DNA of 64,000 nt, from contig CP126195.1 in NCBI GenBank assembly GCA_030272155.1, positions 1,054,001 through 1,118,000 of the forward strand. Reading direction: 5' to 3'. This document shows positions 1 through 64,000 of the stretch, in pieces. Within the stretch, counting starts at the first letter, position 1; every line of letters starts with the position of its first letter. The DNA is from Tetradesmus obliquus. Lineage: Eukaryota; Chlorophyta; Chlorophyceae; Sphaeropleales; Scenedesmaceae. The notes beneath the pieces were generated by a model, which made no database searches, was not told where the DNA came from, and saw only the letters and a list, made by a program, of their open reading frames with translations. The position numbers and the translations under genes are program-made.

Positions 1-217
1 GACTACTTCGCAGCACACATCCCAGGTACAGCTTCGTCATATTTAAATATACTGTGATGCATCGATTGCTCCAACCTGGTGTCGCTTGTGAATGGTTAGA
101 AACTAACCTTACCCAACATCTGCAGAACCGCATTGAGGAGCCCTCGTCTGAACCCTGAATAATCTCAACCCTAAACCTCGGCGCTGGGCTAAACCCTCAA
201 CTCAAACCCTGCTGCAG
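1..217 (+). other. Intron of the helicase gene with telomere-like CCCTAAA words
   Basis: No exon is visible before the acceptor at 211-217. The stretch 150-210 contains several variants of AACCCTAAACC, reading like a decayed plant-type telomere repeat inside an intron. Confidence 0.5.
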
Positions 218-2309
218 GCACTGTGGGCTGCCTGCACATCCCCGGGCGCACCTACACAGTGGAGCAGTTCTACCTGGAGGACCTCATTGAGGCTCGCCTG
301 CGCACAGCACTGACAGCAAAGGCGGCAGCAGCAGCAGCAGCAGCAGCGGCACAGGACTCCGGCCAGCGGGACGCGCAATCTCCGCTGTACATAGACGCTT
401 ACAGCAGCAACTACGACGCCAGCAGCTTTGCGGCTTACCTCAGAAGCTGCAGCAGCAGCGGAGGCGTGCTGGGTGCGTCTGCTGCTGCTGGCCGCGTGGC
501 AGCAGGGCAGGGGGAGGCCATGCCGCTTTCGGCGAGGGTGGCTGTGGGCCGTCATGATGTAAAAAACGCCAGGGCTGAGCCGACTCTAAGGGACTATGAC
601 ATCCACCTGAAAGGCTACGTGGTGGGTTTGCTTGTTGTGTTATTTTGTGTCATGTCATGTTATGTTATGTTATGTTATGTTATGTTATGTTATGGTCTGG
701 TGAGGTCTGGTGTGCGGCTGCTGCGTGGCGCTCTGCCACAGAGGCAAGCCACAAGCTTCAGCTGCCAGACGTTGCCCCTGTCCATCATATCAACATATCA
801 AAAACGATTCGATCACGCAGCATTGTAGTACCACAGGCCTGCCACAGTTGAACAGCTGCAGCGCTGGGCCGCAGTGCGGCGCCACGCAATGCCGCAAAGC
901 TCAGCTACAGCTGTCATGCTGCAACATCACAACAAGACACAATACGCTAGTACCTTGTCCTATTATTCTCATCACCTCCCCCTGTTGTGATGGATGGCCA
1001 GCCTGCTGAGGATGAGCACCTGAAGCAGCACTACAGCCCAGCCACAGTGGCCGAGGTGACGAGCTGGGCCGGCTGCATTGTCAATGGTGCTGGGCCTTTG
1101 AAAAAGTCAAAACTCTTCTGCAGTCGCCAAGCTGCAACATCAAAGCACCTCAAACTGATGACAACTGACACTTGCCTGCACTTGTTTTCCTTTTGTGCTG
1201 CATGGCTCTGCCTGGCTAGCCTGCTGAGGATGAGCACCTCAAGGAGAACTACAGCCCGGCAACAGTGGCCGAGGTGTATCGCTGGGCCGGCTGCATTGTC
1301 AAGCCGCGCAACAACGAGGCGCTGCGATGGCAGCACTCGGCAGCAGCGGCAGCAGCCATCCAGTTCATCTGCAGGCACGAGACCGACCCAGGTGCGGCGC
1401 TGTGTGGCTGTATGTGGGGGCCTCAGGATGAATTGGGGCCCTACCTTTGCTTGCGTCAGGCACTGCGTGCACTGTGAATGGATCGGTTGCGGTGCCTCAG
1501 GCCAGATCTGCTGCCTGACCCAGGTGCGGCAGCAAGCGGCTGTGTTTGCATGGGATCAGAGTGCCGCATGTCTTGTGCTACTGCGATGGCAGCACGCGGA
1601 GGCAGCAGTTGCGGCCATCCAGTTCATCTGCAGGCATGAGCCTGACCCAGGTGCGGCTGTGTGTGGCTGTATGTGTAGGGCATCGAAGCAGGCCCAAATA
1701 AACCCTACCTTTGCTTGCATAGGGCGCAGCGTGCAATATTACATTGCAGGCCCAGTTTTGGTAGAGCGTGTTTGAACTGTGAATGTCCATTGCAGCAGGC
1801 ACAATCTGTGCTTGCGTACAGCGCAGCTTGCATTAGTACTCCCAACATGCTGTGCCGCAGACCTGGTCTGCGCGTCTGCGCCCCGACCCAGGGGTGTCAG
1901 TGCGTGGCTGTAGTTGCATGTAAGCAGAGTGCAGCACGGCCACTCATAATCATCATGCTCATGTTTTAGCAGAGCGGCCACTGTTAGTGTAAGGGCAGCG
2001 TCGCTGCAGCATACGCTAGCTGCCTCTGCTAGATCAGTTATCGACACATGGCCCTGCAGCTGGTGCTGCCGCACGCTGTTTGGCCAAGTGAGTGTGGATA
2101 CAAACGTACTTTGCTGGCCACTTCTGACTTGCTGTGACGTGTCTGCTGTGACTGCATGCTACCTGGCACATGCCATCATCAGCATGCTGCTGCTGCTGCC
2201 GGTTCTGCTTCTGTGGCCGCTACTGCTGCTGCCGCTGCTGCTGCTGCTGCCGCAGGCTCTGTGCTGGTGTTCCTGCCCAACTGGCAGGCCATCGCTGACG
2301 TGTACGAGG

Positions 2310-2376
<67 letters not shown>

Positions 2377-5300
2377 GCAGGCTCCGTGCTGGTGTTCCTG
2401 CCCAACTGGCAGGCCATCGCTGACGTGTATGAGGCGCTGCTGCGCGATGATGGGCTGGCTGCCGGGCTGCAGCTGTTTGTGCTGCACAGCCTGCTGCCCA
2501 TGGCGGAGCAGCAGGAGGCCTTTGCACACGCACAGCCAGGTGGGCCACAGGTCTCTGTTTACTTTGATCACTACGTCAGGCATGGGTGATGGTGCTTTCT
2601 GCACAGCCTTGGCTTCTTGTCAACCGAGCCTCCAGTTTCCCCTTATATTCATCTTCTTTGTGCATCAAATGGCTGCAGGCTTCCGCAAGGTCATCCTGGC
2701 CACCAACATTGATAACATCAAATGTGTATGGCTCATCGTACACCTGCTGCCTTTGTTTTGCACGCTGCGCTGTTCACAACTGCAGGCTTCCGCAAGGTGA
2801 TCCTGGCCACCAACATCGCTGAGAGCAGCATCACCTTTGATGACGTGGCGGCGGTGGTGGACAGCTGCAGGGTCAACCTGGCCGACTTTGACGCAGCCAA
2901 CAACCTGCCCACACTCGGGCCGCAGGTGCGGCGCATTTGTTGCTTTTGTAGTGTTCAGTATGTGACACAAAACATACTCAGCCCCTTGCTGTCCGCTGAA
3001 CAATTATGCTGTTTCACTGCCGCCTGCCAATACTACATCTCATCTGAAATCGACTGACATGCAGTTGACTTCTCAAGTATGGCAGACTGTGGCAGGCATG
3101 TGTTTCCAAGCCAATTTCCGCAGCGTGGCACAGCAGCAAAATGCTATGTGGACACACACAACAACACAGCAGGCTCAGGCATACCGCGACCCACCTCCGC
3201 CCGCTCAATACAACCCTGTATGGTTCCTTATTTGTCATCTGCTGCAGTGGGCGTCCCAGGCCAGCCTGTGGCACACACACTCACACTAACACGGACGAAC
3301 AAGCAACACAGCACACATGCAGCTGCCCAGCACCACCTGCTGATAGAGTCCTTTGCCACTGCTCTGTCTCTGCCTGCCAACATTCTTCTTTGCATCCAGT
3401 GGGCGTCTCAAGCCAGCCTGTGGCAGCGCCGCGGCAGGGCAGGCCGCGTGCGCCCCGGCATGGCACCCACCTCATCCCCCGCAGCATGGCACCGAGTCTT
3501 GTACACACAATGTCGCACAACATGCGATCAATAATCCGGCCCTGCCGGCTGACTGAGCGGTTTGCCCTGAACTGCTGCCTGTACCTTACTGTGGCAACAT
3601 GCAGTGGGCATCCCAGGCCAGCCTGTGGCAGCGCCGCGGGCGTGCTGGCCGCGTGCGCCCCGGCATGGCCATCCACCTCATCCCCCGTAGCATGGCGGAG
3701 CAGCACCTTGAGCCCTACGACCCCCCGGAGCTACAGCGCATGCCGCTAGGCAGCGTGTGCCTGCTGGTCAAGTCGCTAGGGTTTGACGATATCAAGGGTT
3801 TCCTGGCGGGAGTGCCGGATCCGCCTGCGGCTGCTGCTGTGGCGGCGGCTGTGGGGGACCTGCAGGCGCTGTGGGCGCTGGATGAGCAGCAGGGGCTGAC
3901 GCCGCTTGGGCGGCTGCTGGCGCTGCTGCCAGGTGGGTTTAGGGATTCAGGTTTTAGATGTCAGGGTTGGTGTTTTAGGGTGCCCTAGTTGCAGATCTGC
4001 AGGCGCTGTGCGCGCTGGATGAGAACCAGAGGCTGACACCACTCGGGCGGCTGCTGGCACTGCTACCAGGTGGGTGAAATGTGTTTGAAAGGTCCAAGTT
4101 TTGAAAGTCGGGGTTCAGGGTTCAGGTGCTCAGGTGTGCTGATCTGCAGGCGCTGTGCGCGCTAAATGAGCTGCTGCTTGGGGTGCTGGACCTTGTGCTC
4201 ACACTGGCAGCAGCAAACTCAACAAACAACAAACCTACTGCTGCTGCTGCTGCTGCTGCTGCAGGTGATCTCCGGCTGACGCGCATGGTCATCTTTGGAG
4301 CGCTGTTGGGAGTGCTGGACCAGGTGCTGACCCTGGCAGCAGCAGAGACAGCAGGAGACGTGCTGCGGCTGCCTAACGAGGCAATGGTGGCAGATCACGA
4401 GGCCCGCAAAGGCGGCAACAGCAGCAGCAGCAGCAGCGCAGGGGGAGATGGTGGCAAGCAGTGGATTAGGAGTGCACGGGACCTGCAGTGGGAGCGGCGT
4501 GCGGAGCTGGCGGCTGGCAGCAGCAGCGACCATGCAGCGGTGCTGGCGGCTTTCAAGGTGGGTGCCAGGAGGGCTGCGGGCGCAGTGACTGTACTGCTGC
4601 AAATAGCGTGCTGCATGCCTCGTAGTATTCAGACGGTGCTGGCGGCCGGCAGGAGTTCACGAGGAGTTTTGCACGAGTTCTGCAGGAGTTCACGAGGAGT
4701 TTTGCAGGAGTTCACGAGGAGTTCTGCAGGAGTTCATGAGGATCGACATAGATGCGGGAGGTGTGAAGGCGCATGGGGTATCCTCATCGTCACACACACA
4801 CCCTCCCTTCACTTACGCGGGTGGCGAGTTTGAACACACCACGCGTAGCTCATTCATTCATTAGATTCGGTTTCAAACTTCACACAAGCGGGCGGATGTG
4901 GCAGTCCGAGCTCGCTGCTTGGTGATACACATCCTGTATCAAATCATAAGATGATTTGCATGGTAAATTGCCTGACTGCAGGAGTTCACGAGGATTGACA
5001 CCGCCCCCATCATGTCATATCAAAAGCACAGGCGGATGTGGCAGTCCATGCTGAGTGACAGGACGCTGGCTGAAGTGCGGCGCGAGCGGCTCAACTACAC
5101 GCAGCTGCTGTACAGGTGCGCGGTCTGGTTGGCTTCAACTGCAGCTCAACTTCAGCTCGACAAAAGCAGGTAGCTAAACTACAGAGAGGTGGACTTAGCC
5201 AGCTGAGCTACACACACTCGGCTGAGCTACACACACTCGGCTGAGCTACACACACTCGGCTCAGCTACACACACTCGGCTAAGCTACACACACTCGGCTG

Positions 5301-7576
5301 AGCTACACACAGCCAACTGAGCTACACACACTCGGCTGAGCTACACACACTCGGCTGAGCTACACACACTCGGCTAAGCTACACACACTCGGCTGAGCTA
5401 TACACACTCGGCTGAGCTACACACACGCAGCTCAGCTACACACACTCGGCTAAGCTACACACACGCAGCTGAGCTACACACACGTAGCTGAGCTGATTGC
5501 ACACAGCTGTTGTGCTAATGACCACAGCGGCACGCAGCTGCTGTACAGTTCAGCGTAGCCACGCACAGCTGCTACACAGGTAGCCTCATGTATACACATG
5601 GCCAGCTGAACCACATGCAGCAAGCTTGACTAAATGCAGAAGGCTACTTTTCAGGCAGGTAGCCGTACAGGTGAGCTCAGGCTGCACTGCATCAGCAGCG
5701 CCACTGCCCGCAGCTGCTGTACAGGTGGTTGCCATTACGCAGACATATCAGGGCCCACCTTTGAACCCAACATGCTGCCGCTGCTGCTGCTGCTGCTGCT
5801 GCTGCCGCCACTGCTGCTAAACTGACCTCAGGGCTGGCTTCCTGCAGCTGGCACCAGGCAGTGCCTGGGACAGCAGCAGCAGCAGCCCTCAGCCCTGGTG
5901 GGCTGGCGGCAGCAGCAGCAGCAGCGGGCAGCAGCAGCAGCAGAGCTATGACGCGCTGTTTGATGCAGATGTAGATGAGCTGCTTGGCCTTGCTGATCCG
6001 CAGCAGCAGCAGCAGCAGCAGCAGCAGATGCCTACTGCAATGGACTGGGCTCTTGGAGAGTATGCGGATGCCGCACAGGGTCTGCACACTTTTGCAACCT
6101 TGGACGATGATGATCTGAGCGGCGGCGGCAGCAGCAGCCTTAACCTTGGCAGCAGCAGCAAGATTGCAGCATCTGGTGCACGTGCTGCTGCTGGTGCATC
6201 CAGGGAGCTGGGGGCGCGGGACTTGAGGCAGCTGATCCGGCAGTACAGCTGGAATGCAGACAAGCCGGAGATGCTGCAGGTGGGCTGTCAACAGAGACGG
6301 CGGATTACTAGGGGCAGCATTACACTGAGGCGGCAGCACAGCTGGGTTATGTTCTGATGTGCAATCAGCGTGCTCGATCAGTTCAGTCCCTATGAGCCTG
6401 TCGTAAGCTCCTGTCTTGCCTTCCAGCTCCTGCGTAGATTGAATCAGGTTGATCTAACAGGTTTTCCTCCACGACTTGTTTTTTGCACGACACCGTGTGC
6501 ATGCTGCAGGCTGCACTAGCTGCCGGGCTGTACCCCAACATTGCATACGTCAAGCCCTCATCAAAGCAAGAGAAAGCAGCAACAAAGGCAGCAGCAGCAA
6601 GTGCGCAAGGCTCCAGGGACTTAAAGGCATCAGAAAAGGCCCTCCACCCACGCAGCCTGAGCTGGACAAGTCCACAGGATGGAAGTGTCTTTCCACACCC
6701 CGGTTCAGTGCTGGGCCAGGCACCACCACAGCACCGGTGAGGGCTGAGGTTTTGTTGTGCTGTGTTAGGGTTCTGGGGTTTCAGGGTGCAGGGTTTGACA
6801 TACAACACAGGATGGAAGCGTCTTTCCACACCCTGGGTCAGTGCTGGGGCAGGCAGGCACGACCACAGCACTGGTGAGGGTTGAGGTTGTGTTTTGCTTA
6901 TTAGGGTTCTGGGGTGTCAGGGTGCAGGGTTTGACATACAACTCAGGATGGAAGTGTCTTCCCACACCCCAGGTCAGTGCTGGGGCAGGCGCCACCACAG
7001 CACCGGTGAGGGTTGAGGTTGTGTTTTGCTTATTAGGGTTATAGGATTTAGGGTGCAGGGTCTGTTATGACCCTCGAAACGGCAATGTATCCTCCTGCTG
7101 TGGTTCAGTGCTGGGGCAGGTGCCGCCAAATCACGGCTGAGTGGCGTGAAGATACGGACAATGTAAGCCAGCAGCTGGCACCAGCAATTGCTCACGTTAC
7201 ACATGTTGCACATGTGCACTGTACAGTGCTGCTGGCAGGTGCCGCTGTGCAGCTGGCATGCGTGGACCAGAGCCAATACAGCTGGCTGCTGAGCTGCAGG
7301 TGTGAACCGGCACTGTGTTGTGAGGCTGGCGTACACCAGATACATTCTTTGATGAGAGAGGATAGTTACAAGTGGGTCCTGGCACCATCGAGGCACAACA
7401 AGTTGAACACATGGTCTGAGACCAGAAAAGGAGAGTGAGCACCGTAGAACACAATGCACACCCTTGAACGCCACACTGCTTTTTATGTCGCATCAACAAG
7501 ATATTGCTGGTGGAGTCTGACAGCGCATGTTGTACATAGTTATATGCAGCCAGTCATGAACAGCTCTCACTACCTG

Positions 7577-7615
<39 letters not shown>

Positions 7616-9017
7616 AGGTGGGCGGCGTACGGCAGCAAGCGACTGAGCACCGCCAACCAGATGCTGTTCCTGAGCAGCATCAGCCCGGTGCCCGACCTGG
7701 CCCTGCTGCTGTTCGCAACAGACCTGGAGCACACACCACTGCCAGATGCGGCAGCAGCAGCGGCAGCAGCGGCAGCAGGTGGCGGCAGCAGAAGTGCCAG
7801 CGATGCTGCAGCAGAGGCTGTGGTGGGTGCAGCAGGAGCAGCGGCAGAGCAAGAGGGCAGCAGCTCTGCTGCTGATGACAATGCTGCTGCTGATGCAGAT
7901 GGGCGGGAGGAGGAGGAGCAGGAGCAGCAGCCGCATGGCCAGGATATAAATGACATATGGTTTAGAGTTGCAAATGCAACAGCTGAGATTGCAGCTTCCA
8001 TCAACGCAGAGCTTAATCACACTCAGCCCAAGCCTGCAGAGGCGGTGCTGCTGGGCGGCTATGCAAGGTACAAGATGCAGCAGCCTGCTGACCTGGCGGC
8101 GCTGCTGCAGCTGCGGGAGCACATGCAGCTGCTGCTGCAGATGAAGGTGGGTGGGTGGGTGGGTTTGCTGCTGCAGATGAAGGTGGGTGGGTGGGTGGGT
8201 GGGTTTGCTGCTGCAGACGAAGGTGGGTGGGTGGGTGGGTTTGCTGCTGCCGATGAAGGTGGGTGGGTGGGTGGTTTGCTGCTGCAGACGAAGGTGGGTG
8301 GTTGGGTGGTTTGCTGCTGCAGACGAAGGTGGGTGGGTGGGTGGGTTTGTTGCTGCAGATGAAGGTGGGTAGGTAGGTGGGTTTGTTGCTGCAGATGAAG
8401 GTGCGGTGGTTGGGTGGGTTTGCTGCCGCAGACGAAGGTGCGGTGTGCAGACTCACATGCTGCACTGTAGTAGGCCGCCTGCACTGCTGTCGGCATGTGT
8501 GCCTGTTGAAATGCTTCACAGCTTGCCCCGCTATCTGTGAAAGGTTTTGCAGCCAGCAAGGACTTCGGCCGCTGCTGGGGCAGCTCATGGAGGCCCTTTT
8601 AAAAACAATACGTACCATGATACCTTGGTTGGTGCATTGACATGTGCCTGCTGCATCTCTCATTTCACTGCTCTGCCCTGCAGGTCGCAGGGCTGTCTTC
8701 GCAAGCTTTCGCAGCCCGCAAGGATTTCAGCGGCCTGCTGGGGCAGCACATTGACTCATCAACATGTAAAAGGACTTATTCAAACACTAAACATGTGCCT
8801 GCTGCACTTCTTGCACCCCCTGCAGGTTGCCGGGCTGTCTGTGGAGGCTTTTGCAGCCAGCAAGGACTTCAGCGGGCTGCTGGGGCAGCTGATGCTTGCA
8901 GAAGCAGCACCCTCAGACAGCACGCTGGCCTGGCTGCAGCAGCAGTACTGGGCGCAGTGCGCGGCTCGCAAGGAGAAGGAAGAGAAAAAGGCGGCAGCTC
9001 GCGCTGATGGCAGCTAG
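218..9017 (+). CDS. DExH-box RNA helicase, 3' part (DHX29/DHX36-like)
   Basis: ATP-dependent RNA helicase of the DEAH/RHA group; motifs I to III must lie left of the window. Exons: 218-621, 1220-1391, 2381-2539, 2786-2925, 3605-3932, 4265-4557, 4982-5115, 5832-6279, 6510-6736, 7618-8146, 8826-9017. They join in one frame and give 1007 residues plus a TAG stop. In order I see HIPGRTYTVEQFYLEDLIE (end of RecA1), motif IV VLVFLPNWQAI, motif V ILATNIAESSITFDDV, motif VI QRRGRAGRVRPG, a winged-helix/ratchet region (LTPLGRLLALLP, MVIFGALLGVLD), then an OB-fold-like part (LAAGLYPNIAYVK). Poly-Ser, Gln and Ala insertions occur at about 5860-6180 and 7745-7930. A basic, charged tail ends the protein. 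Nearly every intron holds partial copies of a flanking exon. The helicase assignment is firm; the DHX29 versus DHX36 subfamily is not. Confidence 0.9.
651..694. repeat. (TGTTA)n microsatellite
   Basis: About eight units of the pentanucleotide TATGT lie in the helicase intron just after the donor at 622. Confidence 0.9.
987..1660 (+). repeat. Three copies of helicase exon 1220-1391 or its parts
   Basis: The true exon is 1220-1391. Its start (PAEDEHLK, SPATVAEV, WAGCIV) recurs at about 1003-1085, and its end (AAIQFICRHE plus the donor GTGCGGC) recurs at about 1580-1660. The outer copies lie in introns and are diverged. Confidence 0.85.
2257..2440 (+). repeat. Duplicated 5' edge of helicase exon 2381 around a (CTG)n tract
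   Basis: The acceptor plus the first bases coding GSVLVFLPNWQAIADVYEAL occur at 2255-2312 and again at 2376-2440. A run of about 22 CTG triplets (2310-2374) separates them and supplies the acceptor of the second copy. Confidence 0.9.
3245..3670 (+). repeat. Three copies of the motif VI exon start
   Basis: The acceptor and WASQASLW coding segment occurs at 3249-3275, 3399-3495 and 3605 onward. The second copy extends through QRRGRAGRVRPGMA before diverging; the third is the real exon. Confidence 0.9.
3855..4350 (+). repeat. Copies of the ratchet exon end and next exon start
   Basis: The segment coding DLQALWALDEQQGLTPLGRL with its GTGGGT donor (3857-3938) recurs at 3992-4077 and partly at 4138-4166. 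The LLGVLDxVLTLAAA segment occurs at 4172-4213 and in the true exon at 4300-4346. Confidence 0.85.
4652..4745 (+). repeat. Short tandem copies of the EFTR exon start
   Basis: About four units of the type GCAGGAGTTCACGAGGAG precede the true exon start GAGTTCACGAGGATTGAC at 4982. Each keeps a GCAG acceptor-like end. Confidence 0.85.
5203..5490. repeat. 19-bp minisatellite, about 15 units
   Basis: Units of the form CTACACACACTCGGCTGAG, with variants carrying AAGC, CAGC or GCAG, are tandem in the helicase intron 5116-5831. Unlike most repeats here it is not a copy of a neighbouring exon. Confidence 0.95.
6660..7110 (+). repeat. Tandem copies of the helicase exon ending at 6736, with splice sites
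   Basis: The segment starting GATGGAAGTGTCTT and ending CAGCACCG before GTGAGGG occurs in the real exon (6676-6736) and again at about 6809-6872 and 6945-7004, with a decayed fourth copy near 7070-7125. Copies two and three have an upstream ACAG or TCAG acceptor and a GTGAGGG donor, so they could be spliced as cassettes, although their frame would differ. Confidence 0.85.
8138..8425 (+). repeat. GT-rich tandem array made from an exon end and donor
   Basis: Seven or so units carry CTGCAGATGAAGGTGGGT followed by GGGTGGGTTTGCTG. The first ATGAAG is the real end of exon 7618-8146. Each later unit has an AG before and a GT after six bases, imitating a micro-exon. Confidence 0.9.
8530..8900 (+). 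repeat. Copies of the last helicase exon start
   Basis: The VAGLSxxAFAASKDFSGLLGQ coding segment with its acceptor occurs at about 8532-8590, 8684-8751 and in the true exon from 8826. Confidence 0.9.
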
Positions 9018-9650
9018 TACCGTTTGAATTGTGAATTAGCAGTGGAATGATCCTACAGTGACTCTGCCACAGCTATGCAGATTCTGCACCTGCATCATCG
9101 TTGACCATACATAGTTATGGGCTGCTGGCTTGCTGAAATGCAATGCGTAGGTTGCCCTGACATTGCAACTTTTTTACCAGGTGTCACAGCGGGAGCGAAA
9201 CTCTACTGCAAAAGTTGCAACACATAGGCCATATGCATGCGGCATGCGGGGCAGAGTGCAACTCAACTATCGGCTGAATATGAAGACCAATCGGTGTTTA
9301 GTCACTCGCCGTTTATGATGGCAGGATGGCGCCCACTGGTGCCAGCTGAATCATGCAGCAACCTGTGAATGTGTGTGGCGGTCCAATGACAAATCCAAAG
9401 CATCGGCACTGGTACCAAGCATAACAACACAAAACATAGATATAATCAGGACTAGCGCTACAAGCGCCAACTGTGCTAGCCGGCATCGCAACAGCCTGCC
9501 AACAAGATGCAGCAACTGCTGTGCGCATCTTCAGCATGAGCGATGCAGCTACATTCCAATGCTCGCAGCATTGAAAGGCGACACTCAGGGACCACTTGTG
9601 AGCCCAGCTGGTGGTCATCACTGTGCCGGCAGCACAGGCGCTGGTCAGCC
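9018..9650. other. Convergent intergenic region
   Basis: It lies between the helicase stop (9017) and the septin-like stop (9651). No coding segment or structured RNA is recognisable; it should hold both 3' UTRs. Confidence 0.6.
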
Positions 9651-10647
9651 TTACACGAGCAGGTCTGTAACCCGGCGTGGTGCTGCAGCCTTGGATGCCC
9701 CTGCGAGCTCAGGCAGCCGTGCCTGCAACTCCTTAGAGGTGCTGCCTAGGTAACGAGAGATGATGCCGAGGCGGCCCACACGTGTAAAGTACGTCGTAAC
9801 TGCCTTCCACAGCTCATCCAGCAGCTTTTGCTCGCGCTCAAAAGCCGCCACATAGTACTCCTTGTCTCCCCAAGCCACCTCTGCGTCAAATTCTGCTGAC
9901 TTCAGCTTAGCTTGCAGCGCCCATGGTTTTCTTTTCTCTGCCTCCAGCTCCCGGCGCACTGCCAACCACTCAACACGCAGCTCAGTAGCCATCTGCCGCT
10001 CCTGCTGCAGCTGCTTTGCCCCTTTTGCAAGAGCAGTGCAGCTGGGCATGACTGCCTGGGTGGCTGCAGCTGATGCTGCTGACACTAGCGCTGCAATGCT
10101 GCAGCCGCCAGCGCCCTCGTAGGCGCTGCAGAAGGCTGTGTAGCTGTCCCAGGCATGGTCCAGCAGGCCATACACCTGCACCATGCAGTTGCAGTGCAGA
10201 GTGTACAAGAGTGCACAGGGATGAGCGACAGAGCAAGCCATACACATGCACAAGCCAGTTGCAATACATTTTGTCCACAATTTTGCACCAGCAGTCGTCA
10301 GCGCGGCGTGCACCTGCTTCACCAGGCGTGACCCAAACAGATGAATACACAGACATGTCTGCAGCATATGCTGTGCGTATGCGCTGCTTGCAGAGTAATA
10401 CGCTTGAAGAGCAAGCTGGCGTGCTGCTGGTTGCATATACTGGACTCCCAGCTGCCAAATGCTCGGCTGCATGTCAAGATGAAGTTGATGCCGCATATTA
10501 AACCGCACCTCATCTCCTGTTAGCAGCTCCATCAGCTGCCCGAGGCCAGCATGGCCAGCGCTTGCAGCATCGCCTGGCGCTGCTGATGCAGGGCTGCGGG
10601 TGTGCAGCAGGAAGGGCAGCTCACTGCCAGATGATCTGTGCAGCAGG

Positions 10648-10682
<35 letters not shown>

Positions 10683-11582
10683 TAGCAGTCAGCAACACAT
10701 TGTTTGATTTGTCATCTAGACGTGAAACAGATGAGCTTCAGCCCCTGTACTTACCCTAAATCAGCAGCAGCAACATCAGCAGGGGCAGCAGCAACAGCCG
10801 ACGCTCTGGCAGCAGCAAAATGCATGCCTGGTTGCCCCTCCATTTGGTGACACACGCAACTCACGCTGCGCCTGAAGTGCCGGCGTACTTACCTGTAAGC
10901 CTTGATTGCTGTCAGGCCCGGCACATACTCTCCGGGCTGCTCCAGCATGTGCTGCACCAGCCTGACACAGTCTCTTGCCTCGCCAGCAGTCATGCTGTCT
11001 GCCTTGCCTATCACAGGCAGCAGCGCCACATGCTTTGCCAGCCCTGCCATCAGCACCAGGTCGAGTTTGAAGGGGCCGTGGGGTGGCAGGAAGTAGAGGC
11101 AGGCGGTGACGCTGTGGGCCAGCGAGCCGCACACCAGGGACCTGGGATGTAGACAGTGGCAGCATCCAAAGGCAGCAGTACCAGCTGTTTATGAGTCCAA
11201 ATTGCATGTGAATCAACGTTGCATAGAATGCTGTGGCCCGTTGCACTGCACAGCCTGGTGGAACAAGCATTTCTGAAGCGCAGGAAGCAGGCTTCTGGCA
11301 GTGCGATGGCCTGGGCATGCATGTTGCAGTACAAGCATGACAATGCAAGCTGCAAGCACTATGGCGTGAACAAGCAGCCATTGTAGCAGCATGTTATGGC
11401 ACACTTGCAAAGGGCATTGCGCTCACTTTGGCAGGCCCCTGCTGCCCTGCAGCTGGGTGAAGTCCTTCTGCTGCTGGCTGAAGATGAAGCTCAGCAGCGC
11501 CTCTAGGTAGCCTGCAGGGTCCAGAGTAGCGCCATACCCAGGGCAGTCCTGCAGCAGCAGCACCAGCAGCAGCGGCGGCGGC

Positions 11583-11622
<40 letters not shown>

Positions 11623-12324
11623 AGGCATCAGCAGTGACATGAGAGCAGCGGAATCTTGCATGTGTTTGTACGGCCAAATCAGCAGGCCTGCATATAATCT
11701 GCATACACAGTGGCTGCGTGAAACACCTCAGCTCAGTCCGAGGTTGCAAGCACAGCTCAGGCCAAGCAGTTACTGTGCACATTGATTGTCTAGCAGACCA
11801 CACATGACCAGGATGCTGCACGACAGCAGAACTCTGCCCCATCTGCAGCCTGTACAGCAGTTTCCTGCCGGTTGAGTCCAGGTAGTTAGTATGTACAAGT
11901 ATGCATACTGCGCCTGACACCGCAAAGGTAAGTTTTACACCTGCTGCAGGGCATCATAAATCTGCCCCACCTGCAGCCTGTACTGCACCTCCCTGCCGGC
12001 CTCTGGCACTGAGATGGGCCCCACAGCAGCAGCAAACTCGTCAGATCCCGCCAGCAGCACAGCATGGGGGTCAGCAGCAGCACCTGTGCCTGAAACAGTC
12101 AGGGTCATGAAGGGTGGCACCCTGCAGGACTCTTCTGGAGCCTCGTCATCCTTATTGCCAGGTTCTTCTGTTGCTGTTGCTGCTGATGCATCAGAGATTT
12201 GCAGCATGTCGACAAATGCTCGGATGAAGCTGCTCTTGCCGCAGCTGCTGGCACCACACAGCAGCAGGTTGACTGGCGTGGTGATGGGCCGCATGCTCAG
12301 CTTGAGCTTGATGGATGGCATCAT
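9651..12324 (-). CDS. Septin-like GTPase with C-terminal coiled coil
   Basis: A GTP-binding protein of the septin group (cytoskeletal, often membrane-associated). Exons on the minus strand: 12324-11971, 11548-11427, 11141-10893, 10635-10314, 10175-9651; they give 523 residues in one frame. The P-loop is GASSCGKSS (near residue 24), the G3 element DCPGYG opens exon 2, and exon 3 has the septin-type stretch ACLYFLPPHG and a G4-like GKAD in place of AKAD. The last exon is rich in Lys, Glu and Gln (residues about 400-470) and probably forms a coiled coil. The G3 Thr of DTPG is Cys here and the C-terminal half is diverged. Introns before exons 2 and 4 end in (CTG)n runs. It could be another TRAFAC-class GTPase, but the G3 to G4 region reads best as septin. 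Confidence 0.68.
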
Positions 12325-13139
12325 GGTCTGCTGATGCTTGCAGACAGCTCTCTAAGCTTCAAATTGATCCTGCTGCACGGTTCCGAGGCAGAGGCAAGGT
12401 GTGGCAAAAATGTGGCAACACCAGCTACAACGCCCGGCACAGTACGACCTGCAGCAAACGCCCAGTCATTACAGTATGCGCAGAAAGAAATATTTACTAC
12501 AGACAGTCTGATTTATGATATCAGCAGTTACACGGACCTGCAATGGCGCTGTGGACTGGCTGGGCAGATGGATTGTGAGCTGCTCGGACCAGAAACCCGC
12601 TCGTAAGCACTCGTGATTATTCGTTCTGCGTAGGATCCAAGGCAATGTGTGGCTTCTTGAGGAGTTGCGCATCCTTAATCCAACAGCTTGGGACACTGAT
12701 AAGCACTTTCACCAATGCTTAACTGTCCGCGACCGAACGAACCGTTCGTTCAACGAGGCTACGACAGCAGGTTGTCATCTCGGACGTGGAGATCAACGGT
12801 CATCATATAAACAACGTTTACGCTGTCACCATCTACACAGCAGCGAGACCCCTCTGCCGACGATCTTACAACCGGTTCAACCTGGTAGTACCAGGTACCT
12901 GGGAAGCCATCATGGTTTGAAATGGCTGGCACAGCCACCTCTTCTCACTACTAGTGCGGCTAGTAGCCGCACAATCACAACAAGCACCAGTCTGCTTTGC
13001 TATGCAGCAGCATTCAGCAGTCTGCTTGCCAGCAGCCATGCAACTCATGCATCCTATCCAGCTGATGATTAGACCCCTCAATCAAAGCAACAGTGCTTTC
13101 CCAGATGCAGCAAACCCAAGGGCAGCAATTTTGACACCC
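12325..13139. other. Intergenic region upstream of the septin-like gene
   Basis: No gene is seen. It holds the septin 5' flank and the 3' flank of the MYND gene. A perfect 8-base inverted repeat with one spacer base lies at 12735-12751 (GAACGAAC-C-GTTCGTTC). TTACA at about 12864 would give a TGTAA polyadenylation word for the MYND gene on the minus strand. Confidence 0.5.
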
Positions 13140-14606
13140 TCACACGCATGTCAGGCCAGCAGCAGCCATGCCCTTGCATGCATGCTTGTGCCGCTTCCAG
13201 TCAGCTGTCTGGCAGTCCACACCGCAGTAGTGGCACCTGCAGCGAGTACAGCGCTTGCTCGCAGCTGCAGCCTCGCTCACTTGAGCCAGGCTCTCGCAGC
13301 CGGGGTTGTTGCACACCAGCGGCAGCGGTGCAGCAGCCGCCAGTGCCCTACAAAGCTCTACGGCATCCGTAAACTGCTGCGCGGTTTGTTGCATGGCTGT
13401 GTCGCTGCTGTCTTGATCTACAGCAGAATAGCCTGGGGTTACATCAGCTCGCCAGCCAGGCCCCTTAGCATCAAAAGCTGCCAGTGCTGCTGTCCACTGT
13501 GGGATGCTCTGTAGCTGCAGCAGGTAGCTCCAGCTGACCTGCTTGTTGCTGCTGCTGTGGCCAGGCCTGCTGCTGCTGCTGCTGCTGCTGGCACCACTAG
13601 CAGCTGAAGGCTCCGCGGTCGCTGCAGCTGCTGTGGCAGCGGCAGCACCCGCTGGTTCTGCTTCAGGTGCTGGCAGCTCTATGCACGGCCCTGTGAAAGC
13701 CACCACCACCTGCAGCATGGCCTGCAGCATGTGGGTCTGCCAAAAATGCCATTGGCCGGGTGCATTGTGCATTGCAGAGCTGCCGCTGAGTTGAGGGGCC
13801 ATCACAAGGACTGCAGCATCAGCCTGACCTGGCGCCCACCTGCTGTTGTATGGTGCACGTGCCAAGAGGCACCTGAACAGCAGCTGCGGCCCTGCTGCTT
13901 GCATGGCATCTGCAAGCTGCACCAGGCTGCGGGCTGCAACCACAGACAGCAGGGCAGTACTTGCAGTGACCTGCCTGCTGCTTCTGCTGAGCTTGCTGCT
14001 GCTGCTGCTGCTGGCTCTGCTGCTCCTGGTGCTGCTGGTGCTGGCTGCACCAGCAACACAAACACGCTGCGATGCACGCAGCAGGCCTCCAGCTACGCTG
14101 TCCTCCAGCACAGCAGTTATCCAGAGCAAAGCGCCCGGAAAGTACACAGCTGCTGCAGCTGTACCGCCTGCAGCTGGCTGGTCCTGCAGCAGTATAGCTG
14201 CCCTTGTTAGCTGTGCTGCTCTCTTGGCGCAGCTAGCGGTTGCAGAAGCCAGGCCGGCAGCTGCCTATGTGTTGTCCAGCGCTGCAGTTGGCCTAGCAGC
14301 AGATCCCAGCACTGCAGCTGCCGCATGTGCCAGTGCCTCAATTGCGGTTAGCATGTCTGCTGCCTGCAGCACTGGCGAGCGCAGGTAGCAGTCGATGAGG
14401 GCTGTGTGAAGGCCTGCGGGTGAGCTGCTGCCAGGTTGGACAGTGGTGTTGCTGTCACACCTGCAACAGGCAAACGCAAGACAAAAAAGAAACTGGTAAG
14501 CAGCAGCCAACTGTGTTGCCAGACAGTGCAAAGCAAGGCTGCAGGATCTGCATAACAATGCCTGCCTGGCAGGCTTTGCGTAAAGACGTGCAAGCGAACA
14601 AAACAG

Positions 14607-14638
<32 letters not shown>

Positions 14639-15151
14639 TGGGCAGGCAGGCACGCACGCATGTAGCTTGTTGATGCATGAATGAATGCTTGAGTTTGAAG
14701 GCAGCCATTTCAAGCAATGAGAGGGGACAGCTAGTCCCTGACGCAAGGTAAGCAAACAGAAGTCACAAAGCAGGCTATTCAATGTGCAGAGTCCGGCTGA
14801 CCAAACGCCGCTGATATGCAGCAAAAACACTCTCACCAGATGTTGCCTGCATCAGCTGTGTCATCGTTAAGCCAGGCGCAGCAGCGTTGAGAGCCAACAG
14901 CTGCTGGCCGAGCGAGCCAGGTGTGCTGCCTGCAGCTTCCTCTACTGCTCTTGCGTGCCACTCATCACTGCTTGGTGCCAGCTGCAGCTGCTGCAGAGGT
15001 GCTGCTAGGGCCTGCAGCAGCTGCAGCCCAGCCGCCGGCAGCACTTCAGGCAGCAGGCAGCTGCTGCCAGACTGCAGGACAGCCTGCCATTGGCTGTGCA
15101 GCAGCTGGAAGCTAGTCAGCAGCAGCTGGCCTGGGTGATCTGATCGATCCA

Positions 15152-15210
<59 letters not shown>

Positions 15211-16066
15211 AGGCGCTGCACTGCACCAGCCGCCAGCAACTGCAGCTCCAGCACCAGCCGCACAGCTGCTGCTGAGAGCACAGGGACATTGGCATCACAG
15301 GTCTCGCCGCCTTGCTGTGGCACGCAACAAAGTCGCAAGGTGATCTCTAGAGCAGCCCCAAACATGCGCGCCCGGCCAACGCATGTCGGCCTTGAATCCG
15401 ACACGCCATCGCCACAAGCAGCAGCCACTACTTGACCTGCTGCATCCAGGTAGGCCTGGCCGCCTGGCAGCAGCTGCAGCATGTCAGGGTGCTGGTGGAA
15501 GGCAGGGATGGGCAGCAGGTCTGCACGCAGCTGCTGCTTAATGCTCTGCCTTGATTGCTGCTGCTGCTGCTGCTGCTCGCTGTGCTGTTGGTGCAGCAGC
15601 ATGATGCAGACTGTCAGCTGCTGCTGCAGCAGCTGAGTCACTGCAGGCTCGCGCAGCAAGCTGGCACTCTCCGCTTCTGCTTCTGCGCCTAGCTGTGAGA
15701 GCGCCATCGTTCGGCACAGGTGGCAAGTAAAGTCTGCACAAGCCAGCTCCAGTTTGTTGTACTTCACACGCACGGACTCCCGGCTGTTGGGGCCAGCTGC
15801 TGCTGCTGTTGCGCTCACCGGAAGCAGCCTGCCGCAGCACTGCAGCTGCTGCAGCAACGGCAGGGCTGCATGCAGCAGAGTGGCCGCCTCTGACGGCACA
15901 ACAGGCATCGCAGCAATCCACAGTCTAGGTAGCGTGCGCAACACCTCAAGTATGTCCAGCAGCTCGCCGCAGTCACCTTCAGGTCCGCCTGCACGTTGCT
16001 GCTGCAGCAGCAGCAGCAGCAGCGGGCATGAGCTCTATCCAGCTGACAAGCACACCTGCACACCAA

Positions 16067-16099
<33 letters not shown>

Positions 16100-16920
16100 C
16101 CACCACCAGCAGCAGCAGGAGCAGCAGCAGCAGCACACAGATGCGCCTCAAGGTGCAGACGTTGTCTAATGCATTAGTTGCTGCCACAGCTGAAAATGAG
16201 ATAGTGAAAAGGCTGGTAGATAGATGCAACTACCACTAGCCGCATACGGCCAAGCTGCGAAAGGGGCAACTGCATGCCTTGTTTGTATCGAACCCAACTT
16301 CCATCCCACAGCCAATCGAGCATGTTGTGAACCCTGCTGTTGCGCCAAGCCCTACGAGCCATGGCCTTTGATGTTTCTGCAGCTTTACATCTTCTGGTCG
16401 CATCAAATGCCAGCAGCAAACGCATCCTGTGGGACCCACCAGACTGCAGCAGCTGCTGTGACATGTCGACCGCAAGCTCCGCGACTCCGTCCATCGCCTT
16501 GCAGCTGACCAACAGCAGAGCAACCCTAGCCGTCACCTTGCTGCCGGCTGCCCAAAGGTCTTCCACTGTGCCCGGGTCCACCTCGCTGGGGCAGCTGTGC
16601 AGCACCATAGCCAGCTGCTGCTGCGGCTGCTGCAGCCACGCCATCAGCACACCAGCATTGTAGACTGCCTGGTGGCGCAGTACGCGTCTCAGCAGTTGAA
16701 TTGCTGCTGCTCTGTCTGATTCATTGTTGGGCCTGCCAGGCAGGGCTGCAAACAGCTTCAACAAACTGCTGCTGCAGCTGGCTAGCACTGCCTGCTGTGC
16801 TGCTGTTGGATGAACGGGCAGGGGTCGCTGAAGCAGCTGCGCCACTTGGGGGCTGCGCAGCAGGCTGAGCAAATGGCTTGCTGCGTCCTCTGCTTTCTTG
16901 GCAAGCTGAGAAGGTTGCAT
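13140..16920 (-). CDS. Large MYND zinc-finger protein
   Basis: Function unknown; MYND fingers usually bind proline-rich partners. Coding blocks: about 16920-16290, 15988-14837, a short one near 14455-14265, and 14200-13140. The last block ends with an intact MYND finger: CNNPGC, then CTRC, YCGVDC and HKHAC with normal spacing (about 13310-13170). The rest is Leu/Ala-rich and helical-looking, without a recognised domain, with a poly-Gln tract at 15150-15210. ATG at 16920 is the likely start, but a short upstream exon starting near 16996 is possible. I could not fix the boundaries around 14840-14200: the frames on the two sides do not join cleanly, so an exon, a frameshift or a wrong splice choice remains. 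An intron near 14610-14657 holds a (CAGG)n run. Confidence 0.72.
14608..14657. repeat. (GCAG/CAGG)n microsatellite
   Basis: About ten tetranucleotide units in a MYND gene intron, degrading into CACGCACG. Confidence 0.9.
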
Positions 16921-17540
16921 CAAGCCAGGGAACCGTTTTGAGTTTGCAATGTACCTGCTGCTGCTGCTGCTGCAGTGAAGCTGGGATCGTTGCCAATCAG
17001 CGATCGAGGCAAGATAAGAAGCACATAGACGATTAACAATATTTGTTGCAAGCAGACAGCTGCATGGGTGCGACTAAAGCGCAAAGTGTCGGTGTCCAAG
17101 GTGCAGCGTTGCCTGCAGGCACTCGCGTTCGGTGAGATTTGCTGGTGACGAAGAATTTTGCAAACAATAAACGATATCGACGTGTCTTTGAAGTTTGAGC
17201 GCCATCATGACAGCATGACTGCCTAGAACATGAAACTGGGGTGCCTGAACCATCCACACTGTGACAGCAGTGCTGTGTTTTTGGCACCACTGCTCTGTTC
17301 CTAGCACTGCAGCCTGGTGCACTACCGTCAATTACAGAAGCAGTATGTCAGGAGCCGATGGCAAGCTACTTGGGCACACAGAGCAACTCAGTTGCAAGCA
17401 GTGCAAGTACACCCAACACAGAACACTGCCAACGTTCAGCCTGATCGCCACTTCATAGCAGCTGAACCAGCAGTGCCTGATGACGCTCATCAACGTCAAC
17501 CACCAGCAGCACGGCGCTCATGAATCACACGAAGCAGCTG
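16921..17540. other. Intergenic region 5' of the MYND gene
   Basis: No convincing coding segment. It includes the upstream flank of the MYND gene and, further right, runs into the decayed copies of the BTB-like gene's last exon. Confidence 0.5.
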
Positions 17541-18585
17541 TCATTCCATGAGCCCTGACAACTTGTCAGGGCTGGTGACCAGCAGCAGTGGCACAGTGGC
17601 TCCAGTGTTGTTGTCCCTCTTTGGATCACGCACAGAAGAGCGAACCTGGGGTGAAGCCCACCCGATCACCACAGCAGCACCCACACCGGCATTGCCACCA
17701 ATCTTGTGAGCGTCTGCACACCACCACCCACCCCTGCCAGCTGCATTGTGCTGTGCACTGTTGCTCAACTCGCCCCCTTCACCCAGCTCCCAGGACAACA
17801 GCTGCCAGCAGTGCCTCGCCACACAGGTACATCTGACACACCTCAAACAACCGGTACATGATGCGGCCTGCTGCTACGGTGATGCCCCTCAACAGCAGTC
17901 ACCACCACAGCACCCACACTGGCACCGCCACCATCCTCGCAGACGCCTGCACACTGCTGCCAAATTGTCGTCGCCACACTGTTGCAGTGCATTTGGTGTG
18001 CCTGCGCCATGACAACAGGCAGCAGCCGGGCCAGTACACCTCACGCATGTCAAGCCAGGTCCACATGCCATAGCCTGCTGCTACACTGTAGTACAGCCAT
18101 ATGCCAACAATCCATCACCACCACAGCACCCACACTGGCACCGCCACCATCCTCGTAGACGCCTGCACCCCACCACCACCCACCCCTCCCAGCTGCACTG
18201 TGCTGTGCGCTGCTGCTGCGTCACTCGCCCCCTTCGCCCAAGTAAAACCAGCTCCCATGGGAGCTCGGCCAAGCCAACAGCTGCCAGCAGTGCCTTGCCA
18301 CACAGGGAATGCGGGGCATCCACACAAATGCATCTGCAACACATCGAACAAACGCCACATGTCGAGGCCTGTTGCTATGGTGATGCTTCAACGCCCTCAC
18401 CACCACAGCACCCACACTGGCAACGCCGCCATCCTCGCAGCCGCCTGCACCCCACCACCCACCCCTCCCAGCTGCACTGTGCTGTGCGCTGCTGCTGCCT
18501 CACTCAAACCCTTCACCCAAGTGAAGCCAGCTCCCAAGCCACGCTGCTGATGCCTGCCAGCAGCGCCTCCTGCAAAGCCTGACCA
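17541..18585 (-). repeat. Tandem decayed copies of the last exon of the BTB-like gene
   Basis: Segments resembling the C-terminal coding end (SxxWEL followed by GGTGAAGG) and its flank (CAGCTGGGAGGGGTGGG, then GAGGATGGxGGCGxTGCC) occur about four times, near 18585-18380, 18345-18115, 18070-17890 and 17835-17665. Spacing is about 230-300 bp. They share no open frame, so they look like 3' end duplicates rather than genes. Confidence 0.75.
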
Positions 18586-19919
18586 CACAGAGGATGCGAC
18601 ACACCCACTGCTTTGCCTATGACATCTCGCACTGTACCAGACTGCCAGCAGCCGTTGCGGCTCTGCGCATTAGGCCCTGGCTGCACCACCACTTCTGCTT
18701 TTACTGCATGTAAATTTCTGAGCACTGTGCTATTGCTGCTTGAAAACACCTGGCTGCTCGCTGCTGTGCGCAGCCCGTGGCCTGCCAGGTCAGACTTGAC
18801 AGCCAGCGTACGCACACACAGGCTCGGATCGGCCTGATCTTCGTTTAAGGTTATAACGAATGCAGCGTTGCTGGGGCGGTTGAAGCCCCGTGCTGCTGCA
18901 TTTGCATGCGGCTTGTAGCTCAGCATGACCTGTACTGCCTCTGCTGCAAAGCAGTAGTACAGGAAGCGCAGCACGCGTGTGTGGCGCAGCGGCACATCTA
19001 CTGCTTGCGGCAGCCATGCAGTGACGCCGTGGTGTGTGCCAGTGCTGCTGCTGCTGCTGCTGCTGGCGGCAGCAGTGCTGCTGCTGGCGGCAGCAGTGCT
19101 GCTGCTGAGCTGGAGGTAGTCCAGCAGGGTCAGCAGCTGACTGTATAGTGCTTGATGCCGTGCGGCGCGTGTGCTGGGGTCATTTCTGCTGCCGCTGCTG
19201 TTGCTGCTGCTGTAGGTGCTGCCTATGCTGCTGCTGCTGGCTCTCCTGCTGGCAGTGCAACGCGTGATGCTGCTGGCTGTGTTGGTCAGCAGCAGCTCGA
19301 GCAGCTCAGTTGAGATGCGTCCGAGCCTGCAGAATTGACGCATGTGTGCACACACATAACACACATATCAGTATGTCAAGTTTAACCTCTGACATTGATG
19401 TCGACACCTTCAAACAAACAACTTGATGGTAGGCGCCTAGCCCAGGAACAAGCCACTGCCAATCATGCAGACTGCAGTGCAGCTGTTGCCTGCTGGCAGC
19501 AGACGAAGCTGTGACGCATGCATCACGCTTGCATTGCCGTAATGATTCGAGTGGAGCATGTAATGTAATGTAACGTAATGTAATGTGATGAACCAGCACA
19601 AACTCTGCAAGATACCTGCAGTATGTTATGGGCTGTTCAGCTTACATCCAACTGCGCACCTGTACAGGGAGCAGATGACAGGTGCTGCTGAGTCTGGCAA
19701 GTCTGCCAGAGGGGTGGGCCCCATGCTGTCAAGCTGCAGGACTTTGACGGCCTCAGCACTGCTGCTGCTGCTGTTGCTGCTGACATCAAGCTCTGCTGCT
19801 GCTAGCCTGGAGAGGAGGCTGTCTGGGTGCTTTGCGAGCTCGAGAGCTGTGATGGTGTGCTGCTTGCCTGCCACTTGCAGGACAAGGCTTGTGCTAGCCC
19901 CCATGAGGCGGTCCTCCAT
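18513..19919 (-). CDS. BTB/POZ-like protein
   Basis: Two exons, 19919-19660 and 19326-18513, join in frame to give 357 residues. The first exon reads like the start of a BTB/T1 domain: LVLQVAGKQHTITALELAKH followed by PDSLLSRL, then a Ser insertion and VICSLYR. Such domains mediate oligomerisation or cullin-3 adaptor binding. The second exon has Ser-rich stretches and a hydrophobic part (RVLRFLYYCFAAEAV) but no domain I know. The stop at 18513 overlaps a possible donor (GGGTGAAGG), so further splicing into the downstream copies cannot be excluded. The BTB call rests on the first exon only. Confidence 0.6.
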
Positions 19920-20583
19920 TTGCCAATGTTGGCCATTGACAGCAAGGGAGGCGCATAGTGCGGCGACTGATCCATTTGTAGGCTATGATGGGTGAACATT
20001 GCAACGTATGCGAGTGAATAGAAGCGTCGATCAGCCGAGGGGGGCGCACTGCTGCATGCAGAAGTGCATGCTGACAGTGCTGCTGCTGTTGCTGCATCGG
20101 TTGGCTCGAATAGCGAAACCCCTGAGTTTCAGCACGTCAAGCTGTGATTTAAACAACTGATGCGATAATTCAGGACGCAATGCCGTTGATTTGGCACCAT
20201 GGACTGGCCGGGGCATCACACGTGGTGTGGTGAGGGATTCGGTGGCAACACCATCGACAGGGAGCACTGTGCAGACGATGGGCTTCAACAAAAAAAACGA
20301 GCAGCGCAGTACTGTTCATTATCGCCATTGCTTACAGCCAGGGGCGCACGCAGCACATGACACATTTCAAACTGCGTCAGGCAAAGCTGCACGACGTTCT
20401 GGATCCGGAGCATAACCTGAGGCGCTGCTTGCTGCGAACTTGCTAGAAGATCATAATCTGTAGCTGTGTGCCTGTTCAGAAGTCCTCGTTCGTTGAAGCT
20501 GCCATTTCATGTTATCCTCTGCAGTAGCAGCAGCGTTCCACGGCAATGTGATCATTTAACTTGGTTAAGCAGCATCTATAAGC
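19920..20583. promoter_or_regulatory. Divergent intergenic region between BTB-like gene and CAP-H
   Basis: 664 bp separate two divergently read start codons, so both promoters should lie here. I see no clear TATA box or paired motif. Confidence 0.5.
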
Positions 20584-23403
20584 ATGGCCACACCGCTGCA
20601 TCAAGGCCGGCGCGCAGAGCAGGGCACGCCTCTGTCTGGCAGGCATACAGCAGTGCAGCGGACCCCCCAGGTGGGCAGCAGCTCTCAACAGCAGGAATTC
20701 ATGCCCCTGAACACGCATGACAACATTACGAAACCCTGAAATACTTCCTTGCAGTCTGCCTTGACCCCCAATGACGATGCAGCGGAGAAGGCCAGCGTGC
20801 GCAGGAAGAAGTGAGTGCCAGCTGTGCAGGGCTACGCCTGCCCTGCAACAACTGATGCATGTGGCCTGCTCGTTCTGATTTCAGCAACTGCCCTTCACCT
20901 CCACCTGCATCTATAGCAGCTGTTGATCTTCCACAGCATGTGCTGCTCAGTTGCCGTGCACAAGTCTTGTGTCTCCGCACATGTATATGCTGCTGTATAC
21001 AGATCACCCCCACCCATCCTCAGCAGCACGATCCACGCCTCATGCTGTATGCACCCGCAGGCGCTCCGAGGCGCTGCGCAAGTCCCTGTCAGATGCCTTT
21101 GCAGGAAGCAGCGGCGAGCAGCAGGGCAAGGGCCCCACGCTCTCGCAGGAAGCACTCTCCACCATGTTTGAGCAGTGCATCAAGCTGGCAGCAGAAAACA
21201 AAATAACAGACAAGAATGTGTGGCAGCTGGACCTCATCCAGCACCTGCCAAGCATTGTGCAGGCAGGGCAGGCAGCAAGCCTGCGGGGTGGAGGTTTCAA
21301 CTTCCAGAAGATGAGCGGGGGCCTGGATGCAGGCGTAACCATCTACTCAAAGCGCGTGGACACTACCTGGAAGGATGTGTTCCAGCAGCTGCAGGGCATC
21401 AGCTCAGGCAGCAGAGGTGAGAGGCGAATCTAAGACGCTTCGATGGGATGCATTGATGCAAGCAGCGGCAAATTAGCAGCAGCACCAGCAACAGCGCAGG
21501 CAGCAGAGGTAAGAGGCGGCTCTGGAACGCTCCGCTGTGATGCCCTGATGCAAGCAGCGGCAAAGTAGCGGCGGCAGCAGCAGCAACAGCGACAGTGCAG
21601 CCAGCAGAGGTGACAGCGACACACGGCACTGCCAGCAGCAGCACAGCAGCAGCAGCAGCAGCATCAATAGCGCACGCGTGCAGAAAGGCCGCTCCTGCAA
21701 AATTGGCACACAGGCAACAGCACAGTAAGGCAGGGACAGGCAGCGCCTCTTCTGGCCAGGCTACGTGTCAAGGCCTTGCAGCTACACTGCTGCTATCCCC
21801 CACCAGCAAAGTTCTCTTTCCTTGCGCCTCGCGCCTCCTGCTTGCTGCTACCTTAGCCTGCATTAGCTGCCATGCCACATTCTGCACCTTGCCGCTTTGT
21901 GTGCTGCACCTTGCCGCTCTGTTTGGTGCTCCTCGCCACTGGTTGCCACCGCTTGTGCTGCGGTATGCAGGCGATGACGATGGCAAAGATGACGCAGCAG
22001 GCGGTGATGGTGAAGAAGATGATGATGTGGAGGACGCAGCAGCAGCGGCAGCCAAGCAGGCCAAGTCAGCGGCAGCTGCAGGCAAGAGGGGCAAGGCCGG
22101 GGCAGCGCGCGAGGAGGCCACGCTGGCGAGTGCAGATGCGCTGCGCCAGAAGAAGGTGGACAACACGTTTGCGGTGGACCCGCTGTTCCACAAGATGTCT
22201 GCGCTGTTTGACGAGGGCGGCGCCAAGGGTGAGTGGCGTGAAGGGTTCTAAGTGGAGGTCATAAGGTAAACATGTCACATGCAGCAACAGAACTGTGGTG
22301 TGTCGTTGCCGCTCCAGCAAATAGACACATGTTGGAAGGTGCTACATGGTGCAAATCTGATTGTCTGCGTGTTCCCCGGCTGTACTAGGCAACTCTGTGT
22401 GGCTGCATCTGTTCTTCACCTGCTGCTGCTGCTTCTGTTGATGCACCCATGCAGGCCTGCTGCTGCTGAATCGCAGCGTGTACCTCGGCGCTGCCATTAT
22501 GACTGACCCCCATGAGGTGCCAGAGCAGCAGTTTCCGCTGGCTGCAGCAGCAGAGCCCGACACGCTCATCAACATGCAACCCATGCGGCGGCAGCTGGCA
22601 GCCTGCACTGCAACAAGCAGCAGCAGCAGCAGCAACGGGTGTGTGCTGCAGCTGACGCCTGGCCTTGAGCAGATGTACAGCCTGCTGGAAGAGTCGCTGC
22701 AGAGAGTGCAGGGCCAGCAGCAGCAGCAGCAGCAGCAGCAAGGCAGGAGCACGGTGGACGTTGCAGCGATCATGGAGCAGGCGACACGTGAGTGCACTGT
22801 GTAAACGGCCTGTTGGTGCATGAGTAACATCGCTGGGGTTTGAAAGTGCAGTGCATGTGTTGGCCAGCAATGCCTGGTACGCACACAGCAGCAGAGGTGG
22901 TGCTGCTGGCGGCTGAGCTTCTGCTCGCACGTTTGGGTGCAGCCTGCACCTGCTTGTTTGTTTGATTTATCTGCGCAGCTCTTGCTGTAGTGTACGACAA
23001 TCCTGCTGCTGCTGCTGCTGTTCTCTCACTGCAGGTGGCCTGGCACCCACGCCCATGCCACCAAGGAGGAGGAGCAGCGGCCAAGCAGCGGCTGGCGCAG
23101 GTGCAGCAGCAGGCAGCATGCAAGCTGACGCAACAGACGACGCCATGCAGTGTGACGGCGATGCGCCTGAGGAGTTTGCTGTGGATGCGGACACCGCAGC
23201 TGCTGCTGCTGCTGATGCTGGCGGCATCCAAGCAGGCAGCGCTGTTGTGGCAGCTTTCCTTGCTGACTCAGCAGGCCAGGCAGATGAGGATGCAGCTGCT
23301 GCGGATGGCAGCTGGGGAGAGGAAGGCCTGGCGGGAGATGAAGATTATGAGGGTGAAGATGGGCATGCAGGGTTTGAGGATGACGGCGAGGGCGAAGGCG
23401 AGC

Positions 23404-23440
<37 letters not shown>

Positions 23441-24918
23441 GCGGCAGTCGTCTGGCGGCCACAGCATGCTGGGGCTTGGCAGAAGTGGGGTGAGTGCGCC
23501 TCAGGGCTGCTGTGCAGCAGCAGCAGCGGCAGCAGCATTTCGAGCCATTGAGGATGTGCGCCAGCGTGCTGTGTACAGCAGCAGCAGGAGCAGCGCGCCT
23601 TCACAGCTAGCATGCAGCTTGCAGCAAGACACTGGCCAAGCTGCCATGGTGCTACACATACAGTGCACAACGTTGTTTGACTCTGAGCTGACGCTGGTCC
23701 TGCATCACTCGCGTGGGCTCCTCCTTTGTCCTTGTGCTGTTGCAGGCTGCTGAGGCTGATGAGGTGCTGAATGCGGAGGCGCTGCAGCAGCTGCTGGGCG
23801 GCTGCAGCTGTGGCACTATATGACTGCTACTATCATCTTTGACAGCAGTGCCTTCCTGTGCTGTTGCAGGCTGCTGAGGCGGATGAGGTGCTGGATGCAG
23901 AGGCGCTGCAGCAGCTGCTGGGCGGCTCCGGCTTCAACGCAAAAGCAGCGCCCACCACGGGCGGCGGCTGGGCAGGCAGCAGCTTCTGGAAGTACAAGTC
24001 TGCTGCTGCTGCCATCGCGCGGCTGGGCGGCAGCGCAGCAGCAGCAGCTAAGAAGGCGCCGGCGGCAGGCAGCAAGGCCAGGTGGGGCGTGCGGCAGGCC
24101 TTGGGTGTGTCTGCCAGGTGGCTTCAGCAGTGTATACAGCAACAGCTGCTGTGTGATGCAGCTGATGTTAGCAGCAGCGCAACAACCCCTGCAGCTGCAC
24201 TGCCGCTGTGTCGCTGGCATCGTGCATGGGATCGCCCTTGCTGCCCTTGCTGCGCACAGCAGCAGCGTTTCTCCACAAATGAATTGAAATCTTGCCTCTC
24301 TTTATATTGATGTCAGCCCGCGGTCAACATTTGTGCTCTTTGATGTCTTCATTTGCTGCAGGCCCGGCCAGCAGCGCATTGACTTTGAAAGCCTGCCAGA
24401 GTTGCCGGAGGGCGCGTTGGAGCGCGGCAGCCGCAAGCAGACGTGCCTGGTGGGCGCGGCTGCCACAGCACCAACCCTGCTGCCGCAGGACCTGCACTAC
24501 CAGGTGAGGCAGCAGCTGGCTGGCTGGCTTGCTTGTTTGCGTGTTTCGGCAGGTGAGGCTTCTGCCGCCGCCACAGCGCCAACTCCTGCTGCCACAGGAC
24601 CTGCACTAACAGGCGGGGCTGCAGCTGGCTGGCTGGCTGGCTGGCTGGCGGGCGGGCTTGGTCACAAATCAAGGCTAGTTGGTTTGTCATCTTTAGGTGT
24701 GGGGTTTAGGGCATATATCTGCAGCCGCAGAACCTGCACTGCCAGGTGGGCCTGGCCGGCGCGTCTAGCCCAACACGCGTCTAGCCCAACACGCAAACCG
24801 CAACTTTGTTGATGAGCTGGATGCGGTGCTCCTGCCGTCTGCGGCGGGCACCTACGCTGCTGCCAGAGGACCAGCACTTCCACATCAGTTCTGCGGCTCT
24901 TGACAGGGCTGTTATAAC

Positions 24919-24952
<34 letters not shown>

Positions 24953-25616
24953 AGGCCAGCAACCTTGGGCAGCTCTTCCTCAAGCCGGCACCAGTCAGCT
25001 GCATCAGCCATCTCAGCCGCAATGCAGCAGCGGGTGGCGGCGCTGACGGCGGTGCAGCAGGCGGGGACTGGGGCGGCAGTACCAATGATGGGGAGGGTGG
25101 CTGGGGTGGTGATGGCTACGGTGACGATGATGGCGAGTTTGGCAGCGGCGGCGACGGCTACAATGCAGGTGGGTGGTGCTGCTGCCTTTGCTGATGTGTT
25201 TGTGTTTTTCAGCTTCATGTAGTGCCAGCAATCATGTTGATGCAGCAGGCAGCGGCTGGGGCAGCAGCGATGATGAGGAGGGTGGCTGGGGTGGTGATGG
25301 CTACGGCGATGATGATGGCGAATTTGGTGGTGGTGGAGCAGATGGCTACAATGCAGGTAGGTGACCATGAAATCCCTTTTCAGCCTTGTGCCAGCAGTCA
25401 TGTTGGGCCTCTGTTGGCGTTGCAGTGTGCGGGTGTACCTGCCACTTGTGTCAAAGTTGTCCAGTCAAAGCCGCAAACAACGAATGCAGGAGCTCCAGTT
25501 GTGCTGTCTTTGGTTTACGCTTGGTGCTGGCGTCTGCTGCTGCTGCGCGGGAGGCCTGTCTATGGTTCACCCGGCTTCAGCAGCAGCAGCGTGCCTTTTA
25601 TTCACACTGTGTTTTA

Positions 25617-25658
<42 letters not shown>

Positions 25659-26754
25659 GCAGGCGACTTGTCAGTGGGTGACCCAGGCTTCAGCAGCAAC
25701 CTGGGCGCGAGCGAGGAGCCCGGCGGCAGCGAGTGGTGGGGCGCGGAGCACGCGCTGCTGAGTGCGCCCAAGCGCAACGCAGGCCTGGCGGTGAACTTCA
25801 ACCGCGCAGCAAAGCAGGTGAGCTGCAGGGTGGGGTGGGGTGCTGGGCTCATCTGCCATCTCAGCATTGGCATGGTGAGGTCAGCAAAGCATGCAGCAAA
25901 CTTTTTGCCGATCAAGGTAACTTCTGCTTATCTTTGAGCTCCAGTTGGGCCGGGTTGTAAAAACACTCCTTTTTTGCCCTTTGAACCACACGCTCTGCAC
26001 CATGTGCCTTGCTCTACTGCCAATTAACAGCCCCATACTACATTCTTATGCACGCAATCATACTTCAGCAACTGCAACTGCATGCCTGTATGCCTGCCTG
26101 TACTGTTGCGCAAGTTGACATGCGTGCGCTGAAGGATCTGCTGTGAGCATGTGCCACACCACGCACATGCAAGTGCACGCATACACACACCAGCACATGT
26201 GCATTTACCATGCTTAAAACTGTCATATTACACAAGATATTTACGCCTGCTGTTGCTGCTGCTGCTGTGTACTTGTGTAACTGTTCAGGTTGACGTGCGT
26301 GCCCTGAAGGACCTGCTGTGGGACAGCCTGGTCACCGCCAACTCACTATCTTCACTATCGAAGAACTTTCTGTCGCACAACACGGCTGCATCACCGCTGC
26401 CCGTACTGCTGCTGCGTATATGCTGCGCAGGTTGACGTGCGTGCCCTCAAGGATCTGCTTTGGGACAGCTTGGTCACGGCCAACACGCGCAAAACATCTG
26501 CCGCCCACAACGAGGACAGCAGCAGCAGCATGGACACAGACGCAGCTGCAGCTGCAGCACCCGGCTCCCAGCAGCCAACCATTCCTTTCCAGGAGGTGAT
26601 TGTGAGTGTGCCGCAGCGCAGCGCTGCCGGCAGCTTGGAAGACGTGTCTGTGCACATGTGCTTCATCTGCCTGCTGCACCTGGCGAACGAGAAGGGGCTG
26701 GTCATAAAGGCGCAGGAGGACCTGGCCACGCTCAACATCTCAAACGTGGCTTGA
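20584..26754 (+). CDS. CAPH: Condensin complex subunit 2 (CAP-H, kleisin)
   Basis: The kleisin that bridges SMC2 and SMC4 in condensin and drives mitotic chromosome compaction. Eleven exons: 20584-20670, 20755-20810, 21061-21416, 21971-22228, 22455-22787, 23035-23489, 23870-24081, 24362-24503, 24955-25168, 25663-25817, 26431-26754; all phases match and the sum is 863 residues plus TGA. Family blocks in order: NDDAAEKASVRRK; FEQCIKLAAENKITDKNVW with DAGVTIYSKRVD (SMC2-binding end); VDPLFHKMSALFDEGGAKG; IDFESLPELP; LLPQDLHYQASNLGQLFLKP; VNFNRAAKQVDVRALKDLLW; and the winged-helix end FICLLHLANEKGL. Length is near that of animal and plant CAP-H, with added Gln, Ala and Asp/Glu tracts. The start is the first ATG; exon 1 ends exactly at a phase-0 donor. 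Several introns hold partial exon copies. Confidence 0.95.
21400..21616 (+). repeat. Three tandem copies of the exon 3 end of CAP-H
   Basis: A unit of about 95-100 bp ending GCAGCAGAG before GTGAGAGG (real donor 21417), GTAAGAGG (about 21508) and GTGACAGC (about 21609). Confidence 0.9.
23746..23935 (+). repeat. Duplicated start of CAP-H exon 7
   Basis: The acceptor and AAEADEVLxAEALQQLLGG coding segment is present at 23746-23806 (ghost, soon followed by a stop) and at 23870 (real). Confidence 0.95.
24465..24890 (+). repeat. Copies of the exon 8 end of CAP-H
   Basis: The segment coding APTLLPQDLHYQ with donor (24467-24510) has diverged copies at about 24578-24616, 24720-24750 and 24850-24887 (the last reads APTLLPEDQHFH). 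Confidence 0.8.
25040..25360 (+). repeat. Duplicated acidic Gly/Asp exon of CAP-H
   Basis: GGWGGDGYGDDDGEFG plus the GYNAG end and donor are coded in the real exon (to 25168) and again at 25265-25357, where the segment is also open and has a GTAGGTGA donor. Confidence 0.9.
26115..26480 (+). repeat. Three copies of the last CAP-H exon start
   Basis: The segment coding VDVRALKDLLW occurs at about 26116-26144, 26289-26345 and 26431 (real). The second is preceded by a TTCAG acceptor. Confidence 0.95.
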
Positions 26755-27530
26755 TTTGTACTGCCAGCTGCAGTGGCTGCTACGTGTGGTGTTGGGTTAT
26801 CTACATGTCATCAGCAGTACCGCAGTGGTGGGCGGCAGCTGTGGGAGCAGGACCTGGCCACGCTCGGCGTTGCACATGAAACGCCAACTGAAGTGGTGGC
26901 AATGATGACAGCTCAAGCTGCTGGTCATTCAAAGTATTACAGCATGGCGTGATGTGTCACTACTGCAGTGCCATTCCCTCAGTGAGGAATAGCTGTGTGT
27001 GCGCTGATGTTGCGGGATGTCAAGTGTGACGGTACGATACATCGGTGTAACTGGACCATCTGCATGACATCAGCAGGCTCTGACAGGAGCGGCATGTAGT
27101 GTAAAAGTCCTGCTGGATACCACACTGTCAAAAGCACAATGCAAGCACAATGCATGGGCGAGGTTACGGGCGTGTAACTTTCACCGGCTAGTGCCACTGC
27201 CGCTGGCGCCAGCCTGAAAGTCCTGGTCAAGAGATACTCTGGCCTGGCCGGAAGCGGACCGGCGACGAGACATAATGCGCTCTTGAGTCATTGGGCCGCT
27301 CAAGTGCATTGATAGGCTGCACTCTGGCAGGCACACCTCATGCCGACTGCATCTACTGCAGCCCCATGTGGAGTGCTGCACGGTGCATGGCCAAAGTACC
27401 ACCATCATCACTTTGGTTGTGTTATATGACAGGAACACAGTCAATGGCAGACTCAATCTGCAACAATTGGATCCATCAACTTCACTTCACCACGTTTGCA
27501 ATCAAGCCATAGCAACAACGCAGCCGCTGC
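26755..27530. other. Convergent intergenic region after CAP-H
   Basis: No gene is seen. A short echo of the CAP-H C-terminal coding (GACCTGGCCACGCTC) lies near 26850, so the tandem copying extends past the stop. A TGTAA word at about 27047 could be the CAP-H polyadenylation signal. Confidence 0.5.
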
Positions 27531-27544
27531 AGCATGCCTAGCAG

Positions 27545-28085
27545 CAGGCGCACAAGCACCTCAGGTGCATGCTACATGCTGCGCACGCGCTACAGCTTGG
27601 AATCTGTGCCGCTCTCTTGCTCCTGCAACTCTGCTGGTACTGGCTCCGAGCCAGCAGCGGCTGCTGGCCCTGTCGCTGCTGCTGCTGGCACTGCAGAACG
27701 TCCTGGCCATGCTGCTGCTCCTGCTGCCGCGAGTGCCACCTGTTCAGTGTAGTCCGGCACCTCTCATCTTGACTACACGTGCTGCATCCCAAAGAGGAGA
27801 GCTCTATGGCGCCTTGCCATCGTACCTTTTAGGTAACAGCAGGGGCACAGGCAGCTGCATGCTGTGCAAACCCTACAGCTTAGACTGTGTGTCGCTCTCT
27901 CGCTCCTGCAGCTCTGCTGGTGCTGGCTCTGCTGCTGGCCCCGCTGCTGCTGCTGCCGCTGGTCCTGCAAGACCCGGCCCTGCTGCTGCTGCTGCTGCCA
28001 GTGCCACCTGTCCAATGTAGTCCAGCACTGTGTGGCTTTTTTGCAGCAGGTGTGGCAGCGCCAGCAGCGCATAGCAGTGGCACTC
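27545..28085 (-). repeat. Duplicated last hydrolase exon plus flank
   Basis: The 3' part of the last exon and its downstream flank (27860-28085) is repeated in diverged form at 27545-27800, beyond the stop codon. Confidence 0.85.
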
Positions 28086-28119
28086 CCCCGGCTCCTCGTG
28101 ATACTGCACCGGCACGCCT

Positions 28120-28179
<60 letters not shown>

Positions 28180-31100
28180 ATGCAGGCAGCATGCTAGTCA
28201 GCAGCAGAAGCAAGGCTTAATTCACCAACCGCACAGATGATCATCTTCTTTGTCGTGCTGTTGTGTTAGAATCTACATAATGACACCTCTTCTGCCAGGC
28301 AGGAACCGGCAGGCACACAGCTTGCCGAGCACTTTTTAAAACCCACAAGCGAACCCAGCTGCAAGCATCCTGCATATCCCCAGTAAGAGATTGATCCTCA
28401 CCTGCTGCCTTGACCTTTCCTGCAAAGGCAGCAATGTCGGGCCGCATCAGCTCTGCTCCGCCAGCACCACCAGCAACGTTCAGGCACCAACCACAACACA
28501 GGCAGAATAAGCAACTAGGCCCTCACCTGCTGCCTTGACTTTGGCTGCAAAGGAGGCGATGTTGGGCCGCATCAGCTCCGTGCCCCCAGCCACCACCAGC
28601 AACCTTCAGGCAACAAACAATAAACACACAATGCGCCGCTGCCTCCTCACCTGCTGCTTTGACCTTTGCTGCAAAGGCAGCGATGTCTGACCGCATCAGC
28701 TCCGCGCCCCCAGCCACCACCAGCAACCTTAAGGCAACAAACGACAACCAGCACATGCGCTTCTGGCTGCTCACCTGCTGCTTTCACCTTGGCTGCAAAT
28801 GCAGCAATGTCTGGCCGCATCAGCTCCGCGCCCCCAGCCACCACCATCATGCCCCGCTGGCTGAGGCCGCTGAGGTCGGGCAGCAGCGCGGGTGACACCA
28901 GCGGGTGACACAGCAGCGCAGGGTCCTGCAGGATGTTCAAGCAACAGCAAGCATGTTATATCATGCAGCAGCGCTGGTGACACCAACGGGTGACACAGCA
29001 GCGCAGGGTCCTGCAGATTACAAGCAACAGCGTACAGCAGGATAATTCATGTGTGTGTCGAGTTGGGCAGCAGTGAAAGTGACACCAGCACGCAGCGCAG
29101 CAGCGCAGGGTCCTGCAGGTGAACAAGCAACAGCAGACAGCAGGACAGTCATGTGCATGTCAAGACGGGCAGCAGCGCCGGTGACACCAGCGGGTGGCAC
29201 AGCAGCGCAGGGTCCTGCAGGATTTCAAGCAACAGCAAGCAGCAGCAGAGTTTATGTAGAGAGCAAGCAGCAGGAGAGTTTTTGTGTGTGCATGTTGGGA
29301 CATTCAGCAGTGAGGGTGACACCAGCAGGTGGCGCAGCAGCACAGGGTCCAGCAAAGCAACGAGCAAGCAGCAGGCTACATAAATAGTACACTGTTGCTA
29401 GTTGGTTTTCCCTTTGTGCATGGCTGCAAAGGCTGCACTCTGTTTTTGCACTCAGCGGCCGGCTGTTATAGCTGTGTAACATCAAGAAATCATTACCTTG
29501 AACTTTTAGCATCCTCCCGTGCAGGTAGTGGGGCAGCTAGCTGCATTTCTTGCAAGCACCTGCTCCACTACCTGCACGTGAGGACGCTGCTCAGAGCAGC
29601 GGCCGCCAGCTGTCACATGCAATTCAAAATATGTTATAACAGTCACAAAATAACATATCACAAATAATCGTAAAACCAGCATCCTCACGTGCAGGTAGTG
29701 GTGGATGTTGTCAGCCACAGCTGATCCCGGCAGGTAGTCAAACCAGCCGGCAGCAGCAGCAGCAGCAGCGCCAGCCTTACTTCTGTGTGCAGACCACACT
29801 GCCTTCAGTTCTCCTGCAAGGCCGAGCAGCAGCTGCAGGGTCCCCGCAGGGCCTCCCACCTGATGCTGCTGCTGCTGCTGCTTTGACAGGTGCTGCTGCT
29901 GGTGGTGGTGCTGCTGAATCTGCTGCTTGAGCTCGCTGAAGGAAGCAAACTGTAGTCCGTCACCACTACTGCTGTTGCTGTTTTCCTGCTGCTGCTGCTG
30001 TGTCGTGTTAGCAACAGCCTTCTCGCCGCCAGTTGCTGCTGCTGCATCACCATCTTCTACATCAATGTGGCTGCTGACAGGCTCTCCCCGGGCAAACGCT
30101 GACGTGTCGCTCATGTTCACCGCAGGCGACAGCAGCAGCAGCGCCTCAGGCTGCTGCTGCAGCGCTGCCAGCCGCTGCTGCTCCCTCAGCAAAGCTAGCC
30201 CAGTCAGCACACAGTTGCCGCCTGCTGAATCGCCAGCTGCAGCAAGCACAAAGGCAGCATGGAAAAAGGCGGATAGCAGAGTGCAGGAACAACAGCAGCA
30301 GCAGCAGCGCGCCGAGCACAGCAAGAACGTCAGATAGCAATGCAGGAATTTGGTGTTGTTGCGGCTAGCGCTTCAGGCTTTATACAGGCTGCTGCTGCAG
30401 CGCTGCCAGCCGCCGCTGCTCCCTCAGCATTGCCAGCCCAGTGAGCACACAGGTGCCGTCCGCGGAGCAGGGGTTGGCAAAAGCACCATAGGGCAGCGCA
30501 GCACGCTGGTGTCGCTGCTAGCAGTCCTCAGCAAGCTTGCAGAGAGCAGGCGTGCAGAGAGCTCTTTAGCAGACCTGAGGTTGCTGCAGCAACACAAACG
30601 AGCTGCAGCGCAGAAGCCAAGAAGCGAATTCAAGTACACTGAGCGCAATACATTGTGTTTCTGACCCTCGATAAATTCTGATCCTCAAACATTTCTTTCA
30701 AACAAAATTCAAACGGCTCACCCAGGATGTATGGTGCTGTCTCTCCCGACTCATTCGCCAGCCACTCAATCACGTCAGCTGCTGCCTCCACAGCTGCAGG
30801 GAAGGGGTGCTCTGCATACAGGCACAGCGGCACGGCAATTTGGCAGGATTGTTGAACATGCGCCCTGAAAAGCAGCCAGAGGGGCCCGATGCAGCGACAC
30901 CGCGTCAGCGAAAGCAACCAGTTAAGCTCACATAGTTGATGGACATTTGAAGCCGCAAAGTAAGACAGGTGGGCTTTTTGTGGCAGGCATGGACACCAGA
31001 CTGCCTAGTGTTGCAAGATGAACACAATCTTAGTATAAAATCTTAGTAAAATCACGTCAGCTGCAGCTTCCACAGCTGCAGGGAAGGGGTGCTCTGCATG

Positions 31101-32621
31101 GCGCCCAAAGACAGCAGCCAAGATGCGAATGAGCAAGGAAGTCTATGGCGATGAGTGGAACATTCATGCAGCAACAGTAGCTGATGTTTGCAGTGTTGCC
31201 TGGCGGCCAGCTGTCATTCGTGCATGTGACCTGCCTGTGGCAGCACTCAAGCTCTTCGATAATGCAGGACCACTGCTAAAACGTAGGACACTGTGTAGGA
31301 TGACATGAGATTCCTGTACCCTCTCACCTGGTGCGACTGGGTAGTCCACGCTGAGTATGCAAGCAGTGATAGCATGCGCTACATCGTAAACTGTAGAAAT
31401 GACTTTCAAGCTGTGAAGAAGAGCTGCCTGCTGCACCCACCTGGTGCCAGGGGGTAGTCCACGCTGAGGATGCAAGCAGTGATAGCATGTGTTACATCAT
31501 CGTCTATAGTCGAAGTAACTTCTATGCTGTGAACAAGACCTGCTTGCGCTCCCCACCTGGTGCCAGGGTAGTCCACGCTGAGTACGTACACAGAAACAAA
31601 GTTTTAACTTTTGGCGACATTTGAAACATTTGAAACGTGCTGTGACAGCTGCCGGTGTTTGTGCACCTGCCATCTCGCCTCACCTGGAGCCAGTGGGTAG
31701 TCCACGCTGAGGATGCACGCAGTGATAGCATGTGCTACGTTGTCAATAACAAACAGAACTTTTTTGCTGTGAAGAAGAGCTGCCTGCTGCACCCACCTGG
31801 TGCCAGGGGGTAGTCCACGCTGAGGATGCTGCAACTGATGCCTGCTGCAGCCAGCTTGTGCAGCCAGTAGGCATGCGTGCCCAGGTACATCAGCGCGTCA
31901 CCCGCAACAAAGGCGCCACCTGCAGCAGTGGTAGCAGGTGCACGGGGGCCGAGCTAACAGCTAGATGTAATTGGCATGCAGTGATGAGTGTTCGGCCTCT
32001 GTCTACTTGCGCCTTCAACAAGAAACACGCAAGCCAGAGCGCTTGTGGCAGCTGTTTACTGTGATACAGGCTGCAAGATTACACTTCTCCTCACTCTCTT
32101 TGAATGATACTATGTCGCAGTAATCACTACTGCATGGCATGCCAGGGCACCACCTGCCGCTCCCCCTTCTACCCAAACGCGCTGCACTGTATGCCCACAC
32201 GAGATGCATTGCCTGCTCTCACCATGAAAGAAAACAAGGTTGATGCACGCACGCGGCTGCCTCTCAACGCACACCCCAGAACCAAACCGCTCCAAATCAG
32301 CTGCCGCTCTCACCATGGAAGAACACCATGTTGACGCGTGCTCGCGGCTGCTGCGGCTCCTTCTCAGGCGGCAGCCTTATCCACACGGCACTGCAGGGGC
32401 CCGCAGCCAGGCGCTGCACCTGCACCGGCACCCAGGCCTGCAGCTCGCCCACAGCACCAAAGAATCCGCGCCACGCTGACACCTGCACCAGCAGCAGCAG
32501 CAGCAGCAGATGAGGAGCTCTGTGGTATCAACGTTTGACATTTGTTTGTTTGGCGTTTGCACCGGCACCCAGGCCTGCAGCTCACCCACAGCACCAAAGA
32601 ACCCACGCCACGCCGACACCT

Positions 32622-32653
<32 letters not shown>

Positions 32654-33452
32654 TTTGCCTGTTTGTTGCAACAGCACAAGTCCATGATTAAGTTCCAGAC
32701 AGCCCCCGCGCTGCCAGATCATTCGCAGCGGGCATGAGCCCAGCTGTGAGATGCAATGAACGTGTATTGCACGGCACAGCAGCGCATGCTTAGCTGTCCA
32801 GAGGCTGGATGCTGCACGTTCCACTGCATCCCTGGCAGAGGAGGATTCAAGGTGTGTGTGCGCAGCAGCGCTGGCAGTGGTGTGTGCAAGGCCCTGACGC
32901 ACCTGCCTACTCTGCAGGATGCCAAACATGAGCGTGCACAGCAGCTCCTGCAAGCACAGCGGACACAGCAGGGGCAAGGAGCACAGCGCCGCGCAGCAGA
33001 AGGCAATCGTAGTTCTTGTGTGTGATCATGATGCAGTTTCAGCCACCTGGCAGCATCAATGATACTAGAGGATCAGTACAAGCTTGCAGAACCTTAATTG
33101 ATTGAGTGCATGCATGTTCGCCCTTTGCTGACTATGAAACTTCGCACAAATCTGCTCCCTCTGTAACTCAGCAACAGCAGTAGCTGCTGCTACTGTTGAA
33201 AGCTGTGCAGCTGCTGACTTCCTGAATATCAGTGCTTCTGTATCCCACCTGTTCCAGTGGCCATCCTAGGGGGTGCTTGATCACTATCCTCAGGAAAGGA
33301 GACAGCAGCAGGCGCACTAAGCGCTGAACAATGTGGATGGTCAGCTTGAGGTTGTTGATGAAGCCCAATCGCTCTTCATCAAGCTGCTTGTAGAATAAGC
33401 ATCCGTTTGCTATCTTGAGTACAGCTTGCAGAGCCGTGGGCCGCTTGTCCAT
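27873..33452 (-). CDS. HSL-family alpha/beta hydrolase (lipase or carboxylesterase)
   Basis: A serine hydrolase of the hormone-sensitive-lipase group; substrate unknown, probably an acyl ester or lipid. Exons I can fix on the minus strand: 33452-33249 (N-terminus), one ending at 32903 whose start is unclear, 32482-32314, 31919-31797, 30811-30722, 30236-29689, 28925-28775, 28117-27873; the last six join in one frame. The oxyanion motif HGGG is built across the 32314/31919 junction, followed by SVDYPLAPEHPFPAAV, the nucleophile elbow GDSAGG (about 30234), HPLVSPALLPDL, VVAGGAELMRPD (likely acid residue) and GECHCYAL (likely catalytic His). The N-terminal exons are hydrophobic and may be membrane-bound. 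Exon 30236-29689 carries a long Gln/His/Ser-rich insertion. The C-terminal tail is Ala-rich. Confidence 0.88.
28395..28865 (-). repeat. Four copies of a hydrolase exon end with donor
   Basis: The segment coding GGAELMRPDIAAFAAKVKAA and its GTGAG donor occurs at about 28775-28840 (real), 28650-28715, 28527-28590 and 28402-28465. Period is about 125 bp. Confidence 0.95.
28900..29360 (-). repeat. Five copies of the same exon's start with acceptor
   Basis: CTGCAG followed by GACCCTGCGCTGCTG and part of HPLVSPAL coding occurs at about 28890-28931 (real), 28965-29015, 29070-29120, 29165-29222 and 29300-29355. Period is about 110 bp. Confidence 0.9.
31320..31830 (-). repeat. Five copies of the DYPLAPG exon end with donor
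   Basis: The segment coding ILSVDYPLAPG plus the GTGGGT or GTGAGG donor occurs at about 31791-31830 (real), 31683-31718, 31553-31585, 31436-31473 and 31326-31363. Confidence 0.95.
32210..32640 (-). repeat. Copies of both edges of hydrolase exon 32482-32314
   Basis: The exon start (VSAWRGFFGAVGELQAWVPV coding) is copied at about 32623-32560, and the exon end (VNxVFFH plus GTGAGA) is copied at about 32265-32216. Confidence 0.9.
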
Positions 33453-34809
33453 GCTTGCAACTGTCTGGTACTGCTGGTGGTTGCTGCTGCTGTCGACGAC
33501 ACCTGCTGCGGCTATGCAGGCTATTACACCAGTTGAAGTTTTTAAGATATCTGCCTTTTACCTAGGCCGACGGCGATCTGCGTGTACGTGCGGATGGAAA
33601 AGGCAGTTGAACGATGGGCCTGCGCAGAGCTGCAGCAACGCCTTCAAACCGAGCTTGACACGGTGAATGTTTTGGTCTTTAGCATCGATAAACGTGTCCG
33701 CGGCGGAAGTATCATTGGGCTCATGACGGAGGTTGTCAGCCAATGTTGGACCAAAACCTGGAGTCACCAGCAGTACACTTGCCGTGCATGTTACACGGTG
33801 TATTGCTCGCCACGTTTCACCATCAACCAACACAACGTGATCTGCTTGAGGCCCGGAACGCTTTGATGAGCTACAACCAGCACAAAAACACTGCCAAACA
33901 TGCAAGAGATTATCCTTAAAGGGCTGGCCCAGCCCAGTGGGCAATGCCGCTGTCTAGACAGCACTGCCATCACTGATGGCTTGCAGACGACTGCTCATGA
34001 CTGCTCTGCTGACAGGCAGCCTCAGCAGCAGCAAACTTTAGCAGCAGCACCAGCATGGCAAACCACCAGTCACTTGCAGCTGGAATGTTCCAGCAGTGGT
34101 GCATGCTCAACCAACACAATCCGGCGTACAGACCAGGCTTACGACACAGATCCCCATGCCAACACACAGCAAGCCAGCTGCGGCAGCAAGGAAACCAACA
34201 CAACTGCAAATGGCAAGCATCCTGCATGCCTGCATGCTGCACAATGCCTGAGGCCACTGTTACTCGTTGTTATTGACAGACAGACAGCATGGGCTGCACA
34301 GTACGGGCAATCACACCGAGGCGAGGCAGTTCCGCAATGTAATGCACATGCCGCAGCAACTCACGTGCTGATGCTGATCCAGGCACCATAGCACAGCCGA
34401 GCAGCGATGTGCTCAGCAGCGCAACAGCACACTTATTTATATCCGCTGCCCCACTCACAAGCGACGCCTGCCACTCTCCAACAATAACAAACAACGAGGG
34501 CTCACGCCAATGGCCGCTGTGCTTGCTCCTCCACCTTACGTGCCAGCAGCACAGGCAGTGCCAGCGCCTGCCACCCACCACGTTGCACCGGCAACAATTC
34601 ACAACACCAGACTCTGAACATTAGATGCATCGCTCGGTCAAGATGACACCGCCAGCTGACCCTACCGCGGGTTGCCCTGCATCAGATGGCGCAGCTGGAT
34701 GCAGCAGAGTGCATCCTCAAGCTGCTGCTGCCGCTGCTGCTGCAGCTGCTCAGTGGTGCCACAAAGTGCTTCTGCACCTTCAAGCTGCTGCTGCTGCTGC
34801 TGCTGCTGC
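33453..34809. other. Gene-poor interval with two unassigned minus-strand open frames
   Basis: Open stretches at 33944-33558 (128 codons) and 34602-34270 (ending ELPRLGVIARTVQPMLSVCQ) show no motif I know and no clear splice partners. They could be parts of a diverged gene between the hydrolase and the DUF155 gene, or chance frames. Confidence 0.35.
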
Positions 34810-35164
34810 TCAGTGGTGCCCCCCTGGGCTGATGAAGCCGATGAGGCCAGCCACCTGCAGGCAGCCAATGACCACCTGCAGCAGCAGCAGGAGGAGACGA
34901 AAGGCAAGCCGGAGAAGAGTGAGTACACAGATCCGCACAGGGTTGCACCTGCTGCACGTACACGCACATCAGCCCTGAAAGGCAACTGCAAACCATGCTG
35001 CTGCCAACATCAGCCATGCAACAACAGCAGTCTCTGAGACAGACAGTTATGCCGCCCCAACAGCAGATACACAGTGGGGTCACAAGTGCCCATGGGTCAC
35101 ACACATCCATGAGCGTTGTGCAAGATGTCGTGCAAGCTGTTGTGCCTGCACAGCAGCAGCAGCT

Positions 35165-35200
<36 letters not shown>

Positions 35201-35564
35201 CTTGAACCCACCGCCGCCACGATGAGCCAGATGACGATCCACTCCAGCCGAGCTGATGCATTCACCCAACCAGCCACAATCATCCTTGTCACACAACATA
35301 CATGACCAATATCTGCACCATGCCAGCCATGCACCCACCGCCGCCACGATGAGCCAGATGACGATCCACTCCAGGCGCGACATGTGCTGGTTGTTCTGGT
35401 GGTCGCGCACCATCTCCAGCATCTCCTGCAGCACGCCGTACCTGGTGGTGGCAGCAGCAGCAGCAGCAGTGGCGACAGCAGCAGCAGTGTTTGCATTTGG
35501 ATGCATATTGGTTGTTCTGGTGGTCACGCACCATCTCCAGCATCTCCTGCAGCACGCCATACCT

Positions 35565-35603
<39 letters not shown>

Positions 35604-37051
35604 GTGTTTGCATTTGGATGCATAGTGGTTGGGGAGTGGGTCACGCACCATCTCCAGGTTTCTCCTGCAGCACGCCGTACCTGCAGCAGCAGCAGCAGCA
35701 GTGGCGACAGCAGCAGCAGTGTTTGCATTTGGATGCATATTGGTTGTTCTGGTGGTCACGCACCATCTCCAGCATCTCCTGCAGCACGCCATACCTGCAG
35801 CAGCAGCAGCAGCAGCGGTGTTTGCATTTGGATGCATAGTGGTTGGGGAGTGGGTCACGCACCATCTCCAGAATCTCCTGCAGCACGCCGTACCTGCAGC
35901 AGCAGCAGCAGCAGTGGCGACAGCAGCAGCAGTGTTTGCATTTGGATGCATATTGGTTGTTCTGGTGGTCGCGCACCATCTCCAGCATCTCCTGCACACG
36001 CCGTACCTGGTGGTGGCAGCACCAGCAGCAGCATGTGGAGTTGTTGCAAGGCGTGCACTAGCCTGCAGTGACAGCAGTAACCGTAGCAGCAGCAGCAGCA
36101 GCAGCGCGCCTGCATATTTATCCAGCACATTGCTGCAGGTGATCGGCACATGAGCAGGCAGCTGCAGAATTCCTGTAGCTGAAGACAGGCCGACCAGCCA
36201 GCCCCTGCAAGGTGCACTTCTGGAGGTCAAACTGCAGATGCGCCTGACCGTGTGTTGAGCACCTCCACTCTGGTATGGAGCTCCAGGTACTCATGGTACC
36301 CCAAAACCCCATAACACCAACAACCCTAAACCCCCTGGCGGCCGTAAAGCCTGTAATTAAACCATGAACCCTCACCGTGTGTTGAGCACCTCCACTCGTG
36401 TGTCCAGCTCCAGGTACTCACACACACGCTTGTGCAGCACCTGCATGCAGCAGTTGAACACAGCACGAGGCAATATTTGCATATGCGACGTGAGCCGATA
36501 CATGTACATGTACCGCAGCAATACATACATGCCGCACCGCACGCGAATGCTGCAAGAAGCAGCCCGGCAGATGGGCAACCTTGACGTTTCACTACACGGA
36601 ACCCCAGTAATAGCTGTTGACCCAGCAGGTCACCACAGCAGGCAACCCGCTGACAAGGCACTGCATAACAATGTGTAATGTGACAGCACACATCAGCAGC
36701 TTGCACTGCTGCACAGCCTCGCACCTGCAGGTGGTCTGGCGAGCTCTAGAAAAAACTCTGGCATGTCAAGCCCCACCCTCGAGCGCTCACCACACTCCCA
36801 CATTCCACACCAGCAACACACATGCAACCCCTGTGCAGTCGCCACTGCAGATGGTCTATGAGGCTGCTTCAGCACCGTCATGGCTGCAGCTGCAAAAGAA
36901 CGCTGCCAGTATGCACCAAAAAGTGTACACGCAACATAGCTTTTGCAGCCTCGCACCTGCAGGTGGTCTGGTGCGCTCCAGAAGAACTCGGGCACGTCCA
37001 GCACCACACCCAGCAGGTTCACCGCACTGCGCTGCAGGAACACCTGCGGGG

Positions 37052-37102
<51 letters not shown>

Positions 37103-37434
37103 CTGAGGACCAAAGCACCCGCAGGCAGCAAGTATGAGACCACACACAGTGATGCTCATTATGTACTAGACACATGCTCGTTACAAACATGCATATGATT
37201 CAGGTCTGCAGAATCTGCCGCATCTGCCCAATGGGGCGTGCCACCTGCTTCCTGCTGATCTGCAGGCTCACGATGAACACCATTCAAACATGAACTAGCC
37301 GCACAGATTTGCAGACCAAGATGTTCCGCCGCACCTGCCCTATGAGCCGTGCCACCTGCTTCCTGCTGATCTGCACGCGCCCAAACTCAGCCAGCGCCTC
37401 CGGCAGGTCGCGAGTCACCTCCACGATGTCCTGC

Positions 37435-37498
<64 letters not shown>

Positions 37499-40400
37499 AG
37501 TAATTCTGACATATTATGACGCCGCACCACGGCAACCGCTGAGTGCATGTGGCGGAATAAGTACCACATTCAATAACAACTGAAGTCGCTGACCCCGCAC
37601 CCTTCACCTGCAGCCGCCTCGTGCATGCGCCGCAACTAGACACCAAGCAGTCAAGCGGCCAACTGCCAATCATAGACGAACCCCCCGCACCTGCAGCCGC
37701 TCCTCGTAGCACCCAAGCAGCGTTGACTGCGCCAGGGCATGGCTGATGGCCAGCTTCACCTGCGGCGGTGGCAATCACAGGCCCGCAACAACTGGATCAG
37801 CGATTTAAGTTGATAAAGCGGTTTGCAGCAAGGAATACGAGCATGCAAGTGCTGTGGCACAGCAAGCGCCGCAGAACACCGTGCGAGCAGCATGCCAGCA
37901 TGCACAAAACTGCATGTGTGCGGCGTTTGCAGTCTGAGCAGGAAACATCAAACATGTCCACTCGACATGTGCACCAAACCATGTCGGCCCAACTCTTCTA
38001 AGCGCACCTGGTGGTCTGCTGCGTACGTCTTGTTGAGCGTTATGACGTCATTTTGGATGTGCGGCGGCTCCACAGTGCTGTAGTGGAAGGTGAACCTGCA
38101 GCAGCAGCGACAGCAGCATCGTCACTTTCAAGTTTCAAAAACCTGAAAACGAACCTCCTGCAGGGTCCAGAGGGCCACTGCTTGCAGGATAGGGCACATT
38201 ACTTTCCTTGCTTTGTTGCCAGCAATATCAATGCTCAACCATCCAAGCATTAATGCATGGATAGCGATGCCAACTCGTGGCTCAACTTGTGGCGATACAG
38301 CATAGAAAGCGCCACATTAAGGGGTTGTCACCGCTAGCTCTGCCACTGCTGCAAATCACCAAATGCCAAGTCGGCCATGTCATCTGCTACTAACACGTTA
38401 CTGACATGTCACCAACATTTTGTACTCACGCGTCGATCTCGATTTCGTGCAGGTCCAGCGGCTCCAGCTTGCAGGGCCCCATCACCGCCCAACAACAAAC
38501 ATGTTGGTGCATGTCACTAACATCTTACCAACATGTTACACTCACTCGTCGATCTCAATCTCATGCAGGTCCAACGGCTCCAGCTTGCAGGGCCCCATCA
38601 CCGCCCAACAACAAACATGTTGGTGCATGTCACTAACATCTTACCAACATGTTACACTCACTCGTCGATCTCAATCTCATGCAGGTCCAGCGGCTCCAGC
38701 TTGCAGGGCCCCATCACCGCCCAACAACAAACATGCCAAGTCAACATGCCAAGCTTCACTAACATGTCACTAACATCTCACTAACATGTTACACTCACTC
38801 GTCGATCTCAATCTCGTGCAGGTCCAGCGGCTCCAGCTTGCAGGGCCCAATCACCGTCAGCTGCAGCGCCTGCTCGTCGGCAGCGCTGATGCCCCAAAAC
38901 ACCACCGTGCCGTAGTCTGCAGACAAACACAACAGCAGCGGTAGCAGTGAGCAGCGGCAGATTGTCAGCAGCAGCTGCAGCGCCTGCTCATTGGCAGCAC
39001 TAATGCCCCAAATCATCGCCGTGCTGTAAGCTGGCAACAGCAGTAGCAGTAGCAGCAGCAGAGGCCGCCGCAAGCAGAAGCGATGATTTTCAACTCATAA
39101 TCACATACTTCCTCTGTTCCTCCGTTTTCTATGCACTTGCTGCTGTGGCTGCTGCTGCTGCCCTCAGCAGCTCACCAAAGAAGAAGATGTCGCCGCTGTT
39201 GGGGTCGTCCAGCTTAGGCGTGGCATGAACCACGTCCTGGTAGGTGTGCGTCTCCAGCTTGGGGTACTTGGCCTGCAAGGGGGTGGGAAGGACATGCATT
39301 TGCAGCTGTGTGTTAGATGTCGGCATGCACTTGCAGTGGCTGCAACATCATTGGAGGTGTGCATCTCCAGCTTGGGGTACTTCACTTGGCCTGCAGGCAG
39401 TGCAGTTACATACAGCTGCATGCTGTAAACCCTGCAAGACCGGTTGCCAAGTCCACAAAACAAGTGGAATGCACTGGTATGTGTGCGTCTCCAGCTTGGG
39501 GTACTTGGCCTGCAATGGATTGACGGTGATAGAGTTGAAGTCAAGAAAGTTGGGTTCCTATGTTACCATGACACACAACCAAGCAGCTGCAGGCGAGCGA
39601 GGTGTAGCATGCACGCTGCCACAGTGTCTCCAATGTCCATGTGCACTGTACAGATACACCCTAACCAGCACGCTGGCTCTTTCTCACCTTCAGCAGGGCC
39701 TCAATCTTCTTCCGGTCCAGCCCCTCCGCAACTGTCACCGCAGTGATCCGCCCCTTCGTGCCCGGCCCTTCCCCATCCAAGTCCTCAAAGATCGTCGGCG
39801 CCGGCACCGGCCGCCCGCTGCTGCTGCCGTAATCGATGCCGCCGCCGCGCTGCGCTGACGTCAGCGGGAAGGCCAAAGCCCCCGGCTGGCTGCTGCTGCT
39901 GCTGCTGCTGTAGGGGTTGGGCTCTGGCGGCTGCCCCTGCTGCGGTGCCCGCGAGAGCGGCACAAACTTGTCTTTCTGGCGCGCTGCTGCTGGCGGCTGC
40001 AGGAGAAGGAAGGGCAAGAAAGAGGGCAGAGAGCGACAGGGAGGGGTCAGGTGCGAGCCGTGCAGCATGTGGTTGAAAATGACAAGCAGTGAGTGGAGAG
40101 TGAGATCACGAAGCGTTAGTTGGTTGATGAGCCTTGCCCAGCTGCCTTGCAGCAGCAGCTGCTTGTTAGTGGAGCTGGCTGTTTCTCCGTGTCATTGTTC
40201 TGCTTAAGCTGCCAGCAGGCAGCCATGTTGCTTGTTCCTGATGGTGCAGTGCACGGTGCACTGCAGCCTGCCTGTATGCTTGCATTTTGGGCTGCTGCAT
40301 CCACAGCTGCAGGGTGCAGCGCAAGAGGCGCACGCGGCCGCAATGCTTTCATTGCTGCGACAGGTGTGGCTAGTGCAGTGCGGTCATCAACACTACTCGG

Positions 40401-41025
40401 GCTTGCTACGTTGTGGTGCAACCCATGGCAACGGCTCCATCTAAACACAACCCTTGCTGCACTGGTGCATGCATGCCACAGCTGGCTTGCACAGCATGTA
40501 ATGTGCATACCACACTGCGCTGCAGCTGCAAAGACAAAGCCCACCGACGTAATTTTCTGCAAAGATGCCTGCTGCAAGTGCTGGCTGGCGCGAAGGGCAG
40601 CTGCTGCTGCCTGGTGCGGCAGCTGCAGCTGCAGTGAGCTGTCCTGCAAGGCTTACCCAGGCTAGCAAGGGCCCTGCTGTGGTGGATCTGAGAGCTGGCA
40701 TGCCCCATGCTGTTGATTTGAAACGATCTCAACTTGCTTGCCACAAATGATATCCTGCATGCAACTTCTGCTTGCCTGTTGCAGAGTGTTCACCCACCTG
40801 GTTGAGTGCTGCTGCTGCTGAGATAGCGGGGCCTCTTCTTACGTCGATGGCGGGGCTGATCGTTCGAATCTTGCCAGTTGACCTAGGTCTCGTGCCCCCG
40901 CCAGCGCTGTTCGCTCTCTGTAGCCTGTTTGCTGTGGGTGCGAGCAGTGGCTCCTGCATCTCTGCCTGCTGTGATGCTGAGGGCAGCGGGTTCCCGTCAA
41001 AGCTTTTCTTTCTCTGCGGTATCAT
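34810..41025 (-). CDS. RMD1/YagE family (DUF155) membrane protein
   Basis: The family includes yeast Rmd1/Rmd8 and human RMND1, the latter a mitochondrial inner-membrane factor for organelle translation; the role here is inferred only. Exons: 41025-40798, 39996-39688, 39272-39176, 38916-38799, 38095-38008, 37759-37691, 37430-37335, 37043-36957, 36440-36376, 35441-35339, 34875-34810; phases match and give 441 residues. Diagnostic blocks in order: GDIFFFDYGTVVFWGISAAD, HEIEIDEFTFHYS, QNDVITLNKTY, KLAISHALAQSTLLGCYEER, DLPEALAEFGRVQISRKQVA, NLLGVVLDVPEFFW, EYLELDTRVEVLNTR, LQEMLEMVRDHQNNQHMSRL and EWIVIWLIVAA, then a hydrophobic end VVIGCLQVAGLIGFISPGGH. The N-terminal 180 residues are basic and low-complexity. 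Almost every exon has intron-resident partial copies. Confidence 0.93.
35150..36010 (-). repeat. Six copies of the DUF155 exon 10 start plus one of its end
   Basis: An acceptor and YGVLQEMLEMVRDHQNN coding segment occur at about 35445-35400 (real), 35565-35515, 35685-35640, 35797-35750, 35898-35850 and 36008-35960, separated by CAG/CTG runs. The exon end (LEWIVIWLIVAA plus GTGGGT) is repeated at 35250-35213. Confidence 0.95.
36235..36440 (-). repeat. Duplicate of DUF155 exon 9
   Basis: EYLELxTRVEVLNTR is coded in the real exon (36440-36376) and again at about 36292-36248, where the donor reads GTCAGG instead of GTGAGG. Confidence 0.9.
36715..37265 (-). repeat. Duplicates of DUF155 exon 7 and exon 8 parts
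   Basis: The exon 8 end (DxPEFFW with its GTGCGAGG donor) is repeated at about 36780-36717. The QISRKQVARxIGQ part of exon 7 is repeated at about 37260-37205. Confidence 0.85.
38430..38860 (-). repeat. Four 113-bp copies of the DUF155 exon 4 end
   Basis: A segment coding CKLEPLDLHEIEIDE plus the donor GTGAGTG occurs at 38855-38793 (real) and near 38712-38655, 38598-38545 and 38485-38430. The two middle units are almost identical over about 113 bp, so part of the array is recent. Confidence 0.95.
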
Positions 41026-41692
41026 GTTCAGTATTCAGCACGTCAAACTACTGTATCATGGCCTTGCGTCAGATGCTGTCTCCGAGACAAGTGCGTGTGC
41101 TGCATGGGGTAGCGTTCCAGTGGTCAAGCCAGCTGCTTCGTGCATAGAAGAGTCATTAGCTACTGTTGAGTGGTATCCAAGCAACTCCTGCAGTTCGAGC
41201 CGTCCACAGCTGTTGAATGTCATGTTACTGTTGCAGGTGCCTAGGGTTTTCTCAAGTGACCCCAAGCAGGCGCTGGCCTGCTGCAACACCCGCAACACCA
41301 CAGGAAGACCATGCTACCTCTAAAAGCCATAAGCGTCCACTGCATCATCAGGTTGGGCAGAAGCTTGCCACTGAGTCCACCCTGCACCAGCACACAGTCA
41401 ACACACCGCGGTCGACACAGGCATCTCCAGCTCCCAACTTGGCACACTCCGGCAGCCCCCGCTGCTGCGGCACACAAGAAGACACAAACCGTCCAAGCAT
41501 CAAGCACCAAGCCATGCGCATGGCCTCGTAGTGCGGCACCAAAGATCATCAGCGGCACTGGAAATCCTGCGCCACACAAACATACACAGCATGCATGCAT
41601 GCACCTAAGTGACAGAGACATCCAACCCATACCAAACAACATAATACCAGCAACATCAATTGACTCTGCCAAAGATGTATCACCAACCTCGT
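41026..41692. other. Interval between DUF155 gene and the multipass protein
   Basis: A 152-codon minus-strand open frame (41699-41241) has hydrophobic segments but no known motif. It may be an extra exon of the neighbouring membrane protein. I do not call it a gene. Confidence 0.35.
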
Positions 41693-41895
41693 TCAACACA
41701 GAAAGTTACTGCTGCCGCTGCTTGCACAGCTGATGCCAGTGCTGCAAGGCCGCAAGTCAGAATCCTGCAAACGTGCATTGCTGCTACGGTTGCTGCTGCT
41801 GCTGCTGCTCCTGCTGTCGCTGCCGCCAGCGCTGCTGCTAGGCCTGCTGGAGCCCCATGCAGCAGCTGCCTTGCCTGCTGCTCCTGCTGCCACTG

Positions 41896-41944
<49 letters not shown>

Positions 41945-42962
41945 CAACCTGTCCTGCCTGTATGCCGTGCAGCACCTGCCAGGTGAATGGTCAAAGTTGC
42001 CAGCCGTGCGCCGCCAGACGCCGCATGTGTTTGAGGAACTGCCGCTGCAGCTTTGTTTGCAGAACCCTGTAGCGCTGAGCAGCTGCAAAGAATGCGGCCA
42101 TCTCAGCAGCACCCACAAGGGCCAACTAGGGCCAACCTTCTCGCCAACTGCTTTTAGAGGAGCAACCACAACGCCCCTAAACACTACGAATACAAGCTCC
42201 CGCGCCAGCCACACAGAACCGCCCCCAGCTTTCACTACGATCCAAGCTGCTGCTGACCATCCCACCACACACGCAACCAAGGATAGCGGAGCTGCAAGCA
42301 CAACACTTAAGGTTTCATTGCTTGGCTGCGGCGCCAGGCATGACAGCATTGCAAGTAACAGCATGGTGTTAGGCGCGGTTGCTGGCAGTGGCACGTCTGT
42401 GTATGCACATAGCACTTTGGTTGCAAGCCACACTGCCACAGCAAGCCGCGCTTTCTGCCAGTGCCTAGCAACAGTTGGCATGGCATAACCACAGCACGCC
42501 ACAGATGCAGCAGCACACATCCAGTGTGGCACATACAGTGATGCTTCGATGGCCGTAACATGCACGTAAGCAGACACGAGTGAAGCAGCAACATACACAG
42601 CGTCACACTGCTGCACATCCATGCTTGACCTCCACTGCTTAAAGCTAGGCAGTAGATCACACCACATCACGCAACGGCCCGGTGACGGACAGCTGAATGC
42701 ATCAATCTTTCGCGCCAGTGTCTTGAGCGTGCAGTAATTCACAATCAGCACCAAACCCAGCGCACGCGGCAGCAGCATCTCTACACACGCTACAACAGAC
42801 ATGCTTGCTGCTAGCACGAGGCCTGCCTGCAGCATGATAAAATACCATGTTGCTTGAAAGTATAGGAACAAATCAGCATAAACCTCTGCTGTGGCAGGAT
42901 CTGCCAGCAGGTTGGCGTTGCTGCTGTTGCTGCTGCTGCTGCTGATGCTGATGCTTTGGCCG

Positions 42963-42994
<32 letters not shown>

Positions 42995-43234
42995 ACTGCC
43001 TTGAGCTCTGTTAGCAATGACGCAGGGAAGCCCCACCACGCCTTCAGGGTTGTGCAAGCAAAAAGCTTCGGACACGTAGTGCGGACAAGGGTGATGTGTT
43101 TTGTCCAAGACAGCACCGAGCATTCCTGCAAACACCGACATGGGAAACAGACTGGACATGCCTCCAGCTAGCGCCAGCTCTGCTGTAGTTATCATAGTCG
43201 CAGCCAAAAAAACCACAAACGCCCGAAGCACCAT
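41693..43234 (-). CDS. Multipass membrane protein, likely distant relative of the RING family
   Basis: A single open frame of 513 residues from ATG 43234 to the stop at 41693. It has about eight hydrophobic segments (for example MVLRAFVVFLAATM, VVLAAPLSLVACVVGWSAAA), a Ser-rich loop near residue 90 and an Ala/Ser-rich low-complexity tail. No RING finger follows. Segment order and gene position beside the three RING genes suggest a shared ancestor for the membrane part, but the similarity is weak. Function unknown; the tail could instead be spliced to further exons. Confidence 0.6.
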
Positions 43235-44433
43235 ATCGAATGCAAAAGGTGACAGCACTCTTCCAGTATGTCATCCAAGGTTCCAGACTGCGTTGTCGTG
43301 GCATGCATTAATGCACGAACCTTCGCTTCTCGAAATAACCTACATATATTTCATAAGGCCAACAACACAACATCTGCAAGACGCATGCAGCAGGTAACAG
43401 AGTGACATCATACAGGTGCACAACCTTGATCGGCAACGGGTTGCAGTGGCGATTCACGTTGCTGGTTCTTCCTTTCTGGACCGAGCTTACAAATCAGACA
43501 AACCGATGCATTGAAACGAACTGGTTGAGCTTGAGAACAGCAGTCCGAAAAAGTGTATTCGGCACACCCAGCAACCCAGCAGTGCCCTGGCAGCACGTAC
43601 CAGTTCCGAAACATGAGCCTCGGCGCAATCAAACTGCTGATGTCGTTATCTTAAAAGCGTGAGAAGATCATTTTCTTGAATCGAGGGCCAGCCCTCCCTC
43701 AAGGAGACAAGGCTTGTCAAGCTGGCTGTGGCTGCCACAAGGTGCCACCCTTGTTACGGTGCAGCTCAAGTTGTGCTTGAAGCATAGCCATCGCCTATGC
43801 CTGCTGGCAAGCTCGGCAATGGAGCAACAGGCCGCAACATTGATGCTTAAAAGCAACACGGCAGAGCTCAGTCCTCATCAATGAACCTCACTGAGCCCTG
43901 ACATGCATGATGCCTCACGCCCTGGGATATGCCATGCATATGCTATTATTGCGGCACCGCGGGTGCCATCACACCCAGCAACATGTCCATCCTATCACGC
44001 CAAGCCGCCAGCCATCATAATTGCAAATGCGTTTTCAAGCTGCACTGCCCTTACTGCAGCATACAGCATCATCTTGCCGTGCTCAGCAGCAACAGAGCCC
44101 TGATGGTGTCTGGGTGAGCACAGCCCATGCCATACACCTATGCTGCACACTGCTGGGTATGCACTTAATTGGCACAGACACACCTCACTTAGCACTGGGT
44201 AAAGCGCTTCGTAAACTCACACCCTCCCCTGCTCTGCTCTCGCTCTGTTTACACCCTCCGCTGCTGTGCAGCCGCCCCAAGCTGCTGCTAGGTCATGCCG
44301 CAAGCACTGCTGAAACAGATCAAACAGCCCACATGGCACACCTGCAACTCTGTGGTGCACTGCACGGCAGCGTGCAGTTGCAGATTCCACTGTCGTGCTG
44401 CTGAGCTTGGGGTGTGACTGCCTGGGCTGCTGC
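43235..44433. other. Intergenic region
   Basis: No gene is seen. TTACA near 44248 gives a possible TGTAA polyadenylation word for the RING gene on the minus strand. Confidence 0.5.
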
Positions 44434-45996
44434 TCAGTACACTTTGATGGACCCTACCACAGCCCTCCTGCACATGGGGCAGCCCTTGGCTGCATAGTCG
44501 TACAGCGCAGCACAGCCCGGGCACAGGCACTGCATTGGTACGGCACATGTTGCAGGAAGCAGGCCAGCAGCAGCAGGCATCTACGTCAGTGTCAGGCAAC
44601 CTGACAATTATAGCAGCAGTTGAACAAGTATGCGTTGGAAAAACAGCAAGAGCCACAATAACAAAGTGAGCAGGCAGGGCATCCAGTCACTTGCGTGAAT
44701 CTTAGCTGCATCGAATGTGCGGGAAAGCATCAGCACAATGGCTTACGCTCTGCACACAAACCTTGCACAATGTAGCAAGCCATATCAATCAAAACACATG
44801 GTCAGCTGCTGCTGCCACCTGCTGCCGCACATCTCACCAGGTGTGCATCATCGCCATGCACCAGTGCCACGCTGCGACGGCCCTCCCAGCACACCACACA
44901 CAGCTCGTCTTCATTGATGCCACCGCCATCGTCAGCACTGCTCACAGCTGCTGCATTGCTGCCTGTGCTGCTGCTAGGCGTGCCAGCGACAGCGCTACTC
45001 ACAGCTGCTGCATGGCTGCCTGTGCAGCTGCTAGGCGCTCCAGCAACAGCGCTACTCACAGCTGCTGCATTCTGCCTGTGCTGCTGCTAGGCGTGCCAGC
45101 GACAGCGCTACTCACAGCTGCTGCATGGCTGCCTGTGCTGCTGCTAGGCGCTCCAGCGTCAGCGCTACTCACAGCTGCTGCATGGCTGCCTGTGCTGCTG
45201 CTGGGAGTTCCAGCAACAGTGCTGCTCACAGCTGCTGCGCAGCTAGCCGTCCTGCTGTCAGGCGCAGCTCCTGCTGCTGCTGCAGCAGCCGCAACACCCT
45301 GAGTCTGCTGTGCGAACAGCAGCGGCTGGTAGCGCGGCTGCTGCCATGCACTGCCAGGCGAGTTTCTGCTGGTAGGCGTGCCGCAGGCAGCTGCAGGGCG
45401 TGCAGGGCCTGCGCTGACACTAACAGCTGATGCTGACAGTGCTGCAGCAGCAGGGCTCTGAAGAGTGATGCTTTCTACTGGTGGTGGTGCTGCTGCTGCT
45501 GCCGCAAGGCCAGGTCCTGTGACAGTGCCAGAACCCCTGCTGGACCTTTTGTGTGCTGACTGGGGTATGCCAGCTGCTGCTGCTGCTGTTGCAATGGTGG
45601 GCGCGGCAGCATAGCTGGTGTGTGTTACTGCCGTTGCTGCTGCCATGTCTGAAGTAGCAGGGCTGTGCGTGCCTGCTGCTGCTGCTGCTGCAGCAGCAGC
45701 TGTGGAGTGGTGGAGCCAGGGCGCAGCTGCAGCGAGGGCAGGCGGCAGCGCACCCTGCTGCTGCTGCTGCTGCTGCATGGCAACAGCAGGGACAGCAGCT
45801 GTGCATACGGCAGGTAAGGCGCTGTGTGTGCTTGCTGCTGCTGCAACCGCAGGGTGGTGAAGCAGTGTGCGCTGCTGCTGCAGAGTCGGCGAGGGTGTGT
45901 TCTTTGCAGCTGAGGTACTGCTCTTGTGGGAGCTGCTACTGGTGTTGGCTGGTGGCGTACTAACCCGTTGGGTTTTGGCTGCAGCCGAGGTGTGAC
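44434..45996 (-). CDS. RING-finger protein, short family member without membrane domain
   Basis: Probable E3 ubiquitin ligase fragment or soluble paralogue. The block 45996-44838 codes an Ala/Ser/Gln linker and the first RING half (ELCVVCWEGRRSVALVHGDD); the last exon 44529-44434 codes CLCPGCAALYDYAAKGCPMC and a short tail. The linker includes a 57-bp minisatellite at 44945-45265. One unit is 56 bp, which shifts the frame unless unit-internal GTGAGT and ATGCAG sites are spliced. The block begins at an acceptor, so a 5' exon or a new start is needed; none is clear upstream. It aligns with the last two exons of the next gene, so it is a truncated duplicate. Confidence 0.65.
44945..45265 (-). 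repeat. 57-bp coding minisatellite
   Basis: Five full units and a partial one code SSAVAGTPSSSTGSHAAAV (19 residues). Each unit contains GTGAGT and CATGCAG, which resemble a donor and an acceptor. Confidence 0.95.
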
Positions 45997-46701
45997 CTGC
46001 AGCAACAGCAGCATCAGCCGCTCCCGCAGGCGAAACCTCCAGTCAAACAGAGCTATTGAGCCTTTCAGTGATCGCTCAGGAGCTGGCTAGGTGGTCCATG
46101 CAAGCGAGTAGCAGTTGTTCCCCCAATCCACTGCTTCTACTATCGACAGGAGCTTTACGCCACTGCATGCGCAGCTTGAACGAACTTTGCTACGGATGCG
46201 TGATAGACTCAACGGCTGAGCCTTCCGAAAGGTATCAACCATCGCAAGCGAGTATCACTGCAGCTTCGACAACGACCGTTGATGGCAACCTGGTTATGTG
46301 ATCTGAGCGTCACAGCTGGCTACAAGAAGAGTACGGTGACAACTTGCATGCTCAGCAGTGCGGCAGAATGGCTGCTTAAGCCCGACACAACCCTAGCATA
46401 GACCCTGCCAGTCTGGACAATCAGGTGGCACTCCATGGGGCGGGAACTCTCCGGGCCAGCAAGACAGGTTGGGATACACACGCGCAGCTTATGACTCAGC
46501 TAGCTGCTGTCGAATGTTGTGTACTTGCCACAGCTTCTAAGCTCAGGCCTGTGTGCAGATGCTGCGACTCAGCAACCCTTGCGTGCTCCTGCTGTTCTGC
46601 TGCGCTGAGGCACCACCACGCAGCAAACCACAGCCAGGTGTGCAGCCAAGGCTGCAGAGCATTGCGTGTGTACTGCGACTGTGCTAAGCCATCTTAATGA
46701 T
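45997..46701. other. Intergenic region between RING paralogues
   Basis: No gene is seen. Part of it (about 46390-46640) resembles 50930-51130, the 3' flank of the next paralogue, so the flank was duplicated with the gene. Confidence 0.55.
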
Positions 46702-47899
46702 TCAGCTGTAAACCGGCAGCACAAAGTCCACGGCCCTCCTGCACAGCGGGCAGCCCTTGGCCTGGTGGTCGTACTGCTGGCTGCAGGCGGTGCACAGGCA
46801 CTGTAGCGGCAGAGCACAGCACAAGGCAGAGGCAGGCAGCAAAGGATACACAAGCAGTGTGTGAGACAGCTGACAAATGCACTTGGGTGCTTCGGAGCAT
46901 GCTAGGGAATCTTGTGAGCAAAACATTTGCAGCAATGGCAGCAAAAACTGGGCAGAGCACGGTGCAGCGACAGCTAGCAACTGCATCAGTATCTGCACAA
47001 ACAGAGGTGCGGGGGTAGCTTGACGTCAAGCTGACTGCGGCTGTCGCTGCTGCATCTCACCAGGTGTGCATCATCGCCATGCACCAGTGCCACGCTGCGG
47101 CGCGCCTCCCAGCACACCACACACAGATCCTGCTCTTCATACGTCTCCGCCTGGCCAGGGCCTGCAGCTGCTGTACCTGCTAAGCCCCCGGCTGCTCCCA
47201 ATGCAGCCACTGCACCACACACTTTTGTGGAAAGCTCCTGCTGCTGGGTGAAGTTGACAGCTGCAGGAGAGGCTGCCAGCTGAGCTGCTGAGGCTGCTGC
47301 TGCTGCTGCCTTGCCAGGCCAAGCAGGGCCTGCAGGCACCTGCAGCGCTGCGCCTGGCTGCCCGGGTGGCTTGCTGGCAATGCTGCCGCCAACCAATCCT
47401 GCAGGATTGGTTGCCGCAGCTGCGCTGCTGCTGCCTGCAGCTGCAGTTGCACCAGCTAGCCGCGCTCCATATGTTGTAGGGGTCAGAGCTGAGGAGTGAG
47501 CGTGGGATGCTGCAGGCAGAGGTGCAGCTGCTGCTGCGCTGGACAGCCAGGGCAGCATCTTCAACAGCGGGTGCTCAGAGCCTGCCGCGCGGGTGTCTGC
47601 AGCAGCAGGCCGCAGCAAAGGTGCCTGGGTGACAATGTCACGGGTGTCAAAAAATGGCTGAGATGACGCTGCTGCAGCGTGCAGCGCCTTGCCTGCACAG
47701 CTGCTGCTGCTGCTGCTGCCGGTAGAGGCGGTGTTGAGCAGGGTGGTGCTGCTGCCAGGTATTGACAGCACAGACGCAGCAGCTGGCTTGGCAACAGCAG
47801 CAACTGGCAGCCGCTTGATGCTGGATGGAGGCTGACTTGTGGTGGAGGGCACTTGCTGAGAAGAGGCAGCAGGCTGCAGACTGCTGGCGGGATTGCGGG

Positions 47900-47934
<35 letters not shown>

Positions 47935-50245
47935 ACAGCGGTGCTGCTGGCACTGCTGCGGGCTGTTGCGGGTGCAGACAGCCTGGGTGGCTTGGTGGCA
48001 GCAGAGGCATCACCTGCAGCAGCGAAAGCAGCAGGAGCAACTTTAGTGATGTGCATAGCATGACAGGCTGCAGACGGTCGTGCAGTGCTCTTGTAATGCA
48101 AAGAGCAGGAAGGCGACAGCCTGTCCTGCACTCCTTGCCGCATGCAAGGTGCAGCAGCCTTTCCTGCAAGCATCACCCTCTCCTGCAAGCCAGAGTCAGG
48201 CAAGACTCGCAGTTCCTGCAAGCACTGCATCCTGCTAAAAGTCCCTGCCTGTCCTGCAAACCACCTATCTGTGCAAGCTATGCAGTTCCTGCAAGCACTG
48301 CTTGCTGCATCAAGCCCCTACCTGTCCTGCAAGCTGCTATCCTCGCACGCCATGCAGTTCCTGCAGGCACTGCATGCTGCTGCAAGCCCTTGCCTGTCCT
48401 GCAAGCTTTTCCTCCTGCTGCCATGCCACAGCATGACTCACCTAGTGCCTTGCTGTTGCGAGAAGCAGCCTTGCTGCCGCGCTTGGCTGTAGTTGCACGG
48501 GTGGAGGATGCAGCTGGCTCAGCAGCAACAGCATCCTTTCCATCCGCCTTGGATGCCGCAGCTGCCTTGCTTGCTGCTGCTTTGGATGGTGTGGCGACAG
48601 CAACCCTGACAGCTGCATGGCCTGGCTGCAGGCCCGCAGCTGTCAGCTTGTCTGTGTTGATGGGGTCTCTGCTGGCTGACAGCAGCGCAAGTAGCTCGTC
48701 CATTGACTGGTTGTCGTCTTCACTGCCGCCGCCAGCTGCGCTGCATGCACTACCTCCTTCCAGTCCAAATTGCTGTGTGCGCTCCAGCTGCAAGCTGCTG
48801 TTGCTGCTGTTCTTGCTGCTTGTACCTTCAGTTGACTTGCCGCCACGCTGGCTGGTGCGCTTGTCACGTCTGCTGCTGCCTCCACTGCTTCTGTTGTGCA
48901 AGCGAAGCCTGCTGCGCTGCTTCTCACGGTACCACACGCATAGCTTTTTGCCTAGGACAGGGCCACACACCTTGCATACAGCGAACACAAACGTTGCTGA
49001 CAACCAGACTCCAGTCCAGGTAATCACTGTCATGTAGTGGCTGATTGCACATCTGACAAGGTAGGGCGACAACACAGCACCAGCAGATCCCAACAGATAG
49101 CTGCAGACACACTGCTTTGATGCAGGACTGGCGTCATTCCATGCATATCTTGATGATTTTAAAATCATACCGACACGTGTTTTGCCAATGTCCTCCATCA
49201 TATGCATGAACACAAGCACCAAAATAAGGACGTACCACCAAGGATGCGTTGCAGCCATGTTGAACGTAAAGAATCCAAATGCTGGGGGTATTGCTGCCCT
49301 GGGCGCAAGTCCAATGCAGGATAGGATGCAAACCAGGCACACAAATTCACAGTCTGTGTGTGTTGCTTGTGGATTGGCTGCTACTGGTGAAAGCAGGTCC
49401 ATAAACTTTGGTAAGACATGTAGTGTGAAGCATAAGGCTGCAGTCAAGCGCACCTTCTGCCCTGCATGCTCCCTTGGCATACTCAGGTAGCTAGCGCTGC
49501 CTGCAAGCGCAAACAGTACTGCAGCCACCCTGAACGGGTTTGCACCCCATGCTGCTGCAAGGATGGAATAGCTGTCAGGGAAGCTGCCATGCAAAATGAT
49601 GACAATGATGTTGATTAGGAGTGCCGGAGTTACCTCCAGAAAGTCTGCTGCCTGCACTGCCCTGACCATTGACCCAAGCAGGCGAATCTGTGCGGAATGG
49701 CTGAAAAATGGTAAGGCTGTATAGTATGTGCAAGCTCTAAGAGCGCTCTTAGAGGAAGCGCCCTTCTTGACCATCAATTCTTCTGCACACTGCACCAGCA
49801 TGATGCTGACGTGTTCCACCCATGCATCAACATACATCATCACTGTCGCGCTGAAGACCAGGATCAAGCTGCATCCTAACTCCATTGCGAGTAAGGCTGC
49901 CTTGGTGTCCCTGTACAGAGCTGCATAGCCTTTACACATGACTGCAGCTGCAGCCTGCTGGGTACTGCTGCTGAAACTGCTGCCAGCAGACACCAACTGG
50001 AGAACATCAGCAGCAAGCCATCCGATGAACAAAATCAAAGTGTATGCTTTTGAGAGCATGTCTCTTAGATTGGAACAGCAGGACCTCACTGCAGCAAGAA
50101 ACAGCAGACTAACAATAGAAGTGCCGGGAGGCTTGTTGGCAGGGTCCTGAGTCGTCGAAGGGAATAATGCTCTGAGGCACAACAAGCTGACCAGCACAAG
50201 ATATTGCGAGACGTAAATTACCCTATATACGCGGCGAAGATGCAA
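46702..50245 (-). CDS. Multipass membrane protein with C-terminal variant RING finger
   Basis: A likely membrane-anchored E3 ubiquitin ligase; substrate unknown. Exons 50245-48442, 48013-47061 and 46800-46702 give 951 residues in one frame. Residues 1 to about 440 have roughly nine hydrophobic segments (for example LVLVSLLCLRALF, LLINIIVIILHG, WWYVLILVLVFMHM). Then come a basic stretch (REKQRSRLRLHNR), a Ser/Ala/Pro-rich linker of about 400 residues and, in the last 60, CVVCWEARRSVALVHGDDAH, then LCLCTACSQQYDHQAKGCPL and C. The usual third RING Cys is not obvious and may be replaced by His or Asp. ATG 50245 is the first in frame. The intact member of a tandem trio; its 428-bp first intron holds a minisatellite also present in the next copy. 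Confidence 0.82.
48130..48425 (-). repeat. Intron minisatellite of about 65 bp, four units
   Basis: Units contain CTGTCCTGCAAGC and GCAGTTCCTGCAAGCACTGC. The related array at 52600-52965 occupies the same intron of the next paralogue. Confidence 0.9.
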
Positions 50246-51178
50246 GTGTCACAACCTGTTTTTGTTTTTCGAACGAATTGTGACAGACCGCTTCAAGGAC
50301 TATTGCAATTGGGCTGATACATATGCGTCGGATTCTAACAACAATTCAAAGCTACGGGGTGCTCCGGTGCGCAGTTGTGGCTCGTGGCATGACTCATGCC
50401 ATCGGATGCCACTGGTGCCTTACGTCGCTGAGGGACAGACTGTGCTGTAATGCTTCGCTGAAGACCGACAGATGATCAGGCAGCCTGTACGTCTCATGGC
50501 TGGCTCAGCTGAGCTATTCTTCGCTCAGAAAGATGGCAATGAGGTAACATTGGACATGAGCATACTTTCACCAGGTGCCGACACAGGCTTTGAGCCAGAT
50601 GAGTAATGCGATGAAAGATGCAGAGCCTTAACTAGCAACAAAATCCGACACATTAAAACATATTACATAGCAAATATCAACTCGACCAACATATTCCGTG
50701 GCTGCAGCCACAGCAGGAGTGGCACATGTCTCAGTGCATGCTGCATTGGCTTGCCGCTAGTCTGAACCATCATCGAATAACTTCAGCCCTGACAATCTTC
50801 TCAGACGTGTACAGCCTCTGTACCCGCTTGCACCGCAGCATCACGGATACACTGATCAGCGGGGCCAGCTCATATCGGCAGAGCTCCTGCTGCCAAGTGA
50901 CTGCTTAACTCCAAATACAATCGTAGCTTAGACCCCGCCAACTCCGCCTCCACCTCAGGGCGCGGGAACTGTCCAGCCAGAAAGACAGGTACGATGCAAA
51001 TGCCAACTGTGTTCAACACCGCTCTATATCTACTTTGCGCAGAAGCTGCGGCCAAACACCCCTTTCGTGCTCCTGCCTGTGCAGCTGCCTTGTGTCGCCG
51101 CACCACACCACGAGTCATTAGCCAGTTCTGCAACCGAGGCTGCAGAACACAACGCTGGCGTCAAACTAGCAAGCTCAA
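50246..51178. other. Intergenic region between second and third RING paralogues
   Basis: It holds the promoter of the second and the 3' flank of the third gene; no coding segment is recognised. The 50930-51130 part matches the flank beside the second gene. Confidence 0.55.
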
Positions 51179-54100
51179 TCAGCAGCTGTATATCGGCAGC
51201 ACGAACTCCACTGCCCTCCTGCACATGGGGCAGCCCTTGGCCTGGTGGTCGTACTGCTGGCTGCAGGCGGTGCACAGGCACTGCATTGGCAGAGGACAGC
51301 ACAAAGCAGGGACAGGCAGAAGCGGTTACAAAATGATTGTGTCAAAAAGCTGTTTTGAATAATGCACTTGGGTGCTTTGTGGCATGCCAGAGGAGCTTGA
51401 GACCAGAAGCTGGAGCACAGCAGTGGTGCAGCAACGGCGGCAGGTTCCCTATGGCAATTTGGGAGAGCCGACAACTGCATGACATTCAGCACAAACAGCA
51501 TCCGAGAGGTGCAGGGCTAGCTACCTGCTGCTGCTGCTGCTGCTGCTGCCAGCCATCTCACCAGGTGTGCATCATCTCCATGCACCAGTGCCACGCTGCG
51601 GCGGCACTCCCAGCACACCACACACAGCTCCTGCTCATACCCGTCGGTTTGGCCTGGGCCTGCAGCTGCTGCAGCCGCAAAGCTCCTGGCTGCTCCTGAG
51701 TCAGCCGCTGGGTCACACAGGTTTGTAGAGAGTACCTGCTGCTGGGTGAAGCTGAAAGGTGCAGGAGAGGCTGCCAGCTGAGCTGCTGCTGAGGCTGCTG
51801 TTGCTGCTGCCTTGCCAGGCCATGCAGGGCCTGCAGGCATCTGCAGCGCTGCACCTGGCTGCCCAGGCGGCCTGCTCGCACTGCTGGCAGTGCTGCCCCT
51901 GATGCGTCCTGCAGGATTGGTTGCCCCAGCTGCTGCGCCGCTGCTGCCCGGAGCTGCACCTGCCAGCCGCGCTGCAAATGTTGTTGGGGTGGAGATGTGA
52001 GGGTGTTGTGATGCAGCAAGCGGTGCAGCTGTTGCTGCACTGGACAGCCAGGGAAGCATCTTCAGCAGCGAATGTTCAGAGCTTGCCGCGCGGGTGTCTG
52101 CAGCAGCAGGCCGCAGGGAAGGTGCCTGGGTGACAGTGTCACGGGTGTCGAAAAACGGCTGAGGTGACGCTGCTCCAGTGCGCAGCAACTCCCAAGCACA
52201 GCTGTTGCTGCTGCTGCTGCTGCTGCTGCTGGTAGTGGAGTCGTTATTGAGCAGGGTGGTGCTGCTGCGCCGTGCCGAGGGCACAGATGCTGCAGCTGGC
52301 TTGGCAACAGCTGTCACTGGCAGTCGCTTGATGCTGGGCTGAGGCTGAGTTGTGGTGGATGGCAGTGGCTGAGAAGAGGAGGCAGCAGGCTGCGGACTGC
52401 TGGCGGGAATGCGGGCGCTGCTGCTGCTGCTGCTGCCAACAGCAGCGCTGCTGGCCATGCTGCGGGCTGTTGCGGGTGCAGACAGCCTGGGTGGCTTGGT
52501 GGCAGCAGAGGCATCACCTGCAGCAGTGAGAACAGCAGAAGCAACATGTGTTAGGTGCGCAGCATGACAGGCTGCAGTGTTGTTTAGCATGCAAAGAGCA
52601 GGAAGCCAATAGCCTGTCCTGCACACCCTGCTGCAGACATGGTGCAACAACCTGTCCTGCAAGCATCACCCTCTCCTGCAAGCCACTGTCAGGCGAGACG
52701 CGCAGTTCCTGCAAGCACTGCATGCTGCTCCAAGCCCTGGCCTGTCCTGCAAGCCATTTTCAGGCAGACGCGCAATTCCTGCAAGCATCTGCATGCTGCT
52801 ACAAGCCCTCACCTGTCCTGCAGGCCACTGTCACGCAATACATGCAGTTCCTGCAAGCACTGCATGCTGCTCCGAGCCCTTGCCAGTCCTGCAAGACAGT
52901 ACTAGGCAATCCATGCAGTTCCTGCAAGCACTGCATGCTGCTCCAGGCCTGTCCTGCAAGCCCTCCCCCCCCCCCCCCTGCTGCCACGCCACAGCATGAC
53001 TCACCTAGTGCCTTGCTGTTGCGAGAAGCAGCCTTGCTGCCACGCTTGGCTGTAGTTGCAGGTGTGGAAGATACAGGCGCCTCAGCAGCAGCAGCATCTT
53101 TTCCTTTCGCCTTGGATGCCGCAGCTGCCTTGCGTGCCGCTGCTTTGGATAGTGTAGTGACAGCAACCCTGACAGCTGCATCGCCTGACTGCAGGACCTT
53201 TGCTGCTGTCAGCCTGTCCTTGTTGATGGGGTCCTTGCTTGCTGACAGCAGCGTAAGCAGCTCGTCCGCTGGCTGATTGTTGTCATCACTGTCACTGCTA
53301 TGGCTGCTGCTGCTGCTGCTGCCAGACATGGCAGCTGTGCTGCATGCAAACTGATCTTCCATCACACAACGTGTGTGCTCCTCTTTTCGGCCGCTGCTGC
53401 TGCTGCGGTGCCTGCTGCCTGTGCCTGCTGCTGCCTTGCCACCGCGCTGGCTGATGCGCTTGTCTTGACTGCTGCTGCCACCATAGCTCATGCTTTGCAA
53501 GCGCCGCCTGCAGCGCTGCTGCTTGTTGTACCATGCAAGTACATCTCTGAGAAAGAGACGGCGCCAGGTCTTGCAGAAGACCCACAAAACCCCTGCTGCT
53601 ACAGCAACCATGCTGACATCAACTACACCCCAGGCCAGCACTGCCATGTAGTCAACATAGCCCCAGTCAATAGTAAATTGAAACAGGTAGGCTGACGCAG
53701 CAGCACCCACACATCCTACCAACGCTGTTTTGTATAAGCGTCGCATGACTTCAGGATCCCTGGCTTTTCAGGCCCTTTTGACTGTTGTGCAAGCTGCGTA
53801 CGCACGTGCCAAAGCTTGAGCAACATGCACGAACGAGAGCTTCAGCACGCACACACCCACACATGCTACAAATATGTAACACGCCATTCCGCTGCGGCTG
53901 GTACCAGCTTCAAAGTATGCCCACATGCCCACATTCAACCTGCACAACACGGGCACCACAGGAATGGCAGCTGCCACGGGAAGTGCTGCCAAAGGCGCAA
54001 ATGTGATGCAAGATGCAGGCTACATGCAAGTCGTTAAACCTTGTTTGTACCATATGCTGCACCCGCTGCACCTGCTTGTTGGTTGCAAAAGGTACGAGTA

Positions 54101-54752
54101 AGTCCAGACAGGTGGGCAGGACCTGCAGTGTGCAGCACATGGCTGCAATCACCCGCATCCTCTGCTTAGCATGCTCTGGTGGCACTGTCTTGAAGCTAGC
54201 GGCAGCCGCATGCATGAGCAGTAGGACAGCCAAGTAGATTGAGTCTGAACACCAAACCACACTCAAGAGAGCACTTGCGTCAGGGATGGCGCCGAACTTA
54301 TCAATGAAAATGATGTTCGCAAGCACCAGAGTTGCTACAGCAACGTCTGCCATCTGCACTGTGCTGATCATTGACACAAGCAGATCAAGGTGTGCACGAA
54401 GACTCATGAAAGGCATCATATCAGTAAATGTGTACGCTGTTGCAGTCTTGGTAAAGACAACACACTCTTCATCTAAGAAATGTGTTGCCAAGCGCACCAG
54501 CTTGCCTACAATGTGTTGCACCCATGCATCAGCATACGTCATGACGGCTGTGCTGGGCACCATAATTAGGCAGCAGATCAGCTCCAGCGCGAGTAGGATG
54601 GCCTTGGAGTGGCTGTACAGAGCTGCATAGCCTTCAGCCATGACTGCAGGCTGCTGGGTGTTGCTGCTGAAGCTGCTGCCAGCATACACCAACTGGAGGG
54701 CATCACAGGCAAGGCCTCCGATAACGATGAGCAGGAAAAGTTTCAGCAGCAT
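51179..54752 (-). CDS. Third membrane-RING paralogue, membrane half disrupted
   Basis: Same layout as the 46702-50245 gene. The C-terminal part is intact: 53746-53005, 52517-51562 and 51280-51179 join in frame and end with the RING (LCLCTACSQQYDHQAKGCPM, C, then VEFVLPIY). Upstream, 54752-53996 matches the first membrane segments but leaves the paralogue's frame near 53996, and a TGA stands in frame at 53770-53768. The first membrane segment of the paralogue is also missing before 54752. Either this is a decaying copy, a shorter protein starts at ATG 53746, or the assembly has errors here. Linker and RING look under constraint, which argues for a shorter product. Confidence 0.65.
52600..52980 (-). 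repeat. Intron minisatellite of about 65 bp, six units, with a C homopolymer
   Basis: Six diverged units with GCAGTTCCTGCAAGCACTGC and CCTGTCCTGCAAGCC, ending in a run of about 16 C at 52964-52979. The homopolymer is a likely place for a sequencing length error. Confidence 0.9.
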
Positions 54753-55610
54753 GCTTCTAAAAGCCCCGGCTGCAGGTATTTCGCTTCAAATGAAGGTTCA
54801 GCAGATCAGAAGTGCCGCCAAGCGTGCTTGCAGGTGCACCTCAAACGTTGAAGGGGGTGATTGCTAAAGTAAAGACGCGGTGTAAAATTCTAATGAAGCG
54901 CGATTGATGCGAGACGTAGCACTTATATGCGTCGCAGCACTTGTCACAATATTTCCGTACTCGAACGGATGCTGAGAACTCGCTGAAAGCTAGATGCTGA
55001 GAACTCGCCGAGACTTCACTGATATGAACAAGTTTGATCAGAGGTATCACATGAGGAACCTGCTGCGCACTTGCGGCTCAAAGCACGATGTCATCAGTGC
55101 CCCACGTGAGCTGGGCCACGTCTCCTAAAGATAGCAACTGTGCGATTATGCATCGCTGCGAGTAACATGGATTGCAGGAGTTTTTGTTTTTACTACTAAA
55201 GTAATACGTTCTGCAGTCATTGCATGTCACAAGACTGAAGTACTGGTGCACCGGCCCATGGGGTTGGCAATTGCAATGCCAGGTAAACATTGGACGAGCA
55301 CTGTAAAGAGATGCGATGATGCACTCGGACACCTGATACCTGCAGTGTATATCCAATACAAGTTGAGATAAGGTGTCTGTCACGTAATCACAGCCTTGGG
55401 CAGGACGCACTTCAACGACGCACTTCAACGCACCTCCCAACATCAACTGTCATATTACGTAATATGTATAAACATCAAGACATGGCCCTGGTGTTCTGTG
55501 GCTGCAGCCTTTAGCCTGCAGCAGAAGTGGCAGCCGTCTGTGCGCATGGTGCACCAGGGCTTGCAGCTGCTGCCCGCCAATCACAACCATCACATACCAT
55601 CCAGCTCGCC
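54753..55610. other. Intergenic region
   Basis: It separates the third RING paralogue from the ABC1K stop. No coding segment is recognised. Confidence 0.55.
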
Positions 55611-58600
55611 TCAGCCCCTGATATCCTTCTCAAACTTGTCCAGCCGCTGGACCCGCTTGAACCCCAGCGTCACAAACACGCTAAACAGCGCCGCCAGGCT
55701 GTAGCACGCGCCAGCTGCAAACTCCTGCCCGCCATGCAGCGCCAGCTGCGTCCCGACATCTAACAGGCCCACTGCTGCAATCGTGTTGATGGTTGCCACC
55801 TGCAGCACGCCTTGGCGCCGTGCTGCCCTCTCTCCTTCCAGCACTCGCACCCGCAGCTTCAGGTTGCCTGTCTCTAGCTGCTCCAACGTGCTGTCAATGC
55901 GCGCTACGCGCAGCGGCATGGCTGCAGCTGCTTGCGTCACCTGCAGGAGATAGGGCAAGCAAGCATGTACAAGCATGCGGTCAGCAGCAGTGCCAGACGG
56001 CGACGCGAGGCAGGCACATGTAGAACACATTCTGTGGCAGCTGCTAGTATGAGACACAGCCCAGTCACTGCATGCGAAGCAGCTGCGCCGCACGGCGTGC
56101 CACCTGCATCTCTCCTGCAAGCACCACACGCGGTGCTCACCTCTGTGGCCTGCTGCTGCAGCTGCTCTATGATGAAGCCCTGCTGCCCCACATCCTGCAG
56201 CTGCAGCAGCTCCTGCGCATAGGGTGTAGCCACCTCGCTGAAGTTGTAGGCAGGGTTCAGGGTCTTGCCGATGCCCTCAAGTGTGCTGAAGGCGCGCAGC
56301 ACAAAGGTGAAGGTGGCAGGGAACCTGAAGGGCTGGTCGATCGCGATCGCAAACAGGTCCTCGCCGATTTTCTGCAGTGCACATGCAAGGCACAACAGGC
56401 GTCAGCACAAAAGGGTGACACATGCGTTGAGTGTGGTGTGCAGCGGAGTGGAAGACACCGCCTGCATGTCTGCGCCATACGAGTAAGTATGCGCATCATG
56501 TGCATGGGACACCACACGGTTCATTGCCGCACACAACATGTACAGGTGCTGTTCCTGAGATACGCTTACCTCATGACCCATACCATGCGAAACAACAGTA
56601 TGCTCACCCCGATGGCTTTCTGGCGCTCCGTCTGGCGCGTGATGTTCTCCAGGAAGTAGCAAACATACATAGCATCAACTATGCTGCACAGTGCGCAACA
56701 TCCGACTACACATTCCCTCATGCTCACCCCGATGGCCTCCTGGCGCTCCGTCTGGCGCGTGATGTTCTCCAGGAAATAGCCGATGGCGCGCCGGATGGAC
56801 AGCATGTCGCCGGTGGGCGTGATTACGCCCAGCTCCACCAGCGCGCGGATGACGCCATTTGTGTCCTTCCTGCAAAGGCAAGGCGTAGCAGGTTACAGGC
56901 GATGGTGTACTGTGCGTCTTGCTTGGTCTTGTTGGCCTAAGTGCAACGTCACGGCGCTGCACCCATGCGCATACCCTATTTGCATGTATGTGATAGTTTG
57001 GTGCATGCTAATCGCTGAGCTGAGCTGCTGCACACGGCGGGTGTCCTCACTCACTTGTAGATGCCATAGAAGACGTCCAGCAGCCGCTCCCGCACGTTGG
57101 GCACAATCTGCGGGGCAAAAACAGCAAGTGCAGATGCGTTGCATGATGTACTTACGATGCTTTGCCAATTTGAGTTCAACACAAGTGTGAGCGCTTTCAG
57201 AAAGCACGACCTGCTATGTGAGGTGACCTGCCCAGCAAGCAAACCACAGACAGCATGTGGAACACCTTGGCCACGTGGTAGATGTTTGAACCTGATACCC
57301 ACCTCGCCCATCATTCCATAGTCATAGAACAGCAGCCTGCCCTGGGCATCTACTGACACGTTGCCGGGGTGGGGGTCGGCATGGAAGAAGCCATGCCGCA
57401 GCACCTGCCAGCAGTACAGGCAGCCAAAACATGAGCAGTTAGGATCCTGCAAGTGCGGCTGGGATCCCTGCTGCCACAGATGCAGTGGCCCAGCTGCATG
57501 CCTTTGAAAGCCGTGTCCAGCCAGCCGACAACAGCCTGCTGGCCTGCAAGAATACACCACGCCTTGACTGACAGTCAGTGCAGGCATTACAACCAGGCGC
57601 TGACTCCCTGGCTCATGGCTGCGTCATTTGCCTGCTCCCTCGTGCACATGTCTGGCTGCACACTCCTACAAGCATCAAACACCCTTTGCTCAGTCGCAGT
57701 GCCATGCACCGCTTCACTGCCTCACCTGCATCAGGTAGGCCTCTCAGTGGCCCGCCACGCCACCAACGACATCATTGTGTTTGTAGCAGCCCTTTTCAAC
57801 CCATAGGCAAAGGAATGCAACACAATTGCCTCACCTGCATCAGGTAGGCCTCAGTGGCGCGCCGCGCCACCAGCTCCGTGGAGATGCCGCCCGCCTGCAG
57901 CCGCTGCATGTCGGTGATCTTCACGCCTGCATGCATGCAAATTGAATCAATAACGGCAATATAACAGCGAGCAATGGAAAGCAAGCATGGCGACCCATGA
58001 ATGCATCAAGAACATGGCAGCAGCCTACAGCTGCTGCTTGTCGGTGATCTTCACGCCTGCAGGCACCTGCAAGCCAAGGCAAGTTTTCATAGAGCACATG
58101 GGAACAGAAGGAAGCACGCGTGGCGACCTTGTGCAACGCCATGCAAGAATAGCAGTGTGGAGCAAATGCATGTCCGTGATCTTCAGCGGACGACATGAAA
58201 ACTTCCTGATAGGCCCAACATTTGTTATGCCTCACACCTGGCAGGTACTCCAGCGTCAGCACGCGAGGCGAGCTGAACTCCCAGTGCATCACCAAAACAC
58301 GCACATTCCTGTGTGCAAGGCTGCTGCCAAACCACACGAGGCCCTGTGTTTGCCTCGCCCAGCCAAGCGTGTGTCAGCGCAGCACATCCACATACACAGT
58401 CCAGGATATCAAGCTCTGCTGCAACGCTACTGTCAACTGACACACATGAAAAAAGTCGTACACATCTGCCCGGCACCTGGCAGGTACTCCAGCGTCAGCA
58501 CGCGCGGCGAGCTGAACTCCCAGTGCACCACCAAAACACACACACATGGACATCAGCCCTTTGTGCCAGGCTGCTGCCAAACCACACGAGGCGCTGTGTT

Positions 58601-60292
58601 AGCCTCGCCCAGCCAAGCGCGATGTATCAGCGCAGAATATTCTTACACAAACCCACCAGCGTCGACCTCCGCTGCACCGTTGCCGCCAACCGACATGAAG
58701 CTCATAGTTTTAAGCAGCAGATATCTGCCCCGCACCTGGCAGGTACTCCAGGGTCAGCACGCGCGGCGAGCTGAACTCCCAGTGCACCACCGGGGTGCGC
58801 ACCCATGGTGTGTCGCGGAAGTTGCGCCTGAAGCGGTCCGCGTTCCTGCCCTCGTTGATGTAGTCAATTTCATCGTACAGCACAGCTGCACACTCCTGGT
58901 AGATGCCCTGCAGAGCAAGAGATGTTTGATGGCAAGGGAAGACAAGAAACAATGGTCAAGATGTCATTGATGTAGTCGATCTCGTCATGTCAACAGGACG
59001 GCTGCGCACTCCTGGTAGATGCCCTGCAAAGGTTGAAAGCTATAGCAGACAGAGCACAAATAAAGGTGATAAGAAAGAGGTATGTCAGTAACCAGCAAGC
59101 ACGCAAGTAGCACAGATGGAGATGCACCTGTAGAGATGGACAGGCAGCCACAAGCCACGTGCACAGCAATCACACAGTCATACAGAACTACACACGCTAC
59201 GGTTACACAACTCACAATCCTTGTGTAGACAGCCCAGCCACCGCCCACCAGCAGTCACATGTGAACATCCAGTGGGTGAACATTCATTATGAACTTCAAT
59301 GTGAACTTCATGGTTCAATTCCTATCCAAGTTCCCACCTTGAAGTCGCGGTTCTCGTCGCCCTTGTCCAGCTGCTCCGCGAGGATCCTCAAGTTGTTCAG
59401 GTCGATGTCAAACAGCTGTTTCAGCCCCGGGCGCTGCACCTTGACCACCACCTCCTCCCCTGTCAGCAGCACAGCGCGGTGCACCTGGCCCAAGCTGGCC
59501 GCTGCAATGGGCCTCCTGTCAAAGCTGCGGAAGAGCTGCAGCAGCACACGGAAGCAGTGCGGCGCAGCGCAGGCGTGAGGGGGAGAGCTAGCAAGCGACA
59601 GCTTGGGAAAGTGGAGGGGTAGGTGTGTTGGGAAGGCGGATGCTGCGACAGCGGGCAGCACAGCACATGCGTTAGACGACTACCACCTCCTCCCCAGTCA
59701 GCAGCACGGCGCGGTGCACCTGGCCCAGGCTGGCCGCTGCGATGGGCCTCCTGTCAAAGCTGCGGAAGAGCTGCAGCATATCACGAGGAAGCAGTGCAGT
59801 GCAGCACATGCGTGAGGGGGAGAGCTAGCAAGCGACAGCTTGGGAAAGTGGAGGGGTAGGTGGTTGGGAAGGCGGATGCTGCGACAGCGGGCAGCACAGC
59901 ACATGCGTTAGACGACTACCACCTCCTCCCCAGTCAGCAGCACGGCGCGGTGCACCTGGCCCAGGCTGGCGGCTGCAATCGGGCGCCGGTCAAAGCTGCG
60001 GAAGAGCTGCAGCCGCACAGCACGGTAACCAGGGGGCGGCAGCACAGGCGGGACTGTCAGAACCGGCACTGCAAACCGAAGGTGTGAGCTGACCAGTGAA
60101 GCTCTGGTGACTCTTGCAGCCGTCTTCCCATATCAAATTCCCTTTGCATGCCAAATCAGGCTGACGTTGTGCTGCTGTCCTGCCTCACCTTGGACACTGG
60201 CTGCCCCAGGTCCCGCTCAATGATGGCCTCCGCCTTGTCAGCTGAGAAGGCCGGAACGCGGTCCTGCAGCTTGCCCAGCTCATCCACAAACT

Positions 60293-60354
<62 letters not shown>

Positions 60355-61934
60355 CACAGCGGCGTCAGCCATGCATCGTTACAAAGCCGATGCTGGCCAA
60401 AGTGATCAAGGCAGGGGCCAGGCCTATCTTGACCCAGAATAGGTTAAAATGCAACCTGGGGTCGCCGCTCGCTGCTGCTCCAAATAGCAGTCGACGCCCC
60501 AGTCACATGCGGCTGCTGCTTGCTACACCCCTCACCTCTGCTGGGAACAGCGCTGGGAACAGGGCTGAGCGCGTGCTGCACAGCTGCCTGACCTTGATGA
60601 ATGTGGGCCTCATGCCAACCCAATGAATGAAACATGGACCAGCATTGCTTGAAGGTGCGCAGTTATGCTTTTACCATGCTTAGAATCGTCCTATGTACAT
60701 GGCAACCATACTACATGAAGACTGTGGCTACCTCTGCTGGAAACAGACCTAAGCGCGTGGTGCAGAGCTGCTCAACTCAGGCAAGGCGCCACATCTCAGT
60801 GCCACCTCGGGTCACAAAGCATTGCTGTGCTCACCTCTGCTGGGAACAGGTCAGAGCGCGTGCTGCAGAGCTGCCCAACCTTGATGAAGGTGGGCCCCAG
60901 GTTGAGGATGGAGTCCAGCAGGTAGCTGGCAAGGCTGCGTGCACGCGCTGAGCGCTTCTCATCTGCAAGCAAACGGCACTCAGTATGTCAGTGTGACAAA
61001 CCGCTGGCAAGCGTGTGCAAGGCTATACAATCCATGACACCATGCAGCAGCTTGCAGTCATAGTTGCAACCAGCGTCACCAGCCGCTTGCACAACAAGCC
61101 AGGTGATTATGCACCAAAACAGTAGCACCACGGCTAAGTAACACATATAACATGATATATTCAACAAATAACATCCTCGAACCTGTGAAGCCGCCTGGGT
61201 AGCTCCACTTCTGCTCCAGCAGCCACAGGCGCGTCCTGAACACTGCAAAGAACACCCATGTGTCGGTGTTGCGCTGCGTCACGTTGTAACTGTCCTGCGC
61301 CCACTTGAAATCTACGTCGGTGGGGAAGTCTTGCTGCAGGCAGGTGACAACAATGACAAGCAACAGAGCAGCAAAGCACGGCAGGCAGCAGCCACAGCAC
61401 GCAGTGCGGCAGGTGTGTGAGTAAGTGGGCAGGCATGGAGGGAAAGGTGGGATGCAGAAAGCGATATGTACCCAACTGCCCACATGCTGACACTGCTCAA
61501 GTTGCACACGTGCACGTGACATATAAATGCGATAGCTGAGATGGGGCTGCTGCAGCTTTGAACTCTGACGTGTCAGCCAGTGTTTGTTCCTGTGCAGACA
61601 CTGACGAGGGAAGTCAGCTGCTCACCTGGCTGCTCTCAGCCATCATGGTTGCTAGCCGGTCCCTAGAAGAAGCAGAAGATAGGCTGCTTGCGGCGCCTGC
61701 TGCTGCTGTCTGCACAACGGTCAGTGTTGGTACGTTGCGCCGAGCCACCACCAAACCAGTGCTGCTGCTGCTGCCATTGCTGCTGCTGTATGAAGTGCTG
61801 GTGTTGCCGCTGCTTCTGCTTTCCGCATCAAATCGGCTGTCACGCGTGCTTGTTGTGCCATTCCTGCTGCTGCTGCTGCCGTCTGTGCTGCTGAGTGGAC
61901 TGTTTACTGTTGAAGGTGCCCCCAGCGGCCGCAT
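55611..61934 (-). CDS. ABC1/UbiB atypical kinase, plastid ABC1K7/ABC1K8-like
   Basis: Atypical kinase of the ABC1K family; plant relatives act at chloroplast membranes in lipid, iron and stress homeostasis. Exons: 61934-61626, 61333-61183, 60962-60835, 60290-60189, 59535-59338, 58907-58736, 57926-57835, 57404-57303, 57107-57055, 56869-56728, 56371-56141, 55940-55611; the sum is 669 residues in one frame. Family marks in order: [36 protein letters not shown] (KxGQ), [12 protein letters not shown] (Ala-rich loop), [38 protein letters not shown] and [28 protein letters not shown], then [14 protein letters not shown]. Two hydrophobic segments lie near the end. The Ser/Thr-rich start fits a plastid transit peptide. 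An acceptor at 61967 leaves a further 5' exon possible. Many introns hold exon-edge copies. Confidence 0.95.
56600..56780 (-). repeat. Duplicated end of ABC1K exon 56869-56728
   Basis: The segment coding [14 protein letters not shown] with its GTGAGC donor occurs at 56775-56722 (real) and 56662-56605. Confidence 0.95.
57720..58080 (-). repeat. Copies of both edges of ABC1K exon 57926-57835
   Basis: The end (TEAYLMQ plus GTGAGG) is copied near 57765-57722; the start (VKITD with acceptor) is copied near 58075-58030. Confidence 0.9.
58225..59035 (-). repeat. Three copies of the end and two of the start of ABC1K exon 58907-58736
   Basis: The segment coding [17 protein letters not shown] occurs at about 58790-58736 (real), 58533-58478 and 58292-58235. 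The exon start ([10 protein letters not shown]) is copied at about 59032-58990. Confidence 0.95.
59465..60015 (-). repeat. Three copies of the start of ABC1K exon 59535-59338
   Basis: Acceptor plus [20 protein letters not shown] and [11 protein letters not shown] coding occurs at 59535 (real), about 59776-59690 and 60010-59925. The intervening spacers are themselves near-identical (about 59580-59690 and 59805-59925), so the unit of about 240 bp was copied recently. Confidence 0.95.
60291..60352 (-). repeat. (CTG)n tract at a 3' splice site
   Basis: About 20 triplets, CTG in the gene sense, run straight into the acceptor of ABC1K exon 60290-60189. Confidence 0.95.
60525..60905 (-). repeat. 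Three copies of the end of ABC1K exon 60962-60835
   Basis: The segment coding [15 protein letters not shown] with its donor occurs at 60890-60829 (real), about 60785-60727 and 60610-60532. Confidence 0.9.
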
Positions 61935-61966
61935 TACTACTGGCCTGGGTCCCCTGGGTGGGCCTG

Positions 61967-63080
61967 CAGCAACACCAGCAGCACCAGCAGGAGCAGCAGC
62001 AACACAGCACGATGTTAGATGTGCAGCTGCTCAAGCAGGACGTAGCAGCAGAGAGGCCGCACCATACCGCAGTCTGTGTGCCATGCACTGCATTGCTGTG
62101 TGCCATGCACTGCATTGCTGGTCAGTAAGCTTGCACCATGACGGCAGCGATGTGTGAAAATCTGAATTAATTGTTCCAGTAACTTGCTGTCCAGGAAACC
62201 AGAAAACGCCCCCAGTTGAAAGGTCTTGCAGGCCCTGACAGGCCTCACACGCTGTGGCTGAGACAGTGACGGCATCCCAAGCGCTGATGTACAACTGCTG
62301 CCAGCTTGAAGCACATGCAACGCGCTGATTCGAAGCTCTTAGTATCCGCGGTGCTTGAGATAGCTTTGGCTTGCTGTCAGCACACAATTGCTGCAACTCA
62401 CTGTCTGTTGATGCTGCTGATGTTTTCACCACACGCTTTGACCCCGCCAAGCCATGAAGGCCCGGCCTGCAAGACATGTAGCCACCCGTGTACGTTAGTT
62501 CTTACTATTTGTCATCCGAACCACTGGTGATCGCCTGCATGCTGGGATTGGCCCACTCACTTGAGGTGAAGCGCTACCATTTTCAGCTGGCCTCACAGTA
62601 TATGTAATCACTCCACTGAGACGTTATAACACTTTATCCGAGTCAGATACGTCAACACCGCAAGGAGAGGAGACCTATCGGCAAGACACGCACCCACTCA
62701 CGCAAATACACACACTCTGTCACCCGGCCGAACGGTCGCCTGAGCATTTAAAACAAACGATTTAACAAAAGCACAACTCTTCACGCTGAACATTGAACGA
62801 GCCTGTTCGTCACCGACCTGAAGCAAGCCAAATAACACTGTGCGCCCCTGATGAACATACTGTTGCATCAAGACCGCCCATGTGTGTCTTTGGATACTTC
62901 ATGGGGTATAAGTGGGCAATGAGGCTTGTATGCGTGACGACCGAAGTTCACACACACGGGCTTGATCAGAAGAGATTGCTATTACCAGACCTGATTGGTT
63001 GATGGTGTAACACACGGACTGAGGCTATGGCTATTGTGCAAGCAACGGCCCCTCCGGGCTGCATGTAAGCCAAGAGTGCC
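61967..63080. promoter_or_regulatory. Divergent intergenic region between ABC1K and secreted-protein genes
   Basis: A minus-strand open stretch at 62477-62160 begins just after an acceptor-like CTTGCAG and might be a 5' exon of the kinase gene, but no good donor joins it. The TATA-like word TATAAGTG near 62906, about 175 bp before the ATG at 63081, could serve the plus-strand gene. Confidence 0.4.
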
Positions 63081-64000
63081 ATGGCCTTCTGGTGCCTGCT
63101 GTGGTTTCTTGTGCTCTGCAGCAGCGCACGATGCGCGCCACCGCCAGATGCTACTTTTGTGAGCACGTCAGCACAGCTGAGGCAGGCACTGCTTGCGCCA
63201 GGCGTGTCTACTGTCGTGCTGAGCAGGCAGCTGCTGCTTGACCCTCAGCAGTTCGAGCCTTTGGCAGTTGCTCGGCCTGTCACAATCACATCCAGCAATG
63301 GACACACCATTCTGGGCTTTGGCAGCGCAAGTGAGCCGCTCATCAACGTGGCAGCAGGCGGCAAGCTGGTTTTGCAAGGCCTAACGCTCGCAGGCTTCTA
63401 CCCTGCTGAACCGTTGCCTTACACAACAGCTACCAGCATGATGCCACTCTCAGCTGTCAACGTAAGCAGCAGCGGAGCCTCCTTGTCAGTGACCAGCTGC
63501 ACGTTTCTGGCGGTTGGGGCAGCAGCAAAGTTCACAGCAACCATGCCCTTTTGGCAGCTGGCCTGGCAAGAGATCAGCCTTGCAGGAAGCAGCACCAGGG
63601 CACAGCAGCAGCAGCAGCAGGCCACAGCAGTAGCCAGCAGTGGAAGCGGGGCAGGAGTATCGGCAGCGGAGCGCAGCCTTGTAGGCAGTGCTGCAGATGC
63701 ACAGCAGCGGGTGGTGGAGCTGCCTTCCATGCAGCGCAGCTTTTACGGCGGCAACAGCAGCACCAGCTTGCAGGACAGTATCATAGCACTGGACCCCAGC
63801 AGCTGCTACGATGGCAGTAGCGCACTTGCCTGGAACAGCCCCAGCTTGCTGGCAGCACTGCAGGGTGATGCTGCAGGAAGTTTTGCAGGAAGCCTTGCAG
63901 GAAACAGCAGCAGCAGCAGCAGCAGCGTGCTTGTGTTCACAGACATTGCACTGGATCCAGCATTCTTCACGCAGCTGCGCGGAGTGCCGATCTCCAGTGT
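63081..64000 (+). CDS. Secreted or surface protein, 5' part (open at right edge)
   Basis: An uninterrupted frame from ATG 63081 runs off the window (306 codons). The first 20 residues form a signal peptide (MAFWCLLWFLVLCSSARCAP). The next 100 or so read like a right-handed beta-helix ladder: short strands such as TVVLSRQLLL, PVTITSSNGHTILGFG, GKLVLQGLTLAGF and LSVTSCTF, as in pectin-lyase-fold proteins. A Gln/Ala insertion follows, then repeated AGSFAGSLAGN and Ser runs. Probably exported to the wall or surface, with several N-glycosylation-type sequons. No catalytic motif is visible in the part present, so I do not assign an enzyme. Confidence 0.8.
   Translation, partial: MAFWCLLWFLVLCSSARCAPPPDATFVSTSAQLRQALLAPGVSTVVLSRQLLLDPQQFEPLAVARPVTITSSNGHTILGFGSASEPLINVAAGGKLVLQGLTLAGFYPAEPLPYTTATSMMPLSAVNVSSSGASLSVTSCTFLAVGAAAKFTATMPFWQLAWQEISLAGSSTRAQQQQQQATAVASSGSGAGVSAAERSLVGSAADAQQRVVELPSMQRSFYGGNSSTSLQDSIIALDPSSCYDGSSALAWNSPSLLAALQGDAAGSFAGSLAGNSSSSSSSVLVFTDIALDPAFFTQLRGVPISS

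Follow-up and report, generated by a model that had tools for sequence, protein, structure and literature searches.

Tandem copies of exon edges in the introns of Tetradesmus obliquus and a possible route of intron lengthening

Minisatellites (VNTR) are tandem repeat arrays. Local duplication within a gene, including its splice signals, has been described as internal gene duplication (PMC3443670, PMC9860276), and tandem genomic duplication of AGGT segments as a route of intron gain (PMC3443670, PMC2891723). In tandem exon duplication, as characterized in PMC9013439, copies of exons lie in introns at an identity of at least 80%. Duplicated-exon bases are given there as 0.08% in fly, 0.06% in worm and approximately 2% in human, and the exon-edge copies reported here amount to 4.7% of the exonic bases in our sample, a comparison between figures obtained by different methods.

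The DNA analyzed here, called the window throughout, is a stretch of 64,000 nt from Tetradesmus obliquus (GCA_030272155.1, contig CP126195.1, positions 1,054,001-1,118,000 of the forward strand). The predicted, spliced end of an exon is referred to as the live edge, and an extra copy of an exon end and its splice site sitting in the adjacent intron is referred to as a ghost. Gene models were built ab initio by a gene finder trained on the T. obliquus genome itself. The main sample covers 264 kb over six chromosomes, comprising the window and five other places (R1-R5), from which 374 of 498 predicted exons were kept (window 101/142, R1 53/73, R2 53/65, R3 58/66, R4 52/63, R5 57/89); low-complexity windows, predicted exons shorter than 25 nt and predicted exons repeating a longer neighbour were dropped. 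Edge scans of these 264 kb and of a later 50 kb (C10, C12 and C15) left out edge exons shorter than 30 nt and introns shorter than 70 bp, and ghost matches were scored as identities over the 36 positions at the edge (e.g., 32/36). The window genes discussed below are supported by Pfam matches: helicase (HA2_N, Helicase_C, OB_NTP_bind), CAP-H (Cnd2, 1.5e-86), hydrolase (Abhydrolase_3), DUF155 and ABC1K (ABC1, 1.5e-107). The gene called BTB-like was scanned in two parts, of which the C-terminal one matched Septin (1e-15) and the N-terminal 394 residues had no Pfam match. The ABC1K protein typed without its ghost copies aligns to solved relatives, with no ghost-sized insertion at the junctions by 59535, 58907, 57926 and 57404; at the junction by 60835, the solved chain is longer by four residues.

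Exon-edge ghosts are a real feature of the window. The original prediction of more than twenty arrays built from exon boundaries was borne out, with a predicted exon edge in 36 of the 43 window arrays, compared with 20.3 expected by relocation and a maximum of 28 in 400 relocations. The 58 ghosts listed occur in 35 of 95 introns and span 996 to 60776, which fits the anticipated range of 987-60905. A fixed-length duplication unlinked to exons, the first idea considered, was dropped since most arrays contain exon edges. Over the 264 kb, a near-copy in the adjacent intron was found for 39 of 300 donor edges and 29 of 302 acceptor edges, and for only 0.13% (donor) and 0% (acceptor) of edges when unrelated introns served as control. 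Edge windows were duplicated in 117 of 1049 cases (11%) versus 271 of 9986 (2.7%) for intron windows, and only one of 1273 deep-exon windows was. The edge/intron ratio was 4.1 at a cut-off of 28/36 and 3.9 at 33/36 with ghost windows excluded from the intron class, and 2.5 and 2.2, respectively, with ghost windows counted as intron. The excess of exon-boundary over other intronic duplicates, on which the original prediction hinged, thus holds at 2.5 to 4 times in these 264 kb but was absent from a cruder per-window count in which ghost-lying windows were classed as intron (edge 7.9%, intron 7.4%, intergenic 8.2%, exon 4.2%), and which was later replaced by the edge-versus-intron window comparison and per-intron counts.

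Ghosts were carried by 64 of the 338 introns sampled (about one fifth) and were present on C1, C4, C5, C6, C10, C12 and C15. The edge scan of the new places gave 12/63 (C10 4/28, C12 8/35) and that of the C15 piece 4/24, which is reported apart because its ghosts had been noticed beforehand. In line with the expected lengthening of introns, ghosts are associated with intron length (2 of 95 introns below 200 bp, 39 of 84 between 400 and 1000 bp, and 5 of 18 above 1000 bp carry one). As a gene-wide habit, the phenomenon extends to several window genes and other chromosomes, but it is not universal: two of the five other places were nearly ghost-free (0/49 and 1/51 introns) and showed no excess in the relocation test (0/2 and 1/5 arrays with an exon edge). 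The scarcity of ghosts in these two places runs against the explanation favored below.

The periods of 60-300 bp first proposed could be narrowed: spacing from the live site peaks at 100-140 bp, and a smaller rise follows at 210-255 bp. The best ghosts fell within 100-140 bp in 39 of 68 cases (264 kb), and the nearest ghost lay at a median distance of 126 bp for 41 donor edges and 127.5 bp for 32 acceptor edges, with a median spacer of 81 (quartiles 67-149). The copies had been thought to carry exon edge, splice site and some intron; intron-side similarity to the live edge, expected of head-to-tail minisatellite units alike over their whole length, was detectable in 60 of 114 ghosts (264 kb) but undetectable in the other 54, which often share the splice consensus only and include some whose aligned part is 95-100% identical. 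Similarity thus ends near the splice consensus in about half of all ghosts. Arrays of the form (exon end + spacer)n + (exon end + another intron side) occur, most clearly in a ClpP gene (Pfam CLP_protease). Among 24 edges with multiple ghosts, intron-side similarity was present in the nearest ghost at 18 and in the farthest at 9, and the live edge was matched better by the nearest ghost at 17 edges, better by the farthest at 5 and equally well by both at 2 (p 0.017). Neither the step of ~115 bp nor the similarity stop near the splice consensus had been foreseen, and the same applies to the synonymous bias and the non-aligning acceptor pyrimidine tracts described below.

On the forward strand, the helicase gene contains acceptor-type ghosts at 996..1058 (218 bp upstream of live start 1220; 32/36; 57 nt exon-like, no intron-side similarity), 2673..2709 (107 bp upstream of live start 2786; 35/36; ctgcag plus 31 exon bases) and 3406..3464 (live start 3617; 30/36; codon-position differences 1/0/3), as well as a donor-type ghost at 4012..4075 (live end 3932; 32/36; differences 2/0/6). 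A genome search with the intron of the ghost at 2673..2709 gave no match beyond its own exon edge. Three donor-type ghosts form a tandem array with a TRF period of 136 in the OB-fold part (6854..7142; live end 6736; distances 137, 269 and 400), the farthest being without intron-side similarity. The CAP-H gene, also on the forward strand, has an acceptor-type ghost at 23740..23803 (live start 23870; 33/36; 124 bp), three donor-type ghosts at 24585..24889 (live end 24503; distances 109, 242 and 380; in-frame stop in the nearest) and two acceptor-type ghosts at 26108..26342 (live start 26431; 317 and 142 bp). In the farther of the latter, the aligned part ends in a stop, and the nearer is the sole other match of the exon starting at 26431 in a genome search.

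The hydrolase, DUF155 and ABC1K genes lie on the reverse strand. In the hydrolase gene, three donor-type ghosts at 28396..28710 (live end 28775; distances 124, 248 and 373) show one to three amino-acid changes each (codon-position differences 1/0/4, 3/0/7 and 0/1/7), and four acceptor-type ghosts are found at 28965..29355 (live start 28925; distances 85, 187, 289 and 424). Donor- and acceptor-type ghosts at 31322..31752 surround the exons 31441-31503 and 31797-31919 at distances of 113, 113 and 243, with an uncertain assignment of live and ghost copies, and the acceptor-type ghost at 32560..32625 (live start 32482) covers 20 codons with four synonymous changes and no other. The DUF155 gene carries donor-type ghosts at 35206..35250 (live end 35339; 36/36; no intron-side similarity), 36243..36293 (live end 36376; 30/36; 127 bp) and 37218..37267 (live end 37335; 32/36; 111 bp; AT replacing GT). 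Three tandem donor-type ghosts with intron-side similarity and a TRF period of 116 follow at 38424..38719 (live end 38799; distances 137, 253 and 369), and of two acceptor-type ghosts at 39355..39515 (live start 39272; 113 and 237 bp), the farther resembles the live edge more (35/36) than the nearer does (29/36). In the ABC1K gene, the donor-type ghost at 56602..56660 (live end 56728) consists of 53 exon bases plus gtgagcat, where similarity stops, and the acceptor-type ghost at 58993..59029 (live start 58907) shows codon-position differences of 0/0/3 over 31 nt, past which an indel and then more exon-like sequence are seen by eye. Two acceptor-type ghosts at 59711..60012 (live start 59535; 235 and 471 bp) both keep a 20-residue peptide, and two donor-type ghosts lie at 60542..60776 (live end 60835; 103 and 287 bp), in one of which a stop immediately precedes the aligned part. 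Genome searches with the ghosts at 56602..56660 and 58993..59029 returned only themselves and the local exon edge, and the one at 35206..35250 additionally matched a 19-base run nearby. The BTB-like gene, which had been counted among the array genes, contains two ghosts only (30/36 and 26/36).

Differences between ghosts and live exons partly resemble those between coding sequences. By codon position they number 59/44/171 over 72 edges (one of 73 was left out of this count), and 160 of 264 (61%) are synonymous versus 0.376±0.028 simulated for neutral ghosts. The bias appeared both in curated window genes (87/137 versus 0.378±0.044 simulated) and outside the window (70/115 versus 0.354±0.040), and the later 50 kb, including the C15 piece, gave 54/101 synonymous differences (25/21/56 by codon position). 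CpG or context mutation bias was examined as a source of the third-position excess and rejected, as trinucleotide context predicts no excess. Stops account for 5 of the 264 differences, near the neutral number (5.8 simulated), and some ghosts have indels or frameshifts; the ghosts as a class are therefore not kept as reading frames.

Splice sites do appear to be multiplied, as had been claimed, insofar as predicted splice-like sites are concerned: GT is retained in 55 of 67 donor-type and AG in 39 of 47 acceptor-type ghosts (264 kb). Near the far end of the 47 acceptor-type ghosts, the best donor does not surpass those at randomly placed intron positions (p 0.98), acceptors at the far end of the 67 donor-type ghosts are not enriched over such places (p 0.57), and ghost-to-live distances are even modulo 3 (35/42/37). 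Splicing as cassette exons is therefore unlikely on sequence grounds, so that alternative exons, one of the roles initially considered for the copies, are not supported. The same two observations led to the rejection of mini-exons, in-frame extensions and intron gain of the AGGT type. Judged by their structure, the ghosts are probably not spliced into messages. Donors of ghosts without intron-side similarity score 2.70, below real donors (3.90) and above other GT (1.10). In the 22 acceptor ghosts without upstream similarity, the overall score (-0.09) falls between real (1.38) and other sites (-1.53), and the pyrimidine tract (0.634 versus 0.603 in real acceptors and 0.491 at other CAG) does not align with that of the live acceptor. 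Such full tracts speak against the explanation favored below, since a passive relic should lose its tract, although the overall score of these acceptors is intermediate.

With respect to the described systems, the ghosts are best read as a variant of internal gene duplication. The duplicated segment lies in the same gene, as in internal gene duplication; unlike there, the ghosts would lengthen an existing intron from the edges inwards, the step has a preferred size and the copy differences are partly coding-like. With AGGT intron gain the ghosts share the tandem copying of exon sequence at splice sites, but the ghost piece already holds a working splice site, and its far end lacks the enrichment of donors or acceptors that a new intron spanning two copies, with its donor in one and its acceptor in the other, would require. 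Intronic exon copies at 80% identity or more also recall tandem or mutually exclusive exons; however, ghosts are exon edges with one splice site each, not complete exons with both splice sites and the frame kept. Some ghost arrays are clean tandem repeats (periods 116 and 136) like minisatellites, whereas about half of the ghosts are without intron-side similarity and the arrays sit on exon edges.

Tentatively, and at somewhat less than an even chance, we propose that introns grow at their edges by repeated duplication of the exon edge in steps of ~115 bp, and that ghosts exchange sequence with live exon ends. Growth would occur at both intron ends, each step adding a unit of ~115-125 bp made of some 30-60 or more exon-end bases, the splice site and a spacer that is mostly 60-80 bases long; an initial event would have placed this non-homologous spacer between the two copies. 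The live edge would stay spliced and the other copy be left in the intron as a ghost, and older ghosts would tend to sit deeper in the intron. Units are sometimes amplified in tandem, for which unequal exchange by way of the duplicated exon portion is the probable mechanism. Although not spliced exons, ghosts would keep swapping sequence with the live edge or its alleles by gene conversion or unequal exchange, and would therefore hold mostly changes that passed protein selection, which may be the cause of the synonymous bias; once exchange stops, the ghost would decay. It counts against this explanation that the putative exchange would have to take place between copies of only 30-60 bp whose flanks are unrelated, and that the gene models are ab initio. 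By our reckoning, bidirectional conversion alone would not lower the non-synonymous share this far; in addition, either exchange would have to expose bad ghosts to selection, or divergent alleles would have to be available as a pool.

Recombination of diverged alleles or haplotypes, whose exons align and whose introns do not, could by unequal exchange leave the exon edges of both parents in tandem, which would account for coding-type differences at birth, for pyrimidine tracts that do not align and for similarity that stops at the splice site. A similar pattern is seen in two LHC paralogs (exons 94-96% identical, no BLAST intron match beyond some 40 edge bases). We nevertheless consider this origin unlikely, because the exon and introns tested have no second copy in the assembly, RING-like paralogs with exons diverged by 13-15% still align over exons and introns at 78% along one 1920-column stretch, ghosts without an intron match are often closer than those paralogs, and the 115-bp step and tandem arrays are not given by it alone. 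A diverged paralog as the source was discarded, the C15 matches being a CAG repeat, and global intron alignment was set aside as uninformative because unrelated introns score about 0.8 on aligned columns as well. Neutral tandem duplication (minisatellite birth) spanning exon edges by chance, with plain decay of the ghosts thereafter, would agree with the 60 of 114 ghosts having intron-side similarity, the several clean tandem arrays, the near-neutral number of stops and the cruder count without edge excess. This possibility appears quite improbable in view of the 54 ghosts without detectable intron-side sequence, some nearly or fully identical in the aligned part, the synonymous share of 0.61 versus 0.38±0.03 and an edge preference that persists at 33/36 identity; for about half of the ghosts, an origin as old tandem duplications that simply decayed was rejected.

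Coding-type differences, retained GT and AG and retained pyrimidine tracts might instead indicate functional ghosts, i.e., alternative exon ends, mini-exons or regulatory decoy sites under selection, but this is rendered decidedly improbable by the unenriched far-end sites, the even modulo-3 distances, the stops and frameshifts in some ghosts, and donor scores below those of real donors. A non-homologous spacer between direct repeats is also what would be left by an introner, a mobile element that creates introns, if its target duplication were long. Introners imply many similar introns in unrelated genes, and four of four ghost introns or spacers searched against the 104.7 Mb genome, in a search that skips very common words, had no matches other than themselves and places up to some 300 bases away; they are therefore not introners, and this origin has very little probability. 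Hardly more credible is an assembly artefact (haplotype switching or polishing): the evidence comes from one assembly, but the fixed step, multi-copy arrays with independent substitutions, the order by similarity and the occurrence on seven chromosomes argue against it.

A broader reading, possible yet doubtful, is that untranslated intron sequence is held to the protein constraint on the adjacent exon through continued recombination with that exon, the exon edge being a recombining array of which one member is spliced at a time. If true, introns would be a renewable bank of spare exon ends. The phenomenon as a whole would offer a concrete route for intron lengthening from the edges and a testable case of selection acting on non-coding sequence through recombination; it also makes the choice of the spliceosome among several near-identical edges ~115 bp apart directly testable. 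As the order of copying can be mistaken, differences polarised at 24 of 26 multi-ghost edges are only suggestive: by codon position, they number 9/6/20 in the ghost lineage (18 synonymous, 16 not and 1 stop), 3/1/22 in the live lineage and 4/1/10 where ambiguous.

Duplication in the sampled genes of Tetradesmus obliquus is centred on exon edges, has a preferred step, includes tandem amplification and tends to form ladders. A two-strand gene finder was trained on the window (C5:1054001-1118000) and on five 40-kb places (R1 to R5, on C1, C2, C3, C4 and C6) of the 104.66-Mb, 17-contig genome. The trained models used splice donors of the GTGAG/GTGCG kind, and those in the window contain the expected domains. 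With three later places (50 kb), the survey of ghosts, i.e. extra copies of an exon end plus its splice site inside the adjoining intron, covered 314 kb of 104.7 Mb in one assembly with ab initio gene models. A probe of 30 exon and 6 intron bases, taken from each live (spliced) edge, matched that edge's own intron at 26/36 or better for 39 of the 300 donor and 29 of the 302 acceptor edges, compared with 0.13% and 0% for unrelated introns. The later places gave 16/87 (0.12% unrelated), with ghosts at 4/28 edges in C10, 8/35 in C12 and 4/24 in C15, the last not a blind place as its ghosts had been noticed beforehand.

Altogether, 114 ghosts at 73 edges were identified in the 264 kb of the window and R1 to R5. 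Ghosts and live edges share an ungapped identity of about 0.9 close to the splice site, against a background near 0.3. For donors it declines to 0.66 at intron bases 5-9, 0.53 at bases 10-14 and 0.39 by base 30; for acceptors it is 0.92 across the five intron bases next to the site, then 0.68 and 0.53 over the next ten. The frequency of introns with a ghost differs strongly between places: 35/95 in the window, 7/46 in R1, 0/49 in R2 (L006-L009, C2:1000001-1040000), 1/51 in R3 (L010-L013, C3:1000001-1040000), 6/46 in R4 and 15/51 in R5. R2 and R3 are thus nearly ghost-free, although R2 contains recognisable genes (TamB and WD40 by Pfam). Ghost-bearing introns are long, with a ghost in 2/95 introns below 200 bp and in 39/84 of 400-1000 bp.

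A scan with 36-base windows revealed a duplication peak at the splice site, duplicated windows amounting to 117/1049 at edges, 271/9986 in intron outside ghosts and 1/1273 in deep exon. This excess is not due to exon copies decaying more slowly, since the edge/intron ratio is still 3.9 at 33/36 identity; when ghost windows are counted as intron, the ratios become 2.5 and, at 33/36, 2.2. A cruder per-window count showed no difference between edge and intron. Self-comparison within 2 kb yielded 104 direct-repeat arrays in the 264 kb, whose smallest spacing was 105-119 bp in 27 and 120-134 bp in 20; an alignment-free lag spectrum gave the same peak plus its multiples. A predicted splice edge lay inside 150/240 repeat pairs, based on models that may call ghosts exons. 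With cleaned gene models, arrays within 700 bp were relocated within genes: an exon edge was spanned by 73/108 arrays versus 48.6 expected, including 36/43 in the window (20.3), 10/14 in R1 (6.2), 0/2 in R2 (0.4), 1/5 in R3 (2.8), 10/21 in R4 (6.9) and 16/23 in R5 (12.1), and intron-only arrays numbered 10 versus 30.5 expected.

The median distance to the nearest ghost is 126 bp for donors and 127.5 bp for acceptors, and 35/41 successive ghost spacings are 99-150 bp. At edges with several ghosts, the nearest is closer in sequence than the farthest in 17 cases versus 5, with two ties. Similarity to the live edge on the intron side is present in 60/114 ghosts and absent in 54/114. How the two kinds could connect may be seen in a ClpP gene, in which four units, including the live one, have exon part and spacer in common, and the last copy shares with them only the exon part and gtgagt.

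Ghosts have no exon anatomy. At its far end, their exon-like part shows no enrichment of the second splice site that a mini-exon or an intron gained by AGGT duplication needs, and ghost distances are even modulo 3. The ABC1K protein, entered without ghost copies, shows no ghost-sized insertion relative to solved relatives at four ghost-bearing junctions. Introners were also considered; four ghost introns or spacers had only local matches in a genome search and are thus not such mobile elements.

The differences between ghosts and live edges are coding-like, falling 59/44/171 at codon positions 1/2/3 (best ghost, 72 edges). Among classifiable differences, 160/264 (0.606) are synonymous, compared with simulated shares of 0.376±0.028 for neutral ghosts, with substitution rates taken from intron-intron pairs, and 0.773 for ghosts constrained like exon. 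The excess also appears in window genes with domain support (87/137), outside the window (70/115) and, more weakly and with no stops, in the later set (54/101); trinucleotide context did not predict the third-position excess. Stop-making changes (5 versus 5.8 expected for neutral ghosts) are about as numerous as under neutrality despite the synonymous excess, implying that the ghosts are a mixture or have passed through a changed regime. In 22 ghost acceptors without upstream alignment to the live acceptor, pyrimidine content is 0.634 (real acceptors 0.603; other CAG 0.491, p 2e-9) and the site score lies between real and other sites, which suggests that they were formerly genuine splice sites, not random insertions. 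CTGCAG is a frequent reading of predicted acceptors, and CAG/CTG runs are frequent throughout the window on both strands.

Ghosts would go on exchanging sequence with live exon ends, directly or via alleles without the ghost, and such exchange would open them to protein-level selection. The first event, at which two copies would end up with unrelated intron-side sequence, lies outside this scheme; it would be accounted for by unequal exchange between alleles, provided that these had diverged enough.

Among the listed search results on tandem duplication with intron gain, green-algal exon duplication, introners, internal duplication, intron creation and filler DNA, judged by title and abstract opening and including few subscription papers, there was no report of edge-limited ghosts with a fixed step; novelty is not thereby proven. 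The closest comparable figures, for exonic sequence that has additional copies at 80% identity, are 0.08% of exonic bases in fly, 0.06% in worm and ~2% in human (PMC9013439); ghost bases here equal 4.7% of exonic bases (4734/100104), obtained by a different method.

Several further features were also observed. Unlike most arrays, a 19-bp unit array of 15.4 copies (window 5202-5494) has no predicted exon edge. A perfect 71-bp direct repeat occurs 206 bp apart at L011:6096-6166 and L011:6302-6372, on a piece of R3, and the end of the latter copy coincides with an edge of a single-exon gene model. The long minus-strand gene at window 9203-19904, called BTB-like in the original prediction, has a septin-type GTPase part towards the C-terminus; its N-terminal part gave no match in Pfam. 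Tandem paralogs at window 44000-56000 have a conserved C-rich end (RING-like by eye); in the predicted frame the three codon positions have diverged to a fairly similar degree (0.10/0.17/0.11 and 0.14/0.14/0.16), pointing to a wrong frame or relaxed copies. A 71-73-bp array is common to two tandem paralogs (window 48209-48407, 2.8 copies; 52670-52962, 4.1 copies). LHC genes are present, and the closest solved relatives of one are chlorophyll a/b proteins; together with the GTGAG/GTGCG donors, these genes indicate a green alga. One of three LHC paralogs carries an extra intron (L032:6027-6275), a recent gain or loss, inside an exon that the other two keep in one piece; downstream of it, the exon has 94-95% identity to theirs (BLAST). 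The intron contains its own repeat, 75% alike, with a spacing of 91 bp.
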